Shown: piece by piece, positions 1 through 64,000 of the stretch
Position numbering within the stretch: position 1 is the stretch's first letter
Layout: each line of letters opens with the position of its first letter
NCBI RefSeq assembly: GCF_004323735.1
Contig: NZ_CP036455.1
Location: forward strand, 4,707,101 to 4,771,100
DNA: 64,000 nucleotides
Direction of reading: 5' to 3'
Source: Streptomonospora litoralis
GTDB lineage: Bacteria; Actinomycetota; Actinomycetes; Streptosporangiales; Streptosporangiaceae
The notes under the pieces: model-generated
Database searches by the model: none
Told to the model about the DNA's origin: nothing
Seen by the model: the letters and a program-made list of their open reading frames with translations, nothing else
Program-made: the position numbers and the translations under genes

Positions 1-1310
1 CCAAGTTCAAGAACCTGGGGCTGGTGGTCATCGACGAGGAGCAGCGCTTCGGCGTCGAGCACAAGGAGACCCTGAAGCGGCTGCGCACCCAGGTCGACGT
101 ACTGGCGATGTCGGCCACACCCATCCCCCGCACGCTGGAGATGGGCATGACCGGCATCCGCGAGATGACGACCATCCTCACTCCGCCGGAGGAGCGGCAC
201 CCCGTGCTGACCTTCGTCGGGCCCTACGAGGAGAAGCAGATCGCCGCGGCGGTGCGGCGGGAGCTGATGCGCGAGGGCCAGGTGTTCTTCGTGCACAACC
301 GGGTGGCCTCGATCGAGAAGGTCGCGGCGTCGATCAGCAGCCTGGTTCCGGAGGCCCGGGTCGCCTACGCACACGGCCAGATGAACGAGCAGCAGCTCGA
401 ACGCGTGATGATCGACTTCTGGGAGAAGAACTACGACGTGCTGGTCTCCACCACGATCGTGGAGTCGGGGCTGGACGTGCCCAACGCCAACACGCTGATC
501 GTCGACCGCGCCGACACCTACGGCCTGTCCCAGCTGCACCAACTGCGCGGCCGGGTGGGGCGCGGCCGCGAGCGGGCCTACGCCTACTTCCTGTACCCGC
601 CGGAGCGCCCGCTGAGCGAGACCGCCCACGAGCGGCTGGCAACGGTCGCCCAGCACACCGAGACCGGTGCCGGCATGTACGTGGCGATGAAGGACCTGGA
701 GATCCGCGGCGCCGGCAACATCCTGGGCGCCGAGCAGTCCGGCAGCATCGCGGGGGTCGGGTTCGACCTGTATGTGCGCATGGTCGGTGAGGCCGTGCGC
801 GAGCTGAAGGGTGATGCCGGCGCGGGCGAGGAGGAGCCCGAGACCAAGGTCGAACTGCCCATCGACGCCCACATCCCGCACGATTACGTGCCCGGCGAGC
901 GGCTGCGGTTGCAGGCGTACAAGCGCATCGCCGGGGTCACCAGCGACGCCGAGATCGCCGCCGCGCGCGAGGAGCTGGTCGACCGCTACGGCCCGCCACC
1001 GCAGCCGGTGGACAACCTGCTCGCGGTCGCGCGGTTCCGGGTGCTGGCCAAGAACGCCGGGCTCACCGATGTCGTACTGCAAGGCAGCCAGATCCGGTTC
1101 GCGCCGGTCGAGCTGCGCGAGTCCCAGCGGCTGCGGCTGCGGCGGCTCTACCCCAAGGCCGTCTACAAGGAGCCGGCCCAGACGCTGCTGGTGCCGGCAC
1201 CCAAGGCGGGCGGCCTCGGTGGGCGCCAACTGCGTGACCTGGAACTGCTGACCTGGTGCTCGGAGCTGGTCGAGGCCCTCTTCGAACCCGCGAAGCAGAC
1301 CCAGCAGTAG
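1..1310 (+). CDS. mfd: Transcription-repair coupling factor Mfd, C-terminal part
   Basis: Only the last 435 codons are present; the frame is open from base 3, so the gene begins left of the window. Mfd is a DNA translocase that removes stalled RNA polymerase and recruits UvrA. The visible part starts in the helicase core at the DEEQRFG box (motif II), continues through SATPIPRTL (motif III) and the second RecA lobe with the [10 protein letters not shown] and QLRGRVGRG motifs (IV to VI), then the [14 protein letters not shown] segment typical of Mfd and RecG, and ends with the TRCF domain that controls UvrA binding. The stop is TAG at 1308. Motif order and C-terminal domain leave little doubt over RecG, which lacks the TRCF domain. 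Confidence 0.96.
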
Positions 1311-1836
1311 TCGTGGCAGGGGCGTCGGCCTGAGGCCCCCGATCCGGCGGACCCCCGGGCGATGCGAGCGCCCGCAACCGCGCCCCGCCGCGCTGCCTCC
1401 ACCCTGCGCGGGCCCGGTAGGGGGCACGGCGACACCCAGCCGGCCCGCCGACGCCGGTAGGTCCCCTATGCCGGTCCATCCGGCGATGATCGCGAACTTA
1501 TGGCCGCGGAATACGCTTACCTGCGACCATAGGTTCACGATAGACGGGCCAAGCCGCCCCGCCACGCACCGCCACCGGCGAGCACCCGACCCGATGACCG
1601 CGGGCCGACCCCTGCGCCGTCCTGGGTGCCCGTCGTTCCCGTCAGGCCACCATCACCCGGCAGCCCTCAAGACCGCACAGCAAACCCGAGCCGTAACCAG
1701 CCTCCCGCCGCCCGGGGGGATTTTCCGACAGGGCGGCGATCTTGCGCGTGGATAACCTGCACGTTCCCATAAAATGACTACCCTAGGTGTTCTAGTTAAT
1801 ACCGAAAGTGGTAGCCGGGGAAAGGAACGGGCCGGT
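1311..1836. other. Gene-free interval with a decayed dispersed repeat and the wzz promoter region
   Basis: This 526-bp gap between mfd and the Wzz-like gene has no convincing ORF. Bases about 1562-1695 align with the modular repeat found at 36.2-36.6 kb and 52.9-54.2 kb. The last 80 bases are AT-richer, as expected for a promoter, but I could not assign -35 and -10 boxes with confidence. Confidence 0.5.
1562..1695 (-). repeat. Degenerate copy of the modular dispersed repeat (copy D)
   Basis: The plus strand contains ACCGGCGAGCACCCGACCCG followed about 100 bases later by a CGGCAG...AAACCCGAGCCG tail. The same two blocks occur in the same order at 36.35-36.54 kb and, more diverged, at 54.1-54.23 kb. 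This copy has lost the most conserved stretch around the TTTCCGGTGAAG block, so it is the most decayed of four. By-eye alignment only. Confidence 0.5.
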
Positions 1837-3555
1837 ATGGACACCGCCGCCGGAGGGGACCTCACAGACGTCACAGCTGCGCTGCGCCGCCGGTGGCCCA
1901 TCGTGGCCGCGGGGACGGCCGCCGGCCTGCTGCTGGCGGTGGCGGCGCTGGTCGTTCTGCCGCAGACCTACGTCTCCACCACGGCCGTGCACGTCCGCCC
2001 CAGCGGCATCCCCGAGATCACCGGCGAGCTGTCCGGGCGGACCAACGGCGAGGTCAACCTCGACACCGAAGCGCAGATCGTGCAGTCGGCCGAGGTCGCC
2101 GCGGCCGCCGCGGAGCGGCTCGGAGCCGACGCCGCCCCCGTCGAGTTGCGGCGCGACGTCGAGGTCAGCGTGCCGCCGAACAGCAGCGTCCTGAACATCG
2201 CGTTCCCCGCCGGGAGCCCGCGGGACGCCCAGCGGGGCTCGGCCGCTTTCGCCCGTGCCTACCTGGAATACCGCGCCGCGCAGGTGGACCGCCAACTCGG
2301 CGACACTCTGTCCGCGCTGGAGAGCGAGGCCGACTCCCGCCGTGCCGAACTAGGCGAGTTGTCCGAAGGCGGGGGTGCCGCCGACGGCGGCCGGGCGCGC
2401 ATCACCGCGGTGCAGAACGAGATCACCGAACTGAACAAGGCGATCCACCCGCTACGCGCGCTGCGCGCATCGATCGTGCCGGCACAGATCATCACCCCGG
2501 CGGGCACCCCGGAGGAGGCGGCCTCGCCGATGCCGCCGCTGTGGCTGGCGGGCGGCGGCGTGCTGGGACTCGCGCTCGGGACGGCCGCCGCCTTCGCCGC
2601 CGACCGGCGCGGCCACCGGCTGCGCTCCGGCCGCGACACCGCGCGCGCCGTCGGCCTGCCCGTGCTGCTGGAGGTGGCCCGCTCGGCGGGCCCGGCGGAC
2701 GCCGGCTCCGGGCGGCCCGCGCAGCGGGCCAATCAGGCCGCGCTCGGGCTGTCCGCGAGCCTCGGGCGCCCCAGCGCCGACTCGGCCGGGGCCGGGAAAA
2801 GCGGGGCGGTCGTGCTGGTTCCGGCCGTCTCCCGCGGCGCCTCCGCCGGGCCGGCGGCCACCGCCCTGGCCGCCGCGCTCGCGCGCATCGGCGCCGACGT
2901 GCTGCTGGTGCACGCCGATCCCGCCCAAGCCGCGCCGGACGGCGCCTGCGGCGCCGGGCTGGGCGACGCCCTGCTCGGCGGCGCCGACCCCGCCCAACTG
3001 GAACGGCGCGACGCGGCGGCTCCCGGACTGCGCATCCTCGACTACGGCGGCGCCGACGCGGCCGACGTGCTGCAGCGCCCGGCCATGGCACAGCTGATCC
3101 GGCGGTTGCGGTCGAGCGCCGACATCGTGGTCGTCGCCACCGCCCCCACGGCCGAGCGCGCCGACGCGTGCGCGCTGGCCCGCGGCGCCGACGCCGTCGT
3201 TCCGGTCGTCGAGTTGGGGCGTACCCGCACGAGTGCCCTGCATGAGGCTCTGGCCGCCTTCGCCGACCTCGGCGTCCCGGCACCGGGCACCGTCGCCACC
3301 GCACCCGGGCGCGCCGAGCGGCGCCGAGCACAGCGGCGGCAGGCCGCCGAACACGCGCCCCTCACGGCGGAGCAGCCGACCGAAGACCCCGCCGAGTCGG
3401 AAAAGACCGGACCCACCGCCGACGAACCGGAAGAGGCGACCGCCCACAGCGCCGCGGCGACCTCCGACTCGGTGGACCAGGGCGACGCATCGGCCGAGTC
3501 CGCGGACGCGGAGCCGCAACCCCAGGACGACACCGACCTGACCCTGCAGCGCTGA
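1837..3555 (+). CDS. Wzz-type polysaccharide co-polymerase with degenerate BY-kinase-like domain
   Basis: This 572-residue membrane protein probably sets chain length or gates export of the polysaccharide made by the neighbouring genes. An N-terminal transmembrane helix (about residues 20-40) precedes a Wzz ectodomain with alpha-helical stretches, then a proline-containing segment and a second helix (about 230-255). The cytosolic remainder has a ParA/BY-kinase fold layout: a beta strand VVLVPA, a loop, LLVHADP, and a Walker-B-like DIVVVATAP. The P-loop position reads GASAGPAA and lacks the GK(S/T) lysine, and the acidic C-terminal tail has no tyrosine cluster, so it is unlikely to be an active tyrosine kinase. 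I chose ATG 1837 because GGAAAGGA precedes it; the upstream ATG at 1774 has no ribosome binding site. Confidence 0.78.
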   Translation: MDTAAGGDLTDVTAALRRRWPIVAAGTAAGLLLAVAALVVLPQTYVSTTAVHVRPSGIPEITGELSGRTNGEVNLDTEAQIVQSAEVAAAAAERLGADAAPVELRRDVEVSVPPNSSVLNIAFPAGSPRDAQRGSAAFARAYLEYRAAQVDRQLGDTLSALESEADSRRAELGELSEGGGAADGGRARITAVQNEITELNKAIHPLRALRASIVPAQIITPAGTPEEAASPMPPLWLAGGGVLGLALGTAAAFAADRRGHRLRSGRDTARAVGLPVLLEVARSAGPADAGSGRPAQRANQAALGLSASLGRPSADSAGAGKSGAVVLVPAVSRGASAGPAATALAAALARIGADVLLVHADPAQAAPDGACGAGLGDALLGGADPAQLERRDAAAPGLRILDYGGADAADVLQRPAMAQLIRRLRSSADIVVVATAPTAERADACALARGADAVVPVVELGRTRTSALHEALAAFADLGVPAPGTVATAPGRAERRRAQRRQAAEHAPLTAEQPTEDPAESEKTGPTADEPEEATAHSAAATSDSVDQGDASAESADAEPQPQDDTDLTLQR

Positions 3556-3670
3556 TCATGACGGCCCAGCCCGCGATCCCCCACCCGACCGCCGGAGGAG
3601 GCCCGGTCCGCACCGGCACCGGCCTCTCGGGCACGCCCCGCGGACGGCGGCGGCAGCCGGGGGCGGCCCG

Positions 3671-5230
3671 ATGAGCCGGTGGTGGGCGGCCGCGGCCGGC
3701 GGCCGGGTGACGGCTGTCCAGGGCGCCGAGGTCGGCTCGGCCGGCGCGCACGCCTCCCGTCCGACCGCCCGGCCCGCCCCCGCGGGGCCCGGATCCGCCG
3801 CAGCGCCGCCCTCCACCGGACGGCCCCCGGGGCGCGCGCCGCTGCGCGGGCGCGTGTTCGCGCCGGGGTGGCCGGTCGTCTGGCTGCTGGCCGGGTACCC
3901 GCTGTGGTGGGCGCTGGGCCTGGGCCGGTTCGCGTTCCTGGTCTTCGCCGTACCCATGGCCGCCGAGCTGATCCGCCGGCACCGGAGCACCGGGCTGCGG
4001 CTGCCGCCGGGCTTCGGCCTGTGGGCGCTGTTCCTGCTCTGGTGCGCCGCCGGGCTCACCCTCATCGGCACCACCGCCCCGGGCACGGTCCCCGGCAGCG
4101 GCGGAGCGGCCGGAGCGCTGGTGCGGCTGGCCGGGTACCTCGCGGTGACCGTACTGCTGCTCTACATCGGCAATTCGAGCCGCCGCGAGCTGGGCGACCT
4201 CGCCGTGGCGCGCGCGCTGGGCTGGCTGTGCCTGGCCACCGTCGCGGGCGGCCTGCTGGGGATGGCGGCGCCGCACTTCGAGTTCACCTCGCCGGTGGAG
4301 ATGGTGCTGCCCGCCGGGCTGGCCGCCGACCCCTACGTGCGGGACCTCATCCACCCCGCAGCCGCCCAGATCATGGACGTACTGGGTTACGAGGCACCCC
4401 GCCCCAAGGCCCCCTGGGAGTACACCAACACCTGGGGCAACATGCTCTCGCTGCTGCTGCTGTGGCTGGTGGCGGGCTGGATGACGACCCCCGCGGCCTC
4501 CGCCGGGACGGCATTCCGTGATGCGGGACGGCCTCGTCCACGCGCCGAGCGGCGGCGCGCCTGGATCGCGGGCGCGGCCATCGTGCTCGCCGCCGCGCCG
4601 GTGGTCTACTCGCTGAACCGCGCCGTATGGGTCGGGCTCGTGCTCACACTGCTGTTCGTGCTGGTCCAGCTGCTGCGGCGGGGACGCGTGGCCGCGGTTG
4701 CGGCCGTGGGCTGCGCCGCCTCGGCCGCGCTGGTCGCGGCGCTTCTCTCCCCGCTGATGGACGTGGTCCAGGAGCGGATGGACAACCCGCACAGCGACGA
4801 CGGCCGCGCGGCCACCAGTATCGCCGCGGTAGAGGCCGCCAACACCTCGCCGGTACTGGGCTGGGGGACTACCCGCGACATGGTGGGCAGCTCGCAGTCC
4901 ATCGCCATCGGCCCGTCACCGGAATGCCCCCGCTGCGGTAACCACACGATCGGCAACAACGGCCAGTTCTGGCTGCTGCTGGTGGCCAACGGCTGGATCG
5001 GCACCGGGCTGTTCCTGGCGTTCTTCGGCCAGGCCCTCTGGCGCTACCGCCGCGACCTGACGCTGATCGGCTCGGCCGCCCTGCTCTCGGTGCTGCTGCT
5101 GTTCTGGTACATGTTCTTCTACGTCGCGCTCACGGCGCCGCTGGCCGTCTCGATGATCGGCGTCGCCGTGCTGTGGCGGCGCGCTACCGATCCGGGCGCC
5201 GCCCCCGCCGTTTCGGAGGGCGCGCGGTGA
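3671..5230 (+). CDS. O-antigen ligase/polymerase family membrane protein (Wzy-like)
   Basis: This 519-residue protein has many hydrophobic segments (from about residue 60 to 505) and a large extracytoplasmic loop around residues 370-430 with a CPRCG motif and the sequence NNGQFWLLL ahead of a late helix, as in Wzy/WaaL-type proteins. Such proteins polymerise or ligate lipid-linked oligosaccharide repeats outside the membrane. Its neighbours (Wzz-like upstream, Wzx-like downstream) favour the polymerase role. The stop overlaps the GTG start of the next gene by four bases (GTGA). The loop is unusually rich in charged residues and RxxxxxP spacing, but I cannot assign catalytic residues. Confidence 0.78.
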   Translation: MSRWWAAAAGGRVTAVQGAEVGSAGAHASRPTARPAPAGPGSAAAPPSTGRPPGRAPLRGRVFAPGWPVVWLLAGYPLWWALGLGRFAFLVFAVPMAAELIRRHRSTGLRLPPGFGLWALFLLWCAAGLTLIGTTAPGTVPGSGGAAGALVRLAGYLAVTVLLLYIGNSSRRELGDLAVARALGWLCLATVAGGLLGMAAPHFEFTSPVEMVLPAGLAADPYVRDLIHPAAAQIMDVLGYEAPRPKAPWEYTNTWGNMLSLLLLWLVAGWMTTPAASAGTAFRDAGRPRPRAERRRAWIAGAAIVLAAAPVVYSLNRAVWVGLVLTLLFVLVQLLRRGRVAAVAAVGCAASAALVAALLSPLMDVVQERMDNPHSDDGRAATSIAAVEAANTSPVLGWGTTRDMVGSSQSIAIGPSPECPRCGNHTIGNNGQFWLLLVANGWIGTGLFLAFFGQALWRYRRDLTLIGSAALLSVLLLFWYMFFYVALTAPLAVSMIGVAVLWRRATDPGAAPAVSEGAR

Positions 5231-6465
5231 ACGGCGAGACGACCTACCTGACCGGCCTCGCCGAGGTGCTGTGGCCGTGCGGCGGACTCATGGGGCGGGC
5301 CGACCCCGCGGCGGACGCCCCCGGCACCGGGCGCAGACGCGGGGACGGCAACACCCGCGCTTACGTGCCGGTCCCCTCGGCGCACAACCCGCGGGTCATC
5401 CTGCCGGTGGCCGACCGCCACGCCGCCGCCCGCGCCGTCACCGCGTTCGCCCAGCGGCACTCGCTGCGCGAGCGGCTGCGCGCGGCCGCTCTCACCTCCG
5501 CCTTCGCCAGCGGCGTGGCGCCGCTGCTACTGCGCGACCGGCTGCACGTCGGGCCTGGCCACACCATCGAGCACGAACTGTCGGCCGCGCTGGACCGCCG
5601 CGTCGTCATCGCCGTGCACATCGGCCCGCCGCGCGCCAACCGCAAACCGGTCCTGCTACTGCTGACTCCGAACGGACGGGCCGTGGGCTACGCCAAGATC
5701 GGCGTCAACGACCTCACCTCCCGCCTGGTGCGCGCCGAAACCCACTCGCTGGCGCGGCTGGCCGAATCCCGGCTGCGAGACGTCACCGTGCCGCGGCTGC
5801 TGCACGAAGGCGAGTGGAACGGCCACCCGCTGCTGGTGCAGGACGCGCTGCCGGTCGGCGGCCAGACCGACCGGCCGACGCGGCGCCAACTGCTGCGCTG
5901 CGTCCTGCAGATCGGCTCCCTGGAGCCGGTGCGGGTGCTGCCGCTGGCCCGGAGCCCCTACCGGGCGGAGTTGGCCGAGCGGATCGCCGCGCTGGGTGAG
6001 CGTCCCGAGACCGCGCCGTTGCGCGCCTGTCTGGACCGGCTGCCCGACGTGCGGTTGCCGTTCGGCGCCTGGCACGGCGACCTGACCCGGTGGAACGTCG
6101 CCACCACGCCGCGGCGCGCCTTCGTCTGGGACTGGGAGCGGCTCGCCTTCGGGGTGCCGCTGGGCTTCGACGCGCTGCACTACGAGCTCAACGAGTGCGT
6201 GCAGCTGGGTGTCCACCCCGGTGTGCACCGATGGCTGGACACGGGGGCGCGCCTGCTGCGCGACCCGCTGATCACCGGCGCAGGGCTGGTGCCCGGCACC
6301 GAGGCCGCGGTCATGGCGCTGTACCTGATCGATCTGGCGACCCGCTACCTGCAGGACCGCCAAGCCGAGGCCGGCGGGAGCCTCGCGGCCGTCGACGACT
6401 GGCTGCTGCCCGCACTGGCCGGCTTGGAGGACCGCGCCGCCCGCGAAGCCGGAGAGCCCGGATGA
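5227..6465 (+). CDS. Aminoglycoside-phosphotransferase-fold kinase in polysaccharide cluster
   Basis: This 412-residue protein carries the APH/choline-kinase catalytic signature WHGDLTRWN (HGD...N, about residues 283-291) and the metal-binding VWDWERL box about 16 residues later, with a C-terminal helical region. It lacks signal or membrane segments. The GTG start overlaps the stop of the Wzy-like gene (GTGA), so the two are translationally coupled. Related genes occur in actinobacterial capsule-type loci, but the substrate is not known. It could phosphorylate a sugar, a lipid carrier precursor or a polyol. The kinase fold is well supported; the role is open. Confidence 0.75.
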   Translation: MNGETTYLTGLAEVLWPCGGLMGRADPAADAPGTGRRRGDGNTRAYVPVPSAHNPRVILPVADRHAAARAVTAFAQRHSLRERLRAAALTSAFASGVAPLLLRDRLHVGPGHTIEHELSAALDRRVVIAVHIGPPRANRKPVLLLLTPNGRAVGYAKIGVNDLTSRLVRAETHSLARLAESRLRDVTVPRLLHEGEWNGHPLLVQDALPVGGQTDRPTRRQLLRCVLQIGSLEPVRVLPLARSPYRAELAERIAALGERPETAPLRACLDRLPDVRLPFGAWHGDLTRWNVATTPRRAFVWDWERLAFGVPLGFDALHYELNECVQLGVHPGVHRWLDTGARLLRDPLITGAGLVPGTEAAVMALYLIDLATRYLQDRQAEAGGSLAAVDDWLLPALAGLEDRAAREAGEPG

Positions 6466-6753
6466 GCGCCGCCCGCCCCCGGCGAGGGCACTGCGCGCCT
6501 CCCGCCGGGCGCGACCTCCACCACCGGTGAGCACGAGCCCGGCCGCCACCCCCTCCCCGGTTCCGCCCCGACCTCTCTGAAGACAAGGATGCCGCCCGTG
6601 ACCTCCCCCCTTCCTGCCGACCGGCGCTCGGGCCCCCCGCGCCGGGAGCCGCCGATCCGGCGCCCACCGCGCACCGGCGCCCACCGCCCCCTCCCCACGG
6701 CCTGCGCTGCCACCCGCTGTGAACGAAGGCGGAAGTTCCACGGAAGGGACCCG

Positions 6754-7629
6754 ATGACCAACTCCACCGCACGCCGACTGCCGTTTCCCGAGCCGGTCAA
6801 GCACTCAGTCCGCTCGGTGCACTCCGCACTGGCGCAGGCCACCCGAGAAGCGCGGGCGCTGCCCACCTTCATCATCGCCGGTGCGCAGCGCTGCGGGACG
6901 ACGTCGCTGTTCCGGGCGCTCGTCCAGCACCCGCAGGTGGCCGGTCCGCCCCTGCGCAAGGGGGTGCACTACTTCGACACCGGCTACGCCCGCGGCATCG
7001 GCTGGTACCGCGGGCACTTCCCGCTGCGCGCCCTGGTGCGCTCGGGCAGCGGCCGCACACGCATCGAAGTGGGCGAGTCCAGCCCCTACTACCTCTTCCA
7101 CCCGCTGGCGGCCGAGCGGCTGGCCCGGGACCTGCCCGGGGTGAAGGTGGTGGTGATGCTGCGCGACCCCGTGGAGCGCGCCTACTCCGCGCACAGCCAC
7201 GAACGGGCCCGCGGGTTCGAGAGCGAGCCCTTCGAGCGGGCCCTGGAGCTGGAGCCCGAGCGGCTGCGCGGCGAGGAGGAGCGGCTGCGCAGCGACCCCG
7301 GCGCGTGGTCTCACGCGCACCAGCATCAGGCCTATCTCTCGCGGGGCCGCTACGCCGAGCAGTTGCGGCGGCTGGAGGGACACCTGGGCCGCCACCGGGT
7401 GCACGTCGTCGAGAGCGAGGCGTTCTTCACCGATCCCGAACGGGTGTTCACCGGGGTGGAGGACTTTCTCGGCGTCGACCACTGCGACCGGATCCGGTTC
7501 AGCCGCCACAACGCTCGCCCCCGCCGGCAGATGCCCGAGCGGCTGCGGGCGCGGCTGTCGGACCACTTCCTCTCCCCCGACGAAGACCTCGCCCAATGGT
7601 GGGGCCGCACCCCGGCGTGGCGCGCATGA
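6754..7629 (+). CDS. PAPS-dependent sulfotransferase
   Basis: This 291-residue soluble protein should transfer sulfate from PAPS to a carbohydrate or related acceptor. The 5'-phosphosulfate loop GAQRCGTTSLFRAL lies near residue 40 and the 3'-phosphate site RDPVERAYSAHSH near residue 138, the standard spacing for this family. The late FSRHNARPRR segment is also typical. ATG 6754 follows GGAAGGGA at a good distance; an in-frame ATG at 6589 would add 55 low-complexity residues. Its stop overlaps the start of the flippase gene (ATGA). With cysD, cysN and cysQ nearby it is a strong candidate for decorating the polysaccharide with sulfate. Confidence 0.87.
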   Translation: MTNSTARRLPFPEPVKHSVRSVHSALAQATREARALPTFIIAGAQRCGTTSLFRALVQHPQVAGPPLRKGVHYFDTGYARGIGWYRGHFPLRALVRSGSGRTRIEVGESSPYYLFHPLAAERLARDLPGVKVVVMLRDPVERAYSAHSHERARGFESEPFERALELEPERLRGEEERLRSDPGAWSHAHQHQAYLSRGRYAEQLRRLEGHLGRHRVHVVESEAFFTDPERVFTGVEDFLGVDHCDRIRFSRHNARPRRQMPERLRARLSDHFLSPDEDLAQWWGRTPAWRA

Positions 7630-9218
7630 GCACGGCCGAATACCGCCGCGCGGGCCTGGGGCGGGTCGCCCGCGGCAGCGCGCTGAACATGGGCGGGGCC
7701 GTGGCCGGCGCCCTGGTGAACCTGGGCATCGTCGTGGCGGTCACCCGCGGGTTCTCAGCGGACACCGCCGGCGTGCTGTTCTCGGCCACCTCGGTCTTTT
7801 TGATCGCGTCCGCGGTGGCCAACCTCGGCACGTCCAACGGGCTGGTCTACTTCCTCGCCCGGCTGCGCGCCCGCGGAGCCGGGCACGCCGCACCGCGCGT
7901 CCTGCGTACCGCGCTGGTGCCCGCCGTGGCGGCGTCGGTGCTGGGCGGCGCCGCGATGTTCGCGCTCGCCGACGACCTCGCCGCCCTGGTGGGCGAGCCG
8001 CAGGCCGAGATGTACCTGCGCCTGCTCGCCGCGTTCCTCCCGTTCGCGGTGGTGACCGACGCGGCGCTGGCCGCCACCCGCGCCTACCACGAGATGCGCG
8101 CCGGCGTGCTGCTGGAGAAACTCGGCCGCCCGCTGGGGCAGCTCGTCTTGATCAGCGCGGTGGCGCTGACCGGCGGTGCGGGGCTGCTCACGGTCGCCTG
8201 GGCCGGACCTTACCTGCCGGCTGCGGTGCTGGCGTGGTGGTGGATGCACCGCATCGTCGCCCGGTACCGCGGTGATGCGAGCGGCACGTCGGGGGGCGCC
8301 GCTCCGGTGCCGGCGCCCCCCGACTCACCGGCACCGGCGCGGCCGCGCACCGCTGCCGGAGCCGGCGTCGAGGAGGCCGACCCGCGGACGTTCTGGGCGT
8401 TCTCACTGCCGCGTTCGGTCGCCAGCATCGCCCAACTGGGCATCCAGCGGATCGGCATCGTGCTCGTCGCCGCTCTGGCGGGCGCCGCCGAGGCGGCCGT
8501 CTTCACCGCCGCCACACGCTTCATGGTCGCCGGGCAGTTCGCCGCCCAGGCGCTCCAGTTCGCCGCCGAACCGCGGCTCGCCGAAATGCTGGCGGTCGAC
8601 GACCGGCGGGGGGCCAACACCCTCTACCGCTCCGGCACCGCCTGGCTCATCTGTTTGACCTGGCCGATATTCCTCCCCGCGATCGTCTACGCCCCCCTGC
8701 TGATGCAGCTGTTCGGGCCGCGGTACACCGAGGGTGCCGTCGTGCTCGTGGTGATCTCCCTGGCCCAGCTGCTGTCGGCCGCGCTGGGGATGGGCGACCT
8801 CGTACTGACCATGACGGGGCGCACCCGGCTCAACCTCGCGAACAACCTGCTGGCCCTGGCCGCCGACGTGGCGCTGTGCCTGCTGCTGGTGCCCTGGACC
8901 GGGGCGACCGGCGCGGCGGCCGCCTGGGCCGGCGCCATCGCGGTGCGCAAAGTGCTGCCGCTGGTGCAGCTGATGCGCTCGCACGGGCTTCACCCGTTCG
9001 ACCGCAGGTGGGTGCTGGCCGCGGTGAGCTGCCTGGTGTGGTTCGGCGGCGTTCCGCTACTGTGCGCGTTCGCGGTGGGCACGGGGCCGGTGTCTTTCGC
9101 GGTCGCGCTGACCGCCGGCTCGGCGGGCTTCCTGGCGACCCTCTGGCGCCTGCGCGACCCCCTTGAACTGGACGGACTGCTGCGCCGCGGCACCGCACGG
9201 GGCGGCGGCACCGACTGA
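7626..9218 (+). CDS. MOP-superfamily polysaccharide flippase (Wzx-like)
   Basis: This 530-residue polytopic protein has about 12-14 predicted membrane segments in the MATE/Wzx layout, beginning with a SALNMGGAVAGALVNLGIVV first helix. A Pro/Ala-rich cytosolic loop near residues 220-255 separates the two halves. Family members move undecaprenyl-linked repeat units across the membrane. The ATG start overlaps the stop of the sulfotransferase gene by four bases. An ORF extending to 7305 is only an upstream read-through. MviN/MurJ is a possible alternative, but the neighbourhood of Wzy, Wzz and glycosyltransferases argues for Wzx. Confidence 0.82.
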   Translation: MSTAEYRRAGLGRVARGSALNMGGAVAGALVNLGIVVAVTRGFSADTAGVLFSATSVFLIASAVANLGTSNGLVYFLARLRARGAGHAAPRVLRTALVPAVAASVLGGAAMFALADDLAALVGEPQAEMYLRLLAAFLPFAVVTDAALAATRAYHEMRAGVLLEKLGRPLGQLVLISAVALTGGAGLLTVAWAGPYLPAAVLAWWWMHRIVARYRGDASGTSGGAAPVPAPPDSPAPARPRTAAGAGVEEADPRTFWAFSLPRSVASIAQLGIQRIGIVLVAALAGAAEAAVFTAATRFMVAGQFAAQALQFAAEPRLAEMLAVDDRRGANTLYRSGTAWLICLTWPIFLPAIVYAPLLMQLFGPRYTEGAVVLVVISLAQLLSAALGMGDLVLTMTGRTRLNLANNLLALAADVALCLLLVPWTGATGAAAAWAGAIAVRKVLPLVQLMRSHGLHPFDRRWVLAAVSCLVWFGGVPLLCAFAVGTGPVSFAVALTAGSAGFLATLWRLRDPLELDGLLRRGTARGGGTD

Positions 9219-9249
9219 GGCGACCCGGATGCCGCATCCCATCGTGCGA

Positions 9250-9287
9250 CATAACACAAAGCAACAATGCCAATACGTTTTGTTATG
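9250..9287. promoter_or_regulatory. AT-rich inverted repeat upstream of the Alg14-like gene
   Basis: CATAACA (9250-9256) is repeated inverted as TGTTATG (9281-9287), and the dyad extends inward with two mismatches. It sits in a short AT-rich island between the flippase stop and the next start (9301), unlike the surrounding DNA. It may be an operator or an internal promoter element; no regulator is identified. Confidence 0.45.
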
Positions 9288-9300
9288 CCATGATGGCGGC

Positions 9301-9759
9301 ATGCCAAGCGCTCCGGTCCTCTTCGTCGCCTCCAGCGGCGGCCACCTCGCCCAGTTGTGGTCCCTGCGGCCCTGGTGGATCCGGCGCCGCCGGATCTGGG
9401 TCACCTTCCCCACGGCCGACGCGCTGCAGCTGCTCGACGGCGAGGACGTGCGCCCCGCCCACCACCCCACCACGCGCAACCTGCCCAACCTGCTGCGGAA
9501 CACGGTGCTCGCGGTGCGCACCCTCGCCCGTACGCGCCCCGCCGCCGTCGTCTCGACCGGCGCCGGCGTCGCCCTGCCGTTCTTCGTGCTCGCCTGGCTG
9601 CTGCGCATCCCCACCGTCTACATCGAGGTCTACGACCGGATCGACTCGGCGCCGCTGACCACCCGGCTGTGCCGTCCCTTCACTCGGCTGCACCTCACCC
9701 AGTGGGACGAGCAGCGCGTCTTCCTGCCGACCGCGATCACCGTGGGGCCGCTGCTGTGA
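9301..9759 (+). CDS. Alg14/PssD-like glycosyltransferase membrane subunit
   Basis: This 152-residue protein matches the Alg14/PssD type: an N-terminal SSGGHLAQL loop after a hydrophobic strand, an RNLPNLLRN segment, a membrane-associated stretch around residues 80-100, and YIEVYDRID near residue 108. In eukaryotes Alg14 anchors Alg13 to form the UDP-GlcNAc transferase, and in bacteria PssD/PssE pairs act similarly in exopolysaccharide synthesis. Here the next gene begins with the matching Alg13-like domain and overlaps the stop (GTGA), so the two products probably form one enzyme. ATG 9301 is preferred because longer forms read through the AT-rich regulatory island. Confidence 0.78.
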   Translation: MPSAPVLFVASSGGHLAQLWSLRPWWIRRRRIWVTFPTADALQLLDGEDVRPAHHPTTRNLPNLLRNTVLAVRTLARTRPAAVVSTGAGVALPFFVLAWLLRIPTVYIEVYDRIDSAPLTTRLCRPFTRLHLTQWDEQRVFLPTAITVGPLL

Positions 9760-11315
9760 CGGACGACCGCGACACCCACACCGACACAGCCGCCGTCGAA
9801 ACCGGCCCCGCAGACACGCCTACGCCCGCCGACCCCGCCGCCGCGGGCACCGCGGAGCCTCCACTGGTCCTGGTCGCTGTCGGCACCGACCACCACGCGT
9901 TCCCGCGGCTGATCGACTGGGCCGACCACTACGCCCGCGCCCGGCCGGACGTGCGGGTGCTGATCCAGCACGGCGCCTCCGTGGCCCCTGACACTGCCGA
10001 AGGCGTCGCCTACTTCGACCGCGGCGGACTGGGCGCGGCCATGTGGGAAGCGGCGGCGGTGGTCACCCACGGCGGTCCGGCCACCATCGCCGAAGCGCGC
10101 GACCGCGGCCACCTCCCCATCACCGTGGCCCGTGATCCCGAACTGATCGAGCACGTCGACGACCACCAGCTGCGCTTCGTCGCCCGCCTCGACGACGCCG
10201 GGCTGGTGCGCTCCTGCTCCAGCTACCAGCAGTTCTGCGCCACCGTCGACAAGGCGCTGGCCCAGCCCGCGGACTTCCGGCTCGGCGAGCCCGCAGGAGG
10301 CGGCACCGCCGCGGCCGCCCACCGGGCCGGCCGCCTGATCGATCTGCTCATCGGCGAACCCGATCCGCGGTCCGCCGCGCCCGCGCCGCATCCGCACCCC
10401 ACGGACACCTGGCCGGAGATCACCGCGATCGTGCCCACCCGCGACCGTCCCGATCTGCTGCGGCGCGCGCTGGAGCACATCCGCGACCAGGACTACCCGG
10501 GCACGGTGCGCACCCTGGTCGTATACGACCGCGCCGAGCCCGACCGCACGCTGGAGCGGCCCGACGCCGCCCGCCCTCTGCGGGTGACGGCCAACTCCCA
10601 GGCGCCGGGGTTGGCCGGAGCCCGCAACACCGGCCTCCTTGCCGCCGAGACGGAACTGGTCGCCTTCTGCGACGACGACGACGCGTGGCTGCCCGGCAAA
10701 CTCCGCGCGCAGGCCGAGGTCATGCGCGCCGAACCCGATACCGAACTCGTCTGCTGCGGAATCCGCGTCGACTACGCCGGTACCGAGTCCGTGCGGGTAC
10801 TGCCGCGCTCCAGCGTCGGATTCACCGACCTGCTGCGTTCACGGCTGACCGAACTGCACCCCTCGACGTTCCTGCTGCGGCGCAGCGCGCTGGTCGACGG
10901 CTGCGGCACCGTCAACGAGGAGATCCCGGGCGGCTACGGAGAGGACTACGAACTGCTGCTGCGGCTGGCGCGCCGCTCCCGCATCCGCAACGTCTCCGAC
11001 CCGCTGGTGCGGGTGCTGTGGCATCCGCGGTCCTACTTCGGCGGGCGGTGGCCGACGATCTCCACGGCGCTGCGCTGGCTGCTCACCGCCTATCCCGAGT
11101 TCCGCCTGGTGCCCCGCGGATTCGCCCGCGTCGCCGGCCAGATCGCCTTCGCCGAGGCCGCCGCGGGTCGGCGCCGGGCCGCGCTGGAGTGGTCCACGGC
11201 TGCGGTGCGCGCCCGCTGGAGCGAACCCCGCGCCTATCTCGCCGCCGCCGTGGCCTGCGGTCTGCCGCCGGCGGCGGTGCTGCGGGCACTGCACCGGCGC
11301 GGGCGCGGACTGTAG
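9756..11315 (+). CDS. Alg13/PssE-like domain fused to GT2 glycosyltransferase
   Basis: This 519-residue protein has two catalytic modules. Residues about 38-190 form an Alg13/Glyco_tran_28_C-type domain with VAVGTDHHAF at its first strand, a THGGPATIAEA nucleotide-sugar site and EHVDDHQL near its end. Residues about 225-430 form a GT2 domain with TAIVPTRDRPDLLRRAL, the AGARNTGL motif and the metal-binding FCDDDDAW. A C-terminal alpha-helical region follows. It should add two successive sugars: the first with the Alg14-like partner encoded just upstream, the second by the GT2 domain. The GTG start overlaps the upstream stop, which indicates translational coupling. A separate-gene ORF starting at 9357 runs over the Alg14 frame and was discarded. 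Confidence 0.82.
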   Translation: MTDDRDTHTDTAAVETGPADTPTPADPAAAGTAEPPLVLVAVGTDHHAFPRLIDWADHYARARPDVRVLIQHGASVAPDTAEGVAYFDRGGLGAAMWEAAAVVTHGGPATIAEARDRGHLPITVARDPELIEHVDDHQLRFVARLDDAGLVRSCSSYQQFCATVDKALAQPADFRLGEPAGGGTAAAAHRAGRLIDLLIGEPDPRSAAPAPHPHPTDTWPEITAIVPTRDRPDLLRRALEHIRDQDYPGTVRTLVVYDRAEPDRTLERPDAARPLRVTANSQAPGLAGARNTGLLAAETELVAFCDDDDAWLPGKLRAQAEVMRAEPDTELVCCGIRVDYAGTESVRVLPRSSVGFTDLLRSRLTELHPSTFLLRRSALVDGCGTVNEEIPGGYGEDYELLLRLARRSRIRNVSDPLVRVLWHPRSYFGGRWPTISTALRWLLTAYPEFRLVPRGFARVAGQIAFAEAAAGRRRAALEWSTAAVRARWSEPRAYLAAAVACGLPPAAVLRALHRRGRGL

Positions 11316-11502
11316 GCCAGGGCAGCCGGTACTCGCGGAGGCCCGGCTCTGCCCACGGCACCCGGCCGCAACATGTGCGGCGGCGACGGCCCCGGAGCGG
11401 ACCGTTCAGCGTGCGCTCGGCGGCAAGCCGCGGGCAGACGTCCCACGTGCCCCGGGGCCGCCCCCGCGTCCCCGGGCGGCAGGGCGTGACACCGGATCCG
11501 CT

Positions 11503-13347
11503 CTACCCCAGGCCGCGTTCGTGGAGCTCGCGGGCGCGCTTGCGCGCGTCCTCGGCCAGTTCCATCGCCTCGTCGATGGCCTCGCGGGCCTGGCGCGGGA
11601 CGTTGACGTAGCGGTCGTCGGCGGCGTCCAGGTAGCCGCGGGCGGCGTGCCGGTCGCGCAGGACACGGAAGTCGCAGGTCGGCGCGGTGATGCCGTCCCA
11701 CAGCTTGACGGCGCGGATCCGGTCGTACTTGCGCAGCGTCTCGGGGATGTCGGCGTACCACTCCCGAGTGGCCTGCGGGTCGCCCGGGATGGGGACGGTG
11801 CCCATCTCACCGATCATGATCGGCTTTCCGGGGTCGATGCCGTGCTCGGGCCCCTCCCGCTGCAGCCACTCATAGGCCGGGCGCAGCGCCTCTTCGAAGG
11901 TGTCGACATGGTCCCAGTGCGGCTGCAGCTCGCAACCGGTCATGTTGTACGCCTCCCAGCTGATCCAGTCGACGTAGTCGTTGCCCGGCCACAGGCTCGG
12001 CAACCGGTGCAGGTTGCCCTCCCAACCGGTGACGTTCCAGACGAAGATCGCGTTGTCGGCGCCGTTGCGGCGGTATATGTCGACGATATGCCGCCAGGCC
12101 CGCACGAACTCCCGGGGCGTGCCGCGGGTGTGGTAGCGCTTGTTCGCGTCGGCCTCGTGGTCGAAGGTGACGAAGAACGGCAGGTCCAGGTCGGCGACCC
12201 GGCGCGCCTGCGAGCGCAGCGAGTCGTCGAAGCGGCCGCGGATGATGTCGCGGTAGCTCTGCACCGGATGCCCGCGCACGTTGAACCGCTTGGCCTCGAT
12301 GTTGGCGTGGATAAAGCGCCCCTGCTCGGCCAGGCGGCGCTCCTTCGGCGTGGGCACGCGGTGCTGGTCGACGCCGTGCCAGGTGTAGACGATGTCCAGG
12401 CGGCGTCCGGTGGCGCGCTCCAGCGGCCGCACGTCGCCGCGATAGGGGCTGGCTCCCCACCACACGCCGCACTCGGGCTCCAGAATCCTGCTGACCCCGC
12501 ATTCGGGCGAGGGCGACGCTGTCGGTGACGGAGTCGGAGTCGGGGTGGGGCCCGGATATCCCGGGTAACCCGGATGCTCCGGCGACGGCTCGACGCCGAG
12601 TCCGGGCGTCTCGGAGGCCGAGTGCGGTGGGAACACGGTGAACGGCGGAATCAGCTCCGGCGGAGGACTCTGGCCGGGCTCCCCGCCCGACGGCGAGGGC
12701 TTTGCCGGCGGCGAGGGCTCGGGCCCGGAGGGACCGCCCGACTCGGGCGAGGCGGAGGGCGAGGCGTCGGGCTCCGTGCCGGGCGCGGACGGCACGGCCG
12801 ACACGGACGGCTCGCCCGAGGCGCCGGGTGCGGCGGACGGGCTCAAGTTCGAACTCGCCGCGCCGGACGCCGCCGTCGGCGCTCCGGGCACGGCCGACGG
12901 GCGCTGCGTGGCGGACGGACTCGCCTCGTCGGGTGTCTGAGCGGACGAGGGACTCGCCGACGGCGCCGCGGACGCGGACGGCCCAGCGGGAGCACTCGCC
13001 GCCGCGGAGGTACTTGCCTGCCCGGCGGCACCCGGAGGAACCGGGGAGCGCTCGCTCTGCGGCGTGTAGCCGGCGTAGCCGCGCGGCATCGGCGAATCCG
13101 CGGCCGAGGCCCCGGACGCCGCGGGGCTGGGGGCATACGAGCCGTACCGGGTATCGGGTCCGACCGCGTCGGTGCGGTACACGCTCGTACCCAGCACTCC
13201 GGTGGGCGCGCACGCCACCACGGCCACGGTCACCGCGAGCGCCGCGCCGCCGCAGCGCCCGGGCGTGCAGGCGCTCGCCACGCGCGGGACGCCGGATCCC
13301 CGCCTGTCGATCCTGTCGGTCCTGTGGGCCCTCCGTCGTTCCCCCAT
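11503..13347 (-). CDS. Exported GH26-like glycoside hydrolase with long Ser/Pro/Ala linker
   Basis: This 614-residue protein starts with a short basic region and a hydrophobic segment (VTVAVVACA, a possible lipobox-like signal). About 230 residues of Ser/Pro/Ala/Gly-rich linker follow, then a TIM-barrel domain. The domain shows FVTFDHEAD (candidate acid/base glutamate in the HE pair), a RHIVDIYRRNGADNAIFVW stretch and KPIMIGEMG with a candidate nucleophile glutamate, the arrangement of GH26 beta-mannanases and relatives. It may cleave or trim the polysaccharide made by this locus or a plant mannan. Start choice is ATG 13347; a TTG at 13353 is possible. It is transcribed toward the glycosyltransferase gene. 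Confidence 0.72.
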   Translation of the reverse strand: MGERRRAHRTDRIDRRGSGVPRVASACTPGRCGGAALAVTVAVVACAPTGVLGTSVYRTDAVGPDTRYGSYAPSPAASGASAADSPMPRGYAGYTPQSERSPVPPGAAGQASTSAAASAPAGPSASAAPSASPSSAQTPDEASPSATQRPSAVPGAPTAASGAASSNLSPSAAPGASGEPSVSAVPSAPGTEPDASPSASPESGGPSGPEPSPPAKPSPSGGEPGQSPPPELIPPFTVFPPHSASETPGLGVEPSPEHPGYPGYPGPTPTPTPSPTASPSPECGVSRILEPECGVWWGASPYRGDVRPLERATGRRLDIVYTWHGVDQHRVPTPKERRLAEQGRFIHANIEAKRFNVRGHPVQSYRDIIRGRFDDSLRSQARRVADLDLPFFVTFDHEADANKRYHTRGTPREFVRAWRHIVDIYRRNGADNAIFVWNVTGWEGNLHRLPSLWPGNDYVDWISWEAYNMTGCELQPHWDHVDTFEEALRPAYEWLQREGPEHGIDPGKPIMIGEMGTVPIPGDPQATREWYADIPETLRKYDRIRAVKLWDGITAPTCDFRVLRDRHAARGYLDAADDRYVNVPRQAREAIDEAMELAEDARKRARELHERGLG

Positions 13348-13461
13348 GCACAAATAGCTACCATAGGAACAGGTTCAACTACATGGAGTCACAAACCTCG
13401 GCGTGCCGCATCCCGGATAAGTCGGACAGCAACCGGCCACTCCCCCGCCCTCCCCGCTCCC

Positions 13462-14385
13462 TCAGTAACCGAACCGCCCCCGGCCGGCGCAGGTCAGCGC
13501 CGCGACAGTCGTGCGGCCGACCGGACCGAGCCCGCTGCGCCACGCCCCGTCCGGACGCACGCACACCGCCCCGGAGCGGAACCGCATCGGGTTGCCCGAG
13601 ACGGTATGGGCGGGCGACAGCCGCGCCGTGCCTTCGGTGTCGACGGGCAGCGCCCCGTCGTGGCCGGCGAAGTCCGCCAGACCGCGGAACTCGCCCGCGG
13701 GGTCGGCCGCGAAGTCCTCGTAGCGCACCCGCAGGGTGGGCACCCCCGCCGCCGACAGCCGCGCCAGCACCTCGTTCTGCATCGTCCACTGAATCGCGGC
13801 CCGAACGGGCGAGTAGCGGGCCATGTCCTGCTCGGGGCTGGTGCGGGTGGCGTCCGGGCGCGGCACCCGCTTGCCCCATGCGTGCGCCACCGCCCGCGGG
13901 TCGCGCACCACGTGCACCAGGTGCAGCCGGGAGCCGTAGCGGTGGCGCAGGCACGCCGCCAGCGACGCGTGCTTGCTGGAGTCGACGACCACCCGGCAAC
14001 CGCTCACCCGGGCCGCCGCGGCGTACAGGCGGTCGTACAGGCCGGTGTAGCGCGCCAGACGCTCCGCCAGGCGCGCCGGGGGCCGCCCGTTGAGCAGAGC
14101 GGGGACGAAGCGCGTGCGGTCCACGGACGCCTTGAGCGCGAGGACCTCCCAGGGGTCCAGCCGGTCCCATCCGCCGAAGGCCGCCCCGCCGACCGCCCCC
14201 CAGAACCCGCACTCGGCGAACGGCACCCCGCAGCCGCAGGCTTCGCCGTCGATCAGCGCCCTGCGCCACATGTGCACCACCTCGCCGAGCGAGCAGACGC
14301 CGGGCAACTCACCCAGCAGCCGCTCGATCAGCGTGGATCCGGAACGGCCCATGCCGCCGACGAAGAGCAGTTGGAAATCGTCCAC
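13462..14385 (-). CDS. Second PAPS-dependent sulfotransferase
   Basis: This 307-residue protein begins directly with the PAPS-binding loop FVGGMGRSGSTLIERLLGE (residues 8-26). It has a VVDSSKHASLAACL segment and the 3'-phosphate site HVVRDPRAVAHAWGK near residue 160, followed by RYEDFAADPAGEF, all typical of the sulfotransferase superfamily. Two cysteines (CGCG near residue 51) are unusual. It is clearly different in sequence from the sulfotransferase at 6754. It lies just downstream of cysN on the same strand, separated by about 170 bases with an AT-rich patch. The acceptor cannot be read from the sequence, but the position links it to the sulfate-activation genes. Confidence 0.82.
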   Translation of the reverse strand: MDDFQLLFVGGMGRSGSTLIERLLGELPGVCSLGEVVHMWRRALIDGEACGCGVPFAECGFWGAVGGAAFGGWDRLDPWEVLALKASVDRTRFVPALLNGRPPARLAERLARYTGLYDRLYAAAARVSGCRVVVDSSKHASLAACLRHRYGSRLHLVHVVRDPRAVAHAWGKRVPRPDATRTSPEQDMARYSPVRAAIQWTMQNEVLARLSAAGVPTLRVRYEDFAADPAGEFRGLADFAGHDGALPVDTEGTARLSPAHTVSGNPMRFRSGAVCVRPDGAWRSGLGPVGRTTVAALTCAGRGRFGY

Positions 14386-14554
14386 AGGCGCACCCTAGTA
14401 CGGTGCGCACCTAAAAAATCACGATATGGAATCGGACAACGGGCGGAGCCGGTCCCCGCGGCCGGCGCGGCGCCCCGGCGGGGTCGCCGGATCCCTCCGG
14501 CGCTCCCTGACCGGGCGCGGGCGCATCATGCCCGCGGACCGGCTCACGGCCCGA

Positions 14555-15823
14555 TCACTCGGCGCGGACGATCATCCCGGCGCCGACCGTGGTGTTGCTG
14601 CCCTCCTCGATGAGGATGAAGCCGCCGGTCAGCCGGTTGTCCTTGTACTCGTCGGCGAACAGCGGCTGGGTGGCGCGCAGGCTGACCCGCCCGATCTCGT
14701 TGAGGGAGAGGTCGGCGGCCTCTTCGTCGCGGTGCAGCGTATTGACGTCCAACCGGTAGCGGATGTCGCGCGCCACGACCTTGGCCGTACGGGTGGTGTG
14801 CTTGATGATCAGCTTCGAGCGCGGCGTGAGCTTGCGGCTCTCGGCCATCCAGCACACCATCGCCTCGATGTCCTGGGAGACCTCGGGCTGGTTGTGGGGC
14901 CGGCACAGCATGTCGCCCCGCGAGATGTCGATTTCGTCTTCCAGCAGCATCGTCACCGACATGGGCGGGAACGCCTCGGCCAGCTCGCCGTCGGGGGTGA
15001 GGATCTTGGCGATGCGGCTGGTCAGCCCCGAAGGCAGGTGCATGACCTCGTCGCCGGCCTTGAACACGCCGCCGGAGATCATCCCGGCGTAGCCCCGGTA
15101 GTCGTGCAGTGCGGGATCCGCCGCGCGCTGCGGCCGGATGACGTACTGCACGGGGAACCGGGCGTCGATCAGGTTCCGGTCGGAGGCGATGTGCACATGC
15201 TCCAGGTGGTGCAGCATCGAAGAGCCGTCGTACCACGGCATGTTGATGGAGCGGTCCACGACGTTGTCGCCGTGCAGCGCCGAGATGGGGATGAAGGTGA
15301 GGTCGCTGACGTCCAGCTTCGTGGCGAACGCCGTGAACTCCTGCTTGATCTCCTCGAAGCGCTCCTGGGAGTAGTCGACGAGGTCCATCTTGTTGACGGC
15401 CACGACCAGGTGCGGCACCTGCAGCAGGGTGGTCAGGAAGGCGTGGCGGCGGCTCTGCTCCTGCAGGCCCTTGCGCGCGTCGACCAGGATGACCGCCAGG
15501 TCGGAGGTCGAGGCCCCGGTGACCATGTTGCGGGTGTACTGGATGTGGCCGGGAGTGTCGGCGATGATGAAGGTCCGTCGCGGCGTCGCGAAATAGCGGT
15601 AGGCGACGTCGATGGTGATGCCCTGTTCGCGCTCGGCGCGCAGGCCGTCGGTGAGCAGGGCCAGATTCGTCTGCTCCTCGCCGCGGCCGCGGCTGGTGCG
15701 CTCCACGGCGTCGAGCTGGTCCTCGAAGATCGACTTGGAGTCGAAGAGAAGGCGGCCGATCAGCGTGGACTTGCCGTCGTCGACGGAGCCGGCCGTGGCG
15801 AACCGCAGGATGTCTGTACTCAT
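14555..15823 (-). CDS. cysN: Sulfate adenylyltransferase subunit 1 (GTPase) CysN
   Basis: CysN is the GTPase that drives ATP sulfurylase, making adenosine 5'-phosphosulfate with CysD. The 422-residue protein has the GTPase motifs GSVDDGKST (G1), the REQGITID switch, DTPGH (G3) and NKMD (G4), then EF-Tu-like beta-barrel domains. It ends soon after these domains, so there is no fused APS kinase (CysC) as in NodQ-type proteins. ATG 15823 is preferred over 15838. It lies 49 bases downstream of cysD, so the two form an operon. Confidence 0.93.
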   Translation of the reverse strand: MSTDILRFATAGSVDDGKSTLIGRLLFDSKSIFEDQLDAVERTSRGRGEEQTNLALLTDGLRAEREQGITIDVAYRYFATPRRTFIIADTPGHIQYTRNMVTGASTSDLAVILVDARKGLQEQSRRHAFLTTLLQVPHLVVAVNKMDLVDYSQERFEEIKQEFTAFATKLDVSDLTFIPISALHGDNVVDRSINMPWYDGSSMLHHLEHVHIASDRNLIDARFPVQYVIRPQRAADPALHDYRGYAGMISGGVFKAGDEVMHLPSGLTSRIAKILTPDGELAEAFPPMSVTMLLEDEIDISRGDMLCRPHNQPEVSQDIEAMVCWMAESRKLTPRSKLIIKHTTRTAKVVARDIRYRLDVNTLHRDEEAADLSLNEIGRVSLRATQPLFADEYKDNRLTGGFILIEEGSNTTVGAGMIVRAE

Positions 15824-15872
15824 ATGCACGCGTTCCAAAAGGGAAAGGGTGGGGAGAGGGCGGCGCCGGGCT

Positions 15873-16805
15873 CTAGAAGTAGCCCTCGCGCTTGCGGTCT
15901 TCCATGGCCGCCTCGCTGGAGCGGTCGTCGGCGCGCGTCTGGCCGCGCTCGGTGATCCGGGTGGCCGCGATCTCGGCCATGATCTCCTCCAGACCCTCGG
16001 CCGAGGAGCGCACCGCGCCGGTGCAGGTCATGTCGCCCACCGTGCGGTAGCGGACGGTGGCCTCGAACAGCTCCTCGTCGTCGCCGCGGGTGATGAAGGG
16101 GCTGTCGGCGAGCAGAATGCCGTCGCGCTCGAAGACCGTGCGCGCATGCGAGTAGTAGATCGCCGGCAGTTCGAGGTTCTCGCGGGCGATGTAGCCCCAC
16201 ACGTCGAGCTCGGTCCAGTTGGACAGGGGGAACACCCGGATGTGCTCGCCCATGTTGATCCGCGTGTTGTAGACGTTCCACAGCTCGGGGCGCTGGGCCT
16301 TGGGGTCCCACTGGCCGAACTCGTCGCGGAAGGAGAACACCCGCTCCTTGGCGCGGGCCTTCTCCTCGTCGCGGCGGGCGCCGCCGAACGCGGCGTCGAA
16401 GCCGTGCTCCTCCATCGCCTCCAGCAGCGCCGCGGTCTGCAGCCGGTTGCGGCTGGCCCAGCGGCCCGTGGGCTCGACGACCTTCCCCTGGTCGATCTGC
16501 TCCTGCACCGAAGCGACGACCAGCTTGACGCCGGCCTCCGCGAGGCGGCGGTCGCGGAACTCCATGACCTCCGGGAAGTTGTGCCCGGTGTCGACGTGCA
16601 TCACCGGGAAGGGGATCGCGCCCGGCCAGAAGGCCTTCTCCGCGAGCCGCAGCATGACGAGGGAGTCCTTACCGCCGGAGAACAGCAGCACCGGCCGCTC
16701 GAACTCCGCGGCCACCTCGCGCATGATGTAGATCGCCTCGGCCTCCAGGAAGTCCAGCTGGGAGAGCTGGTACCGGCCGAGCGGCGCCGTATTGGCCTGA
16801 ATCAT
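15873..16805 (-). CDS. cysD: Sulfate adenylyltransferase subunit 2 CysD
   Basis: CysD is the catalytic ATP-pyrophosphatase subunit of ATP sulfurylase. The 310-residue protein has the PP-loop SGGKDSLVML near residue 43, the MHVDTGHNFPE motif, the GGARRDEEKARAKER segment and the NWTELDVWGYI motif, and ends with the family's typical KREGYF. Length and ending match the family. It follows cysQ on the same strand with a 47-base gap and precedes cysN. Confidence 0.95.
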   Translation of the reverse strand: MIQANTAPLGRYQLSQLDFLEAEAIYIMREVAAEFERPVLLFSGGKDSLVMLRLAEKAFWPGAIPFPVMHVDTGHNFPEVMEFRDRRLAEAGVKLVVASVQEQIDQGKVVEPTGRWASRNRLQTAALLEAMEEHGFDAAFGGARRDEEKARAKERVFSFRDEFGQWDPKAQRPELWNVYNTRINMGEHIRVFPLSNWTELDVWGYIARENLELPAIYYSHARTVFERDGILLADSPFITRGDDEELFEATVRYRTVGDMTCTGAVRSSAEGLEEIMAEIAATRITERGQTRADDRSSEAAMEDRKREGYF

Positions 16806-16852
16806 GAACCCGCCTCACGCTCCTCTGACGCACACGCGCGGTGGTTGCGCAC

Positions 16853-17644
16853 TCATCCCGCCGCGTGTGGGTCCGCGTCGTCGCGCTCGGCGACGCCGCG
16901 GATACTAGCCAACAACATATTCGACAATTCCGGTCGACAGACAAGAATATCCGGGAGTGACGGGTTGGTCCTGTTGTAGGACAGCTCACTGCCGTCGATA
17001 CGGGAGGTGTGCAGACCCGCAGCGCGCGCCACCGCCACCGGTGCTGCGCTGTCCCACTCGTACTGGCCGCCGGCGTGCACGTAGATGTCGGCGATGCCCA
17101 GCAGCACGGCGCAGATCTTGGCGCCGGCCGAGCCCATGGGGACGATCTCGGCGCCCATCTGCGTGGCCAGGCGCTGCACGAACTCCGGCGGCCGGGTGCG
17201 GCTGGTGGTAATGCGCAGCCGCTGCTCGGTGGGGCGCTCATCGGGCAGCCACGGGGGGTCGACGGTCGATACGGTGCTGCCCTGCGCGGGCAGCGACACC
17301 GCTCCGGCCACGAGTTCGCCGTTCTCCCACAGCGCCACGTGCACGGCCCAGTCGGTGCGGCCCGACTCGGAGAACTCCCGGGTGCCGTCCAGCGGGTCGA
17401 TGATCCACACCCGCCGGGCGCCGAGCCGCGCCTTGTCGTCGATGCCCTCCTCGGAGAGGACGGCGTCGCTGGGGCGCAGGCGGCCCAGACTGGAGAAGAG
17501 GAACTCGTGCGACGTGCGGTCGCCGAGTGTGCGCAGGACCTCGGGCTCGTCGAATCCCTGCCGCGCCCGCAGCCGGAGCAACTGCTGCCCCGCCTCGGTC
17601 GCCAGGTCGCGCGCCACTTCGTGATCGTTACGGATGCTGCTCAC
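16853..17644 (-). CDS. cysQ: 3'(2'),5'-bisphosphate nucleotidase CysQ
   Basis: CysQ hydrolyses PAP, the product left after PAPS-dependent sulfation or reduction, to AMP and phosphate. The 263-residue protein has the inositol-monophosphatase-family metal motifs: a glutamate pair in VLSEEG, IIDPLDGTREF (about residues 85-95) and EWDSAAPVAV near residue 200. The GTG start at 17644 lies five bases after the stop of the polyprenyl glycosylphosphotransferase gene, so it is probably translated from the same mRNA. Placement beside sulfotransferases suggests PAP recycling for sulfation rather than for cysteine synthesis alone. Confidence 0.9.
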   Translation of the reverse strand: MSSIRNDHEVARDLATEAGQQLLRLRARQGFDEPEVLRTLGDRTSHEFLFSSLGRLRPSDAVLSEEGIDDKARLGARRVWIIDPLDGTREFSESGRTDWAVHVALWENGELVAGAVSLPAQGSTVSTVDPPWLPDERPTEQRLRITTSRTRPPEFVQRLATQMGAEIVPMGSAGAKICAVLLGIADIYVHAGGQYEWDSAAPVAVARAAGLHTSRIDGSELSYNRTNPSLPDILVCRPELSNMLLASIRGVAERDDADPHAAG

Positions 17645-17649
17645 CGGCC

Positions 17650-19125
17650 TTAGTACGCTCCCGCTCCGCGGACAACTGCTGACCATGTCTTCCACAGGAT
17701 CTGGACGTCCAGGGTCAACGACCAGTTTTCCACGTATCGCAGGTCCAGACGGACGGATTCCTCCCAGGAGAGGTCCGACCGGCCGCTGACCTGCCACAGT
17801 CCTGTCATGCCCGGTTTGACGACCAGGCGCCGACGAACGTCGCGGCCGTACCGCGCCACCTCGTCGGGCAACGGCGGCCGCGGACCCACAAGTGACATAT
17901 CTCCCCGAACGACGTTGAGCAGCTGGGGGAGCTCGTCCAGCGAATAGCGGCGCAGCCAGCCGCCGAACGCGGTGACCCGGGGGTCGCGGCGCATCTTGAA
18001 CAGTACGCCGTCGTGCTCGTTGGCGAGGCGCAGCCCGGTCTTGAGGTGCTCCGCCTCGACCACCATGGTACGGAACTTGTAGACCGTGAACTCGACACCG
18101 TCCTTGCCCACGCGTGTCTGCCGGAACAGGGCCGGCCCCGGGTCCAGTCCGCGGATCAGCGCAGCCAGCCCGAGCAGCAGCGGAGCCAGCGCCGCCAGTG
18201 CCAGCGCGGCGGCCGCCCGGTCGAACAGCCCCTTGACCACCCGCCGCGCCCCCGCCAGTTCGGGGTGCTCCACGTGCAGCAGCGGCATCCCCGCGACCGC
18301 CCGGATGGTCGTGCGCGGACCGGCCACCTCCATCAGGGCGGGCGCGACCGTCAGGTCGGTGCCGCTCTTCTCCAGCCGCCAGGCCAGCCGCCGCAGCTCC
18401 AGACCGTCCATCTCCGGGCAGGAGAGCACCGCCACCGTGTCGGCGCCCGCTCGCTCGGCCGCCTCGGCCGCCTCGCCGAAGCCGCCCAGCACCGGGCAGC
18501 CGTCGATGTCGCCGGGGCCGATGGGCTCGCCGCTCATCCGGCGCCGGGGCAGGCACACGCCGATGACCCCCATCCCGTGGTACGGCTCGCGGCGGAACTG
18601 GCGCACCAGGTCGCGGGCGGACTCCGGGTGGCCGACCACGACCACGCCGCGCATGCACAGGCCCCGCGCACGCAGCCGGTGCAGCCGCTTGCGCCAGGCG
18701 TAGCGCATGATCAGGGTGCCCAGCACGACGGTGGGCAGCGCCAGCAGCACGTAGCCGCGTGCGACGTCGACCTTGGCGGAGTAGGCGGTGATCGCGACCG
18801 CAGCGGTCAGCACCACGCCGGCGCTGAGTACGCGGCGGAACTCCTCGGTGCCCTGCCCGATGAACCGGCGGGCGTAGCCACCGGAGAACGCGACGACCAG
18901 CACCCACAGGGCGGGCAGCGCCAGCGAGAACAGCAGGTACCAGGGCCCCGCCGACGTGGTCAGCGGGTGGCCGAAGCGGATCTGCAAGGCGGACGCGCCG
19001 GCGAGGACCCCGGCACCCGCGTCGATCCACAGCAGCCCGTGGACATAGGAGCGCATCCACGCGGAGGAGGCGCGCGCGGCCGACGCTCCTGCCGTATGCG
19101 CCGGGACCCGTTCGGTGACGACCAT
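17650..19125 (-). CDS. Polyprenyl glycosylphosphotransferase (initiating sugar transferase)
   Basis: This 491-residue protein should start repeat-unit synthesis by transferring a sugar-1-phosphate to undecaprenyl phosphate. Four N-terminal hydrophobic segments (about residues 25-130) precede a CoA-binding-like domain (GVVVVGHPESARDL), a fifth membrane segment near residue 285 and the catalytic bacterial sugar transferase domain. The domain contains the VYKFRTM, RRYSLDELPQLLNV, MSLVGPRPPLP and KPGMTGLWQVSGRS motifs. ATG 19125 is favoured because the longer frame upstream is basic and low-complexity. cysQ follows with a five-base gap, linking chain initiation to sulfate metabolism in one transcript. 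Confidence 0.9.
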   Translation of the reverse strand: MVVTERVPAHTAGASAARASSAWMRSYVHGLLWIDAGAGVLAGASALQIRFGHPLTTSAGPWYLLFSLALPALWVLVVAFSGGYARRFIGQGTEEFRRVLSAGVVLTAAVAITAYSAKVDVARGYVLLALPTVVLGTLIMRYAWRKRLHRLRARGLCMRGVVVVGHPESARDLVRQFRREPYHGMGVIGVCLPRRRMSGEPIGPGDIDGCPVLGGFGEAAEAAERAGADTVAVLSCPEMDGLELRRLAWRLEKSGTDLTVAPALMEVAGPRTTIRAVAGMPLLHVEHPELAGARRVVKGLFDRAAAALALAALAPLLLGLAALIRGLDPGPALFRQTRVGKDGVEFTVYKFRTMVVEAEHLKTGLRLANEHDGVLFKMRRDPRVTAFGGWLRRYSLDELPQLLNVVRGDMSLVGPRPPLPDEVARYGRDVRRRLVVKPGMTGLWQVSGRSDLSWEESVRLDLRYVENWSLTLDVQILWKTWSAVVRGAGAY

Positions 19126-19379
19126 AAACCCCAACTTCGGCACGGCCCCCTGTCCGCACTGTGCGCCGCGGTGCCCGGCGCGGCCTCCGGCGCGACGCCG
19201 GCCCGCCGTGCCGACCCGATACGCGATAGCAGGGCGGATGCGCGCGGCACGCGCGCGGACACGACGACGAACAAGGGGTGCGGAACGCGAACTGACCCGA
19301 CAGATCATAGCTAAACGTGATCGCATAGTCGCGCGACGTGACAGGATGTAGCCGGAAAAAGCCATTGGGTCGCGGCGGT

Positions 19380-19531
19380 TGAAGAAGAACCGGGTCGATC
19401 AGGCCCGGTTCGTGTGCCGGTCGTGCGGGGTCGTTGCCCACGCCGACCGCAACGCTTCCCGCACCATCGCCGTACGCGGCGAGGCTGCGTGGAATGCGGG
19501 GCGTGCGTCACGCGTCCCTGCCGCCCCGTAG
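19380..19531 (+). pseudogene. TnpB (IS1341-type) C-terminal remnant, copy 1
   Basis: An open frame of about 50 codons matches the end of IS200/IS605-family TnpB: KKNRVDQARFVCRSCG, the second half of the zinc finger, then AHADRNASRTIA with the RuvC aspartate, and ends SRVPAAP before TAG 19529. Everything upstream, including the rest of RuvC, is missing. About 87 percent of the residues are shared with the copy at 29.8 kb by eye. The element points toward pth, which is on the other strand. Confidence 0.8.
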
Positions 19532-19617
19532 CGGGGGTGTCTGGTCGGAGGAGCCCACCCGGCAGCCGGTCGGGCGGCTACCTCCAAGCCCGGCCTTCAG
19601 GGCCGGGTCAAGTTGAC
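19532..19617 (+). mobile_element. IS1341-type right end with probable reRNA scaffold, copy 1
   Basis: After the tnpB stop, GGTGTCTGG...CGGAGGAGCCCACC, GGGCGGCTACCTCCAAG and a hairpin CCCGGCC-TTCAG-GGCCGGG are shared with copy 2 (30008-30093). Identity continues through TCAAGTTGAC and stops there. In TnpB systems this region is the guide-RNA scaffold and right end. The shared bases encode, on the other strand, the last two codons and the stop of pth. Confidence 0.7.
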
Positions 19618-20261
19618 ACCGACGTGTGGAAGGTGTTCTGCGCCTTCTCCAGCCCGTCGGTCAGCACGGTCTCGACGGCGTCGGCGGCGCGCTCGACGAC
19701 CACGCCGAGGTCCTTGCGCTCCGCGGCCGAGAAGTCCTTGAGCACGTAGGCGGCGGCGTCCATCCGGCCGGGCGGGCGGCCGACGCCCACGCGCACTCGC
19801 AGGTAGGCCGGATCCGCCAGGGAAGAGGCGACCGAGCGCAGGCCGTTGTGGCCGCCCGCGCCGCCGCCGCGCTTCAGGCGCAGCGCGCCGAAGGGGATGT
19901 CCAGCTCGTCGTGGATGACGAGGATTCGCTCCAGAGGCACCTTGTAGAAACGGCTCAGAGCCGCCACAGGCCCCCCGGAGAGGTTCATGTAGGAACGGGG
20001 TTTGGCGAGCACCGCGGGCACGCCCTGCAGGCGGGTCTCGGCGACTTCGGCGCGCGCCTTGTGCGCCTTGAACCGCTGCCCGCCGCGCTCGGCCAGTGCC
20101 TCGGCCACCATGAAGCCGACGTTGTGCCGGTTGCCGGCGTAGGAGGGACCGGGATTGCCCAGCCCCACGACCAGCCACCGCTCCGACTCGACCGGGGCCA
20201 CTTCACCGCTCCGCTCCTCGGCCGGCGCGGCGCCGCGCACCCGCCGCAGTAGACCGTGCAT
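19608..20261 (-). CDS. pth: Peptidyl-tRNA hydrolase Pth
   Basis: Pth recycles peptidyl-tRNA by cleaving the ester bond. The 217-residue protein has [20 protein letters not shown] with the catalytic histidine, the [10 protein letters not shown] motif, HDELDIPFG with the essential aspartate, and the [11 protein letters not shown] loop. ATG 20261 follows GGCGGACGG; a GTG at 20294 would add 11 residues. The last codons (Ser-Thr-stop) lie inside the right end of a TnpB element, so the natural C-terminus has been replaced. The core fold is complete, so activity is expected. Confidence 0.94.
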
Positions 20262-20302
20262 AGCAGTCCGCCGTCCGCCATCCGTTCCCCGCACGATCGG
20301 CC

Positions 20303-20340
20303 GGGATCCGGACGCGGGCAGCGGCCCGCGTCCGGATCCC
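20303..20340 (-). terminator. Perfect 17-bp hairpin between rplY and pth
   Basis: GGGATCCGGACGCGGGC (20303-20319) pairs perfectly with 20324-20340 around an AGCG loop. It lies 28 bases beyond the rplY stop and upstream of pth. There is no T run, which is common for actinobacterial terminators. It could also attenuate read-through into pth. Confidence 0.65.
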
Positions 20341-20367
20341 AGCCGATCGCGGCTTGCTCTGCTGTGC

Positions 20368-21045
20368 CTACTCCGAGGCGGTCTGGGCGGACTCGCCCTC
20401 GCCGGACGCCTGTTCGGCCTCCTGGCCGGCCCCCTCGGCGGCCTCTTCGGCCGCCTCGGCGGCGACGTCGGCCTCGGCGGTCTCCAGCGCCTCGACCTCT
20501 TCCTCGCTGCGCTCCGGAGCGATGGTCAGCAGGATGGTCTCGGGGTCGCTGACCAGCTCGGTGCCGCGGGGAAGCTGGAGGTCGGCCGCAGTGACGTGCG
20601 CGCCGACCCCGAGGCCCTCGATGTCGTACTCGACGCCCTCGGGGATGCGGGTGGCCTCGGTCTCGACCTCGACGGTGATCAGCTCCTGGTTGAGCACGCC
20701 GCCGGACGCGATCTCACCGGTGAGGGTCACCGAGATCTCGACGGTGACCTTCTCGCCCTTCTTCACCACCAGCAGGTCGACGTGCTCCAGGAAGCCCTTG
20801 ATCGGGTCCCGCTGAACACTCTTGGGCAGCGCGAGGTTGTCGGAGCCGGTCAGGCCGTCGACACGCAGCAGCACGTTCGGGGTCTTCAGGGCCAGCATCA
20901 GGTCATGGCCCGGCAGGGCGATGTGGCGAGGGTCGGTGCCGTGGCCGTAGAGGACGGCCGGCACCTTACCCGCGCGGCGGACGCGCCGTGCGGGGCCCTT
21001 GCCGAATTCCGTGCGCGGCTCGGCAGCGATGCGTACCTCGGACAC
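20368..21045 (-). CDS. rplY: 50S ribosomal protein L25, CTC/TL5 type
   Basis: The 225-residue protein binds 5S rRNA and belongs to the long CTC-type bL25 group. Residues 1-95 form the L25 RNA-binding domain ([26 protein letters not shown]), residues 96-185 the second beta domain ([18 protein letters not shown] near its end), and a Glu/Ala-rich acidic tail follows. The GTG start at 21045 is fixed by GAGGAG eight bases upstream; a frame running back to 21318 is not supported. It precedes pth, a pairing that is common in actinobacteria. Confidence 0.93.
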
Positions 21046-21363
21046 GACAAAACTCCTCGGGATCGTCCCCGCAAGCCACGGGGAACACGACTTCACATAG
21101 AACGGCTCCCGCGTGGACGGCGACGTCCTCAGGGCCGCTGCCTGCCGGCGGAAGCCGACCGCATCCCACCGCGTCGAGCGCGCCCGCCCCGGAGCGCGAA
21201 CACTCGCCGACGGCGCCGCACCGGCCGCGGTGGTGCGGCCGGAATGCCTAGCGCGTCCCAGCGGGAGCTGGGGACACTCGGTCAAGTCTAATGGCTCCGC
21301 CGGGCCGCTCGAACACATGGCGCCGCGGGAGGGCGCCGCGGTCCGCGCCCACCCGCGGTCGGC

Positions 21364-22335
21364 TCAGCCCTCGAACAGGCTGGTGACCGAGCCGTCGCTG
21401 AAGACCTCGCTGACGGCACGCGCCAACAGCGGGGCGATGGAGAGCTGGGTGAGCTTCTCGAACCGCCGGTCCTTGGGCACCGGAAGCGAGTTCGTCGTCA
21501 CCACCTCGGAGATGCGCGAATTCTGCAGCCGCTCGGCGGCGGGACCGGAGAGCACGCCGTGCGTGGCCGCGGCGATGACCTCCTCGGCCCCCTGCTCGAA
21601 CAGCGCGTCGGCCGCTTTGACGATGGTGCCGGCGGTGTCGATCATGTCGTCGACCAGCACGCACGTGCGGCCCCGGACCTGCCCCACGACCTCGTGCACG
21701 CGGACCTCGTTGGCCACTTCGGGGTCGCGCCGCTTGTGGATGATCGCCAGCGGCGTGCCCATCCGGTCGGCCCACCGGTCGGCGGTGCGCACCCGGCCGG
21801 CGTCGGGCGAGACGATGGTCGCCTCGGTTCCGGCGACGCGCGACTGCACGTAGTCGGCGAGCAGCGGCAGCGCGAAGAGGTGGTCGACCGGGCCGTCGAA
21901 GAAGCCCTGGATCTGGTCGGTGTGCAGGTCGACCGACATCAGCCGGTTCGCCCCGGCGGTGCGGAACAGGTCGGTCATCAGCCGCGCCGAGATGGGCTCG
22001 CGGCCCCGGTGCTTCTTGTCCTGGCGCGCGTAGCCCAGGAACGGTGTCACCACGGTGATGCGCTTGGCCGAAGCCCGCTTGAGGGCGTCGACCATGATCA
22101 ACTGCTCCATCATCGACTCGTTGATGGGGTCGGCGTGGCACTGCAGCACGAAGGCGTCGCACCCGCGCACCGACTCCAGGTAGCGCACGAAGATCTCGCC
22201 GTTGGCGAAGTCCTGGAACTTCGTCGGCGCGACTTCGATGCCGAGCTGTTCGGCCACCTGCTCCGCGAGTTCGGGGTGCGTGCGCCCGCCGAACAGCATG
22301 AGCTTCTTCTGACCCGCGGCCTTCATGCCGGTCAC
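21364..22335 (-). CDS. prs: Ribose-phosphate pyrophosphokinase Prs
   Basis: Prs makes PRPP from ribose 5-phosphate and ATP for nucleotide, His and Trp synthesis. The 323-residue protein shows FANGEIFVRY, the flexible loop YARQDKKHRGREPISA with the catalytic Lys and Arg, the VDLHTDQIQGFFD segment and the PRPP site VLVDDMIDTAGT. A GTG at 22335 is chosen because GGGGGA lies eight bases upstream and many actinobacterial Prs proteins begin with the same TGxK context; ATG 22326 is the alternative. It lies 42 bases downstream of glmU in a conserved order. Confidence 0.95.
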   Translation of the reverse strand: MTGMKAAGQKKLMLFGGRTHPELAEQVAEQLGIEVAPTKFQDFANGEIFVRYLESVRGCDAFVLQCHADPINESMMEQLIMVDALKRASAKRITVVTPFLGYARQDKKHRGREPISARLMTDLFRTAGANRLMSVDLHTDQIQGFFDGPVDHLFALPLLADYVQSRVAGTEATIVSPDAGRVRTADRWADRMGTPLAIIHKRRDPEVANEVRVHEVVGQVRGRTCVLVDDMIDTAGTIVKAADALFEQGAEEVIAAATHGVLSGPAAERLQNSRISEVVTTNSLPVPKDRRFEKLTQLSIAPLLARAVSEVFSDGSVTSLFEG

Positions 22336-22377
22336 TTCAGAGATCCCCCACAGACACAAACAAAGACACGAACACAG

Positions 22378-23850
22378 TCACTGTTCATCGCGGCGCTCGG
22401 CGGCCTCGGCCCCCTCGCCCGCCGCCTGTTCGGCGGCTTCGGCGGCGGCGGATCCCGGGCGCTTGCGCCGCACCCAGCCCTCGATGTTGCGCTGCTTGCC
22501 GGCCGAGACCGCCAGCGCACCGGGCGGGACGTCTTCGCGGACCACGGTGCCCGCACCGGTGTAGGCGCCCTCGCCCACGTGCACGGGCGCGACGAAGGTG
22601 TTGTCGCTGCCGGTGCGGGCGTGGTCGCCGATGGTGGTGCGGTTCTTGCTGACACCGTTGTAGTTGACGAACACCGAGGAGGCGCCGATGTTGACGCCTG
22701 CGCCGATGTCGGCGTCGCCGACGTAGGTCAGATGCGGGACCTTGGCCCCCTCGCCGACCGTGGAGTTCTTCACCTCGACGAACGTGCCGATCTTGGCGGC
22801 GGGCTCCACGACCGTGCCGGGGCGCAGATAGGCGTAGGGGCCGACGCTGGTGCCGGGGCCGATCTCGGCGTCGTCGGCGACCACGTGGCGCACGACCGCA
22901 TCGGCGCCGACACGGGTGGCCTGCAGTCGGCAGCCGGGGCCCACGACGGCGCCCTCCGCGACGCTGGTGCGGCCCAGCAGCTGGGTCTGCGGCTCGACCA
23001 CGGTGTCGGGGCCGATCTCGACCTCGGCATCGACCCAGGTCGAAGCGGGGTCGACGACTGTCACGCCGGCGCGCATGTGCCCGGTCAGCAGCCGGTCGTT
23101 GAGCATGCGCCGCGCTTCGGCCAGCTGCACGCGGTCGTTGACGCCCTGGATCTCGGTCCACTCGCGCGCCACCGAGGCTCCGACGCGGTGGCCGTCGCCG
23201 CGCAGGATCGCCACGGCGTCGGTGATGTACTCCTCGCCTTTGGCGTTGTCCGTGGACAGCCGCCCCACCACCGAGGCCAGGTGGGCGCCGTCGAAGGCGT
23301 ACATGCCGGAGTTGATCTCGCCGACGGCGCGCTGTTCGGGCGTCGCGTCGGCGTGCTCGACGATGCAGGTGAAGGCGCCGGAGGCATCCCGCACGACCCG
23401 TCCGTATCCGGCGGGGTCGGGGACCTCGGCGGAGAGGACGGTGACGGCGTTGCCGTCGGATTCGTGCGCCTCGACGAGGTCGGAGAGGGTGCGCCCGCGC
23501 AGCATCGGCGTGTCGCCGTAGGCGAGGACGACCGTGCCCGAGAGGGTGACGCCCTGGGCGGCCAACTCCTCGACCGCCATCCGCACGGCGTGGCCGGTGC
23601 CGTTCTGCTCCTCCTGCACGGCCGTGGAGACGGCCGGGGCGGTGTCCTTCAGGTGCTGGACCACCCGCTCGCGCGCATGCCCGACCACGACCACCGTGCG
23701 CTGCGGGTCGAGTTCGTCGGCGGCGGCCAGCACATGCCCGAGCATGCTCCGGCCGCAGATCTCGTGCAGGACCTTGGGAAGCCTGGACTTCATTCGGGTG
23801 CCCTCGCCCGCCGCAAGGACGATGACGGCAGCCGGACGGCTCACGCTCAC
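22378..23850 (-). CDS. glmU: Bifunctional UDP-GlcNAc pyrophosphorylase / GlcN-1-P acetyltransferase GlmU
   Basis: GlmU makes UDP-N-acetylglucosamine, a precursor for peptidoglycan and possibly for the polysaccharide locus here. The 490-residue protein has the N-terminal pyrophosphorylase motif LAAGEGTRMKSRLPKVLH, then QNGTGHAV and EYITDAV. The C-terminal left-handed beta-helix of hexapeptide repeats carries the acetyl-CoA site motifs (VGDADIGAGVNIG, NYNGVSKNRT), and the tail is Ala/Glu-rich. The GTG start at 23850 is fixed by GAGGAG nine bases upstream. Confidence 0.95.
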   Translation of the reverse strand: MSVSRPAAVIVLAAGEGTRMKSRLPKVLHEICGRSMLGHVLAAADELDPQRTVVVVGHARERVVQHLKDTAPAVSTAVQEEQNGTGHAVRMAVEELAAQGVTLSGTVVLAYGDTPMLRGRTLSDLVEAHESDGNAVTVLSAEVPDPAGYGRVVRDASGAFTCIVEHADATPEQRAVGEINSGMYAFDGAHLASVVGRLSTDNAKGEEYITDAVAILRGDGHRVGASVAREWTEIQGVNDRVQLAEARRMLNDRLLTGHMRAGVTVVDPASTWVDAEVEIGPDTVVEPQTQLLGRTSVAEGAVVGPGCRLQATRVGADAVVRHVVADDAEIGPGTSVGPYAYLRPGTVVEPAAKIGTFVEVKNSTVGEGAKVPHLTYVGDADIGAGVNIGASSVFVNYNGVSKNRTTIGDHARTGSDNTFVAPVHVGEGAYTGAGTVVREDVPPGALAVSAGKQRNIEGWVRRKRPGSAAAEAAEQAAGEGAEAAERRDEQ

Positions 23851-24261
23851 TGGCGGAGACTCCTCATGTCGCTGGCGGATGCGGATGACCCCCGCGCTCG
23901 CGCGGGCGGGGATTGCCGGTTTCACAGACACGGTGCAGCGCCGGCCCCGCGGTTCTCAGCGGGACCGACACGACGTGTCCGTTCGGCTGACGGCTCACGG
24001 CGGAACCGCGACCAGACTCCACCCAGGGCCGACATGGGAAGGATACATGCGGCATTTGCCGGGCGCGGCTGCGCCCGCGGCGCCCGCACCACGCGTCGCG
24101 CGCGACATTCGGAGCAACGCAGGCGCCCGGACGCGGGCGGGTGGGCGGCACGCGGCGCTGCGGGTGCGGCGGCCGCGGCGCGGGCGGGGTGTGACATAGG
24201 CGATCGGCGGGCGCACGCCGGTGCCGCAGGGGGCTACGCCGCGCCGCTGTCCTCGGCGGGC
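23851..24261. other. Gene-free interval between glmU and tRNA-Gln
   Basis: No supported ORF lies in these 410 bases. A short perfect hairpin, CCCGCGC-TC-GCGCGGG at 23891-23906, lies 40 bases upstream of the glmU start. The rest shows no repeat or recognisable promoter and probably holds the glmU promoter. Confidence 0.4.
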
Positions 24262-24332
24262 TCCCGGGGAAGGATTCGAACCCTCACCTCAAGGCACCAA
24301 AAGCCTGTGTCCTGCCATTAGACCACCCGGGA
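24262..24332 (-). tRNA. tRNA-Gln (TTG anticodon)
   Basis: The minus strand folds as a cloverleaf: 7-bp acceptor TCCCGGG/CCCGGGA, a D arm with GTCTAATGGCAGGAC, an anticodon loop CTTTTGGT giving TTG, and a T arm GAGGG-TTCGAAT-CCTTC. CCA is not encoded. The T arm has one weak pair. Confidence 0.93.
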
Positions 24333-24505
24333 AGGACGATCGCCGCCGTCGGCGGAAGGCGGCGCGGTCCGCATGCCAACGATAGCGGCTCGGCGCGGGC
24401 GTCGGCACATCCGCCGCCGTGCGGGGCGGCGGGCGTGGTCGGCGGGGGAAGGCGCGGGGCGGCTGCGCAGGCGATTCGTGTTCCGTGCGCTGCACCGGTT
24501 GGAAC

Positions 24506-24535
24506 TTACGAGACCGTAGGTTACGGTTACGTAGG
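24506..24535 (+). promoter_or_regulatory. Tandem palindromic operator upstream of the desaturase gene
   Basis: Two abutting 15-bp direct repeats, TTACG-N4-CGTAGG at 24506-24520 and 24521-24535, each contain the palindrome TACG-N4-CGTA. They lie about 90 bases upstream of the desaturase ATG. The TetR gene that follows the desaturase is the obvious candidate ligand-responsive repressor. Similar TACGG/CCGTA palindromes precede desaturase genes in other actinobacteria as far as I recall. Confidence 0.65.
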
Positions 24536-24625
24536 CATAGGTTCCGGCGACCGACGCGCGGTCGGGCGGCCGGAGCGGACCTCCGCGCCGACTACCGCAG
24601 TTAGGCCCACGAACAAGGTGGACAT

Positions 24626-25588
24626 ATGACCGCAGCACCCGAGATCGCTCCTGAGAAGGCCAAGCGCACGCCCGAGCCCGAGATCGACCCCGAAGGCCGG
24701 GGCAGGCTGGAGCGCTACACCGTCTTCGCGTTCGTCTTCATCCCGCTGGCGGCCCTGGCCGCCGCCGTGCCCTTCGCCTGGGGGTGGGGCCTCACCGTCA
24801 CCGACATCGTGATCGGGACGGTGTTCTACCTCGTCAGCGGCCTGGGCATCACGGTCGGCTACCACCGGCACTTCACCCACGGCTCGTTCAAGGCCAACCG
24901 CCCGCTGCGCATCGCGCTGGCGATCGCCGGGAGCCTGGCCATCCAGGGCTCCGTCATCAAGTGGGTCGCCGACCACCGCCGCCACCACAAGTACGCCGAC
25001 GCCGAGGGCGACCCGCACTCGCCGTGGCGCTTCGGTGACGACTGGCGCTCGGTGGCCAAGGGCCTCTACTACGCGCACATGGCCTGGCTCTACCTCGACG
25101 AGGAGAAGACCTCTCCGAAGCGCTTCGCCCCGGACCTGCTCAAGGACTCCGACATCCGCCGCGTCGACCGCTGGTTCGGCCCGCTGGTGGCCTTCTCGCT
25201 GCTGGGCCCGGCCGTGATCGGCGGCCTGGTCACCATGTCCTGGTGGGGCGCTCTCACCGCGTTCTTCTGGGCAGGCCTGGTCCGCGTCGCGCTGCTGCAC
25301 CACGTCACCTGGTCGATCAACTCCATCTGCCACACCATCGGCGAGGAGAACTTCGAGGTCCGCGACCGCTCCCGGAACGTGTGGTGGCTGGCCATCCCGT
25401 CCTTCGGCGAGTCCTGGCACAACCTGCACCACGCCGACCCCACCTGCGCCCGCCACGGTGTACTCAAGGGCCAGATCGACATCTCCGCCCGCGTCATCTG
25501 GATGTTTGAGAAACTCGGATGGGCGAGCAAGGTCCGCTGGCCCAACGCCGATCGCCTTGCCGCCAAGCGCGTCAGCGTCGAGAATTGA
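24626..25588 (+). CDS. Acyl-CoA delta-9 (stearoyl-type) fatty acid desaturase
   Basis: This membrane di-iron enzyme introduces a double bond into fatty acyl chains. The 320-residue protein has the three histidine boxes in the expected places: HRHFTH (about residue 79), HRRHH (about 115) and HNLHH (about 266), with an extra HHVTWSINS segment before the last box as in SCD-type desaturases. Four hydrophobic segments form two hairpins. It is followed after 14 bases by a TetR gene and preceded by the tandem TACG-N4-CGTA operator, so expression is probably repressed and lipid-responsive. Confidence 0.92.
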   Translation: MTAAPEIAPEKAKRTPEPEIDPEGRGRLERYTVFAFVFIPLAALAAAVPFAWGWGLTVTDIVIGTVFYLVSGLGITVGYHRHFTHGSFKANRPLRIALAIAGSLAIQGSVIKWVADHRRHHKYADAEGDPHSPWRFGDDWRSVAKGLYYAHMAWLYLDEEKTSPKRFAPDLLKDSDIRRVDRWFGPLVAFSLLGPAVIGGLVTMSWWGALTAFFWAGLVRVALLHHVTWSINSICHTIGEENFEVRDRSRNVWWLAIPSFGESWHNLHHADPTCARHGVLKGQIDISARVIWMFEKLGWASKVRWPNADRLAAKRVSVEN

Positions 25589-25602
25589 AGTGAGTTTCCA
25601 CC

Positions 25603-26277
25603 ATGGGAACGGTCAGCGAGAGCGAGCAGCAGACACAGACGCAAACACAGTCGCGCCGCAGGCGCATGACCGGAAAGCAGCGCCGGGAGCAACTGCTGGA
25701 CATCGGCCGTGAACTCTTCGCCGAGCGCGGCTTCGACGCCACCTCGGTCGAGGAGATCGCGGCTCGGGCGGGCGTGTCCAAGCCCGTCGTCTACGAGCAC
25801 TTCGGCGGCAAGGAGGGCGTCTACGCGGTGGTCGTCGACCGCGAGATGCAGACGCTGCTCGGCATGGTCGCCGACTCGCTGACCGCAGACACCCCGCGCG
25901 GCAAGGTCGAGAACGCGGCGCTGGCGCTGCTGCGCTACGTCGAGGAGTACAGCCAGGGCTTCCGAATCCTGGCGCGCGACTCGCACGCGGCGTCGGGCAC
26001 CGGCAGTTTCGCCAGCCTGATCAGCGACATCGCGACACAGGTCGAGCACATCCTGGGCGAGGAGTTCGGCAACCGGGGCTTCGCCCCCCAGCTCGCCCCG
26101 ATGTACGCGCAGTCGCTGGTGGGCATGGTCGCGCTGACCGGCCAGTGGTGGCTGGAGGTCCGCAAGCCCAAACGCGAGGTCGTGGCGGCCCATCTGGTCA
26201 ACCTGGCCTGGAACGGACTGTCCAATCTGGAGCCGCGCCCGCGGCTGGACCACGTCCAACGCAAGCGCGGCGACTAG
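25603..26277 (+). CDS. TetR-family transcriptional regulator
   Basis: The 224-residue protein has a short Gln/Thr-rich N-terminus and a canonical TetR helix-turn-helix (EEIAARAGVSKPVVYEHFGGKEG, within residues 46-72, written here in parts: EEIAARAGVSK then VVYEHF). A helical ligand-binding domain of about 150 residues follows. It lies 14 bases after the desaturase gene and should be co-transcribed with it. By analogy with desaturase-linked TetR proteins it probably senses acyl-CoA or fatty acid and binds the tandem palindrome upstream of the desaturase. The ligand is an inference. Confidence 0.85.
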   Translation: MGTVSESEQQTQTQTQSRRRRMTGKQRREQLLDIGRELFAERGFDATSVEEIAARAGVSKPVVYEHFGGKEGVYAVVVDREMQTLLGMVADSLTADTPRGKVENAALALLRYVEEYSQGFRILARDSHAASGTGSFASLISDIATQVEHILGEEFGNRGFAPQLAPMYAQSLVGMVALTGQWWLEVRKPKREVVAAHLVNLAWNGLSNLEPRPRLDHVQRKRGD

Positions 26278-26283
26278 TCCACC

Positions 26284-26322
26284 ACCTCTGTCCGGCCGCG
26301 CGACGCGCGGCCGGACAGAGGT
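26284..26322 (+). terminator. Perfect hairpin after the TetR gene
   Basis: A 19-base arm (26284-26302, starting ACCTCTGTCC) is mirrored exactly at 26304-26322. The inner few pairs form the loop. It starts seven bases after the TetR stop and ends the desaturase-tetR transcript. There is no long T run. Confidence 0.8.
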
Positions 26323-26345
26323 GCTTCCGCAGCGGGCGACTACTA

Positions 26346-26359
26346 TCTTGATATCAAGA
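26346..26359. promoter_or_regulatory. Palindromic MarR-type operator
   Basis: TCTTGATATCAAGA is a perfect 14-bp palindrome ending 14 bases before the ATG of the marR gene, in an AT-rich patch. Position and form fit an autoregulatory MarR operator overlapping the promoter. Confidence 0.65.
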
Positions 26360-26373
26360 GATAGGCTGTCGGT

Positions 26374-26862
26374 ATGCGTGATGAGGTCGACGGTCTGGTC
26401 GAGGCGTGGCGCGCCGAGCGCCCCGACCTCGACATCGAACCCCTACAGGTGCTCAGCCGGGTCTCCCGCCTGGCCCGCCACCTGGACCGCGCCCGGCGCG
26501 CAGTCTTCACCGAACACCAGCTGGAGCCCTGGGAGTTCGACGTCCTGGCCGAACTGCGCCGCTCCGGCCCGCCCTACGAACTCAGCCCGGGACGGCTGCT
26601 GCGCGCCACCCTGGTCACCTCCGGCACCATGACCAACCGCATCGACCGGCTCGCCGCCGCCGGCATGGTGCGCCGCGGCCCCGACCCGGCCGACAAGCGC
26701 GGCGTCCTGGTGCGACTCACCCCCGAGGGGCGCGAACGCGTCGACGGCGCACTGGCCGACCTGCTCAGCTACGAGGAGTCGCTGCTGGCCGGAGTCTCCC
26801 GCACCGACCGCGATGCGCTGGCGGCACTGCTGAGATCGGTGCTCTCCCCGCTCGACGTGTAG
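26374..26862 (+). CDS. MarR-family transcriptional regulator
   Basis: The 162-residue protein is a winged helix-turn-helix regulator. It has N-terminal dimerisation helices, a recognition region LLRATLVTSGTMTNRIDRL (about residues 79-97), and a wing with the family signature DPADKRGVLVRLTPEGR. It is monocistronic, with a perfect palindrome just upstream that it probably binds. The next gene is convergent, so its regulated target is not obvious; it may regulate only itself or a distant gene. Confidence 0.87.
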   Translation: MRDEVDGLVEAWRAERPDLDIEPLQVLSRVSRLARHLDRARRAVFTEHQLEPWEFDVLAELRRSGPPYELSPGRLLRATLVTSGTMTNRIDRLAAAGMVRRGPDPADKRGVLVRLTPEGRERVDGALADLLSYEESLLAGVSRTDRDALAALLRSVLSPLDV

Positions 26863-27055
26863 TCGCCGGAGGCGAGCCGCCGATACCGAGCGCGAAAGAG
26901 CTTCACCGGAAACCTGCGCCGCTAGAACCCGGTCAGTAGCGCTCCGACGACCTGTTTCAGATCGCCGGTCCCACCCGGGCCGTCGAATTCGGGAGGGCGG
27001 CAACGCGTGCCGTTGGCAGACGCTCGCCTTTCGCGGTTCGACGGAACTCGCGACG

Positions 27056-27619
27056 CTAGCGGACCACCCGGTAACGCAGATAGACCACTTTCGAGTTGAA
27101 AGTGCGGTTCTCGATGAGTTCGAGGCCCACCCGGCGCTCGCCGTGCGGAAAAAACCGAGTGCCACCGCCCAGCAGCACCGGGTAGACCCTGGCCCGGTAC
27201 TCGTCGATGAGATCCAGCGCGGCCGCTTCGGCGGCGAGCGACGCACCGCCGATGGCGATGTCGCTTTCGGTCGGTTCAGCTCGCAACCGCTCGATCTCCT
27301 CCGCCAGGCCGTCGGAGGCCAAGCGGGCATTGCCCTGGACTTCCGACCGCGTGGTAGAGAACACCACCTTCGGAAGCGACTTCCAGAGCGCGGCGAACTC
27401 GAGAGTCGAGAAGTCGAGCGAAGGGTTCTGCTCGGCGGTCTCCCAATACAGCATCGTCTCGTACAACCGTCGTCCGAGCAGGTGGACGCCCACACCCCGG
27501 ATCTCGTCGGTGGCGAGGCGAAAGACCTCCTCGTCGGGCAACCCCCAGTCGAAGGAGCCGTCCGGCCCCACGATGTAGCCGTCCAGCGACACGACCATCG
27601 AGTAGGTCACGTTGCGCAT
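27056..27619 (-). CDS. Dihydrofolate reductase-like (RibD C-terminal domain) protein
   Basis: The 187-residue soluble protein has the RibD_C/DHFR-like fold: an N-terminal strand and loop YSMVVSLDGYIVGPDGSFDW, the LGRRLYETM motif, VVFSTTR, a nucleotide-binding DIAIGGASLAAEA and the YPVLLGGGTRFF strand. Such proteins probably reduce a small substrate with NADPH, but the actual substrate is not known for most actinobacterial members. It stands alone between marR and the ABC-F gene, with the stop TAG at 27056. Confidence 0.85.
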   Translation of the reverse strand: MRNVTYSMVVSLDGYIVGPDGSFDWGLPDEEVFRLATDEIRGVGVHLLGRRLYETMLYWETAEQNPSLDFSTLEFAALWKSLPKVVFSTTRSEVQGNARLASDGLAEEIERLRAEPTESDIAIGGASLAAEAAALDLIDEYRARVYPVLLGGGTRFFPHGERRVGLELIENRTFNSKVVYLRYRVVR

Positions 27620-27733
27620 CGGAGACTCTTTTCAGCAGCGGTTCCGGCCCATCATGAGTCGATTGTCCCGCATACCGGTCAGTTGGGCCGACCCTATTGT
27701 CAGGACGCTTGTCGCCCAGACTGTCTCACATAT

Positions 27734-29518
27734 TCAGTCGCTGATCTTCTCGGCCTCGGTGAGCCAGAGTTCCTCCAGTTCCTCCTTCTCCGCCTGGATG
27801 CTCTTCAGTTCGGAGTCGAGTTCGGCCAGGCGGGCGTAGTCGTCGGCGGCCTGGGCCATCTGTTCGTGCAGCTCGGACTCTCGGGTGCCGATGCGCTCCA
27901 GGCGGCGCTCGATGCGCTGGGCCTCCTTCTGCACGGCGCGGCGCTGGGCGGCCGACATGGCGGGGGCGGCGTCGGGCTCGGCGCCGCCCGAGCCGTCGGG
28001 ACGGCGGCCGGGGACGGCGGCGGCGCCGTCGCTCTGGCGGGCGCGGCGGTCCAGGTACTCCTGCACGCCACCCGGCAGGAACAGCAGGTCGGCGTCGCCC
28101 ATCAGGGCCATCGTGCGGTCGGTCACGCGCTCCAGGAAATAGCGGTCGTGACTGACCACCACCAGGGTTCCCGGCCAGCCGTCGAGCAGGTCCTCAAGCT
28201 CGGTGAGGGTCTCGATGTCGAGGTCGTTGGTGGGCTCGTCCAGTAGCAGCACGTTGGGCTCGTCCATCAGCAGCCGCAGCAGCTGGAGGCGGCGCCGCTC
28301 GCCGCCGGAGAGGTCGCCGATGGGGGTCCACTGCCGCTCACCGCGGAATCCGAACCGCTCCAGCATCTGGCCGGCGGTGAACTCCCGGCCGCCGACGGTG
28401 ATGTGCCGACGCACCTCCTCCACGGCTTGCAGCGGGCGCAGCTCGGGCGCCAGCTCGGCGAGGCTCTGCGAGAGGTGCGCGAGATTCACCGTCTTGCCGT
28501 GCCGGACCCGGCCGCCGTCGGGTTCGCGCTCGCCTGCCAGCGCCCGCAGCAGCGTGGTCTTGCCCGAGCCGTTCACGCCGACCAGCCCGATCCGGTCGCC
28601 CGGGCCGAGCTGCCAGGTCAGGCGGTCGAGGAGGGTGGTGTCGTCGGCGACGAGGGTGAGGCCCTCGACGTCGACGACCGTCTTGCCCAGCCGCGTGCTG
28701 GCGAAGCGCACCAGCTCCACGGTGTTGCGGGCCGGGGGCTCGCCGGCGATCAGGGCGTTGGCGGCCTCGACGCGGAACTTCGGCTTCGAGGTGCGGGCGG
28801 GCGGGCCGCGGCGCAGCCAGGCCAACTCCTTGCGTGCCAGGTTCTGCCGCCGCTCCTCGGCCTGGGCCGCCAGCCGCTCGCGCTCGGCCTTGGCCAGCAC
28901 GTAAGCCGCGTAGCCGCCCTCGTAGCGCTCGACGCGGCCGTCGACGACCTCCCAGGTGCGGTTGGTGACGGCGTCGAGGAACCACCGGTCGTGGGTGACG
29001 ACGGTGAGCGCCTCGCGGCGGCCGCGCAGGTGCTCGGCCAGCCACGCGATCGCCTCGATGTCCAGGTGGTTCGTGGGCTCGTCGAGGATGACGAGGTCGT
29101 GGCTGTCGACCAGCAGCCGCGCAAGCGTGGCGCGGCGGCGCTCGCCGCCGGAGAGCGTGGACATCGGGGCGTCGAGGTCCCAGCCGCTGAGCAGCCCGCG
29201 CAGCACGTCGCGCACGCGCGCGTCGCCGGCCCATTCGTGCTCGGCCAGGTCGCCCAGGACGAACCCGCCGACCGTGGCCTCGGGGAACCTGTCGCGCTGC
29301 TGCAGGAACCCGACGCGCAGGCCGCGGCTGTGCACGACCCGGCCGGAGTCGGGTGCGGTACGGCCGGCCAGCACGGAGACCAGCGTGGACTTGCCGCCGC
29401 CGTTGCGCCCGACGACGCCGATGCGGTCGCCTTCGTCGACGCCGAGGGCGACCTCGTCGAGCAGCACGAGCGGCCCGTAGGCCAGGGACACGTCTTGCAG
29501 GTTCACGAGATTCGTCAT
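27734..29518 (-). CDS. ABC-F family ATPase, Uup type
   Basis: The 594-residue protein has two ABC domains without membrane segments: Walker A GRNGGGKST and GVNGSGKTT, signatures LSGGERRRATLARLL and LSGGERRRLQLLRLL, and Walker B LVILDEPTNHLD and VLLLDEPTNDLD. An inter-domain linker and a C-terminal coiled coil rich in Glu/Arg (about residues 515-590) place it with Uup-type ABC-F proteins, which act on ribosomes. Its role may be translation-related or DNA-related. Start ATG 29518 is preferred; ATG 29530 is possible, and neither has a strong ribosome binding site. Confidence 0.88.
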   Translation of the reverse strand: MTNLVNLQDVSLAYGPLVLLDEVALGVDEGDRIGVVGRNGGGKSTLVSVLAGRTAPDSGRVVHSRGLRVGFLQQRDRFPEATVGGFVLGDLAEHEWAGDARVRDVLRGLLSGWDLDAPMSTLSGGERRRATLARLLVDSHDLVILDEPTNHLDIEAIAWLAEHLRGRREALTVVTHDRWFLDAVTNRTWEVVDGRVERYEGGYAAYVLAKAERERLAAQAEERRQNLARKELAWLRRGPPARTSKPKFRVEAANALIAGEPPARNTVELVRFASTRLGKTVVDVEGLTLVADDTTLLDRLTWQLGPGDRIGLVGVNGSGKTTLLRALAGEREPDGGRVRHGKTVNLAHLSQSLAELAPELRPLQAVEEVRRHITVGGREFTAGQMLERFGFRGERQWTPIGDLSGGERRRLQLLRLLMDEPNVLLLDEPTNDLDIETLTELEDLLDGWPGTLVVVSHDRYFLERVTDRTMALMGDADLLFLPGGVQEYLDRRARQSDGAAAVPGRRPDGSGGAEPDAAPAMSAAQRRAVQKEAQRIERRLERIGTRESELHEQMAQAADDYARLAELDSELKSIQAEKEELEELWLTEAEKISD

Positions 29519-29651
29519 CGTGCTATCCATTGTGGTGGCGCGCGCGGACCTCCGCGACCACCGTCCACAGGCGCCCCCGCCGCCCCGGCCCCGGGCGCCC
29601 CCTCCCGAGGCCGGCCAGTCCGGACGCCTTCAGCTGATTCCAGCGAGGAGC

Positions 29652-29671
29652 CCCGGCTCTTCAGAGCCGGG
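29652..29671 (+). repeat. Orphan TTCA-loop hairpin resembling an IS1341 end
   Basis: CCCGGCTC-TTCA-GAGCCGGG forms a perfect 8-bp stem. The TTCA loop and stem start match the terminal hairpin of the TnpB element right ends at 19.6 kb and 30.1 kb. It may be a leftover end of another element or the edge of copy 2. Confidence 0.4.
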
Positions 29672-29767
29672 AGGAATCGCTTCTCATCACGGCTCTGAGG
29701 GCCTACGGGAACACGATGGCGGATTTCGGCGTTCGCCCCCCGCCGGGGCGGCGGCGATCGTAGCTGC

Positions 29768-30007
29768 GTCTACAAGGCCAAGCGGGCCGAGGTGCCGCTG
29801 GTCTCGGTGGATCCGGCCTACACCAGCCGGGAATGCGCCGAATTCCGGTACATCGGCACGAGGAACAGGGTCGATCAGGCCCTCTTCGTGTGCCGGTCGT
29901 GCGGGGTCGTTGCCCACGCCGACCGCAACGCTTCCCGCACCATCGCCCGCCGGGGCGAGGCTGCGTGGAACGCGGGGCGTGAGTCGCGCGTCCCTGCCGC
30001 CCCATAA
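29768..30007 (+). pseudogene. TnpB (IS1341-type) C-terminal remnant, copy 2
   Basis: About 79 codons match the C-terminus of TnpB: VYKAKRAEVPLVSVDPAYTS, a degraded zinc-finger first half (ECAEF where CPECG is usual), then ALFVCRSCGVVAHADRNASRTIA and a SRVPAAP ending before TAA 30005. The first CxxC pair is broken, and the N-terminal two thirds of TnpB are absent. The protein cannot be an active nuclease. Confidence 0.82.
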
Positions 30008-30093
30008 GGGGTGTCTGGACGGAGGAGCCCACCCGCCGGCCAGGCGGGCGGCTACCTCCAAGCCCGGCCCTTCAGGGCCCGGGTCAAGTTGAC
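30008..30093 (+). mobile_element. IS1341-type right end with probable reRNA scaffold, copy 2
   Basis: This segment shares GGGTGTCTGG.CGGAGGAGCCCACC, GGGCGGCTACCTCCAAGCCC and the terminal CCCGGCCC-TTCA-GGGCCCGGG hairpin with copy 1, ending in the same TCAAGTTGAC. The last ten bases provide Ser-Thr-stop for the opposing transketolase gene. Differences in the middle stem suggest the copies are old. Confidence 0.72.
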
Positions 30094-31076
30094 AGCAGGA
30101 AGAAGTCGCGCGCCTGCTTGGCGATGCCCTCCACATCCAGACCGTGGGCGCGGTCGTGGTCGGCCGGTGTGCCGTATCCGCGCACCTCCGTGTCGCGGAT
30201 CACGCCCAGCGACCGCTGGCGGTGGCGGCGGTCCTCCAATGCGGCGGCGACCTCGTGTGCCGAGGTGCCCGCGAGGTAGGGCTCGACCACCAGCACGTCG
30301 GCCTGGCCGGCCCGGGCGGCCAGCCGGTTCAGACCCGCGCGGTCGAACGGCCGCACGGTGGCCGCGTAGGCGACCGTGACGTCCAGGTCCCCGGTGGCCG
30401 CCAGAACCCGGTCCAGCATCGGGCCGACCGCGACTACCACGCCGCTGGAGCGCGCCGAGCCCGCGCGGACCGTGGTCAACTCCGGCCCCACCGGGCGGGC
30501 GGCGGCGTTGCCGCGTTCGCCCAGCCGCACATAGACGTTGCCCTCGCCGCGCAGCGCCGATCGAAGCATCGGGCCGACCTCGTCGGCGTGGCCGGGCACG
30601 TGCACGGTCCAGCCGGGCAGCGAGTCCAGCAGCGCGACGTCGCCGGGCGCCATGTGGGTGCGGCCGTAATGCGAGCCGTCGTAGGAGGCGCCGTGGCTGA
30701 CGAGGACCGCGCCCGCGCCCTGGTGCCCCAGGTCGAGTTTGACCTGCTCGAACGGCCGCTCGACGAGGAAGGGCGCGAACGTGTGGGCGACGGGCCGCAT
30801 ACCGGTCAGCGCCAGCCCGCCGGCGACGCCGATCATCAACTGCTCGCGGATGCCCAGGTTGACGACGCGGTCGGGGTGGCGCCGGGCAGCGGCGGCGAAC
30901 CGGTCGGCGGAGATGTCGGCCAGCACGACGGCGAGCCGCGGGTCGGTATCCAGGGCCGCACCGACGACTTCGGCGAAGGTGTCGCGCATCGGCTGCGCGG
31001 TGACGGCGGGCGCGACGACGGCATCCGTGGTCTGTTCGGGGATCGCGGTGTTCACGGCGGTGGTCATGGCGGTCAT
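30084..31076 (-). CDS. Transketolase, C-terminal subunit
   Basis: The 330-residue protein is the pyrimidine-binding plus C-terminal half of a split transketolase. It shows MRDTFAEVVGAAL, VVNLGIREQLMIGVAGGLAL (TPP glutamate context), a THMAPGDVALLDSLPGW segment and a C-terminal Transketolase_C domain. ATG 31076 overlaps the stop of the N-terminal subunit gene (ATGA), so the two are coupled and form one enzyme. Its last residues, Leu-Ser-Thr and the stop, run into the right end of a TnpB element, so the original C-terminus is lost. Confidence 0.88.
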   Translation of the reverse strand: MTAMTTAVNTAIPEQTTDAVVAPAVTAQPMRDTFAEVVGAALDTDPRLAVVLADISADRFAAAARRHPDRVVNLGIREQLMIGVAGGLALTGMRPVAHTFAPFLVERPFEQVKLDLGHQGAGAVLVSHGASYDGSHYGRTHMAPGDVALLDSLPGWTVHVPGHADEVGPMLRSALRGEGNVYVRLGERGNAAARPVGPELTTVRAGSARSSGVVVAVGPMLDRVLAATGDLDVTVAYAATVRPFDRAGLNRLAARAGQADVLVVEPYLAGTSAHEVAAALEDRRHRQRSLGVIRDTEVRGYGTPADHDRAHGLDVEGIAKQARDFFLLST

Positions 31077-31768
31077 CCCTTCGGCCGGACGCGGGCGATC
31101 ACGGCGAGCGGTCGGCCGCGGTGCGGAGTGGTGAGTGCGTCGTGGAGGGCGGACTGATCGCGGCCGGGCGCCGAGAGCGCCGCCCAGCCCTCGCCGCTGA
31201 AACGGGTGTCGATTCCGCCGGGCCAGCCGTGCGTGGCCGAGGCGTTGTCGACGACGACCGCGGTGAGGTTGTCCAGGCCCAGCCGCCCGGCGGCGGCGAT
31301 CGCCTCGTGGTTGCTGCCCTCGTCGAGCTCGCCGTCGCCGAGGAGCACGAAGACGCGCGGACCGGTGCGCCCCTGGGCGCGCAGCCCCAGCGCCGTGCCC
31401 ACGCCCAGCCCCAGGCCGTGGCCGAGCGAGCCGCTGCCGATCTCGGCACCGGGTACCAGCGTCGCGTCGGGATGGTGGCCCAGCGGGGAGTCGAACGCCG
31501 CCCAGCTGCGCAGGGTCGCCAGGTCGAGAAAGCCCTTGGCGGCGAGCACCGCGTAGTAGGGTGCGGGCCCGTGCCCCTTGGACAGCAGGAACCGATCGCG
31601 GTCGGGATCGTCGGCGGCCTGTGGTGAAACGTTCAAGACGCGGTCGTAGAGCACCCACAGCACTTCGCGCGTGGAATCGGCCGCGATCTGGTGCTTCTCG
31701 TCGCCGGTCATGAGCCCGATCAGGGCGGGCAGGTCGGCGTATCTGGTCAGTGCCGGTGCGGTGGTCAT
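31073..31768 (-). CDS. Transketolase, N-terminal (TPP-binding) subunit
   Basis: The 231-residue protein carries the thiamine-diphosphate site GDGELDEGSNHEAI...DN and the FLLSKGHGPAPYYAVLA stretch with substrate-binding histidines, as in the N-terminal half of transketolase. It pairs with the overlapping downstream gene. Split transketolases in actinobacteria may act on sugars other than the pentose-phosphate pathway set, so the substrate is not certain. ATG 31768 is preferred; it follows a MerR-type dyad by about 15 bases. Confidence 0.88.
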   Translation of the reverse strand: MTTAPALTRYADLPALIGLMTGDEKHQIAADSTREVLWVLYDRVLNVSPQAADDPDRDRFLLSKGHGPAPYYAVLAAKGFLDLATLRSWAAFDSPLGHHPDATLVPGAEIGSGSLGHGLGLGVGTALGLRAQGRTGPRVFVLLGDGELDEGSNHEAIAAAGRLGLDNLTAVVVDNASATHGWPGGIDTRFSGEGWAALSAPGRDQSALHDALTTPHRGRPLAVIARVRPKG

Positions 31769-31782
31769 GCCGCCAGTCTCAG

Positions 31783-31804
31783 ACCTCAACTTAACTTGAA
31801 GTCA
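31783..31804 (-). promoter_or_regulatory. MerR-type dyad at the transketolase promoter
   Basis: On the minus strand the sequence runs GACTTCAAG-TTAAG-TTGAGGTC, an almost perfect 22-bp inverted repeat that begins with a TTGACT-type -35 box. Such dyads in a long spacer are typical of MerR-family-controlled promoters. It ends 15 bases before the transketolase ATG. No MerR gene lies in this window. Confidence 0.55.
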
Positions 31805-31935
31805 AGCCCCAGGGCGGATCCCCGAAGCACCCGCCGAGTGAGGTGCCTCACTGTCCGGCCCGCGCACTCGAACCCGCCGCCGGCGAGCCGTGCGGGCGGT
31901 CCGCGCCGCGCTTTTCCTGCGGCTCTCGGGCGGAA

Positions 31936-32874
31936 TCAGAGCACCACCGCCCCCGGGACGTCCCCGTGGCAGGTCACCGTGTGGACGCAGTCGGGGGCGC
32001 TGCGCACGGCAGCGGCGACCTGGTGGGCGTGCTCGGCGGAACGGGCCAGGAACGCGCACGTGGGCCCGGAACCCGACACGAAAGCGCCCAGCGCGCCCGC
32101 CGCGCGGCCGGCGTCCAGTGTCTCGGCCAGCGCCGGACGCAGTTCGAGCGCGGCGGGCTGCAAGTCGTTGCCCAGCGCCGCGCCGACCGCGCGGGCGTCG
32201 CCCTGCGCCAGGGCGGTCATCAGCACGGGGTCGCCCTGGGGCGCCGGGGCGCCGGGGCGGATGCGGTCGTATGCGGCGAAGACCTCGGGGGTGGACAGCC
32301 CGCCGGCGGACAGCGCGAAGACCCAGTGCAGCCGGGCGCCGCACTCGGCCGGGTCCAGGACCTCGCCGCGCCCGGTGCCCACAGCGGTCCCCCCGAGCAG
32401 CGGGAAGGCGACGTCGCTGCCGAGCCGGGCGGCCAGCGCCAGCAGTTCCCGGTGCTGCAGCCCGGTGCCCCAGAAGGCGTCGCAGGCCACCAGCGCCGCG
32501 GCGGCGTCGGCACTGCCGCCTGCCATCCCGCCGGCCACCGGGATGGCCTTGCGCACATGCAGATGGACGGCCGTGTCGGCGCCGGTCTCGCGAGCGAGCA
32601 GCTCGGCGGCGCGCCAGGCCAGGTTCGTCGAGTCCAGCGGCACGCGGGCCAGATGCGAGGCCAGGCCGCCACCGCTGGCGTCCTCGGCCGTCAACCCGGC
32701 GGGGCCCCCTGTTGGGCGCGTCGCGGCGCCGGTGACGGTAACCTCGTCGAACAGCGCTACTGCGTGGAAGACATTGACCAGATCGTGGTATCCATCTTCG
32801 CGCGCCGGCCCCACCGCCAGCTGGAGGTTCACCTTTGCGGGGACCCGAACGGTCACGGCGGTCGTAGTGGTCAC
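31936..32874 (-). CDS. ispE: 4-diphosphocytidyl-2-C-methyl-D-erythritol kinase IspE
   Basis: IspE phosphorylates CDP-ME in the MEP isoprenoid pathway. The 312-residue GHMP kinase has PAKVNLQLAVG at the N-terminus, DGYHDLVNVFHAV, the ATP loop PVAGGMAGGSADAAAAL (about residues 112-128) and the C-terminal GAFVSGSGPTCAFLA motif. The GTG start at 32874 is chosen because it matches the family N-terminus. It is separate from rsmA here, with a kinase gene between them, whereas the two are usually adjacent in actinobacteria. Confidence 0.93.
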   Translation of the reverse strand: MTTTTAVTVRVPAKVNLQLAVGPAREDGYHDLVNVFHAVALFDEVTVTGAATRPTGGPAGLTAEDASGGGLASHLARVPLDSTNLAWRAAELLARETGADTAVHLHVRKAIPVAGGMAGGSADAAAALVACDAFWGTGLQHRELLALAARLGSDVAFPLLGGTAVGTGRGEVLDPAECGARLHWVFALSAGGLSTPEVFAAYDRIRPGAPAPQGDPVLMTALAQGDARAVGAALGNDLQPAALELRPALAETLDAGRAAGALGAFVSGSGPTCAFLARSAEHAHQVAAAVRSAPDCVHTVTCHGDVPGAVVL

Positions 32875-33109
32875 GAGTCCTAGATCGTAAAGGAACCCCC
32901 ACCCCCGTGAACCCCCGTTCCGCGAATCCGGGCGCCCGCGTGCCCGGTGGCCGGACGACGGCGGTGGGCGGCTCTGCCGCGGTCGCAGACCCGCCCCGAG
33001 GTCGCGGCTGTCCGGATGCGGGCGCCGCGAAGTGCACGGGTGGGTATCAGGACGCGTTCCCCGCTACCTTGGGGCCAGGCGGAGTTAGGACACCGTCGGG
33101 GAGGGTCGC

Positions 33110-35107
33110 TTGCCGTCGGATGGGCTCCCGAAGAACCTGGAACCGTTGGCCGCCGGAGATCCGGCGACCATCGGGCCCTATGTGCTGGCCGGTCGCCTGG
33201 GCAGCGGAGGAATGGGGACGGTCTACCTCGGCCGCACCCCTGAGAAGGGTGCCCAAGTCGCGATCAAGGTGATCCGGCCCGAACTCGCCTTCGACGAGGC
33301 CACCCGGGCACGCTTCCGCGACGAGATGGAGAACGCGCGCAGGGTCGCCTCTTTCTGCACGGCCAAGGTGCTGGACCACGGCACCTTCGAGGGCCGTCCC
33401 TACATGGTCACCGAGTACATCGCCGGGACCGCGCTGGCCGAGCACATCTCCGAGCACGGCGCGCTGGACTCCAGCACGCTGCACGGCTTCGCGCTGGGCG
33501 TCGCGGCGGCCCTGGCGGCCATCCACCGCACCGGGCTGGTCCACCGCGACCTCAAGCCGGCCAACGTGCTGCTCTCGCTGTCGGGCCCGCGGGTGATCGA
33601 CTTCGGCATCGCGCGGGCGATGAACACCTCCACGAACCACACCCAGACCGGCATCGTCATGGGCAGTCCGGGCTGGATGGCGCCTGAGCAGCTGCTGGAG
33701 GAGAAGGTCACCACCTCCGCCGACATCTTCGCCTGGGGGTGCCTGGTGGCCTTCGCCGGAAGCGGCATCCATCCCTTCGGCAACGGCGACGCCATGACAC
33801 TGGGCAAGCGGGTGCTGTTCGCCGAACCGCAGATCGGCAGCCTCGACAGCCCGCTGGACCGGCTGGTCGCCCAGGCGCTCGCCAAGGAGCCCGAGCACCG
33901 CCCCAAGGCCCAGGACCTGCTGCTGGAGCTGGCCGGCGGCGAGGAGACCTCCAGCGGCGGCGGGGACGCCAACGAGATGGTCAGCCACGCGCTGCACGCC
34001 TCCTGGCACCCCAACCTGCCGCCGATGGCGCCGATGCCGCAGCCCGGCGGCCCGCCGCCGAACCCGCACCAGACGGCCACCGGCATGCCCCACCAGGCGC
34101 CGTCGGCTCCCCCCGGACCGCCGCACGGCGCCGGCGCACCGCACGCGCAGCCCTACCCGGCTGCGCCGCAGCCGGGGTCCCTGCCCGCCCAGCACCAGCA
34201 GAACCGGCCTCCGCAGCGACCGGCCGGCATGGGTCCGCCTCCGGGCCAGTCCGCACCTGGGACGCACGCGCCGCAGCCGCCGCCCCCGCCGAGACAAGGC
34301 GGGCCGCCGGGGCCGCCGGGCCACCAGACCGGGCAGTTCCCGGTGGCCTCACCGCACCAGACGGGGCCCATCCCGCAGGTGCCGCCCGGCCAGGAGCAGC
34401 CGCCCAATCCGCGCCCGCACGCCCAGCCCTACGTGCCGCCGGCGTCGCTGCCGCCGCACCGGCCCATGCAGCCGGGCAAACGCCGGGTGCGGTGGATCGC
34501 CGTCACGGCCGTGGCCGCCGTCATCCTCGCGCTGCTGCTGTTCACCACGCTCACCCTGCTGGGCGTACAGAACCTGATCTGGCAGCAGGACGCCGACGGC
34601 GCGGAGGAGTCCGGCGGGAGCCAGGCCGGCACCGGTGGTTCCGCCGAGCGGGAGCAAGACGGCGGCTCCGCGCCCGGCGAGGACGGCGACCAGCAGTCCG
34701 GGGATGCGGTGGCGCCCGACACCGCCGGCGACGGCCGGATGGTGTTCCAGGTGCGCGAGTACGAGTGCACGCCGAGCATCGAGGGGCGCTCGACCGTGCA
34801 CCGGGGTACCTACTGCGTCTTCGCGCTGAGTGTGCAGAACACCAGCGCCGAACGGATCAGCCTGGAACACGACCAGCAGCGCCTCGCCCGGGGCGGTCAG
34901 GAGTTCCTATCGGCCTCGGAGCCCTCGATCCAGGAGAGCCGGGCCCCGCTGTGGCAGTCCATCCCCAGCGGCGCCCATGCCGAGGGGAAACTGGTGTTCA
35001 TCGTGCTGGACGAGTCGGAGGTCGCCTCCGGCGCCCTGCACCTCAGCAGCGCCGGCACCGGATCTCCGGCTGTCGTCGAGGTCTCCGACGTCTCCAGGGC
35101 GGACTGA
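33110..35107 (+). CDS. Membrane-anchored Ser/Thr protein kinase with proline-rich linker
   Basis: This 665-residue receptor-type kinase has a Hanks-type domain in residues 20-280: glycine loop GSGGMGTVYLG, catalytic lysine VAIKVIRPE, HRDLKPANV, DFGIARA and WMAPEQ. About 170 Pro/Gly/His-rich residues follow, then one membrane helix (about 463-485) and a roughly 180-residue extracytoplasmic domain with two cysteines that resembles DUF4352-type beta sandwiches. TTG 33110 follows GGGGAGGG at a normal distance. It probably senses an envelope signal. It sits between ispE and rsmA and is likely a lineage-specific insertion in a conserved order. Confidence 0.9.
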   Translation: MPSDGLPKNLEPLAAGDPATIGPYVLAGRLGSGGMGTVYLGRTPEKGAQVAIKVIRPELAFDEATRARFRDEMENARRVASFCTAKVLDHGTFEGRPYMVTEYIAGTALAEHISEHGALDSSTLHGFALGVAAALAAIHRTGLVHRDLKPANVLLSLSGPRVIDFGIARAMNTSTNHTQTGIVMGSPGWMAPEQLLEEKVTTSADIFAWGCLVAFAGSGIHPFGNGDAMTLGKRVLFAEPQIGSLDSPLDRLVAQALAKEPEHRPKAQDLLLELAGGEETSSGGGDANEMVSHALHASWHPNLPPMAPMPQPGGPPPNPHQTATGMPHQAPSAPPGPPHGAGAPHAQPYPAAPQPGSLPAQHQQNRPPQRPAGMGPPPGQSAPGTHAPQPPPPPRQGGPPGPPGHQTGQFPVASPHQTGPIPQVPPGQEQPPNPRPHAQPYVPPASLPPHRPMQPGKRRVRWIAVTAVAAVILALLLFTTLTLLGVQNLIWQQDADGAEESGGSQAGTGGSAEREQDGGSAPGEDGDQQSGDAVAPDTAGDGRMVFQVREYECTPSIEGRSTVHRGTYCVFALSVQNTSAERISLEHDQQRLARGGQEFLSASEPSIQESRAPLWQSIPSGAHAEGKLVFIVLDESEVASGALHLSSAGTGSPAVVEVSDVSRAD

Positions 35108-35121
35108 GGGCGTACCAGGCA

Positions 35122-35153
35122 GCGGGCGCGCAGGCCGCCCGGCGCGCGCTTTT
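35122..35153 (+). terminator. Hairpin with T run after the kinase gene
   Basis: GCGCGC arms flank an AGGCCGCCCG loop and are followed by TTTT at 35150. It lies 15 bases after the kinase stop and just before the convergent rsmA stop. Confidence 0.45.
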
Positions 35154-35183
35154 CGGGCGCGGCCCCGGCCGTGCGCGACGGCG

Positions 35184-36134
35184 CTACGCCGCGCCGCCGG
35201 AGCCTTCAGTGTCGGCGGCGCGGTCGGCGTGCGCGGCGATGCGGGCGAAGTCGGCGATGCCGAGCGACTCCCCGCGGGCGCCGGGATCGATTCCGGCGGC
35301 CCGCAGCACCCGTTCGGCCGCCGGCGCCGACCCCGCCCATCCGGCGAGGGCCGCGCGCAGGGTCTTGCGCCGCTGGGCGAAGGCCGCGTCCACGACCGCG
35401 AAGACCGCACCGCGCTCGGGTGCGGCGCCGCCCGGCCCGGCGGGCGCGTGCGAGCCGTGTGCGCCGCCCGCGTCGGGGGGTCCGTTCCTGCGACGCAATG
35501 CCACGAGTCCGGAATCGACGTTGGGCACCGGCCAGAAGACGCTGCGACCCACCGACCCCGCCCGGCGCACCTCGGCGTACCAGGCGGCCTTGGCCGACGG
35601 CGCCCCGTAGGTGCGCCCGCCCGGCCCGGCGGCCAGCCGGTCGGCGACCTCGGCCTGCACCATGACCAGGCCGCGGCGCAGGCTCGGCAGCGATTCCAGC
35701 AGGTTCAGCAGCACCGGAACCGCGACATTGTAGGGCAGGTTGGCCACCAGCGCGGTGGGGCGAGGCCCGGGGACCTCGGTGACGCGCATGGCGTCGGCGG
35801 CGACGACCCGCAACCGGTCGGCCCGATCGGGCGCGAACTCCGCGACGGTGGCCGGCAGCGCGTCGGCCAACCGCGGGTCGATCTCGACGGCCGTAACGGC
35901 GCGGACGCGCGGCAGCAGGGCCAGTGTCAGGGAGCCGAGTCCGGGCCCGACCTCCAGCACCACGTCGTCGGCGCCGACCTCGGCGGTACGCACGATGCGG
36001 CGCACGGTGCCCGCATCGACGACGAAATTCTGGCCGAGCGTCTTGGTCGGCCGGATGCCGGTACGCTCGGCGAGCCGCCGCACATCGCCGGGCGTGAGCA
36101 GGCGAGCGCCGCCGGAGGAGTCGGAATCGGTCAC
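35184..36134 (-). CDS. rsmA: 16S rRNA dimethyladenosine transferase RsmA (KsgA)
   Basis: RsmA dimethylates two adenines near the 3' end of 16S rRNA. The 316-residue protein has the leader [18 protein letters not shown], the SAM loop [23 protein letters not shown] and the catalytic [11 protein letters not shown], then a helical C-terminal domain with [12 protein letters not shown]. An extra Gly/Ala-rich insertion (about residues 225-250) is not typical. The GTG start at 36134 is followed by the conserved [11 protein letters not shown] region. It is separated from rpfB by a 460-bp repeat-filled gap; the two are usually close in actinobacteria. Confidence 0.93.
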
Positions 36135-36180
36135 CGGATCATTGTGCCAGCACACGGGGCGCCTCCCACCCGGCGCCCGG

Positions 36181-36580
36181 TATGTCCGATCGCCCGGAGC
36201 CGGCCGCGGCGATCGTGGCCGAATTCCCAAAGCACGCCGGTGGATTTCGTCATACGGGCACGATCGTCGCGCTGCCCTGCGACACAACGGGCACGCGGGC
36301 GCCTCCCGGCCCCCGGCCTCTCCTCGCCGCCCCCGCCGGCCGCCGCCACCGGCGAGCACCCGACCCGATGGGCACGGGCGCCACCCCACGCCGTCCTCGC
36401 CGTCCCTCCCCACGCACCGCCACCGGCGGGCCCCGCTCCCTCGACCGCAGGCCCAGCCATCCACCGTCCTCGCTGCGGCTTTCCGGTGAAGTCCGCCCGA
36501 CACCCGGCAGACCGACAAGGCCACCCAGCAGACCCGAGCCGCACGGCCCGGCCGCCCACGGGAGCCGGACCGATCCAGCA
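36181..36580 (-). repeat. Modular dispersed repeat, copy A
   Basis: This 400-bp segment fills the gap between rsmA and rpfB. In its own orientation (minus strand) it consists of a head (GGGCGGCCGGGCCGTGCGGC), module X (36450-36535, containing GGACTTCACCGGAAAGCCGC), module Y (about 36340-36449, CGGTCGAGGGAGCGGGG to GGGTCGGGTGCTCGCCGG) and a tail (GATCGTGCCCGTATGACGA). Every block recurs at 52.9-53.5 kb at high identity, but with X and Y in swapped order. Small ORFs inside are probably chance. Confidence 0.8.
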
Positions 36581-36593
36581 GGCTGAACACGGC

Positions 36594-38009
36594 TTAGTCG
36601 AACAGGTGCACTCCGCACTCGGGCCACTGGCCCTGCCAGTTGCCGCCGACCATGTCGTAGAGCTTCTGGGCGCGCATGGTCTGCTCGCTTGCGGGGGCCT
36701 CGGCCGGGTTGCCGGTGCCGCCGGCGGACTGCCAGGTGGACATGGAGAACTGGTAGAGGCCGTAGTAGCCGGCCGGGTTTACCGCGGTGGGGTCGCCGCC
36801 CGACTCGCACTCGGCCAGAGCGGCCCAGTTCAGGCTGGAGGCTTCGGCGGAGGCGTCGATCTGCGGCTCCTCCGGCTTGGTGCCGATCTCGGTGATGCCC
36901 TTGACCGGCTTCTTGACGACTTCCTCCTTGATGACGTGCTCGGTCTCCACGCCTTGCTCCATGATCGTGGCGGTGGTGACCTTCTTGACGCCGTCCTCGG
37001 GCTTCTTGACGACCTTCTCCTCGCCTTCGGGCAGGTCGGGGTTCTCCCGCTCTTCGACCTCGGCCTCGATGGGGACCTCTTCGGTCTTCGGCTCGGAAAG
37101 GATCTGGGTCACGTCGATAACCATGCCGTCGGTGGGCTCGGCGCCGCGCTCGGGTTCGACGGTGTCGTGCTCGCCCAGCGTGATGCCGTTGGCCTCCAGC
37201 ACCTCGGCGACGGTTCCGGCGGTGGTCGCCGTCTCGATCCGCACCCGGTCGCGCAGGATGACCACCCGGCGCGCCGCGGTCGCCTCGACCTCCAGCCCCG
37301 AATCGGGGATCGCCTTGTCCGCCTCGACCGACAGCTCCATCGACTCCGGGCTCACGCCGATCTGGCGGAGCGCCTCGCCGACGGTCAGCGCGGTTACCCA
37401 GTGCCGCTCGGACTCGCCGTCGACGGTCAGCGTCAGCTCGCGGCCGGATCGCACCAGGACGCTGTCGCCTTGGCCCAGCTCGGTGTCCAGGGCGGGGGCG
37501 ACGGCGTCGTGCTCGCCCAGCGTCACACCGGCGGAGTCGAGCACGTCCTGCACCGTCGCGCCGTAGGTGTGCACGGTGGTGCGCTCGCCGTCGACGCTGA
37601 GGGTGATGCGCTGATCCATGGCGAAGGCGGTGCCGCCGCCGACCACGAGCAGGACGGCCGCGGCGATCGCGCCGATCACGACGCCGCGGGAACGCAGCAG
37701 CGGGATGTCGGGCAGCGTGATCCCGCCCGGTAGACGGCCGCCCCGGCGGCCCGCGCCCGCGTCGCGCGGCCGCCCCTTCGGCCCGCCCTCGGGCGCACCG
37801 CCCATCGGCGCCGCCGCGGTCTGCCGGTAGTGGGTATAGGAGTCGTGCGGGGGCGCCGCGCCGCCGGGGCCGGCGGGCGGATCGGCCGGGCGGGGACCGC
37901 CCTCGCGGCCTTGGCGCATGCCGCCTCCGCCCTGCCGCCCGAACAGGCCCGGCTTATTCGATGCCCTGCGGGTTCCGCGGTGGGATCCGCGGTTCGACGG
38001 ACTACGCAC
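36594..38009 (-). CDS. rpfB: Resuscitation-promoting factor RpfB
   Basis: RpfB is a secreted or membrane-anchored muralytic enzyme that helps dormant cells resume growth. The 471-residue protein has a cytosolic, Gly/Pro-rich N-terminus, one membrane helix (about 110-130), three DUF348 repeats, each starting like ITLSVDGERTTVHTYG, a G5 domain (TEEVPIEAEVEERENPDLPEG) and a C-terminal Rpf lysozyme-like domain with the catalytic glutamate in LAECESGGDP and GYYGLYQFSMSTWQ. The GTG start at 38009 is uncertain; an internal ATG at 37919 has GGAGG closer to it. No c-di-AMP riboswitch could be recognised upstream. Confidence 0.93.
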   Translation of the reverse strand: MRSPSNRGSHRGTRRASNKPGLFGRQGGGGMRQGREGGPRPADPPAGPGGAAPPHDSYTHYRQTAAAPMGGAPEGGPKGRPRDAGAGRRGGRLPGGITLPDIPLLRSRGVVIGAIAAAVLLVVGGGTAFAMDQRITLSVDGERTTVHTYGATVQDVLDSAGVTLGEHDAVAPALDTELGQGDSVLVRSGRELTLTVDGESERHWVTALTVGEALRQIGVSPESMELSVEADKAIPDSGLEVEATAARRVVILRDRVRIETATTAGTVAEVLEANGITLGEHDTVEPERGAEPTDGMVIDVTQILSEPKTEEVPIEAEVEERENPDLPEGEEKVVKKPEDGVKKVTTATIMEQGVETEHVIKEEVVKKPVKGITEIGTKPEEPQIDASAEASSLNWAALAECESGGDPTAVNPAGYYGLYQFSMSTWQSAGGTGNPAEAPASEQTMRAQKLYDMVGGNWQGQWPECGVHLFD

Positions 38010-38465
38010 GTTGGTCTCGGCCTTCGCGATCGCTCACGGACGGGAGGGGGTGGCTCGGGGCGAGCGGGCCGGAGGGTGCGGGAGGTCCCCGGCGTGCGGC
38101 TCGCGGCGGGTCGGGGGCGGATGCGCTCCAGCCGACCACTGATGCTTGGGGAAAGTATCACACTGCCTTGTGCATCGCTTTAGTCCTGACCGAATCCGAC
38201 CGTCCCGCGGCCGCCCGCCCCGGCGCCGACCCGGCGCGCCCTGCCCGCGATCCAGTACCAGCGGACGCACCGCGCAGCCCCGGCCGACAGTGGCGCCGAC
38301 CGGGCCCGCCGCCGACTGGCGCCGCCGCACGGCCGCCCACCAGAATGTGCCGCAGAACCGAACCCGGTTCGCCTCATGCCCGAAACCACCGGACCGCGCC
38401 CGGCAGCAGCGGCCGCCCGCCGCAACCCGCCGACCGGCTCAGGTCCCGCTCCGGAAAGGTCGCCC
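38010..38465. other. Divergent promoter region between rpfB and the racemase gene
   Basis: No ORF is supported in these 456 bases. An AT-richer patch near 38145-38185 (AAAGTATCACACTGCCTTGTG) probably holds promoters for rpfB on the minus strand and the racemase gene on the plus strand. Confidence 0.35.
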
Positions 38466-39581
38466 ATGGGTCCTCTGCACGGAATCCGCGTCGTGGAGTT
38501 CGCCGGAATCGGACCCGGCCCCATGGCCGCCATGCTGCTCTCCGACCTCGGCGCCTCCGTCATCCGGCTGGACCGCCCGGCCGCCGCGGAGGCCGCCCGC
38601 CAGGGCGCGCGTCCGCACATGAGCGCCGGGCGGCCCGTACTCGGCGCCGATCTGAAGACCGAGGAGGGGCAGGCGGCCGCGCGCGACCTCGTCGCGGCGG
38701 CCGACGTGCTGCTGGAGGGGTTCCGCCCCGGAGTCATGGAACGCCGCGGCCTCGGGCCGGACGCCTGCTTCGACCTCAACCCGCGGCTGGTCTACGCGCG
38801 GATGACGGGGTGGGGCCAGGAAGGGCCCATGGCCGGGGTCGCCGGGCACGACATGAACTACATCTCGCTCAACGGGGCCCTGCACAGCATCGGCCGCCGG
38901 GGAGAGGCGCCCGTGCCGCCCGTCAACCTCCTCGGCGACTTCGGCGGCGGCACCATGTTCGTCGTCACCGGCATCCTCAGCGCGCTGGTGGAGCGGCAGA
39001 CCTCGGGGCGGGGGCAGGTCGTCGACGCCGCGATGGTGGACGGCAGCGCACTCCTGATGTCCATGGTCTACGAGGACCGCGAGCGCGGCGCCTGGACCGA
39101 CGAGCGCGGCACCAACTACCTGGACACCGGCGCTCCCTGGTACGACGTCTACGAGTGCGCCGATGGTCGGCACGTCTCGGTGGGCTGCATCGAGCCGCAG
39201 TTCTACGCCGCGTTCCTGGAGGGTGTCGGGCTGGCGGGCGCCGACCTTCCCGACCAGTGGGACCAAGAGAACTGGCCGGTGCTGCGTGAGCGCTTCGCCG
39301 AGGTTCTGCGCACCCGCACACGCGACGAGTGGGCCGAGGTCTTCGGCCGTTCCGAGGCATGCGTGCAGCCGGTGCTGTCGATGGACGAGGCGGCCGAGCA
39401 CCCGCACGTGCACGCCCGCGGTTCCGTCGTACGCAAGGACGGCCGTCTCTACCCCGGCCCCGCCCCGCGCTTCGACCGCACCCCCGGCCGCGTCACCCGC
39501 GACCCCGATTTCGGCGAACCCGGCCTGGAGGCGACCCTGGCCGAGTGGGGTCTGGACGGCACCGCGACCGGCCACGAGTAG
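38466..39581 (+). CDS. mcr: Alpha-methylacyl-CoA racemase (CoA-transferase family III)
   Basis: This enzyme inverts the 2-methyl centre of branched acyl-CoAs for beta-oxidation. The 371-residue protein has the family III CoA-transferase fold, and three segments match the mycobacterial racemase catalytic sites: GHDMNYISLNG (His), NLLGDFGGGTMF (Asp) and GCIEPQFYA (Glu). That trio favours a racemase over formyl-CoA or carnitine CoA-transferases. ATG 38466 has GGAAAGG upstream; an earlier ATG at 38376 would add a basic, low-complexity stretch. It ends ten bases before the convergent tatD stop. Confidence 0.9.
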   Translation: MGPLHGIRVVEFAGIGPGPMAAMLLSDLGASVIRLDRPAAAEAARQGARPHMSAGRPVLGADLKTEEGQAAARDLVAAADVLLEGFRPGVMERRGLGPDACFDLNPRLVYARMTGWGQEGPMAGVAGHDMNYISLNGALHSIGRRGEAPVPPVNLLGDFGGGTMFVVTGILSALVERQTSGRGQVVDAAMVDGSALLMSMVYEDRERGAWTDERGTNYLDTGAPWYDVYECADGRHVSVGCIEPQFYAAFLEGVGLAGADLPDQWDQENWPVLRERFAEVLRTRTRDEWAEVFGRSEACVQPVLSMDEAAEHPHVHARGSVVRKDGRLYPGPAPRFDRTPGRVTRDPDFGEPGLEATLAEWGLDGTATGHE

Positions 39582-39590
39582 CCGCGCGCC

Positions 39591-40514
39591 CTACTCCAGC
39601 CCGAAGGCCCGGCGGCCGTTGGCCGCGACGGTCTCGGCGAGGTCGTCCTCGGCCATCCCCTTGGCCGCGGCAAGGGCGCGCAGGGTGTGGGGGATCAGGT
39701 AGGGGGCGTTGGGGCGGCCCCGGTAGGGCTTGGGCGTGAGGAACGGGGCGTCGGTCTCGACCAGCACGAGCTCGGGCGGGGCGATAGCGGCGGCCTCGCG
39801 CAGCGACTCGGCGCTGGCGAAGGTCACATTGCCCGCGAAGCTCATGAAATAGCCGTTGTCGGCGCAGATCTTGGCCATCTCGGCGTCGCCGGAGAAGCAG
39901 TGGAACACCACCGCGTCGGGCGCGCTCTCCTCGGCCAGCACGGAGAGCACGTCCTCGTGGGCGTCGCGGTCGTGGATCATCAGCGCCCGGCCGTGCCGCT
40001 TGGCGACCGCGATGTGCCGCCGGAACGACTCCTGCTGGGCGGCCACACCCTCGGCGCCGGTGCGGAAGTAGTCCAGCCCGGTCTCTCCGACGGCCCGGAC
40101 CTGCGGCAGCGCGGCCAGCCGGTCGATCTCGGCCAGCGCCTCCTCCAGCCCGGCCGACCCGCCCGCGGCGCGGGCCTTGCCGGCCCAGTCGGTGTCGTCG
40201 GCCTCGACGCCCGGTGCGCCGTCGCCGTGCACGATGCGCGGCGCCTCGTTCGGGTGCAGTGCCGCCGCCGCCCACACGCCCGCGTACTCGGTGGCGATCT
40301 CGGCCGCCCAGCGCGAGGAGGGGACGTCCACGCCCACCTGCATCAGCGGCGTGACGCCCACCGCCTCGGCCGCCGCGACGATCTCGGGCACGTCGGGGGT
40401 CTGCATGTCCATGTGGGTGTGGCTGTCGCCCACGGCCACACGCAGCGCCTGTGGCGCCTCCGGCGGCGTCTGCGCATTCCGATTGCGCACGGCGCTGCCG
40501 CTTCGCTTGCCCAT
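39591..40514 (-). CDS. tatD: TatD-family metal-dependent DNase/hydrolase
   Basis: The 307-residue protein has a TIM-barrel amidohydrolase fold with metal ligands in DSHTHMD (about residues 30-36), GETGLDYFR (Glu near 143), HDRDAHEDVL, VFHCFSGD and LVETDAPFLTPKPYRG, the last being the family signature. It should hydrolyse DNA ends or a related substrate in the cytosol. An insertion around residues 105-125 (Gly/Ala/Asp-rich) is not usual. It lies 159 bases downstream of metG, the usual actinobacterial pairing, and near rpfB. Confidence 0.92.
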   Translation of the reverse strand: MGKRSGSAVRNRNAQTPPEAPQALRVAVGDSHTHMDMQTPDVPEIVAAAEAVGVTPLMQVGVDVPSSRWAAEIATEYAGVWAAAALHPNEAPRIVHGDGAPGVEADDTDWAGKARAAGGSAGLEEALAEIDRLAALPQVRAVGETGLDYFRTGAEGVAAQQESFRRHIAVAKRHGRALMIHDRDAHEDVLSVLAEESAPDAVVFHCFSGDAEMAKICADNGYFMSFAGNVTFASAESLREAAAIAPPELVLVETDAPFLTPKPYRGRPNAPYLIPHTLRALAAAKGMAEDDLAETVAANGRRAFGLE

Positions 40515-40673
40515 CGGGAATCTCCCCCATCCCTCGCCGGTTCGCGCCGGCGGACACGGATACGGCGGGCCGCCCCGCGGCGGCCCGCCGATGAAGTCCG
40601 CGGCGCGCCCGGATCGTCTCCAGCGCCGCGCGCCGCCTCTATCGGTTGCGGCGTGGTCTTTCGACCGTGCCGA

Positions 40674-42491
40674 TCAGCCGGCCTCCTGCTCCAGACGGGC
40701 GACCTCTTCGTCGGCCACGCCGGGGTCGAGTTTGGTGAACAGCGGAGTGGGCGCCGACAGCGGGGTACCCGGCCGGATCGGTACCGATCGCCACACCGCC
40801 TCGTTGTCCGCGTAGTCGCCGGTGATGACGGAGTACTCGGTGGGTTCGGTGTTGCCGCCGATGGTGTCCGTGGCGGTCTCGATGCGCGGCATGGCCGACC
40901 ACACGCCCGTACCGCCGAGCATGGCGTGGACCTGATTGGAGGAGCCCGGCAGGAACGGTGTCATCAGGGTCTTGGCGTCGCTGACCAACTGCAGCGCCAC
41001 GTGCAGGACGGTGCGCATCCGCTCGGTGTCGGTCTTGCGCAGTGCCCACGGCGCCTGTTCGGAGATGTACTTGTTGGCCTCGGCGATGGTGCGCATGGCC
41101 TCCTGCAGGCCCGCCTTGAACCGGGAGCGGTTCAGGTGCTCGCCGACCGCGTCGAACGCGGCCGCGGAGTCGGCCAGGACGCGGCGGTCGTCGTCGGTGA
41201 ACTCACCGGCCTCGGGGATCTCGCCGACGTACTTGGCGGCCATGGAGATCGACCGGTTGACGAGGTTGCCCCAGGCCGCGACCAGTTCGTCGTTGTTGCG
41301 ACGGACGAATTCGGCCCAGGTGAAGTCGGTGTCCTGGGTCTCGGGCCCCGCCGCGATGATGTAGTAGCGCAGCGCGTCGGCGGAATAGCGCTCCAGGAAG
41401 TCGCGCACGTAGACCGCCACGCGCCGCGAGGAGGAGAACTTGCGGCCCTCCATGGTCAGGAACTCGCTGGAGACCACCTCGGTGGGCAGATTCAGCGCGC
41501 CAAGCGACCCGGCCTCGCCGCCGCTGTCGCCCTCGCCGTTGTAGCCCATCAGCATCGCCGGCCAGATCTCGGCGTGGAAGACGATGTTGTCCTTGCCCAT
41601 GAAGTAGTAGCTCTCGGCCTGCGGTGCCTGCCACCAGCGGCGCCATGCCTCGGGGTCGCCGGTGCGCCGCGCCCACTCCACGGCCGCCGAAAGGTATCCG
41701 ATGACGGCGTCGAACCACACGTACAGCCGCTTGTTGGGGTTGTCGCGCCACTCCTCCAGCGGGATGGGCACACCCCAGTTGAGGTCGCGGGTGACGGCGC
41801 GCGGCTGCAGGTCGTCGAGCAGGTTCAGGGAGAACTTCAGCACGTTGGGGCGCCACTGGCCGCTCTTGGACTGCAGCCAGGTGCCCAGCACCTCGGTGAA
41901 CGCCGGGAGGTCGAGCATGAAGTGCTCGGTGTCGACGAACTCCGGGGTCTCGCCGTCGACTTTGGACCGCGGCTCGATCAGGTCGATGGGGTCGAGCTGG
42001 TTGCCGCAGTTGTCGCACTGGTCGCCGCGCGCACTGCCGTAGCCGCAGATGGGGCAGGTGCCCTCGATGTAGCGGTCGGGCAGGGTGCGGCCGGTGGAGG
42101 GCGACATGGCCCCCTTGGTGGTGTGGGTGAAGATGTAGCCGTTGTCGTAGAGGCCGCGGAACAGCTCCTGGGCGACGGCGTAGTGGTTGCCGGTGGTGGT
42201 GCGGGTGAACAGGTCGTAGGAGAGCCCGAGCGCGACCAGGTCCTCGACGATGACCCGGTTGTAGCGGTCGGCGAGCTCGCGCGCGCCGACACCCTCCTGG
42301 TCGGCCAGCACCTGGACCGGCGTACCGTGCTCGTCGGTGCCGCTGACCATGAGGACCTCGTGCCCGGACATTCGCTGGAAGCGCGCGAAGACGTCGGAGG
42401 GGACTCCGAACCCGGAGACGTGCCCGATGTGGCGGGGGCCGTTGGCGTAGGGCCAGGCCACCGCGGTCAGGATGTGGCGTTTCGACGACAT
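40674..42491 (-). CDS. metG: Methionyl-tRNA synthetase MetG
   Basis: MetG charges tRNA-Met. The 605-residue class I synthetase has the HIGH-type motif [12 protein letters not shown], a zinc knuckle [18 protein letters not shown], the [11 protein letters not shown] region, and KFSSSR in place of KMSKS, a variant seen in actinobacterial MetG. The anticodon-binding helical domain follows, and the C-terminal tRNA-binding (EMAP) domain of longer MetG forms is absent. ATG 42491 matches the family N-terminus. Confidence 0.96.
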
Positions 42492-42777
42492 GCCCCAAGC
42501 CTACTGGGGTGCGTGCCGCCGATTCACCCGCTTGACCGTCCTTGTGGACGTACCCGGGCCGGATTCGGCGCCGTACCCTCGCGGCCGTGCCGCCGATCGG
42601 AACCGCATGGCCCCCGGCCGCGGCGCGTCGCTCCCTCCGCGCGGCGGCTGCGGCGGATCGGCGGGGGGTCGCGTGTCGGTAGTGTTTAGTCCTAGGCTCG
42701 TCTGCCGATGTAAGCGCTCGCCCGTTTCCCGCTTCGGGCTCCGCAACGGCCTACCCGGCCCCTGTTCGACGAAGGCG

Positions 42778-43197
42778 GTGGTCGCCACGGTTTCCCGTGC
42801 CCTGGCCGCGCTCGTCGCGGTGGCCCTGCTGGTGGTCGGCGCCCCGCTGGCGCCCGGCGGGACCGCGCTGCCCGCATCCGCTGCGCGGCAAGCGCCGCTC
42901 GCGCTCGCCGCGGCCGGTGGTTCCGATGCCAACGCCGACACCGACACTGACGGCTCCGGGCCCGTCCAGACGCTGCTGAGCGAAGGCGACTCCCAGGCCG
43001 TGGCGGTCGCCTTCCCGGGCTGGAGCAGCGACCACCGCGTTCCGGTGCGCGACCTGCCCGACGGCTACAGCCCGGTGCTGCCGTGGGTCGGCAGCCTCGA
43101 AGCCCCCTGGGCGCGAGTCACTCTCCCCGGCTCGACCGAGGCGCCCGTCGCCGGCGAGGCGTTCGCACTGCCCTTCGGCCGCGCGCCGCCGCTCTGA
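42778..43197 (+). CDS. Secreted hypothetical protein upstream of secDF
   Basis: I do not recognise this 139-residue protein. It starts with a signal-peptide-like segment (RALAALVAVALLVVGAPLAP) and an AxA-type cleavage site near ALPASAA, then a Ser/Asp-rich stretch and a region with GWSSDHRVPVRDL and GSLEAPWARVTLPGS. The frame is open far upstream, so the GTG at 42778 is a guess based on the signal peptide. A promoter-like AT patch lies near 42685-42715. It precedes secDF by 84 bases on the same strand. Confidence 0.45.
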   Translation: MVATVSRALAALVAVALLVVGAPLAPGGTALPASAARQAPLALAAAGGSDANADTDTDGSGPVQTLLSEGDSQAVAVAFPGWSSDHRVPVRDLPDGYSPVLPWVGSLEAPWARVTLPGSTEAPVAGEAFALPFGRAPPL

Positions 43198-43281
43198 CGA
43201 ACACATGTGCACCCGTCCACCCGCGACAGCGCTCCCGCGCTGCCGCAGAGGCCGCATGAACCGTTCGTGAGAGGTAGTCCA

Positions 43282-45924
43282 TTGTCCACCCAACCGGGAG
43301 CCGGATCGCGCTGGCTGCGCGGCATCCTCTCCCTAGCCATCGTCATCGGCGCGTTCGGCGCCGCGTGGTTCATACCGCCGAAGCTGGGGCTCGACCTCAG
43401 CGGCGGAACCCAGATCGTCCTGGAGACCCAGGACGGCCGTGACGGCACCGAGGCCAACGCCGAGAACACCGACCAGGTGATCCAGGTGCTGCGCGAGCGC
43501 ATCGACAGCCTCGGCGTCAGCGAGGCCACCATGTCCCGGTCCGGGGAGAACCGGATCATCGTCGAGCTTCCCGGCGTGCAGGACCCCGCCGAGGCGGCCG
43601 ACATCCTCGGCCAGACCGCCCAGCTGACCTTCCACCCGGTGCTGGGCATCGCGCCCTCGCAGGGCAGCGGCGTGCAGGCGCCCTCCGGCGACTTCGCCAA
43701 CCCACCGGCCGACGAGGCCCGCGCCCCGGCCGACGGCCAGGGAGGCTCCGGCGGCGGAGGAGGCTCCGGCGGCGGCAGCGGCGGCTCCGGCGGCGCCGGC
43801 GGCATGAGCCAAGAGCAGCTCCAGCAGCTCATGCAGCAGCAGGGAGGCGCCGGTGCGGGCGGCGGCCAGCAGGCCGCCGACCCCAGCAAGGTCGCCCGCA
43901 CCCTGCCCGACGAGCAGGGCAACCGGCTCCAGCTGGGCGAGCCCAAGATCGAGGGCACCCAGGTCGCCAACGCCGAGGCGGTGCTGGACCCCACCACAAA
44001 CACCCAGTGGCAGGTCAACGTCGAGTTCCAGGGCGAGGGTGAGGAGGCCTGGGCCCAACTCACCGGCCAGGCCGCCTGCAACGACCCCGGCCAGCCCCAG
44101 CGGCGCGTCGCCATCGTGCTGGACGACCAGGTCATCTCCTCGCCCGAGGTCAACCAGGACACGGCCTGCGACGTGGGCCAGACCGGCGGTTCGACCACCA
44201 TCACCAGCTCCACCTTCGACCAGGAGAGCGCCAAGGACCTGGCCGTGCTGATCGAGGGCGGCTCGCTGCCGCTGCCGGTCACCGAGGTGCAGCGCCAGAC
44301 TGTGGGCCCCACGCTGGGCGCCGACGCCATCAAGGCCAGCTTCATCGCCGGCGCCGTCGGCCTGCTGCTGACGGCGGTCTACATCTGCGTCGCCTACCGC
44401 CTCGTCGGCTTGCTCGCGGCTGTGGCCCTCGCCTGCTACACGCTGATCGCCTACGCGGCGCTGGTGGCGCTGAGCGCGACGCTCACCCTGCCCGGCCTCG
44501 CCGGGTTCGTCCTCGCGATCGGCATGGCCATCGACGCCAACGTGCTGATCTTCGAGCGAGCGCGTGAGGAGTACCAGCAGCAGGAGAAGATCTACCAGGC
44601 CAACAAGTCGGCCGGGATGGTCGACGCCACCGACGCCGAGACCGAGCAGGCGGATTCCGGCGTGCTCTCGCGTCGGCGCCGCCGGGCGATCCCGCCGAAC
44701 CTGCAGAAGGCGTTCCTGTCCGGTACGCAGAGGGCGTGGAGCGCGGTGCTGGACACCAACATCACCACGCTCATCGCGGCGGCGCTGCTGTTCCTCTTCG
44801 CGTCGGGAACGGTGCGCGGGTTCGGTGTCACCCTGGGCCTGGGCACCATCGCCTCGATGGTCTCGGCCCTGGTCATCGCCCGCGTGCTGGTGGAGTGGGC
44901 GGTCCGCCGCAAGGTGGTCCGGCGCCACCCGGCCGTCACGGGCATCTCGAAGATCAGCGCGGTGCGCGACTGGCTGACCAAGCGCAACCCCGACCTGATG
45001 TCGCGGAGCAACCTGTGGCTGGGCATCGCGGCGCTGATCGTGGTCACCGCCGTGGCCGGCGTTCTCATCCGCACGCCCAACTTCGGCGTGGAGTTCACCG
45101 GCGGCCGCGTCATGGACTACACGACCCAGCAGGACGTCAGCGTCGGCGAGGCCCGCGACGCCGTCTCCGCCGCCGGGTTCCCCAACGCGGTCGTGCAGGA
45201 GTCGGGCGACGGTGACATCGCCGTGCGCACGGGTCCGCTCAGCGACGAGGAGGCCGCCGACATCCAGGAGGCGCTGGCCGCCGAGGCCGGCGGCGCGGAG
45301 CGGCTCTCCGACGAGAAGATCGGTCCCAGCATGGGCGACGAGCTGCGCAACCGCGCACTCATCGCGCTGGTGGCGGCCCTCGCCCTGCAAATGGTCTACC
45401 TGGCCTGGCGGTTCCGCTGGTCGTTCGGGTTGTCCACGATGCTGGCCCTGGCCTTCGACATCACCCTGGTCATCGGCCTGTTCTGCTGGCTGGGCCGACC
45501 CATCGACGGCGTGTTCCTCGCCGCCATCCTGAGCGTCATCGGCTTCTCGGTGAACGACTCGGTGGTGGTGTTCGACAGGGTTCGCGACGAATGGGCCAAC
45601 GACAGCAAGTCGGGCTTCGCCGCGATCACCAACCGGGCGATCCTGCACACGATCCCGCGGACGGTGAACACCACCATCGGCGGCGTGTTCATCCTCGCCA
45701 CACTGGCGGTCTTCGGCGGGTCGTCGCTACGCGACTTCTCGGTGGCGATGCTGATCGGCCTGATATCAGGGGTGTTCTCCACCGTCTTCGTGGCGGCGCC
45801 GCTCGCGGCGTGGCTGCAGCGGTGGGACAAGACCGCCCCGCCGCACGTCATCCGCGAGAAGCGCACCAAGCAGCGCAAGGAGCTGCGCACCGCCCGCGAG
45901 CAGAGTGACGGCGCGGTGGTGTAA
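43282..45924 (+). CDS. secDF: SecDF protein-export fusion protein
   Basis: SecD and SecF use the proton gradient to help the Sec translocon pull proteins across the membrane. Here they are one 880-residue chain: the SecD half (about 1-530) has a first helix, the LDLSGGTQIVLE start of the periplasmic domain, and the TVGPTLGADAIKAS and AIGMAIDANVLIFERAREE membrane motifs. The SecF half (about 545-880) has FGVEFTGGRVMDYT, KIGPSMGDELRNRAL and VIGFSVNDSVVVFDRVRDE. The periplasmic domain contains a Gly/Ser run and a Gln-rich stretch near residues 155-195. TTG 43282 follows GAGAGG. A T-rich terminator closes the gene. Confidence 0.92.
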   Translation: MSTQPGAGSRWLRGILSLAIVIGAFGAAWFIPPKLGLDLSGGTQIVLETQDGRDGTEANAENTDQVIQVLRERIDSLGVSEATMSRSGENRIIVELPGVQDPAEAADILGQTAQLTFHPVLGIAPSQGSGVQAPSGDFANPPADEARAPADGQGGSGGGGGSGGGSGGSGGAGGMSQEQLQQLMQQQGGAGAGGGQQAADPSKVARTLPDEQGNRLQLGEPKIEGTQVANAEAVLDPTTNTQWQVNVEFQGEGEEAWAQLTGQAACNDPGQPQRRVAIVLDDQVISSPEVNQDTACDVGQTGGSTTITSSTFDQESAKDLAVLIEGGSLPLPVTEVQRQTVGPTLGADAIKASFIAGAVGLLLTAVYICVAYRLVGLLAAVALACYTLIAYAALVALSATLTLPGLAGFVLAIGMAIDANVLIFERAREEYQQQEKIYQANKSAGMVDATDAETEQADSGVLSRRRRRAIPPNLQKAFLSGTQRAWSAVLDTNITTLIAAALLFLFASGTVRGFGVTLGLGTIASMVSALVIARVLVEWAVRRKVVRRHPAVTGISKISAVRDWLTKRNPDLMSRSNLWLGIAALIVVTAVAGVLIRTPNFGVEFTGGRVMDYTTQQDVSVGEARDAVSAAGFPNAVVQESGDGDIAVRTGPLSDEEAADIQEALAAEAGGAERLSDEKIGPSMGDELRNRALIALVAALALQMVYLAWRFRWSFGLSTMLALAFDITLVIGLFCWLGRPIDGVFLAAILSVIGFSVNDSVVVFDRVRDEWANDSKSGFAAITNRAILHTIPRTVNTTIGGVFILATLAVFGGSSLRDFSVAMLIGLISGVFSTVFVAAPLAAWLQRWDKTAPPHVIREKRTKQRKELRTAREQSDGAVV

Positions 45925-45952
45925 CTCCACCGCATCGTCCACGGCGGTCGAG

Positions 45953-45985
45953 GCGGGGCCGGGCCGACAGCCCGGCCCCGCTTTT
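45953..45985 (+). terminator. Rho-independent terminator after secDF
   Basis: GCGGGGCCGGGC (45953-45964), loop CGACA and GCCCGGCCCCGC (45970-45981) form a perfect 12-bp stem followed by TTTT. It starts 28 bases after the secDF stop. Confidence 0.88.
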
Positions 45986-46052
45986 CGTGTCGGTGGGGCC
46001 GCGCACCGCCGCGCGGGCGGAGGCGGCGGGCCGGGCGAGCGGCAGTCGCCCG

Positions 46053-46931
46053 TCACCGGTGCGCGGCGTCGTAGACCTCCCGCTTGGGCACGCCGAGCTC
46101 GCGCGCGACCTCGCGGACGGCGTCCTTGCGTGAGAGTCCCGCGGCCTCCCGCTCGTCCACGGCCGCCGCCAGATCCGCGGGCTCGCGGGAGGCCGCCGAC
46201 GCGGCGGCGCCGGCCACCACGACGGTGATCTCGCCGCGCACCTCACCGCGCGCCCACTGGGCCAGTTCGCCCAGCGGTGCCCGGCGCACCTCCTCGTAGG
46301 TCTTGGTCAACTCCCGGCACACCGCTGCGCGCCGGTCGGAGCCGAACGCGGCGGACATCGCCTCCAGGGTCGCGGCCAGGCGGTGCGGGCTCTCGAAGAA
46401 CACCATCGTGCGGCGCTCGGCGGCCATCTCCGCGTAGTAGCCGCTCTGCCCCTTGCGGGGGGCGAACCCCTCGAAGCAGAAGCGGTCGGTGGGCAGGCCC
46501 GAGAGGACCAGCGCGGTCGTCACGGCCGTGGGCCCGGGTACGGCGGTGACGGGCACCCCCGCTTCGACGCACGCGGTGACCAGCCGGTAACCCGGGTCCG
46601 AGACACCGGGCATGCCCGCGTCGGTCACCACCAGGACGTCGCGGCCCGCACGCAGGTCGCCGAGCAGCTCCTCGGCCCGGCGCGGTTCGTTGGCGTCGTA
46701 GTAGGAGACCACGCGCGCGCCGGGCTCGCCGCCGAGGCGCAGGCCCGACCGGGCGGCGAAGCGGCGCAGTCGGCGGGTATCCTCCGCGGCGATGATCCGG
46801 GCGTCCTCCAAGGCGCGCAGCAGCCGCGGCGGGGCGTCGTCTCGGTTGCCGATGGGCAGCCCCGCCAGCGTCAGCGTCCCCGGTCGGTCTGCGGCGCCCG
46901 GCTCCCCCGGCCCACTCGGCCCTGCGGTCAC
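46053..46931 (-). CDS. rsmI: 16S rRNA (cytidine-1402-2'-O)-methyltransferase RsmI
   Basis: RsmI methylates the ribose of C1402 in 16S rRNA. The 292-residue protein is a tetrapyrrole-methylase-fold enzyme with GTLTLAGLPIGNRDDA at the N-terminus, IIAAEDTRRLRRFAA, the SAM loop VVTDAGMPGVSDPGYRLV, the VPGPTAVTTALVLSGLP region and MVFFESPHRL. The C-terminal domain carries a helix-turn-helix-like LSRKDAVREVARELGVPKREVYD. It is divergent from pmt across a 240-bp gap, an arrangement common in actinobacteria. Confidence 0.94.
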   Translation of the reverse strand: MTAGPSGPGEPGAADRPGTLTLAGLPIGNRDDAPPRLLRALEDARIIAAEDTRRLRRFAARSGLRLGGEPGARVVSYYDANEPRRAEELLGDLRAGRDVLVVTDAGMPGVSDPGYRLVTACVEAGVPVTAVPGPTAVTTALVLSGLPTDRFCFEGFAPRKGQSGYYAEMAAERRTMVFFESPHRLAATLEAMSAAFGSDRRAAVCRELTKTYEEVRRAPLGELAQWARGEVRGEITVVVAGAAASAASREPADLAAAVDEREAAGLSRKDAVREVARELGVPKREVYDAAHR

Positions 46932-47171
46932 GTTCCACCCGTTCTCTAGACGCTACGGTAAGGAGTGTTCTGCGGATGCCCGGAACCGGCGAGCGGCCCC
47001 GCTGCGGCGGTCCGCGGCGCCCGTACGGGCCGGCCGCGCGAGCCGGACGGCGCGGCCCGAGTCGTCCGGGCCCGTGCTGCGCCGGCGCGTCCGCACGGCA
47101 CCACCCGGCACCACCCCGCCGCGCGGTATCCCCGAAGACCGTCCACCCGTGCCCCAACCTTAAGAGCCGCG

Positions 47172-48803
47172 ATGACCACCACCGCACCCGAAGCCACCGT
47201 CGACCCCGATCCGAGCTGGCGGGCCTCGGTACGCTCCCGCCTCGTACCGCCCATGCCGCAGCCGGCCTGGATCGGCTGGGTCGGCGCGGTGGCGCTGGCC
47301 CTGTTCGCCGGAGCGCTGCGCCTGATCGGACTGGGCCGACCGGGCGGGATCTACTTCGACGAGACCTACTACGCCAAGAACGCCCTGTCGATGTGGGTCT
47401 ACGGTTACGAGCACGAGACCCTGGAGAACGCCGACGCGATGCTCGCCCGGGGCAACGGCGACATCTGGAGCGGCGGCGCCGACTTCGTGGTCCACCCGCC
47501 GCTGGCCAAGTGGCTCATCGCGGCGGGCGACCAGCTGTGGCGGCTGCTTCCGGGCACCACGGGGGTGGACCCCGAGGGCTGGCGGCTGGCCTCGGCGCTC
47601 TTCGGCGCGCTCTCGGTGCTGCTGCTGGTGCGCATCGCCCAGCGGATGACGCGCTCGTGGCTGCTGGGCTGCGCGGCGGGGCTGCTCCTGGCCCTGGACG
47701 GCCTGCACTTCACGCTGAGCCGCATCGCCATGGTGGACATCTTCCTGACCACCTTCATCCTGGCGGGGTTCGGCTGCCTGGTGGTCGACCGGGACCGCAC
47801 GCGGGAGCGGCTGGCCAGAGGCGCCGAGCGGGGCGGCGCGGCGGCCAACTGGCTGGGTATGCGCTGGTGGCGGATCGGTGCGGGGGTGTGCCTGGGCCTG
47901 GCGGTGGGCTGTAAATGGTCGGCGCTGTTCTATCTGGCCGCGTTCGGGCTGCTGACGGTGGCCTGGGACTACGGCGCCCGGCGCAGCACGGCACACGACC
48001 GCACGGCGCTGCGCTGGTTCGGGTTCGACGCCGTCCCGGCGTTCTTCCAGATGGTGGGGGTCGCCGCCGTTACCTACGTGGCCACGTGGAGCGGCTGGTT
48101 CGCCACCTCCGGCGGCTACGCGCGCGACTGGGGCGCCGCCAACATGCCCGGCTGGCTGCAGGGCGTCCCCGGATTCGTCCAGGCCCCCGTGAACGCGGTC
48201 CGCAGCCTGTTCCACTACCACCAGCAGATGTACTCCTTCCACAGCGGGCTGTCCAAGCCGCACGACTACGCGTCGCAGCCCTGGGAGTGGCCCATCATGC
48301 GCACCCCGGTTGCGTTCTACTACGACGACCAGCCCTCGACCTGCGGCGCCTCCGACTGCTCCACCACGATCCTGAGCATCGGCACCCCCGCCGTGTGGTG
48401 GCTGGGTATCGCGGCCGTGCTGGTGATGCTGGGCTGGTGGCTGACCTACCGCGACTGGCGCGCGGGCGCGGTGCTGCTGGGCGTGGCCGCTGGGTGGCTG
48501 CCGTGGTTCGCCTACCCCGACCGCACGATGTTCGTCTTCTACGCGCTGCCGATGCTGCCGTTCGTCGTACTGGCGATCGTGCTGGCGCTGGGCCTGGCCA
48601 TGGGCGCCGGCGAGACGCGGCCCGAGTACTCACCGTGGGCGCGAGTTGCGGGAGGCGTGGCCTTCGGCGTCGTCCTACTGCTGGTGATAGCCAATTTCGC
48701 CTACCTCTACCCGGTTCTCAGCGCCGAAACGATCACTTACCAGTCCTGGTCGGAGCGGATGTGGTTCCAAACCTGGATCTACGGCAACGGCGACGCGAGC
48801 TGA
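47172..48803 (+). CDS. Polyprenol-phosphate-mannose protein mannosyltransferase (Pmt)
   Basis: Pmt transfers mannose from polyprenyl-phosphomannose to Ser/Thr of exported proteins. The 543-residue protein is a GT39 membrane enzyme with about ten helices. The first extracytoplasmic loop has the catalytic DE pair in GGIYFDETYYAKNAL (about residue 65), followed by VHPPLAKWLIAAGD. The C-terminal part includes WEWPIMRTPVAFYY. ATG 47172 is chosen because the upstream extension is basic and low-complexity. It is divergent from rsmI. Confidence 0.92.
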   Translation: MTTTAPEATVDPDPSWRASVRSRLVPPMPQPAWIGWVGAVALALFAGALRLIGLGRPGGIYFDETYYAKNALSMWVYGYEHETLENADAMLARGNGDIWSGGADFVVHPPLAKWLIAAGDQLWRLLPGTTGVDPEGWRLASALFGALSVLLLVRIAQRMTRSWLLGCAAGLLLALDGLHFTLSRIAMVDIFLTTFILAGFGCLVVDRDRTRERLARGAERGGAAANWLGMRWWRIGAGVCLGLAVGCKWSALFYLAAFGLLTVAWDYGARRSTAHDRTALRWFGFDAVPAFFQMVGVAAVTYVATWSGWFATSGGYARDWGAANMPGWLQGVPGFVQAPVNAVRSLFHYHQQMYSFHSGLSKPHDYASQPWEWPIMRTPVAFYYDDQPSTCGASDCSTTILSIGTPAVWWLGIAAVLVMLGWWLTYRDWRAGAVLLGVAAGWLPWFAYPDRTMFVFYALPMLPFVVLAIVLALGLAMGAGETRPEYSPWARVAGGVAFGVVLLLVIANFAYLYPVLSAETITYQSWSERMWFQTWIYGNGDAS

Positions 48804-48850
48804 CCCGTCGGCTCGGCCGAGACATCCGGGAGAACGGAATCCCGGCGTTT

Positions 48851-48882
48851 CGGCGCGTGCCCGCCGCGGCGGGCACGCGCCG
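48851..48882 (+). terminator. Perfect hairpin after pmt
   Basis: CGGCGCGTGCCCGCC (48851-48865) is mirrored exactly at 48868-48882. The inner pairs form the loop. It lies 48 bases after the pmt stop and has no T run. Confidence 0.7.
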
Positions 48883-49174
48883 ATTCCCCGGCCAACCCGC
48901 TCCGCACCGGCACGGGTGGGAATCGACAGGAACGACACCGCCGAATGACGGGATTCCGAACACTGATTTCGACAACCGGCGAGTCTCCTCAAGGCATCTG
49001 CGGGGCTGGTAGTCTCATGAACCGGTTGCGGTTGTAGTTTCCATGGACGGCTTAGGCGCCTCACGGAACTTCACGTGGGCGCTGGTCGTTTGGGCGGAAC
49101 TCCCGGGGGACGAGCGCTCAGCAGCCCGGGGCCAGCAGGGTGCGGCCCCGATGTAGTCCCCAAAGGGAGAGCAG
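48883..49174 (+). promoter_or_regulatory. Promoter and probable long leader of the cold-shock gene
   Basis: No ORF lies here. A TAGTCT -10-like box occurs near 49010, leaving a leader of about 160 bases before the csp ATG, as expected for cold-shock mRNAs. GGGAGAGC just before the ATG is the ribosome binding site. Transcription start is inferred. Confidence 0.4.
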
Positions 49175-49378
49175 ATGGCTCAGGGCACCGTGAAGTGGTT
49201 CAACTCTGAGAAGGGTTTCGGATTCATCGCCGTTGAGGGCGGTGGACCGGACGTGTTCGTGCACTACTCGGCGATCGCGGGTACCGGCTTCCGGAACCTG
49301 GAAGAGGACCAGTCGGTCGAGTTCGACATCACCCAGGGCCCGAAGGGCCCGCAGGCGTCTGACGTGCGCGCGCTCTGA
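49175..49378 (+). CDS. Cold-shock protein, CspA family
   Basis: This 67-residue protein is a single cold-shock domain that binds single-stranded RNA and DNA. It has RNP1 KGFGFI (residues 15-20) and RNP2 VFVHY (28-32), with the [16 protein letters not shown] start typical of actinobacterial CspA proteins. The ribosome binding site AAAGGGAGA lies directly upstream, and a strong hairpin follows. The length matches the family. Confidence 0.96.
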
Positions 49379-49400
49379 CGTCGCCTGAATTCGTTTCTCG

Positions 49401-49437
49401 GCCCTTCGCCCGATCTCGGGCGGAGGGCTGCCGCTTT
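49401..49437 (+). terminator. Terminator after the cold-shock gene
   Basis: GCCCTTCGCCCGA (49401-49413) pairs with TCGGGCGGAGGGC (49416-49428), with one U-G pair. TTTT follows at 49434. It starts 22 bases after the stop. Confidence 0.8.
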
Positions 49438-49470
49438 TCCGCACCGGGACGGACGGTTTCTCCGGGCCGG

Positions 49471-50418
49471 CTACTGAACTGCGCCCGATTCGGCACCACG
49501 TACGGTAGCCGCCGCTTCCGGATCTTCGGCCTGCGCGGCCGCCGCCGACTTTCCGCCTGGGGATTGCCCGCCGGGAGCCTGCCCGCCGACCTCGCGGCCT
49601 CCCCCGCCCAGCTCACGCACCTGCTCACTGAGCCGACTCACCTGCTCGGTGAGCTCCTCCAGCCGCCGCATCACCGACCGGTGCTGTTCGAGTTCGAGTT
49701 CCTGGTCCTCCTGCCAGCGCTCGGCGTTGACCTCCTGCTCCAGCGCAGTCACGATCACACCGATGACCAGATTCAGCATGATGAAGGCGGTCAGCACGAT
49801 GTAGCCGACGAAGAACACCCACGCCATCGGCTGCCGCTCCATCACGGGCTGGGCCACCTCGGGCCAGTCCTCGGTCGTCAGCAGCACGAACATGGTGTAG
49901 AGCGTGGTGCCCAAATCGCCGAAGTGCTCGGGGTCGACGTCGTGGAAGAGCCGCTCGCCCAGCACCGCGGCGGTGTAGACGATGATGAGCAGCAGGCCGA
50001 TGACCGTCCCCATGCCGGGGACCGACCGGAACAGCGCGGTGACGATCGTGCGCATCTGCGGCAGGACGCTGATCAGGCGCAGGATGCGCAGGATACGCAG
50101 CATCCGCAGCACCGAGAACGCCGAGGACGCCGGCACCAGCGCGATGCCGACCACCAGCATGTCGAACCAGTTCCACGGGTCGCGGAAGAACGCACGGCCG
50201 TAGGCGAACACCTTGAGCAGCAACTCGGCGGCGAAGACGGTGACGAAGACGACCTCGGCGGCGTAGAGGAGGTGGACCGCGCCCGCGAGCGTGTCGTCGA
50301 CGTAGGTCTCCATTCCCAGAGCGACCGCGTTGCAGAGGATCAGCCCGATGATCACCGCCTGGAACCAGCGGCTGCCGACGATCCTCCGCGCCCGGTCGCG
50401 CAGCGCGTTCGCCCCCAC
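49471..50418 (-). CDS. One-domain voltage-gated cation channel (NaChBac-like)
   Basis: This 315-residue protein is a six-helix ion channel subunit of the bacterial NaV family that works as a tetramer. The voltage sensor S4 has arginines every third residue (VLRMLRILRILRLI, about 108-121). The pore region between S5 and S6 reads FVLLTTEDWPEV, giving a TEDW filter in place of the usual LESW. A C-terminal helix with heptad leucines (MRRLEELTEQVSRLSEQV) should form the tetramer coiled coil, and a Gly/Ala-rich tail follows. It is divergent from tatB. Confidence 0.88.
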   Translation of the reverse strand: MGANALRDRARRIVGSRWFQAVIIGLILCNAVALGMETYVDDTLAGAVHLLYAAEVVFVTVFAAELLLKVFAYGRAFFRDPWNWFDMLVVGIALVPASSAFSVLRMLRILRILRLISVLPQMRTIVTALFRSVPGMGTVIGLLLIIVYTAAVLGERLFHDVDPEHFGDLGTTLYTMFVLLTTEDWPEVAQPVMERQPMAWVFFVGYIVLTAFIMLNLVIGVIVTALEQEVNAERWQEDQELELEQHRSVMRRLEELTEQVSRLSEQVRELGGGGREVGGQAPGGQSPGGKSAAAAQAEDPEAAATVRGAESGAVQ

Positions 50419-50734
50419 GCACCTGCCCTTTCCCCCTCGGTCGCCCGCCGCCTCCGGCGAGGCGCAACGCGCCGCAGCCCGCGCCCCGCACGGGTTCGGC
50501 GACTGCGAACCGCACCAACCCTAGCGCCCGGCGGCGCGCGCTCGGCAGGCACAGCCGGGCCCGAGCCGGCGGGCCACCGCGGCGGTGCGGCGCCCCGGCC
50601 GAGCCGCGGGCGGGCGCGACGAGACAGCGGGGTGGTCATCCGCAGGTCGCACTCTGTTGTCTACAAGCGGCACAACACCGGCTAATCTGCTAGGAGGCCG
50701 GAGCACAGACCACGGGCCATCGGAGGAGCCGGCA
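50419..50734. promoter_or_regulatory. Divergent promoter region between channel gene and tatB
   Basis: No ORF is supported in these 316 bases. A TAATCT -10-like box at 50683-50688, in an AT-richer patch with TTGTCTACAA just upstream, probably drives tatB. The channel promoter is not recognisable. Confidence 0.4.
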
Positions 50735-51055
50735 TTGTTCAACATCGGGTGGGGCGAGTTCGTCGCCCTTGCTCTGCTCGCACTGCTGATCTTCGGTCCC
50801 GACCAGCTGCCCAAGGCGGCGGCCCAGGTCGGCCGGGTACTGCGGCAGCTGCGGAACATGGCCGACAGCGCGAAGACCGACATCCAGCAGGGCTTGGGAC
50901 CGGAGTTCAAGGACTTCGACGTGCAGGATCTCAACCCGCGGCGGTTCGTGCAGAAGCACTTCTGGGATGACGAGGACGAGGCCGACTCCGACAGCCGCCG
51001 GCCGGCGGCCCAGTTGAACGGCAAGCGCCCGCCCTTCGACAGCGAGGCCACCTGA
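50735..51055 (+). CDS. tatB: Sec-independent protein translocase subunit TatB
   Basis: TatB forms the twin-arginine signal receptor with TatC. The 106-residue protein has the N-terminal FNIGWGEFVALALLALLIFG helix, the FGPDQLPKAA hinge with the conserved proline, an amphipathic helix (VGRVLRQLRNMAD) and a charged tail. The TTG start at 50735 is fixed by GGAGGA seven bases upstream and by the family's N-terminal sequence. The upstream frame is open but lacks a start with a binding site. Confidence 0.93.
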   Translation: MFNIGWGEFVALALLALLIFGPDQLPKAAAQVGRVLRQLRNMADSAKTDIQQGLGPEFKDFDVQDLNPRRFVQKHFWDDEDEADSDSRRPAAQLNGKRPPFDSEAT

Positions 51056-51102
51056 GGCTCGCCGCCCACGGCCCCCGCGTGCAGTAGTGCGCGCCCGGAT
51101 AC

Positions 51103-51717
51103 TCAGCCGAAAAGCAGTGCCAGGAACAGACCGATCCCCAGCACCACCACGGAACCGATCATCACGGCGGGTGACCCCACTGTGGCGACCAGGATCTCGG
51201 CGGCTACCGTGCCCGCCACGGCGGCGGCGGGCCACGGCCAGCGCGGCGAGGGCGGCCAACCGTTGCGGCGTTCGCGGTAGAGGGCGACGAGCGCCGCGGT
51301 ACCCAGCAGCGCCCAGAACACGAGGTGCCACCCGGCGCGGGTGAGAGGTGCGATGGAGTCGGCCCAGCTACCCGTGAACATGACGAACAGCGCGGTGGAG
51401 ATGCCCAGCCGCCAGTAGCCCTTGCCGCGGGCGTCCGGTATCGCCTTGCGGCGGGCCGGAGTGACCCGGCGGAACCGTTCGGCCGCCACCGGCACGGAAT
51501 CGTCCTGCGGCTCGGCGGCGGGCCGGTCCGCGTCCGGTATCGGGGGGTCGAGCGGAAGTGTGGGCTCGGGGGTCTCGGCGGGCTCGGGAAAGTGGTAGCC
51601 GCCGGGGGCGTGGTGGCCGCGCGGGTATTCGCTGCCGCCGGAATGGCGGCCGGGCTCGGGCGGCGGATCATCCGGCGCGGGCTGCTCTGGCGTGGGATTC
51701 TCCGGATGGTCGGGCAC
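51103..51717 (-). CDS. Hypothetical membrane protein
   Basis: I do not recognise this 204-residue protein. The first 85 residues are Pro/Glu/His-rich and disordered in appearance. The remainder has four hydrophobic segments (about 105-125, 128-145, 160-175, 180-203), with an RKAIPDARGKGYWRLG stretch before the first. GTG 51717 is the likely start, with AGGAGG twelve bases upstream. It is convergent with tatB. It could be a small integral membrane partner of unknown process. Confidence 0.65.
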   Translation of the reverse strand: MPDHPENPTPEQPAPDDPPPEPGRHSGGSEYPRGHHAPGGYHFPEPAETPEPTLPLDPPIPDADRPAAEPQDDSVPVAAERFRRVTPARRKAIPDARGKGYWRLGISTALFVMFTGSWADSIAPLTRAGWHLVFWALLGTAALVALYRERRNGWPPSPRWPWPAAAVAGTVAAEILVATVGSPAVMIGSVVVLGIGLFLALLFG

Positions 51718-51848
51718 GGGTCTCGCCGTCCTCCTGCCGCTTGTCCGGGGGTCACGCTCGGTTGCGTACCCGCTCGCCGGCGTTCGGGAACTCCCGGCGG
51801 TGCGCCACCCTCAAGGCGGGACGGCGTCGGCACGGAGTCCCGGAAGCG

Positions 51849-51884
51849 CCGTTACCCGGCCCGGGGGCACGGGCCGGGTAACGG
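51849..51884 (-). terminator. Perfect 15-bp hairpin downstream of the secreted-peptide gene
   Basis: CCGTTACCCGGCCCG (51849-51863) is mirrored at 51870-51884 around GGGGCA. On the minus strand it starts 40 bases after the stop of the 39-codon peptide gene and supports its being a separate transcript. Confidence 0.7.
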
Positions 51885-51924
51885 CGTCTTCGAATACGAC
51901 GGCCTTCAGCGGAAGGGTCGGCCC

Positions 51925-52044
51925 TTACGCCCAGTTGAAGCCGGCGGTCGCGGCCTCGGCCGTGTCGGCGGAGGCAGCGGGAACCGCAGGCGCGAGAACC
52001 GCGGTGACGGCGAGCGCGATGACCGCAAAGGACTTCTTAATCAC
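51925..52044 (-). CDS. Small secreted peptide precursor (39 residues)
   Basis: This 39-codon gene encodes a basic start (VIKKSF), a hydrophobic core (VIALAVTAVLAP) and an AxA-type cleavage motif (PAASA), leaving a mature peptide of about 13 residues, DTAEAATAGFNWA. The GTG start is fixed by GGAAAGG six bases upstream, and the gene is followed by a perfect hairpin. The upstream 100 bases are AT-rich. The size and form fit a secreted signalling or surface-active peptide, but I know no named homologue. A longer frame to 52248 without a binding site was rejected. Confidence 0.6.
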   Translation of the reverse strand: MIKKSFAVIALAVTAVLAPAVPAASADTAEAATAGFNWA

Positions 52045-52692
52045 AGTGCACCTTTCCATTGCATCGTCATCCATCCCCGGAAAGTAAGATAAGCCAGCCG
52101 CCACACTTCGCGCAAGCCCCGAAGCCATGTTTACCGGCCTTCTACCGCATATATATCTCCATAGTGCGGAAAAGCGCGCAAACAATGCGTGCGAGCCACC
52201 GAACCCGTTGACTCCCCACTCCCCGGCGACCGTGCGGCACAGCCGCACCCGCTCGTGCTCCCCGAATCACTGGCCGACACCTGACCTGGGAGGACTCTCT
52301 GTAATCGAATCCGCCTCCCCGGAGGAGCGGCGCACCGCCCAGCACTCCAGAACCGGGCGCCCGCCCTCGAAACACGCCCACCTGCGAATTCTCGCGTCCG
52401 CTGGAATTCCGCAGGCCGTGACGCGGGGCGAGGCTCCCGGCCGTCCCCATTACCGGGGCGGCCATTCTAGCGGCTGATCGGCAATACCGCGCACCGGCGA
52501 TACACCGAGGGTATCGGGCGCCGACACCGCTGGAAGAGGTGCGCGAAGCGGCTTACAGCGGGGCGCGGGCTCCCCCGGATCACACATTACCCTGATACGG
52601 CCGATTGCGCCGTCGGTTTTCCCCAGGTCACCCGATGCCCCCAGACGACCGAAACCGTTCGCACGTCGCAGCCGACATAGCAGACAACATAG
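52045..52692. other. Gene-free interval upstream of the peptide gene
   Basis: No supported ORF lies in these 650 bases. An AT-rich patch at 52130-52195, with TATATATCTCC, probably contains the promoter of the 39-codon gene on the minus strand. The rest shows no clear structure. Confidence 0.4.
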
Positions 52693-52720
52693 AAAAAGGA
52701 GACCGCTCGGCGGTCTCCTT
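52693..52720 (-). terminator. Terminator of tRNA-Ala
   Basis: AAGGAGACCG (52696-52705), loop CTCGG and CGGTCTCCTT (52711-52720) form a 10-bp stem. On the minus strand a run of five T follows. It lies about 58 bases downstream of the tRNA. Confidence 0.82.
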
Positions 52721-52778
52721 CGTACTTCAACCGGATTACCCTGACCCGATACCGAGATCACGGCCACCGGTCGTTATG

Positions 52779-52855
<77 letters not shown>

Positions 52856-52914
52856 TCGACAACGGTTCAATACTAACAGCTTCGAGCGCGTGGATCGAAC
52901 GCGGCAGCGCCCCG

Positions 52915-53470
52915 CTGGGTCGGTCCGGCTTCCATGGGCGGCCGGGCCGTGCGGCTCGGATCCGCTACGCGGACTTGCCCTTGGCCTTGCCTCTGCCGGG
53001 CGCCGGGCTGATTGATGGGGAGCAGCGGGCACCGGGGACGGTGGCGGGTCGGATCCCGCGGTCGAGGGAGCGGGGACCGCCGGTGGCGGTGCGTGGGGAG
53101 GGGCGGCGAGGACTGCGTGGGGTGGCGCCCGTGCCCAACGGGTCGGGTGCTCGCCGGTGGCGGCCGGCGGAGGGGCGGCTCGGGTTTGCTGGGCGGCCTT
53201 GTCGGTCTGCCGGGTGTCGGGCGGACTTCACCGGAAAGCCGCAGCGAGGACGGTGGATGGCCGGGCCCGCGGTCGTCGGTTCGGGTGCTCGCGGGTGGCT
53301 CGTGCGGCGGGGGCGGCGAGGAGGCCGGGGAGCCGGGAGGCGCTCGCGTGTCCGTTAAGTCGCAGGGCGGCGCGGCGATCGTGCCCGTATGACGAGATCC
53401 AGCGGCGTTCTTTGGGAATTCGGCCGCGATCGCCACGACCTCCGCGGCCGACTCCGGCACCTCGGACATA
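52915..53470 (+). repeat. Modular dispersed repeat, copy B
   Basis: The blocks of copy A recur on the plus strand: head (52920-52965), module Y (53058-53165), module X (53182-53270) and tail (53311-53470). X and Y are in the opposite order to copy A, and a partial second Y lies between X and the tail. Stretches such as GGCGGACTTCACCGGAAAGC and GATCGTGCCCGTATGACGA are identical or nearly so between copies. Confidence 0.8.
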
Positions 53471-54059
53471 GCGGGCGCGGGCGCCGGGACTGGGAGGCGC
53501 CGCCGTGTTCCGGCCGGGCCCGCGCAGGCCGGAGGCCGCGCGGTGTGGCGCGGTCGCGGGTGCCCGCACGGCCCGGGGGTGCGCCGGATCGAGGGCCCGG
53601 GGGGCGACGACACGTCGCTCGTGGCGCCCCGGTGTCGCCTCCGGTTGCCCCACCCCCCGATGGGGCGGTCTTTTGAGGGGTTTATGCCCGTTTTGCGGAC
53701 GGCGTCGGCGGACGCGGCGACCACGAGGTGCACGAAAAGTCGACGCCGGGAGCGTTTTCGCGCCATTCGGCGCGCCTCGTGCGCCATCGCCGCCGCGGCG
53801 GGGGGCGGGCCTACCGGAAACTCGGGCGTTGGAGGACAAAACACCCCGTGTTGTCTCGTGTCGCGAAATGACGATGCGCGGGTGGCGCCTCGGGGCGGCG
53901 CCGAGGCGGATACCGCCGCACGTACGTGCATCTCGTGACCCCGATCCGGCCGCAGGACCGCCGACCGCCCCGCATCAGGCCCCGCCGACGACCGGGCGGC
54001 GCCCCCGGGAGTTCGACCACCCGCGGCCGGGGGTCGGGGCCGGTGACCGCCGCCCCCGA

Positions 54060-54240
54060 CCACCACCGGCCCGGCCCCGCCGGCGTCGCCGCCCCCGCCG
54101 ACCACCACCACCGGCGAACACCCGACCCGGTGAGCCGCAGGCCCGACCGCCCGCCGCCCTCGGCGCCGCTTTCCAGTGAAGCCCGCCCGTCGCCCGGCAG
54201 ATCAGCAAGGCCGCCCAGCAGACCCGATCCGCCGATCCGT
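54060..54240 (-). repeat. Modular dispersed repeat, copy C (diverged)
   Basis: On the minus strand module X (54140-54225, GGCGGCCTTGCTGATCTGCC...GGGCTTCACTGGAAAG) is followed by a partial module Y with GGGTCGGGTGTTCGCCGG. About 75-80 percent of X positions agree with copies A and B by eye. Head and tail are missing. Confidence 0.65.
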
Positions 54241-54346
54241 CAGGCGCGCCACCGGAGGCACCCGGCCCGACGCCGTCGCGCGTCGTCCCGCGAGGCACCG
54301 TGCGTACGCCGCTCGCTGCGGCCCCGGCCACCGAGCGGCCTGGCGC

Positions 54347-55171
54347 TCAGTCGCCCGCGGCGCGCAGGTGGGCGTCGGCGTACTGGTCGTAGACCTGGTT
54401 GCGGCGCTCCATCAGCTCGATGACCTCGGCCTCGCGTGCCGCCCTCGCTTCGTCGGCGCGGGCGCGCCGGACCTCGGCCATACGGCGGCGGTGCCGCGCT
54501 TCGGCGGCCCGGCGCTCCGCGTCGGCCTTGGCGGCCTCCCGCAGCAGGAACACGTGGCCCAGCAGCAGCACGGCCGGCGGCACGAGGACCCACCACGGCC
54601 CCAGCCCGGTACCGACGCCGACCCCGGTCAGCGCCAGCAGCGCCGTCAGGCCGGTGGTGCGGCGCCTGCGCCGGGCGATGACCTTGGCTCGGCTGGGACG
54701 CGGGCGCCGTACGGGCCCGGGCGGTGCGGACTCCGTGTAGGCGACGTCCGCTTCGTCCTCGCCGATCTCGGGCGGCTCGGCCTCCTCCCGGAAGAGGATT
54801 CGCGTACGGTCCGGGTCCTCGGGTTGGCGACGGTCGCCGCCAACCCCAGGCACCGCGTCGCCGCGGTCCCCTTCGGCCCGTGCGTTCAGCCCGTCGCGCG
54901 CCCCGTCGCCCGCGGTGCGGCCGTCCGTTCCGCCCGTTTCGGCGGTCTGTGAAGCGCCGCCGTGCTCGCCGGTGCGGAGGTACTCCCCGACCTCACCGGC
55001 GGAGTCGTCGTCGAGATCGGAGTCCAGGTCGCCGTCCAGCTCCGCGTCCAGATCACCGTCGATCTCCGCGCCGTCCTCGTACTGCACCGCGGAGTCGCGG
55101 CGCAGCAGCATCGGGACCAGCACGATGAGCCAGACGACCACGATGGCGAGATACAGAGGAGAGCTGCTCAT
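54347..55171 (-). CDS. SepX/GlpR-type divisome membrane protein
   Basis: This 274-residue protein has one N-terminal membrane helix (MSSSPLYLAIVVVWLIVLVP), then RRDSAVQYEDG, a long acidic, disordered region, and two C-terminal hydrophobic segments (about 175-212) followed by a basic helical tail. The layout and its place next to a GNAT gene and the Glp/MoeA-galU group match the actinobacterial SepX (Streptomyces)/GlpR (Corynebacterium) family, which links Glp and FtsZ to the membrane. This assignment rests on synteny and the N-terminal pattern. ATG 55171 is preferred over 55186. Confidence 0.72.
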   Translation of the reverse strand: MSSSPLYLAIVVVWLIVLVPMLLRRDSAVQYEDGAEIDGDLDAELDGDLDSDLDDDSAGEVGEYLRTGEHGGASQTAETGGTDGRTAGDGARDGLNARAEGDRGDAVPGVGGDRRQPEDPDRTRILFREEAEPPEIGEDEADVAYTESAPPGPVRRPRPSRAKVIARRRRRTTGLTALLALTGVGVGTGLGPWWVLVPPAVLLLGHVFLLREAAKADAERRAAEARHRRRMAEVRRARADEARAAREAEVIELMERRNQVYDQYADAHLRAAGD

Positions 55172-55641
55172 GACCCCTCCTCGCACCGCCGACCCGACGA
55201 CTGTTCCCGACGCTCCGGCGACCAGGCGCGTTCATGGCCCATGGCGGGCGGCGGCCCCGCGAGGGGCCGCGCCGAGGTCACGATCCGGCACCGTCGCCGT
55301 TCATCGCACCCCTCGTCATTCGCCGTCTCCCATGCGCCATATGTACGTGTTGCCTGCATCGTTAGTGCGTCTACGTTCCGCACCGTACGACCAGGTGTCC
55401 ATAAATGCGCAGTATTCGGACCGGAGTGTCGTGAGATTACAGTCTTTCCTCTTCCCCGGACGACCTCATTCGCCGTCGCACACCCGGCCGCGCTGCAGGA
55501 GCCCTGTGGTCATGGGGACCCGCGAATAGCGACCCGGTCGCCGCGCCGCCTACGGGCGTCTGCCGGGTACCGGCGATTATGCCGCGAACAACAATACGCC
55601 GACACCGGATTACCGGGCTCCTCGCTAACCCCCGCCCAGCC
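55172..55641. other. Gene-free interval upstream of the SepX/GlpR-type gene
   Basis: No supported ORF lies in these 470 bases. The stretch 55325-55445 is AT-richer than its surroundings (for example CCATAAATGCGCAGTATTC) and probably carries the promoter of the gene at 54347-55171. Confidence 0.4.
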
Positions 55642-56304
55642 TCACGGCCACTCCGGTTGCGGGGCGGGTCCGGCGGCACTTCCGGAGTCGGCCACCCGGC
55701 CGCCGCGGCGACGCCAGCGCGAGAGCAGACCGCCGGGAACGTCCTCGGTGGTCAGCGCGTAGCCGATGTGGTCGCGCCAGGCTCCGTCGATGTGCAGCTG
55801 GCGCTTGCGCAGCCCCTCCTCGCGGAATCCGAGCTTCTCCACCACGCGCCGGCTCGCCCGGTTCTCCGGGCGGATGCTGGCCTCGATCCGGTGCAGGCCG
55901 ACGGTGAAGAACGAGTGGTCGACGGCGAGCGCCACCGCTGTGGGGGTGACGCCGCGCCCGGCGTAGGCGCTGTCGATCCAGTAACCCACCTGGGCCGAAC
56001 GCGCCGACCCCCACACCACGGCGCTGACCGTGAGCTGACCGGCGAAGACGCCGTCGTAGGTGATCGCCCACGGCATGGAGATCCCGTGCCGGGCCTCGCG
56101 CCGAATCGCCTGCAGCATCGCGACGTAAGGCGACAGCCCCGACGTGTGCAGCGGCATCTCGGGGTGCGTAGGCTCCCAGGGACGCAGCCAGTCGGCATTG
56201 CGGATGCGGGTTTCGCGCAGCGCGCCGGCGTCGCGCAGTCGCAGCGGGCGCAGGCCGACCGGGCCCTCCCCGAGGGTGATCGGCCAGCCGCGGATCCGAT
56301 TCAC
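55642..56304 (-). CDS. GNAT acetyltransferase, RimJ/RimL type
   Basis: The 220-residue protein has the GNAT fold with the acetyl-CoA loop region YWIDSAYAGRGVTPTAVALAV (here AGRGVTPTA) and the RimJ-type signature RIEASIRPENRASRRVVEKLGF. It starts with GPVGLRPLRLRDAGAL. Such proteins acetylate protein N-termini or small molecules; the substrate is unknown. GTG 56304 is fixed by GGAAGGA six bases upstream. A RimJ-like gene at this place is standard in the actinobacterial galU-glp locus. Confidence 0.87.
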   Translation of the reverse strand: MNRIRGWPITLGEGPVGLRPLRLRDAGALRETRIRNADWLRPWEPTHPEMPLHTSGLSPYVAMLQAIRREARHGISMPWAITYDGVFAGQLTVSAVVWGSARSAQVGYWIDSAYAGRGVTPTAVALAVDHSFFTVGLHRIEASIRPENRASRRVVEKLGFREEGLRKRQLHIDGAWRDHIGYALTTEDVPGGLLSRWRRRGGRVADSGSAAGPAPQPEWP

Positions 56305-56448
56305 GTCGCGTCCTTCCGGCACCGGCGGCCCCCGGTACACCCGGCGGCCGACCGGCGGTGGTGGTGTTCCCGCCCGCGCGGTGACGGGTGGGAGACGGGC
56401 GGTGCCCCGTTCGCTTTTTTCCAGTATTCCACCACCGTCGGCGCCCCG

Positions 56449-56976
56449 TCAGGTGGCCGTTCGGGGATGGTCGCCGCCTCGCAGCTGTTCGACGGCGTGG
56501 GCGAGGATCGGGCCGAGCACCGCCATGCCGTCGCGGACCCCGCCGCTGGAGCCGGGCAGATTGACCACCAGCATGCGGCGGCCGCCGTGCTCGGCGACAC
56601 CGGCCAGCCCGCGGGAGAGCACGGCCGAGGCGACGCCTTTGGCGCGGCCCGCCTCACGCAGCGCCTCGGCGATGCCGGGAACCTCGTAGGCCAGCAGCGG
56701 ACGTGTGGCCTCCGGGGTGGCGTCGGCGGGGTTGAGGCCGGTGCCACCGGTGGTGACGGCGGCGTCGCAGCCCTGGCGCAGCGCGCGCAGCAGGGCCTCG
56801 CCGACCGGCGGGCCGTCGGCGACCACCCACGGCCCCTCGACCGAGACGCCCTCCAGGCGCCCCAGCTCCTCGCACAGCACCTGTCCCGAGCGGTCGGGGT
56901 AGACCCCGGCGGCGGCCCGGTTGGACGCGGTGATGGCGGCCACGCGGTATCGGGCGGCGCCGTCCCGCGCGCTCAC
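56449..56976 (-). CDS. Molybdopterin adenylyltransferase-like protein (Mog/MoaB)
   Basis: The 175-residue protein has the MoCF-binding fold with VAAITASNRAAAGVYPDRSG, VTTGGTGLNPADATPEAT (the molybdopterin-binding TTGGTG motif) and NLPGSSGGVRDGM. Mog adenylylates molybdopterin before MoeA inserts molybdate; the actinobacterial MoaB/Mog annotation is interchangeable here. Its GTG start overlaps the moaC stop (GTGA), so the two are coupled. Confidence 0.9.
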   Translation of the reverse strand: MSARDGAARYRVAAITASNRAAAGVYPDRSGQVLCEELGRLEGVSVEGPWVVADGPPVGEALLRALRQGCDAAVTTGGTGLNPADATPEATRPLLAYEVPGIAEALREAGRAKGVASAVLSRGLAGVAEHGGRRMLVVNLPGSSGGVRDGMAVLGPILAHAVEQLRGGDHPRTAT

Positions 56977-57470
56977 CGCGACCGCCTCCAGGTCCCGGTC
57001 TTGCCGCCGGTCTTCTCCTCGACCCGCACATCGGTGACCACGGCCTCGGGGTCGATCGCCTTGACCATGTCCACCAGCCCCAACGCGGCGGTCATCACGC
57101 AGGTGAGCGCCTCCATCTCCACGCCCGTGCGGTCGGCGGTGCGCACGGTCGCGCTGATGCGCACGCCCGCGTCCTCGACCGCGAGGTCGACGTCGGCGCC
57201 GTGGACGGCGATGGGGTGGCACAGCGGAACCAGGTCGGGGGTGCGCTTGGCACCCTGGATCCCGGCCAGCCGCGCGACGGCCAGGGCGTCGCCCTTGGGC
57301 ACCCCCTGGCCGCGCAGCGCGGCCACAGTCTCGGACGAGAGCAGCACCCGCCCGGTGGCGGTGGCCGTGCGGGCGCTGACGTCCTTGGCCGACACGTCGA
57401 CCATGCGGGCGGCGCCTGCGGCGTCCAGGTGGCTCAACCCGGAAGGGTGGGCGGGGTCGGCCTCTGACAT
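56973..57470 (-). CDS. moaC: Cyclic pyranopterin monophosphate synthase MoaC
   Basis: MoaC makes cPMP in the first step of molybdenum cofactor synthesis. The 165-residue protein has MVDVSAKDVSARTATATG, the KGDALAVARLAGIQGAKRT segment, PLCHPIAVHG with catalytic histidine context, GVEMEALTCVMTAAL and the C-terminal Lys-rich VEEKTGGKTG. Length and motif order match the family. It follows the Glp/MoeA gene by 37 bases. Confidence 0.95.
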   Translation of the reverse strand: MSEADPAHPSGLSHLDAAGAARMVDVSAKDVSARTATATGRVLLSSETVAALRGQGVPKGDALAVARLAGIQGAKRTPDLVPLCHPIAVHGADVDLAVEDAGVRISATVRTADRTGVEMEALTCVMTAALGLVDMVKAIDPEAVVTDVRVEEKTGGKTGTWRRSR

Positions 57471-57507
57471 GGTGTCGGTCCTCCTCGGCGGGTTCGCGGT
57501 GGCGGCA

Positions 57508-58743
57508 TCAGGGGGTCGCGGGCAGCTGTACGGCTTCGACCACGCTGCCCTCGGCCAGCTCGGTGACCGATTCGGGGACCACGACGAGCGCGTTGGTCTC
57601 GGCGAGGGCGGAGAGCTGGTGGGAGCCCTGCCGGGTGACGGGCCGGGCGGTGTAGGGGGTCGCGCCCTCGCCGCCGTCGTACTGCAGCACCGCCCGCAGG
57701 TAGGAGCGCCTGCCCCGCGGCGAGTGCGGCACCGGCGCCGTCAGCCGCGCGTGCACGGCCGGCAGCGGGTCGGTCGGCAGTCCGCGCAGCCGTCGCAGGG
57801 CGGGCCGCACGAACAGCTGGAAGGAGACGTAGGCGCTGACCGGGTTGCCGGGCAGTGTCAGGATCGGTGTGCCGGACTCCCCGACCGTGCCCGCTCCCTG
57901 CGGCATCCCCGGCTGCACGGCGACCTTGTCGAAGCGCACCGTCCCCGATCCGGACAGCACCTCCTTGACGACGTCGTAGGCCCCCATGCTCACACCGCCG
58001 GTGGTCAGCACGATGTCCGCCTGGGCGAGCACGTCCTCGATGGTGGCCAGTACGGCGGCGGGGTCGTCTCCGGTGAAGCCGTGGCGGTAGGCGACGCAGC
58101 CGGCGTCCAGCGCCGCCGCGGCCAGCATGTAGCTGTTGGACTCCCAGATCTGCCCGGGCCCGACGGGCGATCCGGGCTCCACCAGTTCGGCCCCGGTCGA
58201 CAGCACCACGACACGGGGACGCGGGTGCACCAGCGCGGAGCCCCGCCCCACGGCGGCCAGTACCGCGAGTTCGGCTCCGCCCAGGACTGCGCCGCGCTGC
58301 AGGATGGTGGCGCCCTTCTCGACGTCCTCCCCCGAGCGGCGGATCGCGTTGCCGACGCGGACCTCGCGGTCCACGGCCACCGTGGCGCGGCCGCCGTCGG
58401 TCCACTCCACCGGCACGACCGCGTCGGCGCCCCGGGGCAGGGGCGCGCCGGTCATGATGCGCGCGCAGTGGCCGCGGCGGACGGCGACGGCCGAGACGTC
58501 GCCGGCGGGGATGTCGGCCACCACGGGCAGGCGCACCGGCTCGTCGGCGGAGGCGCCGGCAAGGTCGGCGGCGGCCACCGCGTAGCCGTCCATGGCGGAG
58601 TTGTCGAACTGCGGCAGGGAGACCCTGGAGGCCACGGGCTCTGCGAGCACGCCGCCGTGGGCGCTCAGTAGGTCCAGCTCGACGGGTTCGAGCGGCTCGA
58701 CCAGGTCCAGGACGTCGCTGATGTGCTGCTCGACGGTCTTCAT
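57508..58743 (-). CDS. MoeA-type / gephyrin-like protein (Glp)
   Basis: The 411-residue protein has the full MoeA layout: domain with SLPQFDNSAMDGYAV, GHCARIMTGAPLPRGADAVVPVE, the MPT-binding fold with VVVLSTGAELVEPG and VLTTGGVSMGAYDVVK, and LTLPGNPVSAYVSFQLFVRP, then a C-terminal beta domain. In Corynebacterium the orthologue in this gene order (Glp) moved from molybdate insertion to cell division, binding FtsZ and the membrane receptor GlpR. The SepX/GlpR-type gene 2.3 kb away supports that role here; true MoeA activity is the alternative. ATG 58743 has GAAGGAG upstream. Confidence 0.88.
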   Translation of the reverse strand: MKTVEQHISDVLDLVEPLEPVELDLLSAHGGVLAEPVASRVSLPQFDNSAMDGYAVAAADLAGASADEPVRLPVVADIPAGDVSAVAVRRGHCARIMTGAPLPRGADAVVPVEWTDGGRATVAVDREVRVGNAIRRSGEDVEKGATILQRGAVLGGAELAVLAAVGRGSALVHPRPRVVVLSTGAELVEPGSPVGPGQIWESNSYMLAAAALDAGCVAYRHGFTGDDPAAVLATIEDVLAQADIVLTTGGVSMGAYDVVKEVLSGSGTVRFDKVAVQPGMPQGAGTVGESGTPILTLPGNPVSAYVSFQLFVRPALRRLRGLPTDPLPAVHARLTAPVPHSPRGRRSYLRAVLQYDGGEGATPYTARPVTRQGSHQLSALAETNALVVVPESVTELAEGSVVEAVQLPATP

Positions 58744-58809
58744 CGCTGCTCCTTCAGCCACTGTCTGCGGTGCCGCACCCGCGCCGCCGCGGCGGCGGTG
58801 CCGGCGTGC

Positions 58810-59748
58810 TCAGGCGCCCGCGCCGGAGGTGTCGGCGGTGTTGCGGTCGACGAACTCGCGCAGCCACGGCAGGAACTCCGCGGCGAGGTCGGGTCGCTCA
58901 CACGCGAATTCCACCACAGTGCGAAGGTAGTCGGCCTTGTTTCCGGTGTCGTAGCGCTGGCCGCGGAAGAGCACACCGTGCACCGGGCCGCCGTCTTCGG
59001 GTTTGCGCCGGGCCAGCTCCAGTAGGGCGTCGGTCAGCTGGATCTCGCCGCCGCGCCCGGGCGGAGTCTCGCGCAGCACGTCGAACACGGCGGGGTCGCA
59101 GACGTAGCGGCCGATGATCGCCCAACGGCTGGGCGCCTGGTCCACGGCGGGCTTCTCGACCAGGTCGGTGACGGCGACGACGTCGTCCTCGCCGGTGGAT
59201 TCGATGGCGGCGCAGCCGTAGAGGGAGACCTGTTCGGGCTCGACCTCCATCAGGGCGACGACGCTGCCGCCGTAGGTCTCGCGCACCTGGATCATGCGCT
59301 TGAGCAGGGCCTCGCGGCGGCCGATGAGGTCGTCGCCGAGCAGCACCGCGAAGGGCTCCGCGCCGACGTGGGCGGAGGCGCACAGCACGGCGTGGCCGAG
59401 GCCGCGCGGCTCGCCTTGGCGGACGTAGTGGACCTGGGCGAGCTCGCTGGACTCGCGCACGGAGTGCAGGCGCTGGGTGTCGCTCTTGGCCCGCAGCGCC
59501 TCCTCCAGTTCGTAGGCGCGGTCGAAGTGGTCCTCGATGGAGCGCTTGGAGCGGCCGGTGACCATGAGGACATCGTCCAGGCCCGCGTCGACGGCCTCCT
59601 CCACGACGTACTGGATCGCCGGTTTGTCGACGATGGGCAGCATCTCCTTGGGGGTCGCCTTGGTCGCGGGGAGGAAGCGCGTGCCCAGTCCGGCGGCGGG
59701 TACGACTGCCTTTGCGACACCGGGACCGCGGTGTTCTGTATCTGTCAT
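58810..59748 (-). CDS. galU: UTP-glucose-1-phosphate uridylyltransferase GalU
   Basis: GalU makes UDP-glucose, a donor for wall polymers and possibly for the exopolysaccharide of this strain. The 312-residue protein has AAGLGTRFLPATKATPKEMLP, IQYVVEEAVDAG, VRQGEPRGLGHAVLCA, VLLGDDL and a C-terminal GNKADYLRTVVEFA. It is upstream of glp with a 66-base gap and divergent from the 5-formyl-THF cyclo-ligase gene, as in many actinobacteria. Confidence 0.96.
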   Translation of the reverse strand: MTDTEHRGPGVAKAVVPAAGLGTRFLPATKATPKEMLPIVDKPAIQYVVEEAVDAGLDDVLMVTGRSKRSIEDHFDRAYELEEALRAKSDTQRLHSVRESSELAQVHYVRQGEPRGLGHAVLCASAHVGAEPFAVLLGDDLIGRREALLKRMIQVRETYGGSVVALMEVEPEQVSLYGCAAIESTGEDDVVAVTDLVEKPAVDQAPSRWAIIGRYVCDPAVFDVLRETPPGRGGEIQLTDALLELARRKPEDGGPVHGVLFRGQRYDTGNKADYLRTVVEFACERPDLAAEFLPWLREFVDRNTADTSGAGA

Positions 59749-59940
59749 GTCGGCACTTTAGGACACCGGCCGGGCGCTCGGCGTCCGGCGCGCGTCAGGC
59801 CGTCCCCGTCGCTGCGGCACTGCGGCCGAACGGGTCGCGACGACGCTGCGCACCGGTGGTGCTACCGGCCGTCGGAGCGCCGCGCCGCCGGGGCGCCCGG
59901 CTGCGGCTGAGCGCTCCCGGAGCTGCGAGACTGCTGTGCC

Positions 59941-60528
59941 GTGACCGCACAGGAGACGAAGCAGGAGATGCGCCGGCGCATCGTGGCGGCGCGGCGCGCG
60001 ATGCCCGAGCACGACCGGGTGACCGCCGGGTCGGCGATACGCGACGCGCTGGCGGAGGTTCCGCTGCTCACTACGGGCGGCACGGTGGCCGTCTACTACT
60101 CGGTCGGCACCGAGCCCGACACGCGCAAGCTGATCGCCGCACTGTGGAAGCGCGGCACCTACGTGCTGCTGCCGGTGTTCCTTTCCGACGGCGAACTCGA
60201 CTGGGCCGCCTACGAGGGGCCGGACAGCCTGGAGGCCACCCGGCAGGGCCTGCTGGAGCCGGTGGGCCAGCGCTACGGGTCCGGCGCGGTGCGGCGCGCA
60301 GCTGCCGTGGTGTGCCCGGCACTCGCCGTCGACCGCGGCGGGTTGCGGCTGGGCCGGGGAGCCGGGTGCTACGACCGTGCGCTGTCGCTGGTCGGCCCCA
60401 ACACGCTCACCCTGGCGGTGATCTACGACACAGAACTGGTGTGGTCGGTACCGGCCGAGCCGCACGACCGCCCGGTGGACGGCGTGGTGACACCCGAGAC
60501 GGGCATGCGCCTGCTCTCGGCGCGCTGA
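59941..60528 (+). CDS. 5-formyltetrahydrofolate cyclo-ligase
   Basis: This enzyme converts 5-formyl-THF to 5,10-methenyl-THF with ATP. The 195-residue protein has an N-terminal KQEMRRRIVAARRAM helix, VAVYYSVGTEPDTRKLIAAL, and the ATP site GLRLGRGAGCYDRAL (about residues 137-151), the family signature with GRG in place of the usual GxG(G/K)G. The GTG start at 59941 has only a weak binding site. It is divergent from galU. Confidence 0.92.
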   Translation: MTAQETKQEMRRRIVAARRAMPEHDRVTAGSAIRDALAEVPLLTTGGTVAVYYSVGTEPDTRKLIAALWKRGTYVLLPVFLSDGELDWAAYEGPDSLEATRQGLLEPVGQRYGSGAVRRAAAVVCPALAVDRGGLRLGRGAGCYDRALSLVGPNTLTLAVIYDTELVWSVPAEPHDRPVDGVVTPETGMRLLSAR

Positions 60529-60704
60529 CCGGGCTGTGGGCGGCGGCGGACCGGGGAACACCCGCCGCCCGCACGGTGTTGCAGGGTGTCGGCAGCGTGA
60601 TCACACCTGATCGGCGCGGCGCCACACCCCGATGTCGCGGCTGTGCTGCCGGACCGCGTAATATTTGGCAGTCGACGGGTGAGAGTGCCAGCAAGGAGGA
60701 CCCA

Positions 60705-61088
60705 GTGCCGACGTACCAGTACGCATGCACCGAGTGCGGCTCCCAGATGGAGGTCGTGCAGAGCTTCAGCGACGATTCGCTGACCGTCTGCCCCGAGTGC
60801 GAGGGCCGGCTGCGCAAGGTGTACTCCGCGGTGGGCATCGTCTTCAAGGGCTCGGGCTTCTACCGCACCGACAGCAACTCCTCCTCGAACAACTCCTCCG
60901 CGTCCTCCTCGTCCGGCGGCAGCGGGGACTCCGGCGGCGACTCCGCGAAGAGCGAATCGGCGGGCTCCGGCTCGGACTCGGGGTCGGACTCCTCCGGCTC
61001 GGCGAAGTCCGAGTCCTCCTCCAGCGGCTCGGCTGAGACCAAGGCCACGGCCGGCTCCGGCACCTCCTCCGCGGCCACGGGCAGCTGA
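60705..61088 (+). CDS. FmdB-family zinc ribbon protein with Ser-rich tail
   Basis: The 127-residue protein starts with the FmdB zinc ribbon PTYQYACTECG...VCPECEG (two CxxC pairs about 27 residues apart), followed by VGIVFKGSGFYRTDS, the usual end of the conserved part. About 70 residues of Ser/Gly/Asp/Ala-rich low complexity follow and are longer than usual. The GTG start is fixed by AAGGAGGA upstream. Function is unknown; family members are small regulators or substrate-binding proteins. It follows the cyclo-ligase gene on the same strand. Confidence 0.85.
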   Translation: MPTYQYACTECGSQMEVVQSFSDDSLTVCPECEGRLRKVYSAVGIVFKGSGFYRTDSNSSSNNSSASSSSGGSGDSGGDSAKSESAGSGSDSGSDSSGSAKSESSSSGSAETKATAGSGTSSAATGS

Positions 61089-61340
61089 CAGGGCGGCGGC
61101 CGCCGCGCCGATCGCACCACGCCCCCGCCCACCCGGCGGCGTGGCTTTCGGATCGCCCTCGCGCCGCCGGAAGCGGCGTGCGCCCGTGAGCGAATACGTG
61201 CCTGCGCGCGACGGACGGAACCATCGGCTGCGGGTCGTCACCTCGCCCCCGAACCGCCTCCTGCGGCGGCGCGGATCCGCGTGCGGACGGGTTGTGGACG
61301 ACGGAAGCACACTTCGCACGCGCCCGCCTACCGTACGGAC

Positions 61341-62048
61341 ATGCGCACCGCCACCGCTCCACACGGCATCCGCCCGCCCCACACCGGCGCCTCGGCCCGC
61401 AGGCGCTCCGCCACGCCGGCGCCGATCCGCGCGCTCTCCCGCTTGCGCAGACCGCTCGGCGCCGTCTGCGCGGTACTCGCGCTCACCGGCGCCGTCCTGC
61501 TGCTGCGTCCCGCGCCGGCGCCCGCCGACGAGGTGCTGGTCGCAACTCGGGCGCTGGACGCCCTCGCGCCCCTGGCCGCGGGCGACCTCGCCGTGCGGGC
61601 GCTGCCCGCGACCGCGGTACCGGACGGCGCACTGGGGCCCGGCGACGATGCGGTGGGGCGTTCCCTGACCGGCCCCGTCACCCGCGGTGAGGTCATCACC
61701 CGCGCCCGGATCGCCGGACCGCCGGCGCGCGGCTACGGTCCCGGTCTCGTGGCGGCGCCCGTTCACCTGCCCGAGCCCGGTCCCGCGGGGCTGCTGCGCC
61801 CGGGCAGCAGGGTCGACGTCCTGGCGGCGCCACGCGCGTCGGTCACCGGCGAACTCCGCGGCGCGGCTCCACCCGCCAGGACCGTGGTCGAGGACCGGCC
61901 GGTGATCGCCGTCCCCGACCCCCGCGGTTCGACGGCGGTGGCCACGGGTGGCGGGCTTATCCTCCTGGCCGTACGGCCCGACGAAGCCCGCGCGCTGGCG
62001 GGCCACTCGGCCGCCTCGCGGCTATCGGTGGCGATACGCCATCGGAGC
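61341..62048 (+). CDS. SAF/CpaB-like exported protein, 3' end unresolved
   Basis: An N-terminal basic region precedes one membrane helix (PLGAVCAVLALTGAVLLL), then a SAF domain (VLVATRALDALAPLAAGDLAVRALP, about residues 66-90) and a domain resembling RcpC/CpaB (RPGSRVDVLAAP, VIAVPD, LILLAVRPDEARALAGH). CpaB/RcpC proteins take part in Flp-pilus assembly. The conserved part ends near residue 236, yet the frame stays open to TGA at 63387, running the whole length of the M15 gene on the other strand. A lost stop or frameshift after the conserved part is likely. TACCGT seven bases before the ATG suggests a leaderless start. Confidence 0.62.
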
Positions 62049-62207
62049 CCCCGCCGCGTGCGGCGCACACGGTCGCCGCGCCGGGCGCTCCGCCGCGCTG
62101 CGGCCGGACCCGCGGGGCGCCGGAAGGGCGGACGGGTACACCGGCCCGCCCCCGAGCCGAACAGCCACCGCGCCCCGGCGGCGCGGGGCCGCCGTGGCGC
62201 GCGAGAG

Positions 62208-63350
62208 CTACGCGTGCGGGGCCTCGTACTCCCAGTGCCACGGCTCGAACGGGTTCGAGTACGCCCACTGCGGATGGAACCAGCCCCACTTCGTGGAGTT
62301 CTCCTCCAGCCAGTTGAACTGCGGGCTGCCCTGGTTCTGCACGCCGCCGCACAGGTCGACAGCAAGGCCCCAGCCGTGGTTGCTGGTGCCGGGCACCGCC
62401 GCCATGCCGGGCGGCTTGGTGGCGTAGAGCGACTGCTGCTTGGAGAGGTCGCGGTAGGAACTCGTCAGGCACATGCTCTCGCCGAACCTCTCGGCGTAGG
62501 CCTGATTCATCTTCATGAAGTCGACCGCCGCGTCCCCCCGCAGGGACTCCCCGTCCTGGGGCAGCTCGCACAGGCTGTTCTGGGGCAGCAGGCCGTTGGG
62601 GTGGCCCGCGGCGTTCTGGGATACCGACGCGTCGCACTCGGCGCCGGCGAAGTACGCCTCCGGGTCCAGGCCGCGGTTCTTCAGCTCGTCGGTCAGGTTC
62701 TCCGTGCTCTCCTTGGACTTCGCGCGCAGGTCCTCGAGTTCGCCTTCCAGCTCGACGCGCTCCAGCTGCGTCTCGGTCTGCAGTTCCTGGGCCTGCGATG
62801 CAAGGTCGGACTGCTTTTCACGCAGCCCGTTGGCCTCGTCCAGCAACGCCTGGCGGTCGTCGGAAAGCTTGAGCACGTGCGCCTCGGCCTCAAGGTCCTG
62901 GTCGAGCTTGTCGGAAGTCATGATGCCGAGGACGCCCGCGTTGGGCTGCATGTACAGCGTGCTTCCCAACTGGGCCAGCGGCTCACGCATCTTGGACAGG
63001 CGCAGTTCGGTCCGCTGCAGGTCGTGCAGCGTGGAGACCAGCTTGTCCTGGGCGTCTTCCAGCTTCTCCTCGCGCTGGGTGTACTCCTTGGTGGCCTTCT
63101 CCAGCTCGTTCTTGGCCTCGTCGGCCTTCTTCTTGAGCTTGTCCAAATCGGAGTCGGCGGCCGCCGGAGCGGTCACCGGCGCGAAAGCCGTCTGCACACC
63201 GGGCACCACGAGGAGTGCCATGATGAGCACGGCCAGCACCGCCAGGCCACCGTGTCTGCGCGAGTAGGCCATCAGCGTCAGTGGAGACGGATATCGGCCG
63301 ATTCGCGGCACGCGGTACGAACGCCGCGTGCGATCGAGAGGAAGCGGCAC
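62208..63350 (-). CDS. M15-family D,D-carboxypeptidase with N-terminal coiled coil
   Basis: This 380-residue secreted enzyme has a basic start, a signal anchor (LAVLAVLIMALLVVPG, about residues 32-50), about 160 residues of heptad-rich coiled coil with Lys/Glu runs, and a C-terminal VanY domain. The zinc ligands are in GTSNHGWGLAVDLCGG (His and Asp) and WHWEYE (His), with SSYRDLSKQQSLY for the arginine site. It should trim terminal D-Ala from peptidoglycan. GTG 63350 is preferred because GGAGG lies six bases upstream; an internal ATG at 63272 lacks a binding site. The coiled coil resembles NlpC/P60 and FtsX-linked hydrolases. Confidence 0.88.
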   Translation of the reverse strand: MPLPLDRTRRSYRVPRIGRYPSPLTLMAYSRRHGGLAVLAVLIMALLVVPGVQTAFAPVTAPAAADSDLDKLKKKADEAKNELEKATKEYTQREEKLEDAQDKLVSTLHDLQRTELRLSKMREPLAQLGSTLYMQPNAGVLGIMTSDKLDQDLEAEAHVLKLSDDRQALLDEANGLREKQSDLASQAQELQTETQLERVELEGELEDLRAKSKESTENLTDELKNRGLDPEAYFAGAECDASVSQNAAGHPNGLLPQNSLCELPQDGESLRGDAAVDFMKMNQAYAERFGESMCLTSSYRDLSKQQSLYATKPPGMAAVPGTSNHGWGLAVDLCGGVQNQGSPQFNWLEENSTKWGWFHPQWAYSNPFEPWHWEYEAPHA

Positions 63351-63711
63351 AGAGGTCCTCCGGTCGCGAGTAATCGGTGGGTCACGTGACCGCAACGCAA
63401 GTTACTACATGTCCTCAATCGGACAGACCGAGATGGTTTCCCGGAACGGACATGTGGAGAGCGTGGGGGGCTGGACGTCGCCGAGCGACGCCTACTGCGA
63501 TGCGAAACAGCAGGTCACCGGGTGTTCAACTACGCGTGCCAGACTATTGGGGATTACAAACGCATAAACCCCAAATCGGCAATACGAGGCAAACAGTGAC
63601 CAAGGTCACACCAACCCGATGGCAACTTCATCGCCGACAAGGGTACGTCTGAACGCCGCCGTGCCCGGGGCCCACGCCGCACCGATCTCCGCTAGGCTGG
63701 ACCGTGCTTGC
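63351..63711 (-). promoter_or_regulatory. Long, AT-rich upstream region of the carboxypeptidase gene with three dyads
   Basis: No ORF lies here. Three dyads occur: GTCACGTGAC at 63381-63390; ACATGTCC (63408-63415) with GGACATGT (63448-63455); and GTGACC-AA-GGTCAC at 63596-63609, which fits the Streptomyces Crp pattern GTG-N6-G-N-CAC as I recall it. Promoters for the carboxypeptidase gene and the tRNA-Arg must lie here. Confidence 0.5.
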
Positions 63712-63784
63712 GGCCTCATAGCTCAGGGGACAGAGCACCACTCTCCTAAAGTGGGTGTCGGAGGTTCGAATCCTCCTGGGGCCA
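63712..63784 (+). tRNA. tRNA-Arg (CCT anticodon)
   Basis: A full cloverleaf is visible: acceptor GGCCTCA/TGGGGCC with one G-U pair, D arm GCTC/GAGC, anticodon stem CCACT/AGTGG with loop CTCCTAA (anticodon CCT), and T arm GGAGG-TTCGAAT-CCTCC. The discriminator is A; a full CCA is not encoded. Confidence 0.95.
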
Positions 63785-63854
63785 CCTCTTGCGGCGGCGT
63801 GCGAACCCTCGACAACGCCGCGCACCGAGGAGCCGTCGTTCCTAGAATCGCCGC

Positions 63855-64000
63855 ATGGACGAGCGCACGCTGTATCTCGTGGTGACGGGGGCCGCCGCGC
63901 AGCAGGAGAGCGCGGCGGATCTCGCGCGGGCGGCGCGGGGGCGCGGGTGGTCGGTGACGGCGATCTCCTCCCCGATGGGGACCCGCTTCCACGCAGCCGC
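63855..64000 (+). CDS. Flavoprotein-family protein, N-terminal part
   Basis: The first 48 codons reach the window edge. The start MDERTLYLVVTGAAAQQES and the ARAARGRGWSVTAISSP segment resemble the N-terminal Rossmann strand and helix of the flavoprotein (phosphopantothenoylcysteine-decarboxylase-like) family found in actinobacteria. ATG 63855 lacks a strong binding site but has TAGAAT twelve bases upstream, suggesting a nearly leaderless mRNA. The identification rests on 48 residues. Confidence 0.6.
   Translation, partial: MDERTLYLVVTGAAAQQESAADLARAARGRGWSVTAISSPMGTRFHAA

What the first reader, a model, noticed from the sequence alone, without database searches (positions are those of the whole stretch)
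1837..19125. Candidate sulfated exopolysaccharide locus
Two different PAPS sulfotransferases (6754-7629, 13462-14385), ATP sulfurylase (cysD, cysN) and the PAP phosphatase cysQ are interleaved with Wzz, Wzy, Wzx, initiating transferase and glycosyltransferase genes. cysQ lies five bases after the initiating transferase gene. The sequence shows the gene set and spacing. That the polymer is sulfated is an inference. Sulfated polymers are rarely described in actinomycetes, so the locus may encode an undescribed one.
Basis: partly seen in the sequence, partly recalled or inferred. Interest (0 to 1): 0.8.

Follow-up and report, generated by a model that had tools for sequence, protein, structure and literature searches.

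The report
Actinomycete sulfated-polysaccharide locus around sulfate genes
An actinomycete carries a conserved set of genes that most likely builds and exports a sugar polymer decorated with sulfate, placed around the cell's own sulfate-activating genes; relatives of this gene set are widespread in actinomycetes, and one was recently reported to be needed for normal spore-case formation.

Summary
The genome (most likely Streptomonospora) has one cysD and no Sat-type sulfurylase. The core order wzz-wzy-kinase-heparan-type sulfotransferase-wzx, with GH26, a second sulfotransferase and GT2, recurs widely and matches the description of wps-1 of Actinoplanes missouriensis (PMC13390465, June 2026), whose knockouts impair sporangia and which its authors propose makes a sulfated polysaccharide. 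So the kind of locus is not undescribed. New here: the cassette surrounds housekeeping cysNDQ at a fixed mfd-pth site, parsimony suggests about five losses with cysNDQ kept, and it is common beyond Actinoplanes. Sulfation itself is inferred, here and in wps-1.

The parts
3..1310 (+). mfd (C-terminal part), left border of the locus
   Evidence: Pfam TRCF and Helicase_C
1774..3555 (+). Wzz / polysaccharide co-polymerase with tyrosine-kinase-like domain (counterpart of WpsK)
   Evidence: PF02706 E=3e-6; TIGR01005 E=8e-17, under its cut-off
3671..5230 (+). Wzy polymerase (counterpart of WpsJ)
   Evidence: PF04932 E=7e-10
5227..6465 (+). APH-type kinase 'u1' (counterpart of WpsI)
   Evidence: PF01636 E=6.5e-7, over cut-off; 9 of 15 aligned members match it; HGD...WN and WDWER invariant in 15 rows; no match when read from 5173
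6754..7629 (+). ST1, heparan-sulfate-type sulfotransferase (counterpart of WpsH)
   Evidence: PF13469, PF00685; profile matches NDST and 3-OST structures E=1e-20 to 1e-17
7626..9218 (+). Wzx flippase (counterpart of WpsG); start uncertain (7596-7626)
   Evidence: PF01554, PF13440; starts
9163..9759 (+). Alg14/PssD-like glycosyltransferase partner; start uncertain
   Evidence: PF08660 E=5e-5, 23.7 bits against cut-off 27
9756..11315 (+). PssE/GT28-C-like plus GT2 glycosyltransferase
   Evidence: PF00535 E=8e-19, PF04101 E=1e-5; PssE model under cut-off; start
11503..13353 (-). GH26 glycoside hydrolase with Ser/Pro-rich linker, probably a lipoprotein (counterpart of WpsE)
   Evidence: profile matches C. 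thermocellum GH26 enzyme (Endoglucanase H) E=4e-19; Pfam GH26 under cut-off; lipobox read by eye
13462..14385 (-). ST2, Sulfotransfer_3-family sulfotransferase (second sulfotransferase, in the role of WpsB)
   Evidence: PF13469 E=1e-13
14555..15838 (-). cysN, ATP sulfurylase large subunit
   Evidence: TIGR02034 E=3e-168
15873..16805 (-). cysD, ATP sulfurylase small subunit
   Evidence: TIGR02039 E=2e-134
16853..17644 (-). cysQ-like PAP phosphatase; GTG start 5 bases after the stop of the initiating transferase
   Evidence: PF00459; TIGR01331 E=3e-32, under cut-off; sequence
17650..19365 (-). initiating polyprenyl-phosphate hexose-1-phosphate transferase; start uncertain (19056-19365)
   Evidence: PF02397 E=1e-64; TIGR03025 E=2e-123, over cut-off; starts
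19608..20294 (-). pth, right border of the locus (followed by rplY, prs, glmU)
   Evidence: PF01195

Best explanation
The locus makes a sulfated, Wzx/Wzy-assembled extracellular polysaccharide and is a variant of the wps-1 kind. CysDN makes APS, the APS kinase beyond mfd makes PAPS, and ST1 and ST2 pass sulfate to positions of an undecaprenyl-linked repeat unit started by the Bac_transf enzyme and extended by the Alg14/PssE-like and GT2 enzymes. Wzx flips it, Wzy/Wzz polymerise it, the GH26 protein trims or remodels it outside, and CysQ removes PAP. The APH-type kinase is an accessory, probably phosphorylating a sugar or lipid intermediate. cysNDQ are housekeeping genes that the cassette sits around, in one direction with initiating transferase, ST2 and GH26. 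Shown here: gene content, kept motifs, conservation, linkage, presence and absence among relatives. Inferred: every catalytic step, sulfation of this polymer, the role of the kinase, and co-transcription.
For: Domains. ST1 motifs: in 117 aligned sequences the G, R, G and T of GxQRxGT and the R, P, R and A of RDPxxRA are invariant. Both GH26 glutamates that align with HEA and IAEF of the solved enzyme are invariant in 8 rows. wzy-u1-ST1 consecutive on one strand in 73 of the 80 best loci; u1 in 78, wzx 76, wzz 70, ST2 57 of 80. ST1 and ST2 co-occur: 33 and 30 of 60 genomes, both in 28. A PAPS-pathway gene lies in the fetched flank of 54 of 80 loci. Single APS kinase 4 kb left of the window, no Sat-type ATP sulfurylase domain. 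L185 has the published wps-1 order for the ten genes I could place: Sat/APS kinase, Wzz, Wzy, u1, ST1, Wzx, GH26, WecG, ST2, GT2. Published: deletion of each wps-1 gene but wpsD lowered spore release, deletion of the adjacent Sat/APS kinase gene was severe.
Against: No chemistry; wps-1 sulfation is also unverified by its authors. The wpsB (second sulfotransferase) mutant formed sporangia of normal look and lost about nine tenths of spore release only. In ST1 the residue aligned with the catalytic Glu of heparan sulfotransferases is Gly (12 of 12 rows of A1, 115 of 117 in the larger set). cysNDQ are kept in relatives without the cassette, and cysC too where its place was covered, so their presence does not prove a dedicated role. 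Six further Sulfotransfer_3 places, five over cut-off, lie elsewhere in this genome, so PAPS has other possible uses. The CysQ match is under the curated cut-off. In the Micromonospora family sample cysN/cysD lie in only 1 of 18 cassette-bearing stretches.
Confidence: 0.75

Rival explanations
1. The link between the polysaccharide cassette and cysNDQ is incidental: cysNDQ is an ancestral neighbour of pth and the cassette merely landed there. The polymer may still be sulfated, but the interleaving means nothing for function.
For: cysNDQ-pth linkage in 20 of 20 relatives with or without cassette; beside pth in 3 of 5 stretches fetched around cysD in Micromonospora genomes, none with the cassette (L149, L150, L152); parsimony counts five changes, all losses from a cassette-bearing root, with cysNDQ in place.
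Against: ST1 and cysD lie within 20 kb in 20 of 21 same-contig genomes; the cassette flanks cysNDQ on both sides with a 5-base junction; in the Micromonospora family sample the APS kinase gene is near in 11 of the 17 cassette-bearing stretches that lack cysN/D.
Confidence: 0.3
2. ST1 and ST2 sulfate something other than the Wzy polymer, such as a lipid-linked oligosaccharide, a glycolipid or a cell-wall polymer, and the cassette is a cell-surface glycolipid locus.
For: Actinobacterial sulfotransferases with known substrates act on lipids and small molecules (recalled). Few transferase genes beside the initiating enzyme, so the repeat unit would be short.
Against: Wzy and Wzz accompany ST1 in 76 and 70 of 80 loci; in wps-1 the wzy, wzz and wpsH (heparan-type sulfotransferase) knockouts share the squashed-sporangium phenotype, though wpsB does not.
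Confidence: 0.15
3. ST1 is not a functioning sulfotransferase (Gly for the catalytic Glu) but a binding or scaffold protein; the polymer is at most singly sulfated by ST2 or not sulfated.
For: Gly where NDST, 3-OST and 3rnl have Glu, 12 of 12 rows of A1 and 115 of 117 in the larger set.
Against: Key PAPS-binding residues are invariant and the neighbouring His is kept in 115 of 117; a dead enzyme would not be expected to keep them.
Confidence: 0.08

Closest known systems
wps-1 cluster, Actinoplanes missouriensis (AMIS_7280-7380 with AMIS_7390), PMC13390465, June 2026
   Same: Same described order of Wzz, Wzy, kinase-like protein, heparan-type sulfotransferase, Wzx; GH26, second sulfotransferase of another family and GT2; Sat/APS kinase family gene next to it.
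   Different: wps-1 as described has a WecG/TagA transferase, a methyltransferase and a DUF4262 gene, not found among the frames scanned here, and no initiating transferase or cysN/D/Q is listed in it. Here cysNDQ lie inside the locus. The Streptomonospora/Nocardiopsis group is not known for Actinoplanes-type sporangia (recalled).
xss cluster for synechan, Synechocystis sp. PCC 6803, PMC8205485
   Same: Wzx/Wzy/PCP cluster with two sulfotransferases of distinct subfamilies; EPS composition with sulfate reported.
   Different: Cyanobacterial, eight glycosyltransferases, own regulators; the words PAPS, APS kinase and cysC do not occur in the text.
Sulfated capsule clusters of Vibrio sp. KMM 8419 (PMC11641403) and Cobetia marina KMM 1449 (PMC11766843)
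   Same: Sulfotransferase genes together with cysN, cysD, cysC (and cysQ in Cobetia) in a polysaccharide locus; the polymer structures are reported there.
   Different: ABC-transporter capsules of Gram-negative bacteria; the Vibrio PAPS genes are second copies, whereas here cysD is the only copy.

Membership tests
wps-1-type locus | wzz-wzy-kinase-like-heparan-type sulfotransferase-wzx in this order on one strand | tested here: met
   Window; published make-up read
wps-1-type locus | second sulfotransferase of a different family | tested here: met
   ST2; whether it is the same subfamily as WpsB was not tested
wps-1-type locus | GH26 glycoside hydrolase | tested here: met
   Pfam alone is under its cut-off
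wps-1-type locus | Sat/APS-kinase gene adjacent | tested here: met
   here separated from the cassette by mfd
wps-1-type locus | WecG/TagA transferase, methyltransferase and DUF4262 genes | tested here: not met
   None among the frames scanned between 1 and 24 kb (shorter frames were not scanned); WecG is present in L185. These genes were not shown to be defining
wps-1-type locus | direct sequence identity with the A. missouriensis proteins | not tested
wps-1-type locus | required for normal sporangium/spore development | not testable with these tools
   Needs mutants
Sulfated polysaccharide locus | product carries ester sulfate | not testable with these tools
   Needs chemistry; also open for wps-1
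Sulfated capsule cluster with dedicated PAPS genes | second, dedicated copies of cysN/cysD/cysC | tested here: not met
   One cysD, one APS kinase, no Sat-type sulfurylase domain in the genome; cysN copies were not searched apart

The most novel reading that the evidence does not exclude
An old, mostly vertically inherited sulfated-polysaccharide system is shared by many mycelial actinobacteria well beyond Actinoplanes, built on a heparan-type sulfotransferase subfamily that lacks the usual catalytic glutamate and on a conserved APH-type kinase; in the Streptomonospora/Nocardiopsis group it has merged with the cell's only sulfate-activation genes, so that polymer making and sulfur assimilation draw on one transcriptional unit.
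Probability: 0.35. Interest if true: 0.75.

Novelty: new variant of a known kind. Interest (0 to 1): 0.55.

Why it matters
The genetic basis of sulfated polysaccharides in actinomycetes was put forward as a possibility, not yet verified, in June 2026 (PMC13390465). The comparison here shows that this type of locus is common: ST1 matches at E<=1e-60 in 109 of 121 genomes of one family sample (91 at E<=1e-100 by my count) and in 16 of the 19 listed members of the window's own family. It supplies a natural control: a Streptomonospora genome (G004) without the cassette that keeps cysNDQ, cysC and the kinase. It also points to a sulfotransferase subfamily whose residue at the catalytic position differs from its animal relatives.

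Tried and rejected
Rejected: that cysD here is an extra, dedicated copy (only copy found). Rejected: that cysNDQ of the family sit beside sulfite reductase (0 of 20 stretches). Rejected as the main history: recent horizontal transfer, since distances of seven cassette genes track those of cysD/N/Q/pth (Spearman 0.79-0.89 over 45 or 55 non-independent pairs; 11 genomes chosen for having the cassette). Left open: whether CysH uses APS or PAPS. Its CC...CxxC pairs are the recalled APS-reductase signature, but NCBIfam is mixed: APS_reductase and PAPS_reductase models both under cut-off, PRK02090 (phosphoadenylyl-sulfate reductase) and TIGR00434 (cysH) over cut-off. Cautions: my 'gt' query (from 9294) started about 150 residues too early and ran over the Alg14-like gene in another frame, so its identities and counts include that overlap. 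'u2' hits of 25-31% may be other GH26-type proteins. The 117-sequence ST1 set includes loci that one search found with the pattern L[RH]KGVHYF, which itself holds the Gly, so 115 of 117 is biased; the 12 rows of A1 were not chosen by that pattern. ST1 matches weaker than about 1e-100 may be paralogues: L193 and L194 have such matches and no cassette. Identities are to the best of the window protein or versions from L049, L052, L054 and L056. No PDB match for the kinase profile. Structure prediction of the kinase was accepted but had not finished at the last poll; no model was used. Papers: PMC13390465: outline, abstract, passages, sections 6 and 16, and part 1 of 2 of section 17; PMC11641403, PMC11766843 and PMC8205485: passages only; all others: search listings only. 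Against the rarity claim, the listing shows Streptomyces EPS preparations reported with sulfate content (PMC9911575, abstract start only). Statements on what is in print rest, in an open-access library only.
Full report
Genome and place. The window is C1:4707101-4771100 of a 5.81 Mb genome in two contigs. Same-genus genomes G001 and G003 have contigs whose lengths (147371 and 188640) equal those of Streptomonospora alba and S. mangrovi records, so the genus is most likely Streptomonospora. The locus lies between mfd and pth-rplY-prs-glmU.

What is there. Plus strand: Wzz with a tyrosine-kinase-like domain, Wzy, an APH-type kinase, ST1, Wzx, an Alg14-like protein and a PssE/GT2 glycosyltransferase. 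Minus strand, in transcription order: initiating transferase, cysQ, cysD, cysN, ST2, a GH26 protein. The two sets converge near 11.4 kb.

Sulfate supply in this genome. PAPS_reduct domains: the window cysD, one CysH next to a sulfite reductase at 3.32 Mb, and a third on contig C2. No Sat-type ATP sulfurylase domain was found, so cysDN is the only ATP sulfurylase found. The only APS kinase is at C1:4702680-4703135, 4 kb left of the window, as the C-terminal part of a protein with a Sat-like N-terminal region. So the genes found for making PAPS lie within about 22 kb around the cassette; further cysQ-like genes were not searched for. If CysH reduces APS, as its cysteine pairs suggest (recalled signature; NCBIfam is mixed), PAPS would serve only sulfotransferases. 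The genome has nine PF13469 matches: three stretches belong to ST1 and ST2, and six further places, five of them over cut-off, lie elsewhere, so the cassette need not be the only PAPS user.

Conservation near by. In 20 relatives fetched around cysD, cysN-cysD-cysQ and pth are together in 20 of 20; both sulfotransferases with wzy and wzx are in 10, and an eleventh (L047) is cut by a contig end. Nine lack the set: L037 keeps only the kinase, L042 and L046 the kinase and a glycosyltransferase, L043 the kinase, ST1 and a stub of the initiating transferase, L048 nothing with mfd next to cysN, and L050, L051, L053 and L055 nothing, where the contig ends about 4, 2, 1 and 11 kb beyond cysN. For G024, G029 and G036 no ST1 was found anywhere in the genome at E<=1e-30, for G007 only a weaker one on another contig. 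On a midpoint-rooted tree of CysN, CysD, CysQ and Pth (19 of the 20 plus the window) parsimony gives a cassette-bearing root and five changes; seven supports are 56-80, but G004, the Streptomonospora without the cassette, sits inside nodes of 96 and 100. The lone kinase beside cysN in four genomes that lost most of the cassette is unexplained.

Linkage. In 60 genomes (own included) ST1 was found in 33 and ST2 in 30, both in 28 (Fisher p 1e-9, genomes not independent). ST1 and cysD: both in 32, one contig in 21, within 20 kb in 20; the exception is G038 at 42 kb; the other 11 are on different contigs, in assemblies of about 140 or more contigs. ST2 and cysD: both in 29, one contig in 24, within 20 kb in 23. 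Four ST1 hits (G007, G019, G048, G054) are weak and kept in the counts.

Spread. A scan of named genomes with the ST1 alignment gave 410 relatives; the best 80 were kept. By title these are actinobacteria: Streptomonospora, Nocardiopsis, Marinactinospora, Actinomadura, Microbispora, Nonomuraea, Sphaerisporangium, Acrocarpospora, Micromonospora, Blastococcus, Modestobacter and others. Of the 80, u1 is near in 78, wzy 76, wzx 76, wzz 70, GH26-type 66, ST2 57, cysN/D/Q 38, cysC 23, any PAPS gene 54; 26 have none in the fetched flank, which is at most 10 kb and shorter at contig ends. For one of those 26 (L103) cysD lies about 14 kb away, if C1 is the same contig. In four Micromonospora genomes (L094, L098, L100, L135) cysD is on other contigs or about 0.9 Mb away. 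In a class sample 35 of 196 genomes have ST1 at E<=1e-60, 27 at E<=1e-100 by my count; in the family of a Micromonospora genome, 109 of 121 and 91. Of 20 stretches from 19 genomes that I chose from long contigs of that family, 18 have wzy-u1-ST1-wzx, 12 of these 18 have cysC and 1 has cysN/cysD (L192); L193 and L194 have an ST1 match and no cassette.

Match to published work. PMC13390465 describes wps-1: WpsA GT2, WpsB Gal/GlcNAc/GalNAc-type sulfotransferase, WpsC WecG/TagA, WpsD DUF4262, WpsE GH26, WpsF methyltransferase, WpsG Wzx, WpsH heparan-type sulfotransferase, WpsI kinase-like, WpsJ Wzy, WpsK Wzz, next to AMIS_7390, a sulfate adenylyltransferase/APS kinase family gene. The authors conclude that all genes but wpsD are needed for normal sporangium formation; the wpsB mutant looked normal and released about a tenth of the spores; the AMIS_7390 mutant was severely defective. 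The unnamed locus L185 shows the same order: Sat/APS kinase, Wzz, Wzy, Wzx, GH26, WecG and ST2 by Pfam (Wzy under its cut-off), and u1, ST1 and GT2 by tblastn; I did not look there for the methyltransferase or DUF4262. Best identities of L185 to the window protein or one of four relatives' versions are ST1 60%, u1 48%, wzy 48%, wzx 47%, ST2 57%. The window locus has no WecG, methyltransferase or DUF4262 among the frames scanned, and has an initiating transferase and cysNDQ.

The sulfotransferases. ST1's profile matches a bacterial sulfotransferase (3rnl, E=6e-33) and animal NDST and 3-OST structures. In the alignments the Glu two residues before the His or Gln of the solved enzymes (catalytic, recalled) faces a Gly in ST1. 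It is Gly in all 12 rows of A1 and in 115 of 117 sequences of a larger set, which is biased because one search pattern held that Gly; the His is kept in 115. The substrate and catalytic base may therefore differ. ST2 is a Sulfotransfer_3 protein with weak matches to tyrosylprotein and aryl sulfotransferases.

Verdict. A real, conserved locus, very likely for a sulfated extracellular polysaccharide, and a variant of the recently described wps-1 kind. The claim of an undescribed kind does not stand, and cysDNQ are shared housekeeping genes rather than cassette-owned. Sulfation remains to be shown chemically.

Noticed in passing
L037 12062-13288; L042 9975-11270; L043 11062-12330; L046 10403-11614: The APH-type kinase gene stays between mfd and cysN in four genomes that lost most or all of the rest of the polysaccharide cassette, with an open frame; why is unknown.
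   Followed up: partly
window 6754-7629 (ST1 residues 69-72 of A1): Gly stands where heparan-type sulfotransferases have the catalytic Glu, in 12 of 12 rows of A1 and 115 of 117 of a larger, partly biased set; the neighbouring His is kept.
   Followed up: partly
G000:C1:4776401-4777030, about 5 kb right of the window: Another Sulfotransfer_3 gene matching the whole profile (E=7e-46); a similar strong match lies in G004, which lacks the cassette.
   Followed up: no
G000:C2:80670-81287: A PAPS_reduct-domain gene on the second contig, possibly a DndC-like DNA phosphorothioation gene (guess).
   Followed up: no
window 43198-45924: One 908-residue open frame matches SecD parts and two SecD_SecF_C stretches, so SecD and SecF look fused.
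   Followed up: no
window 49471-50520: A 349-residue protein with an Ion_trans domain, like a single-domain voltage-gated channel.
   Followed up: no
L164 14671-17700 (G016): Three ST1-like genes in tandem on the contig of cysNDQ in one relative, and three more on another contig, suggesting duplication of the sulfotransferase.
   Followed up: no
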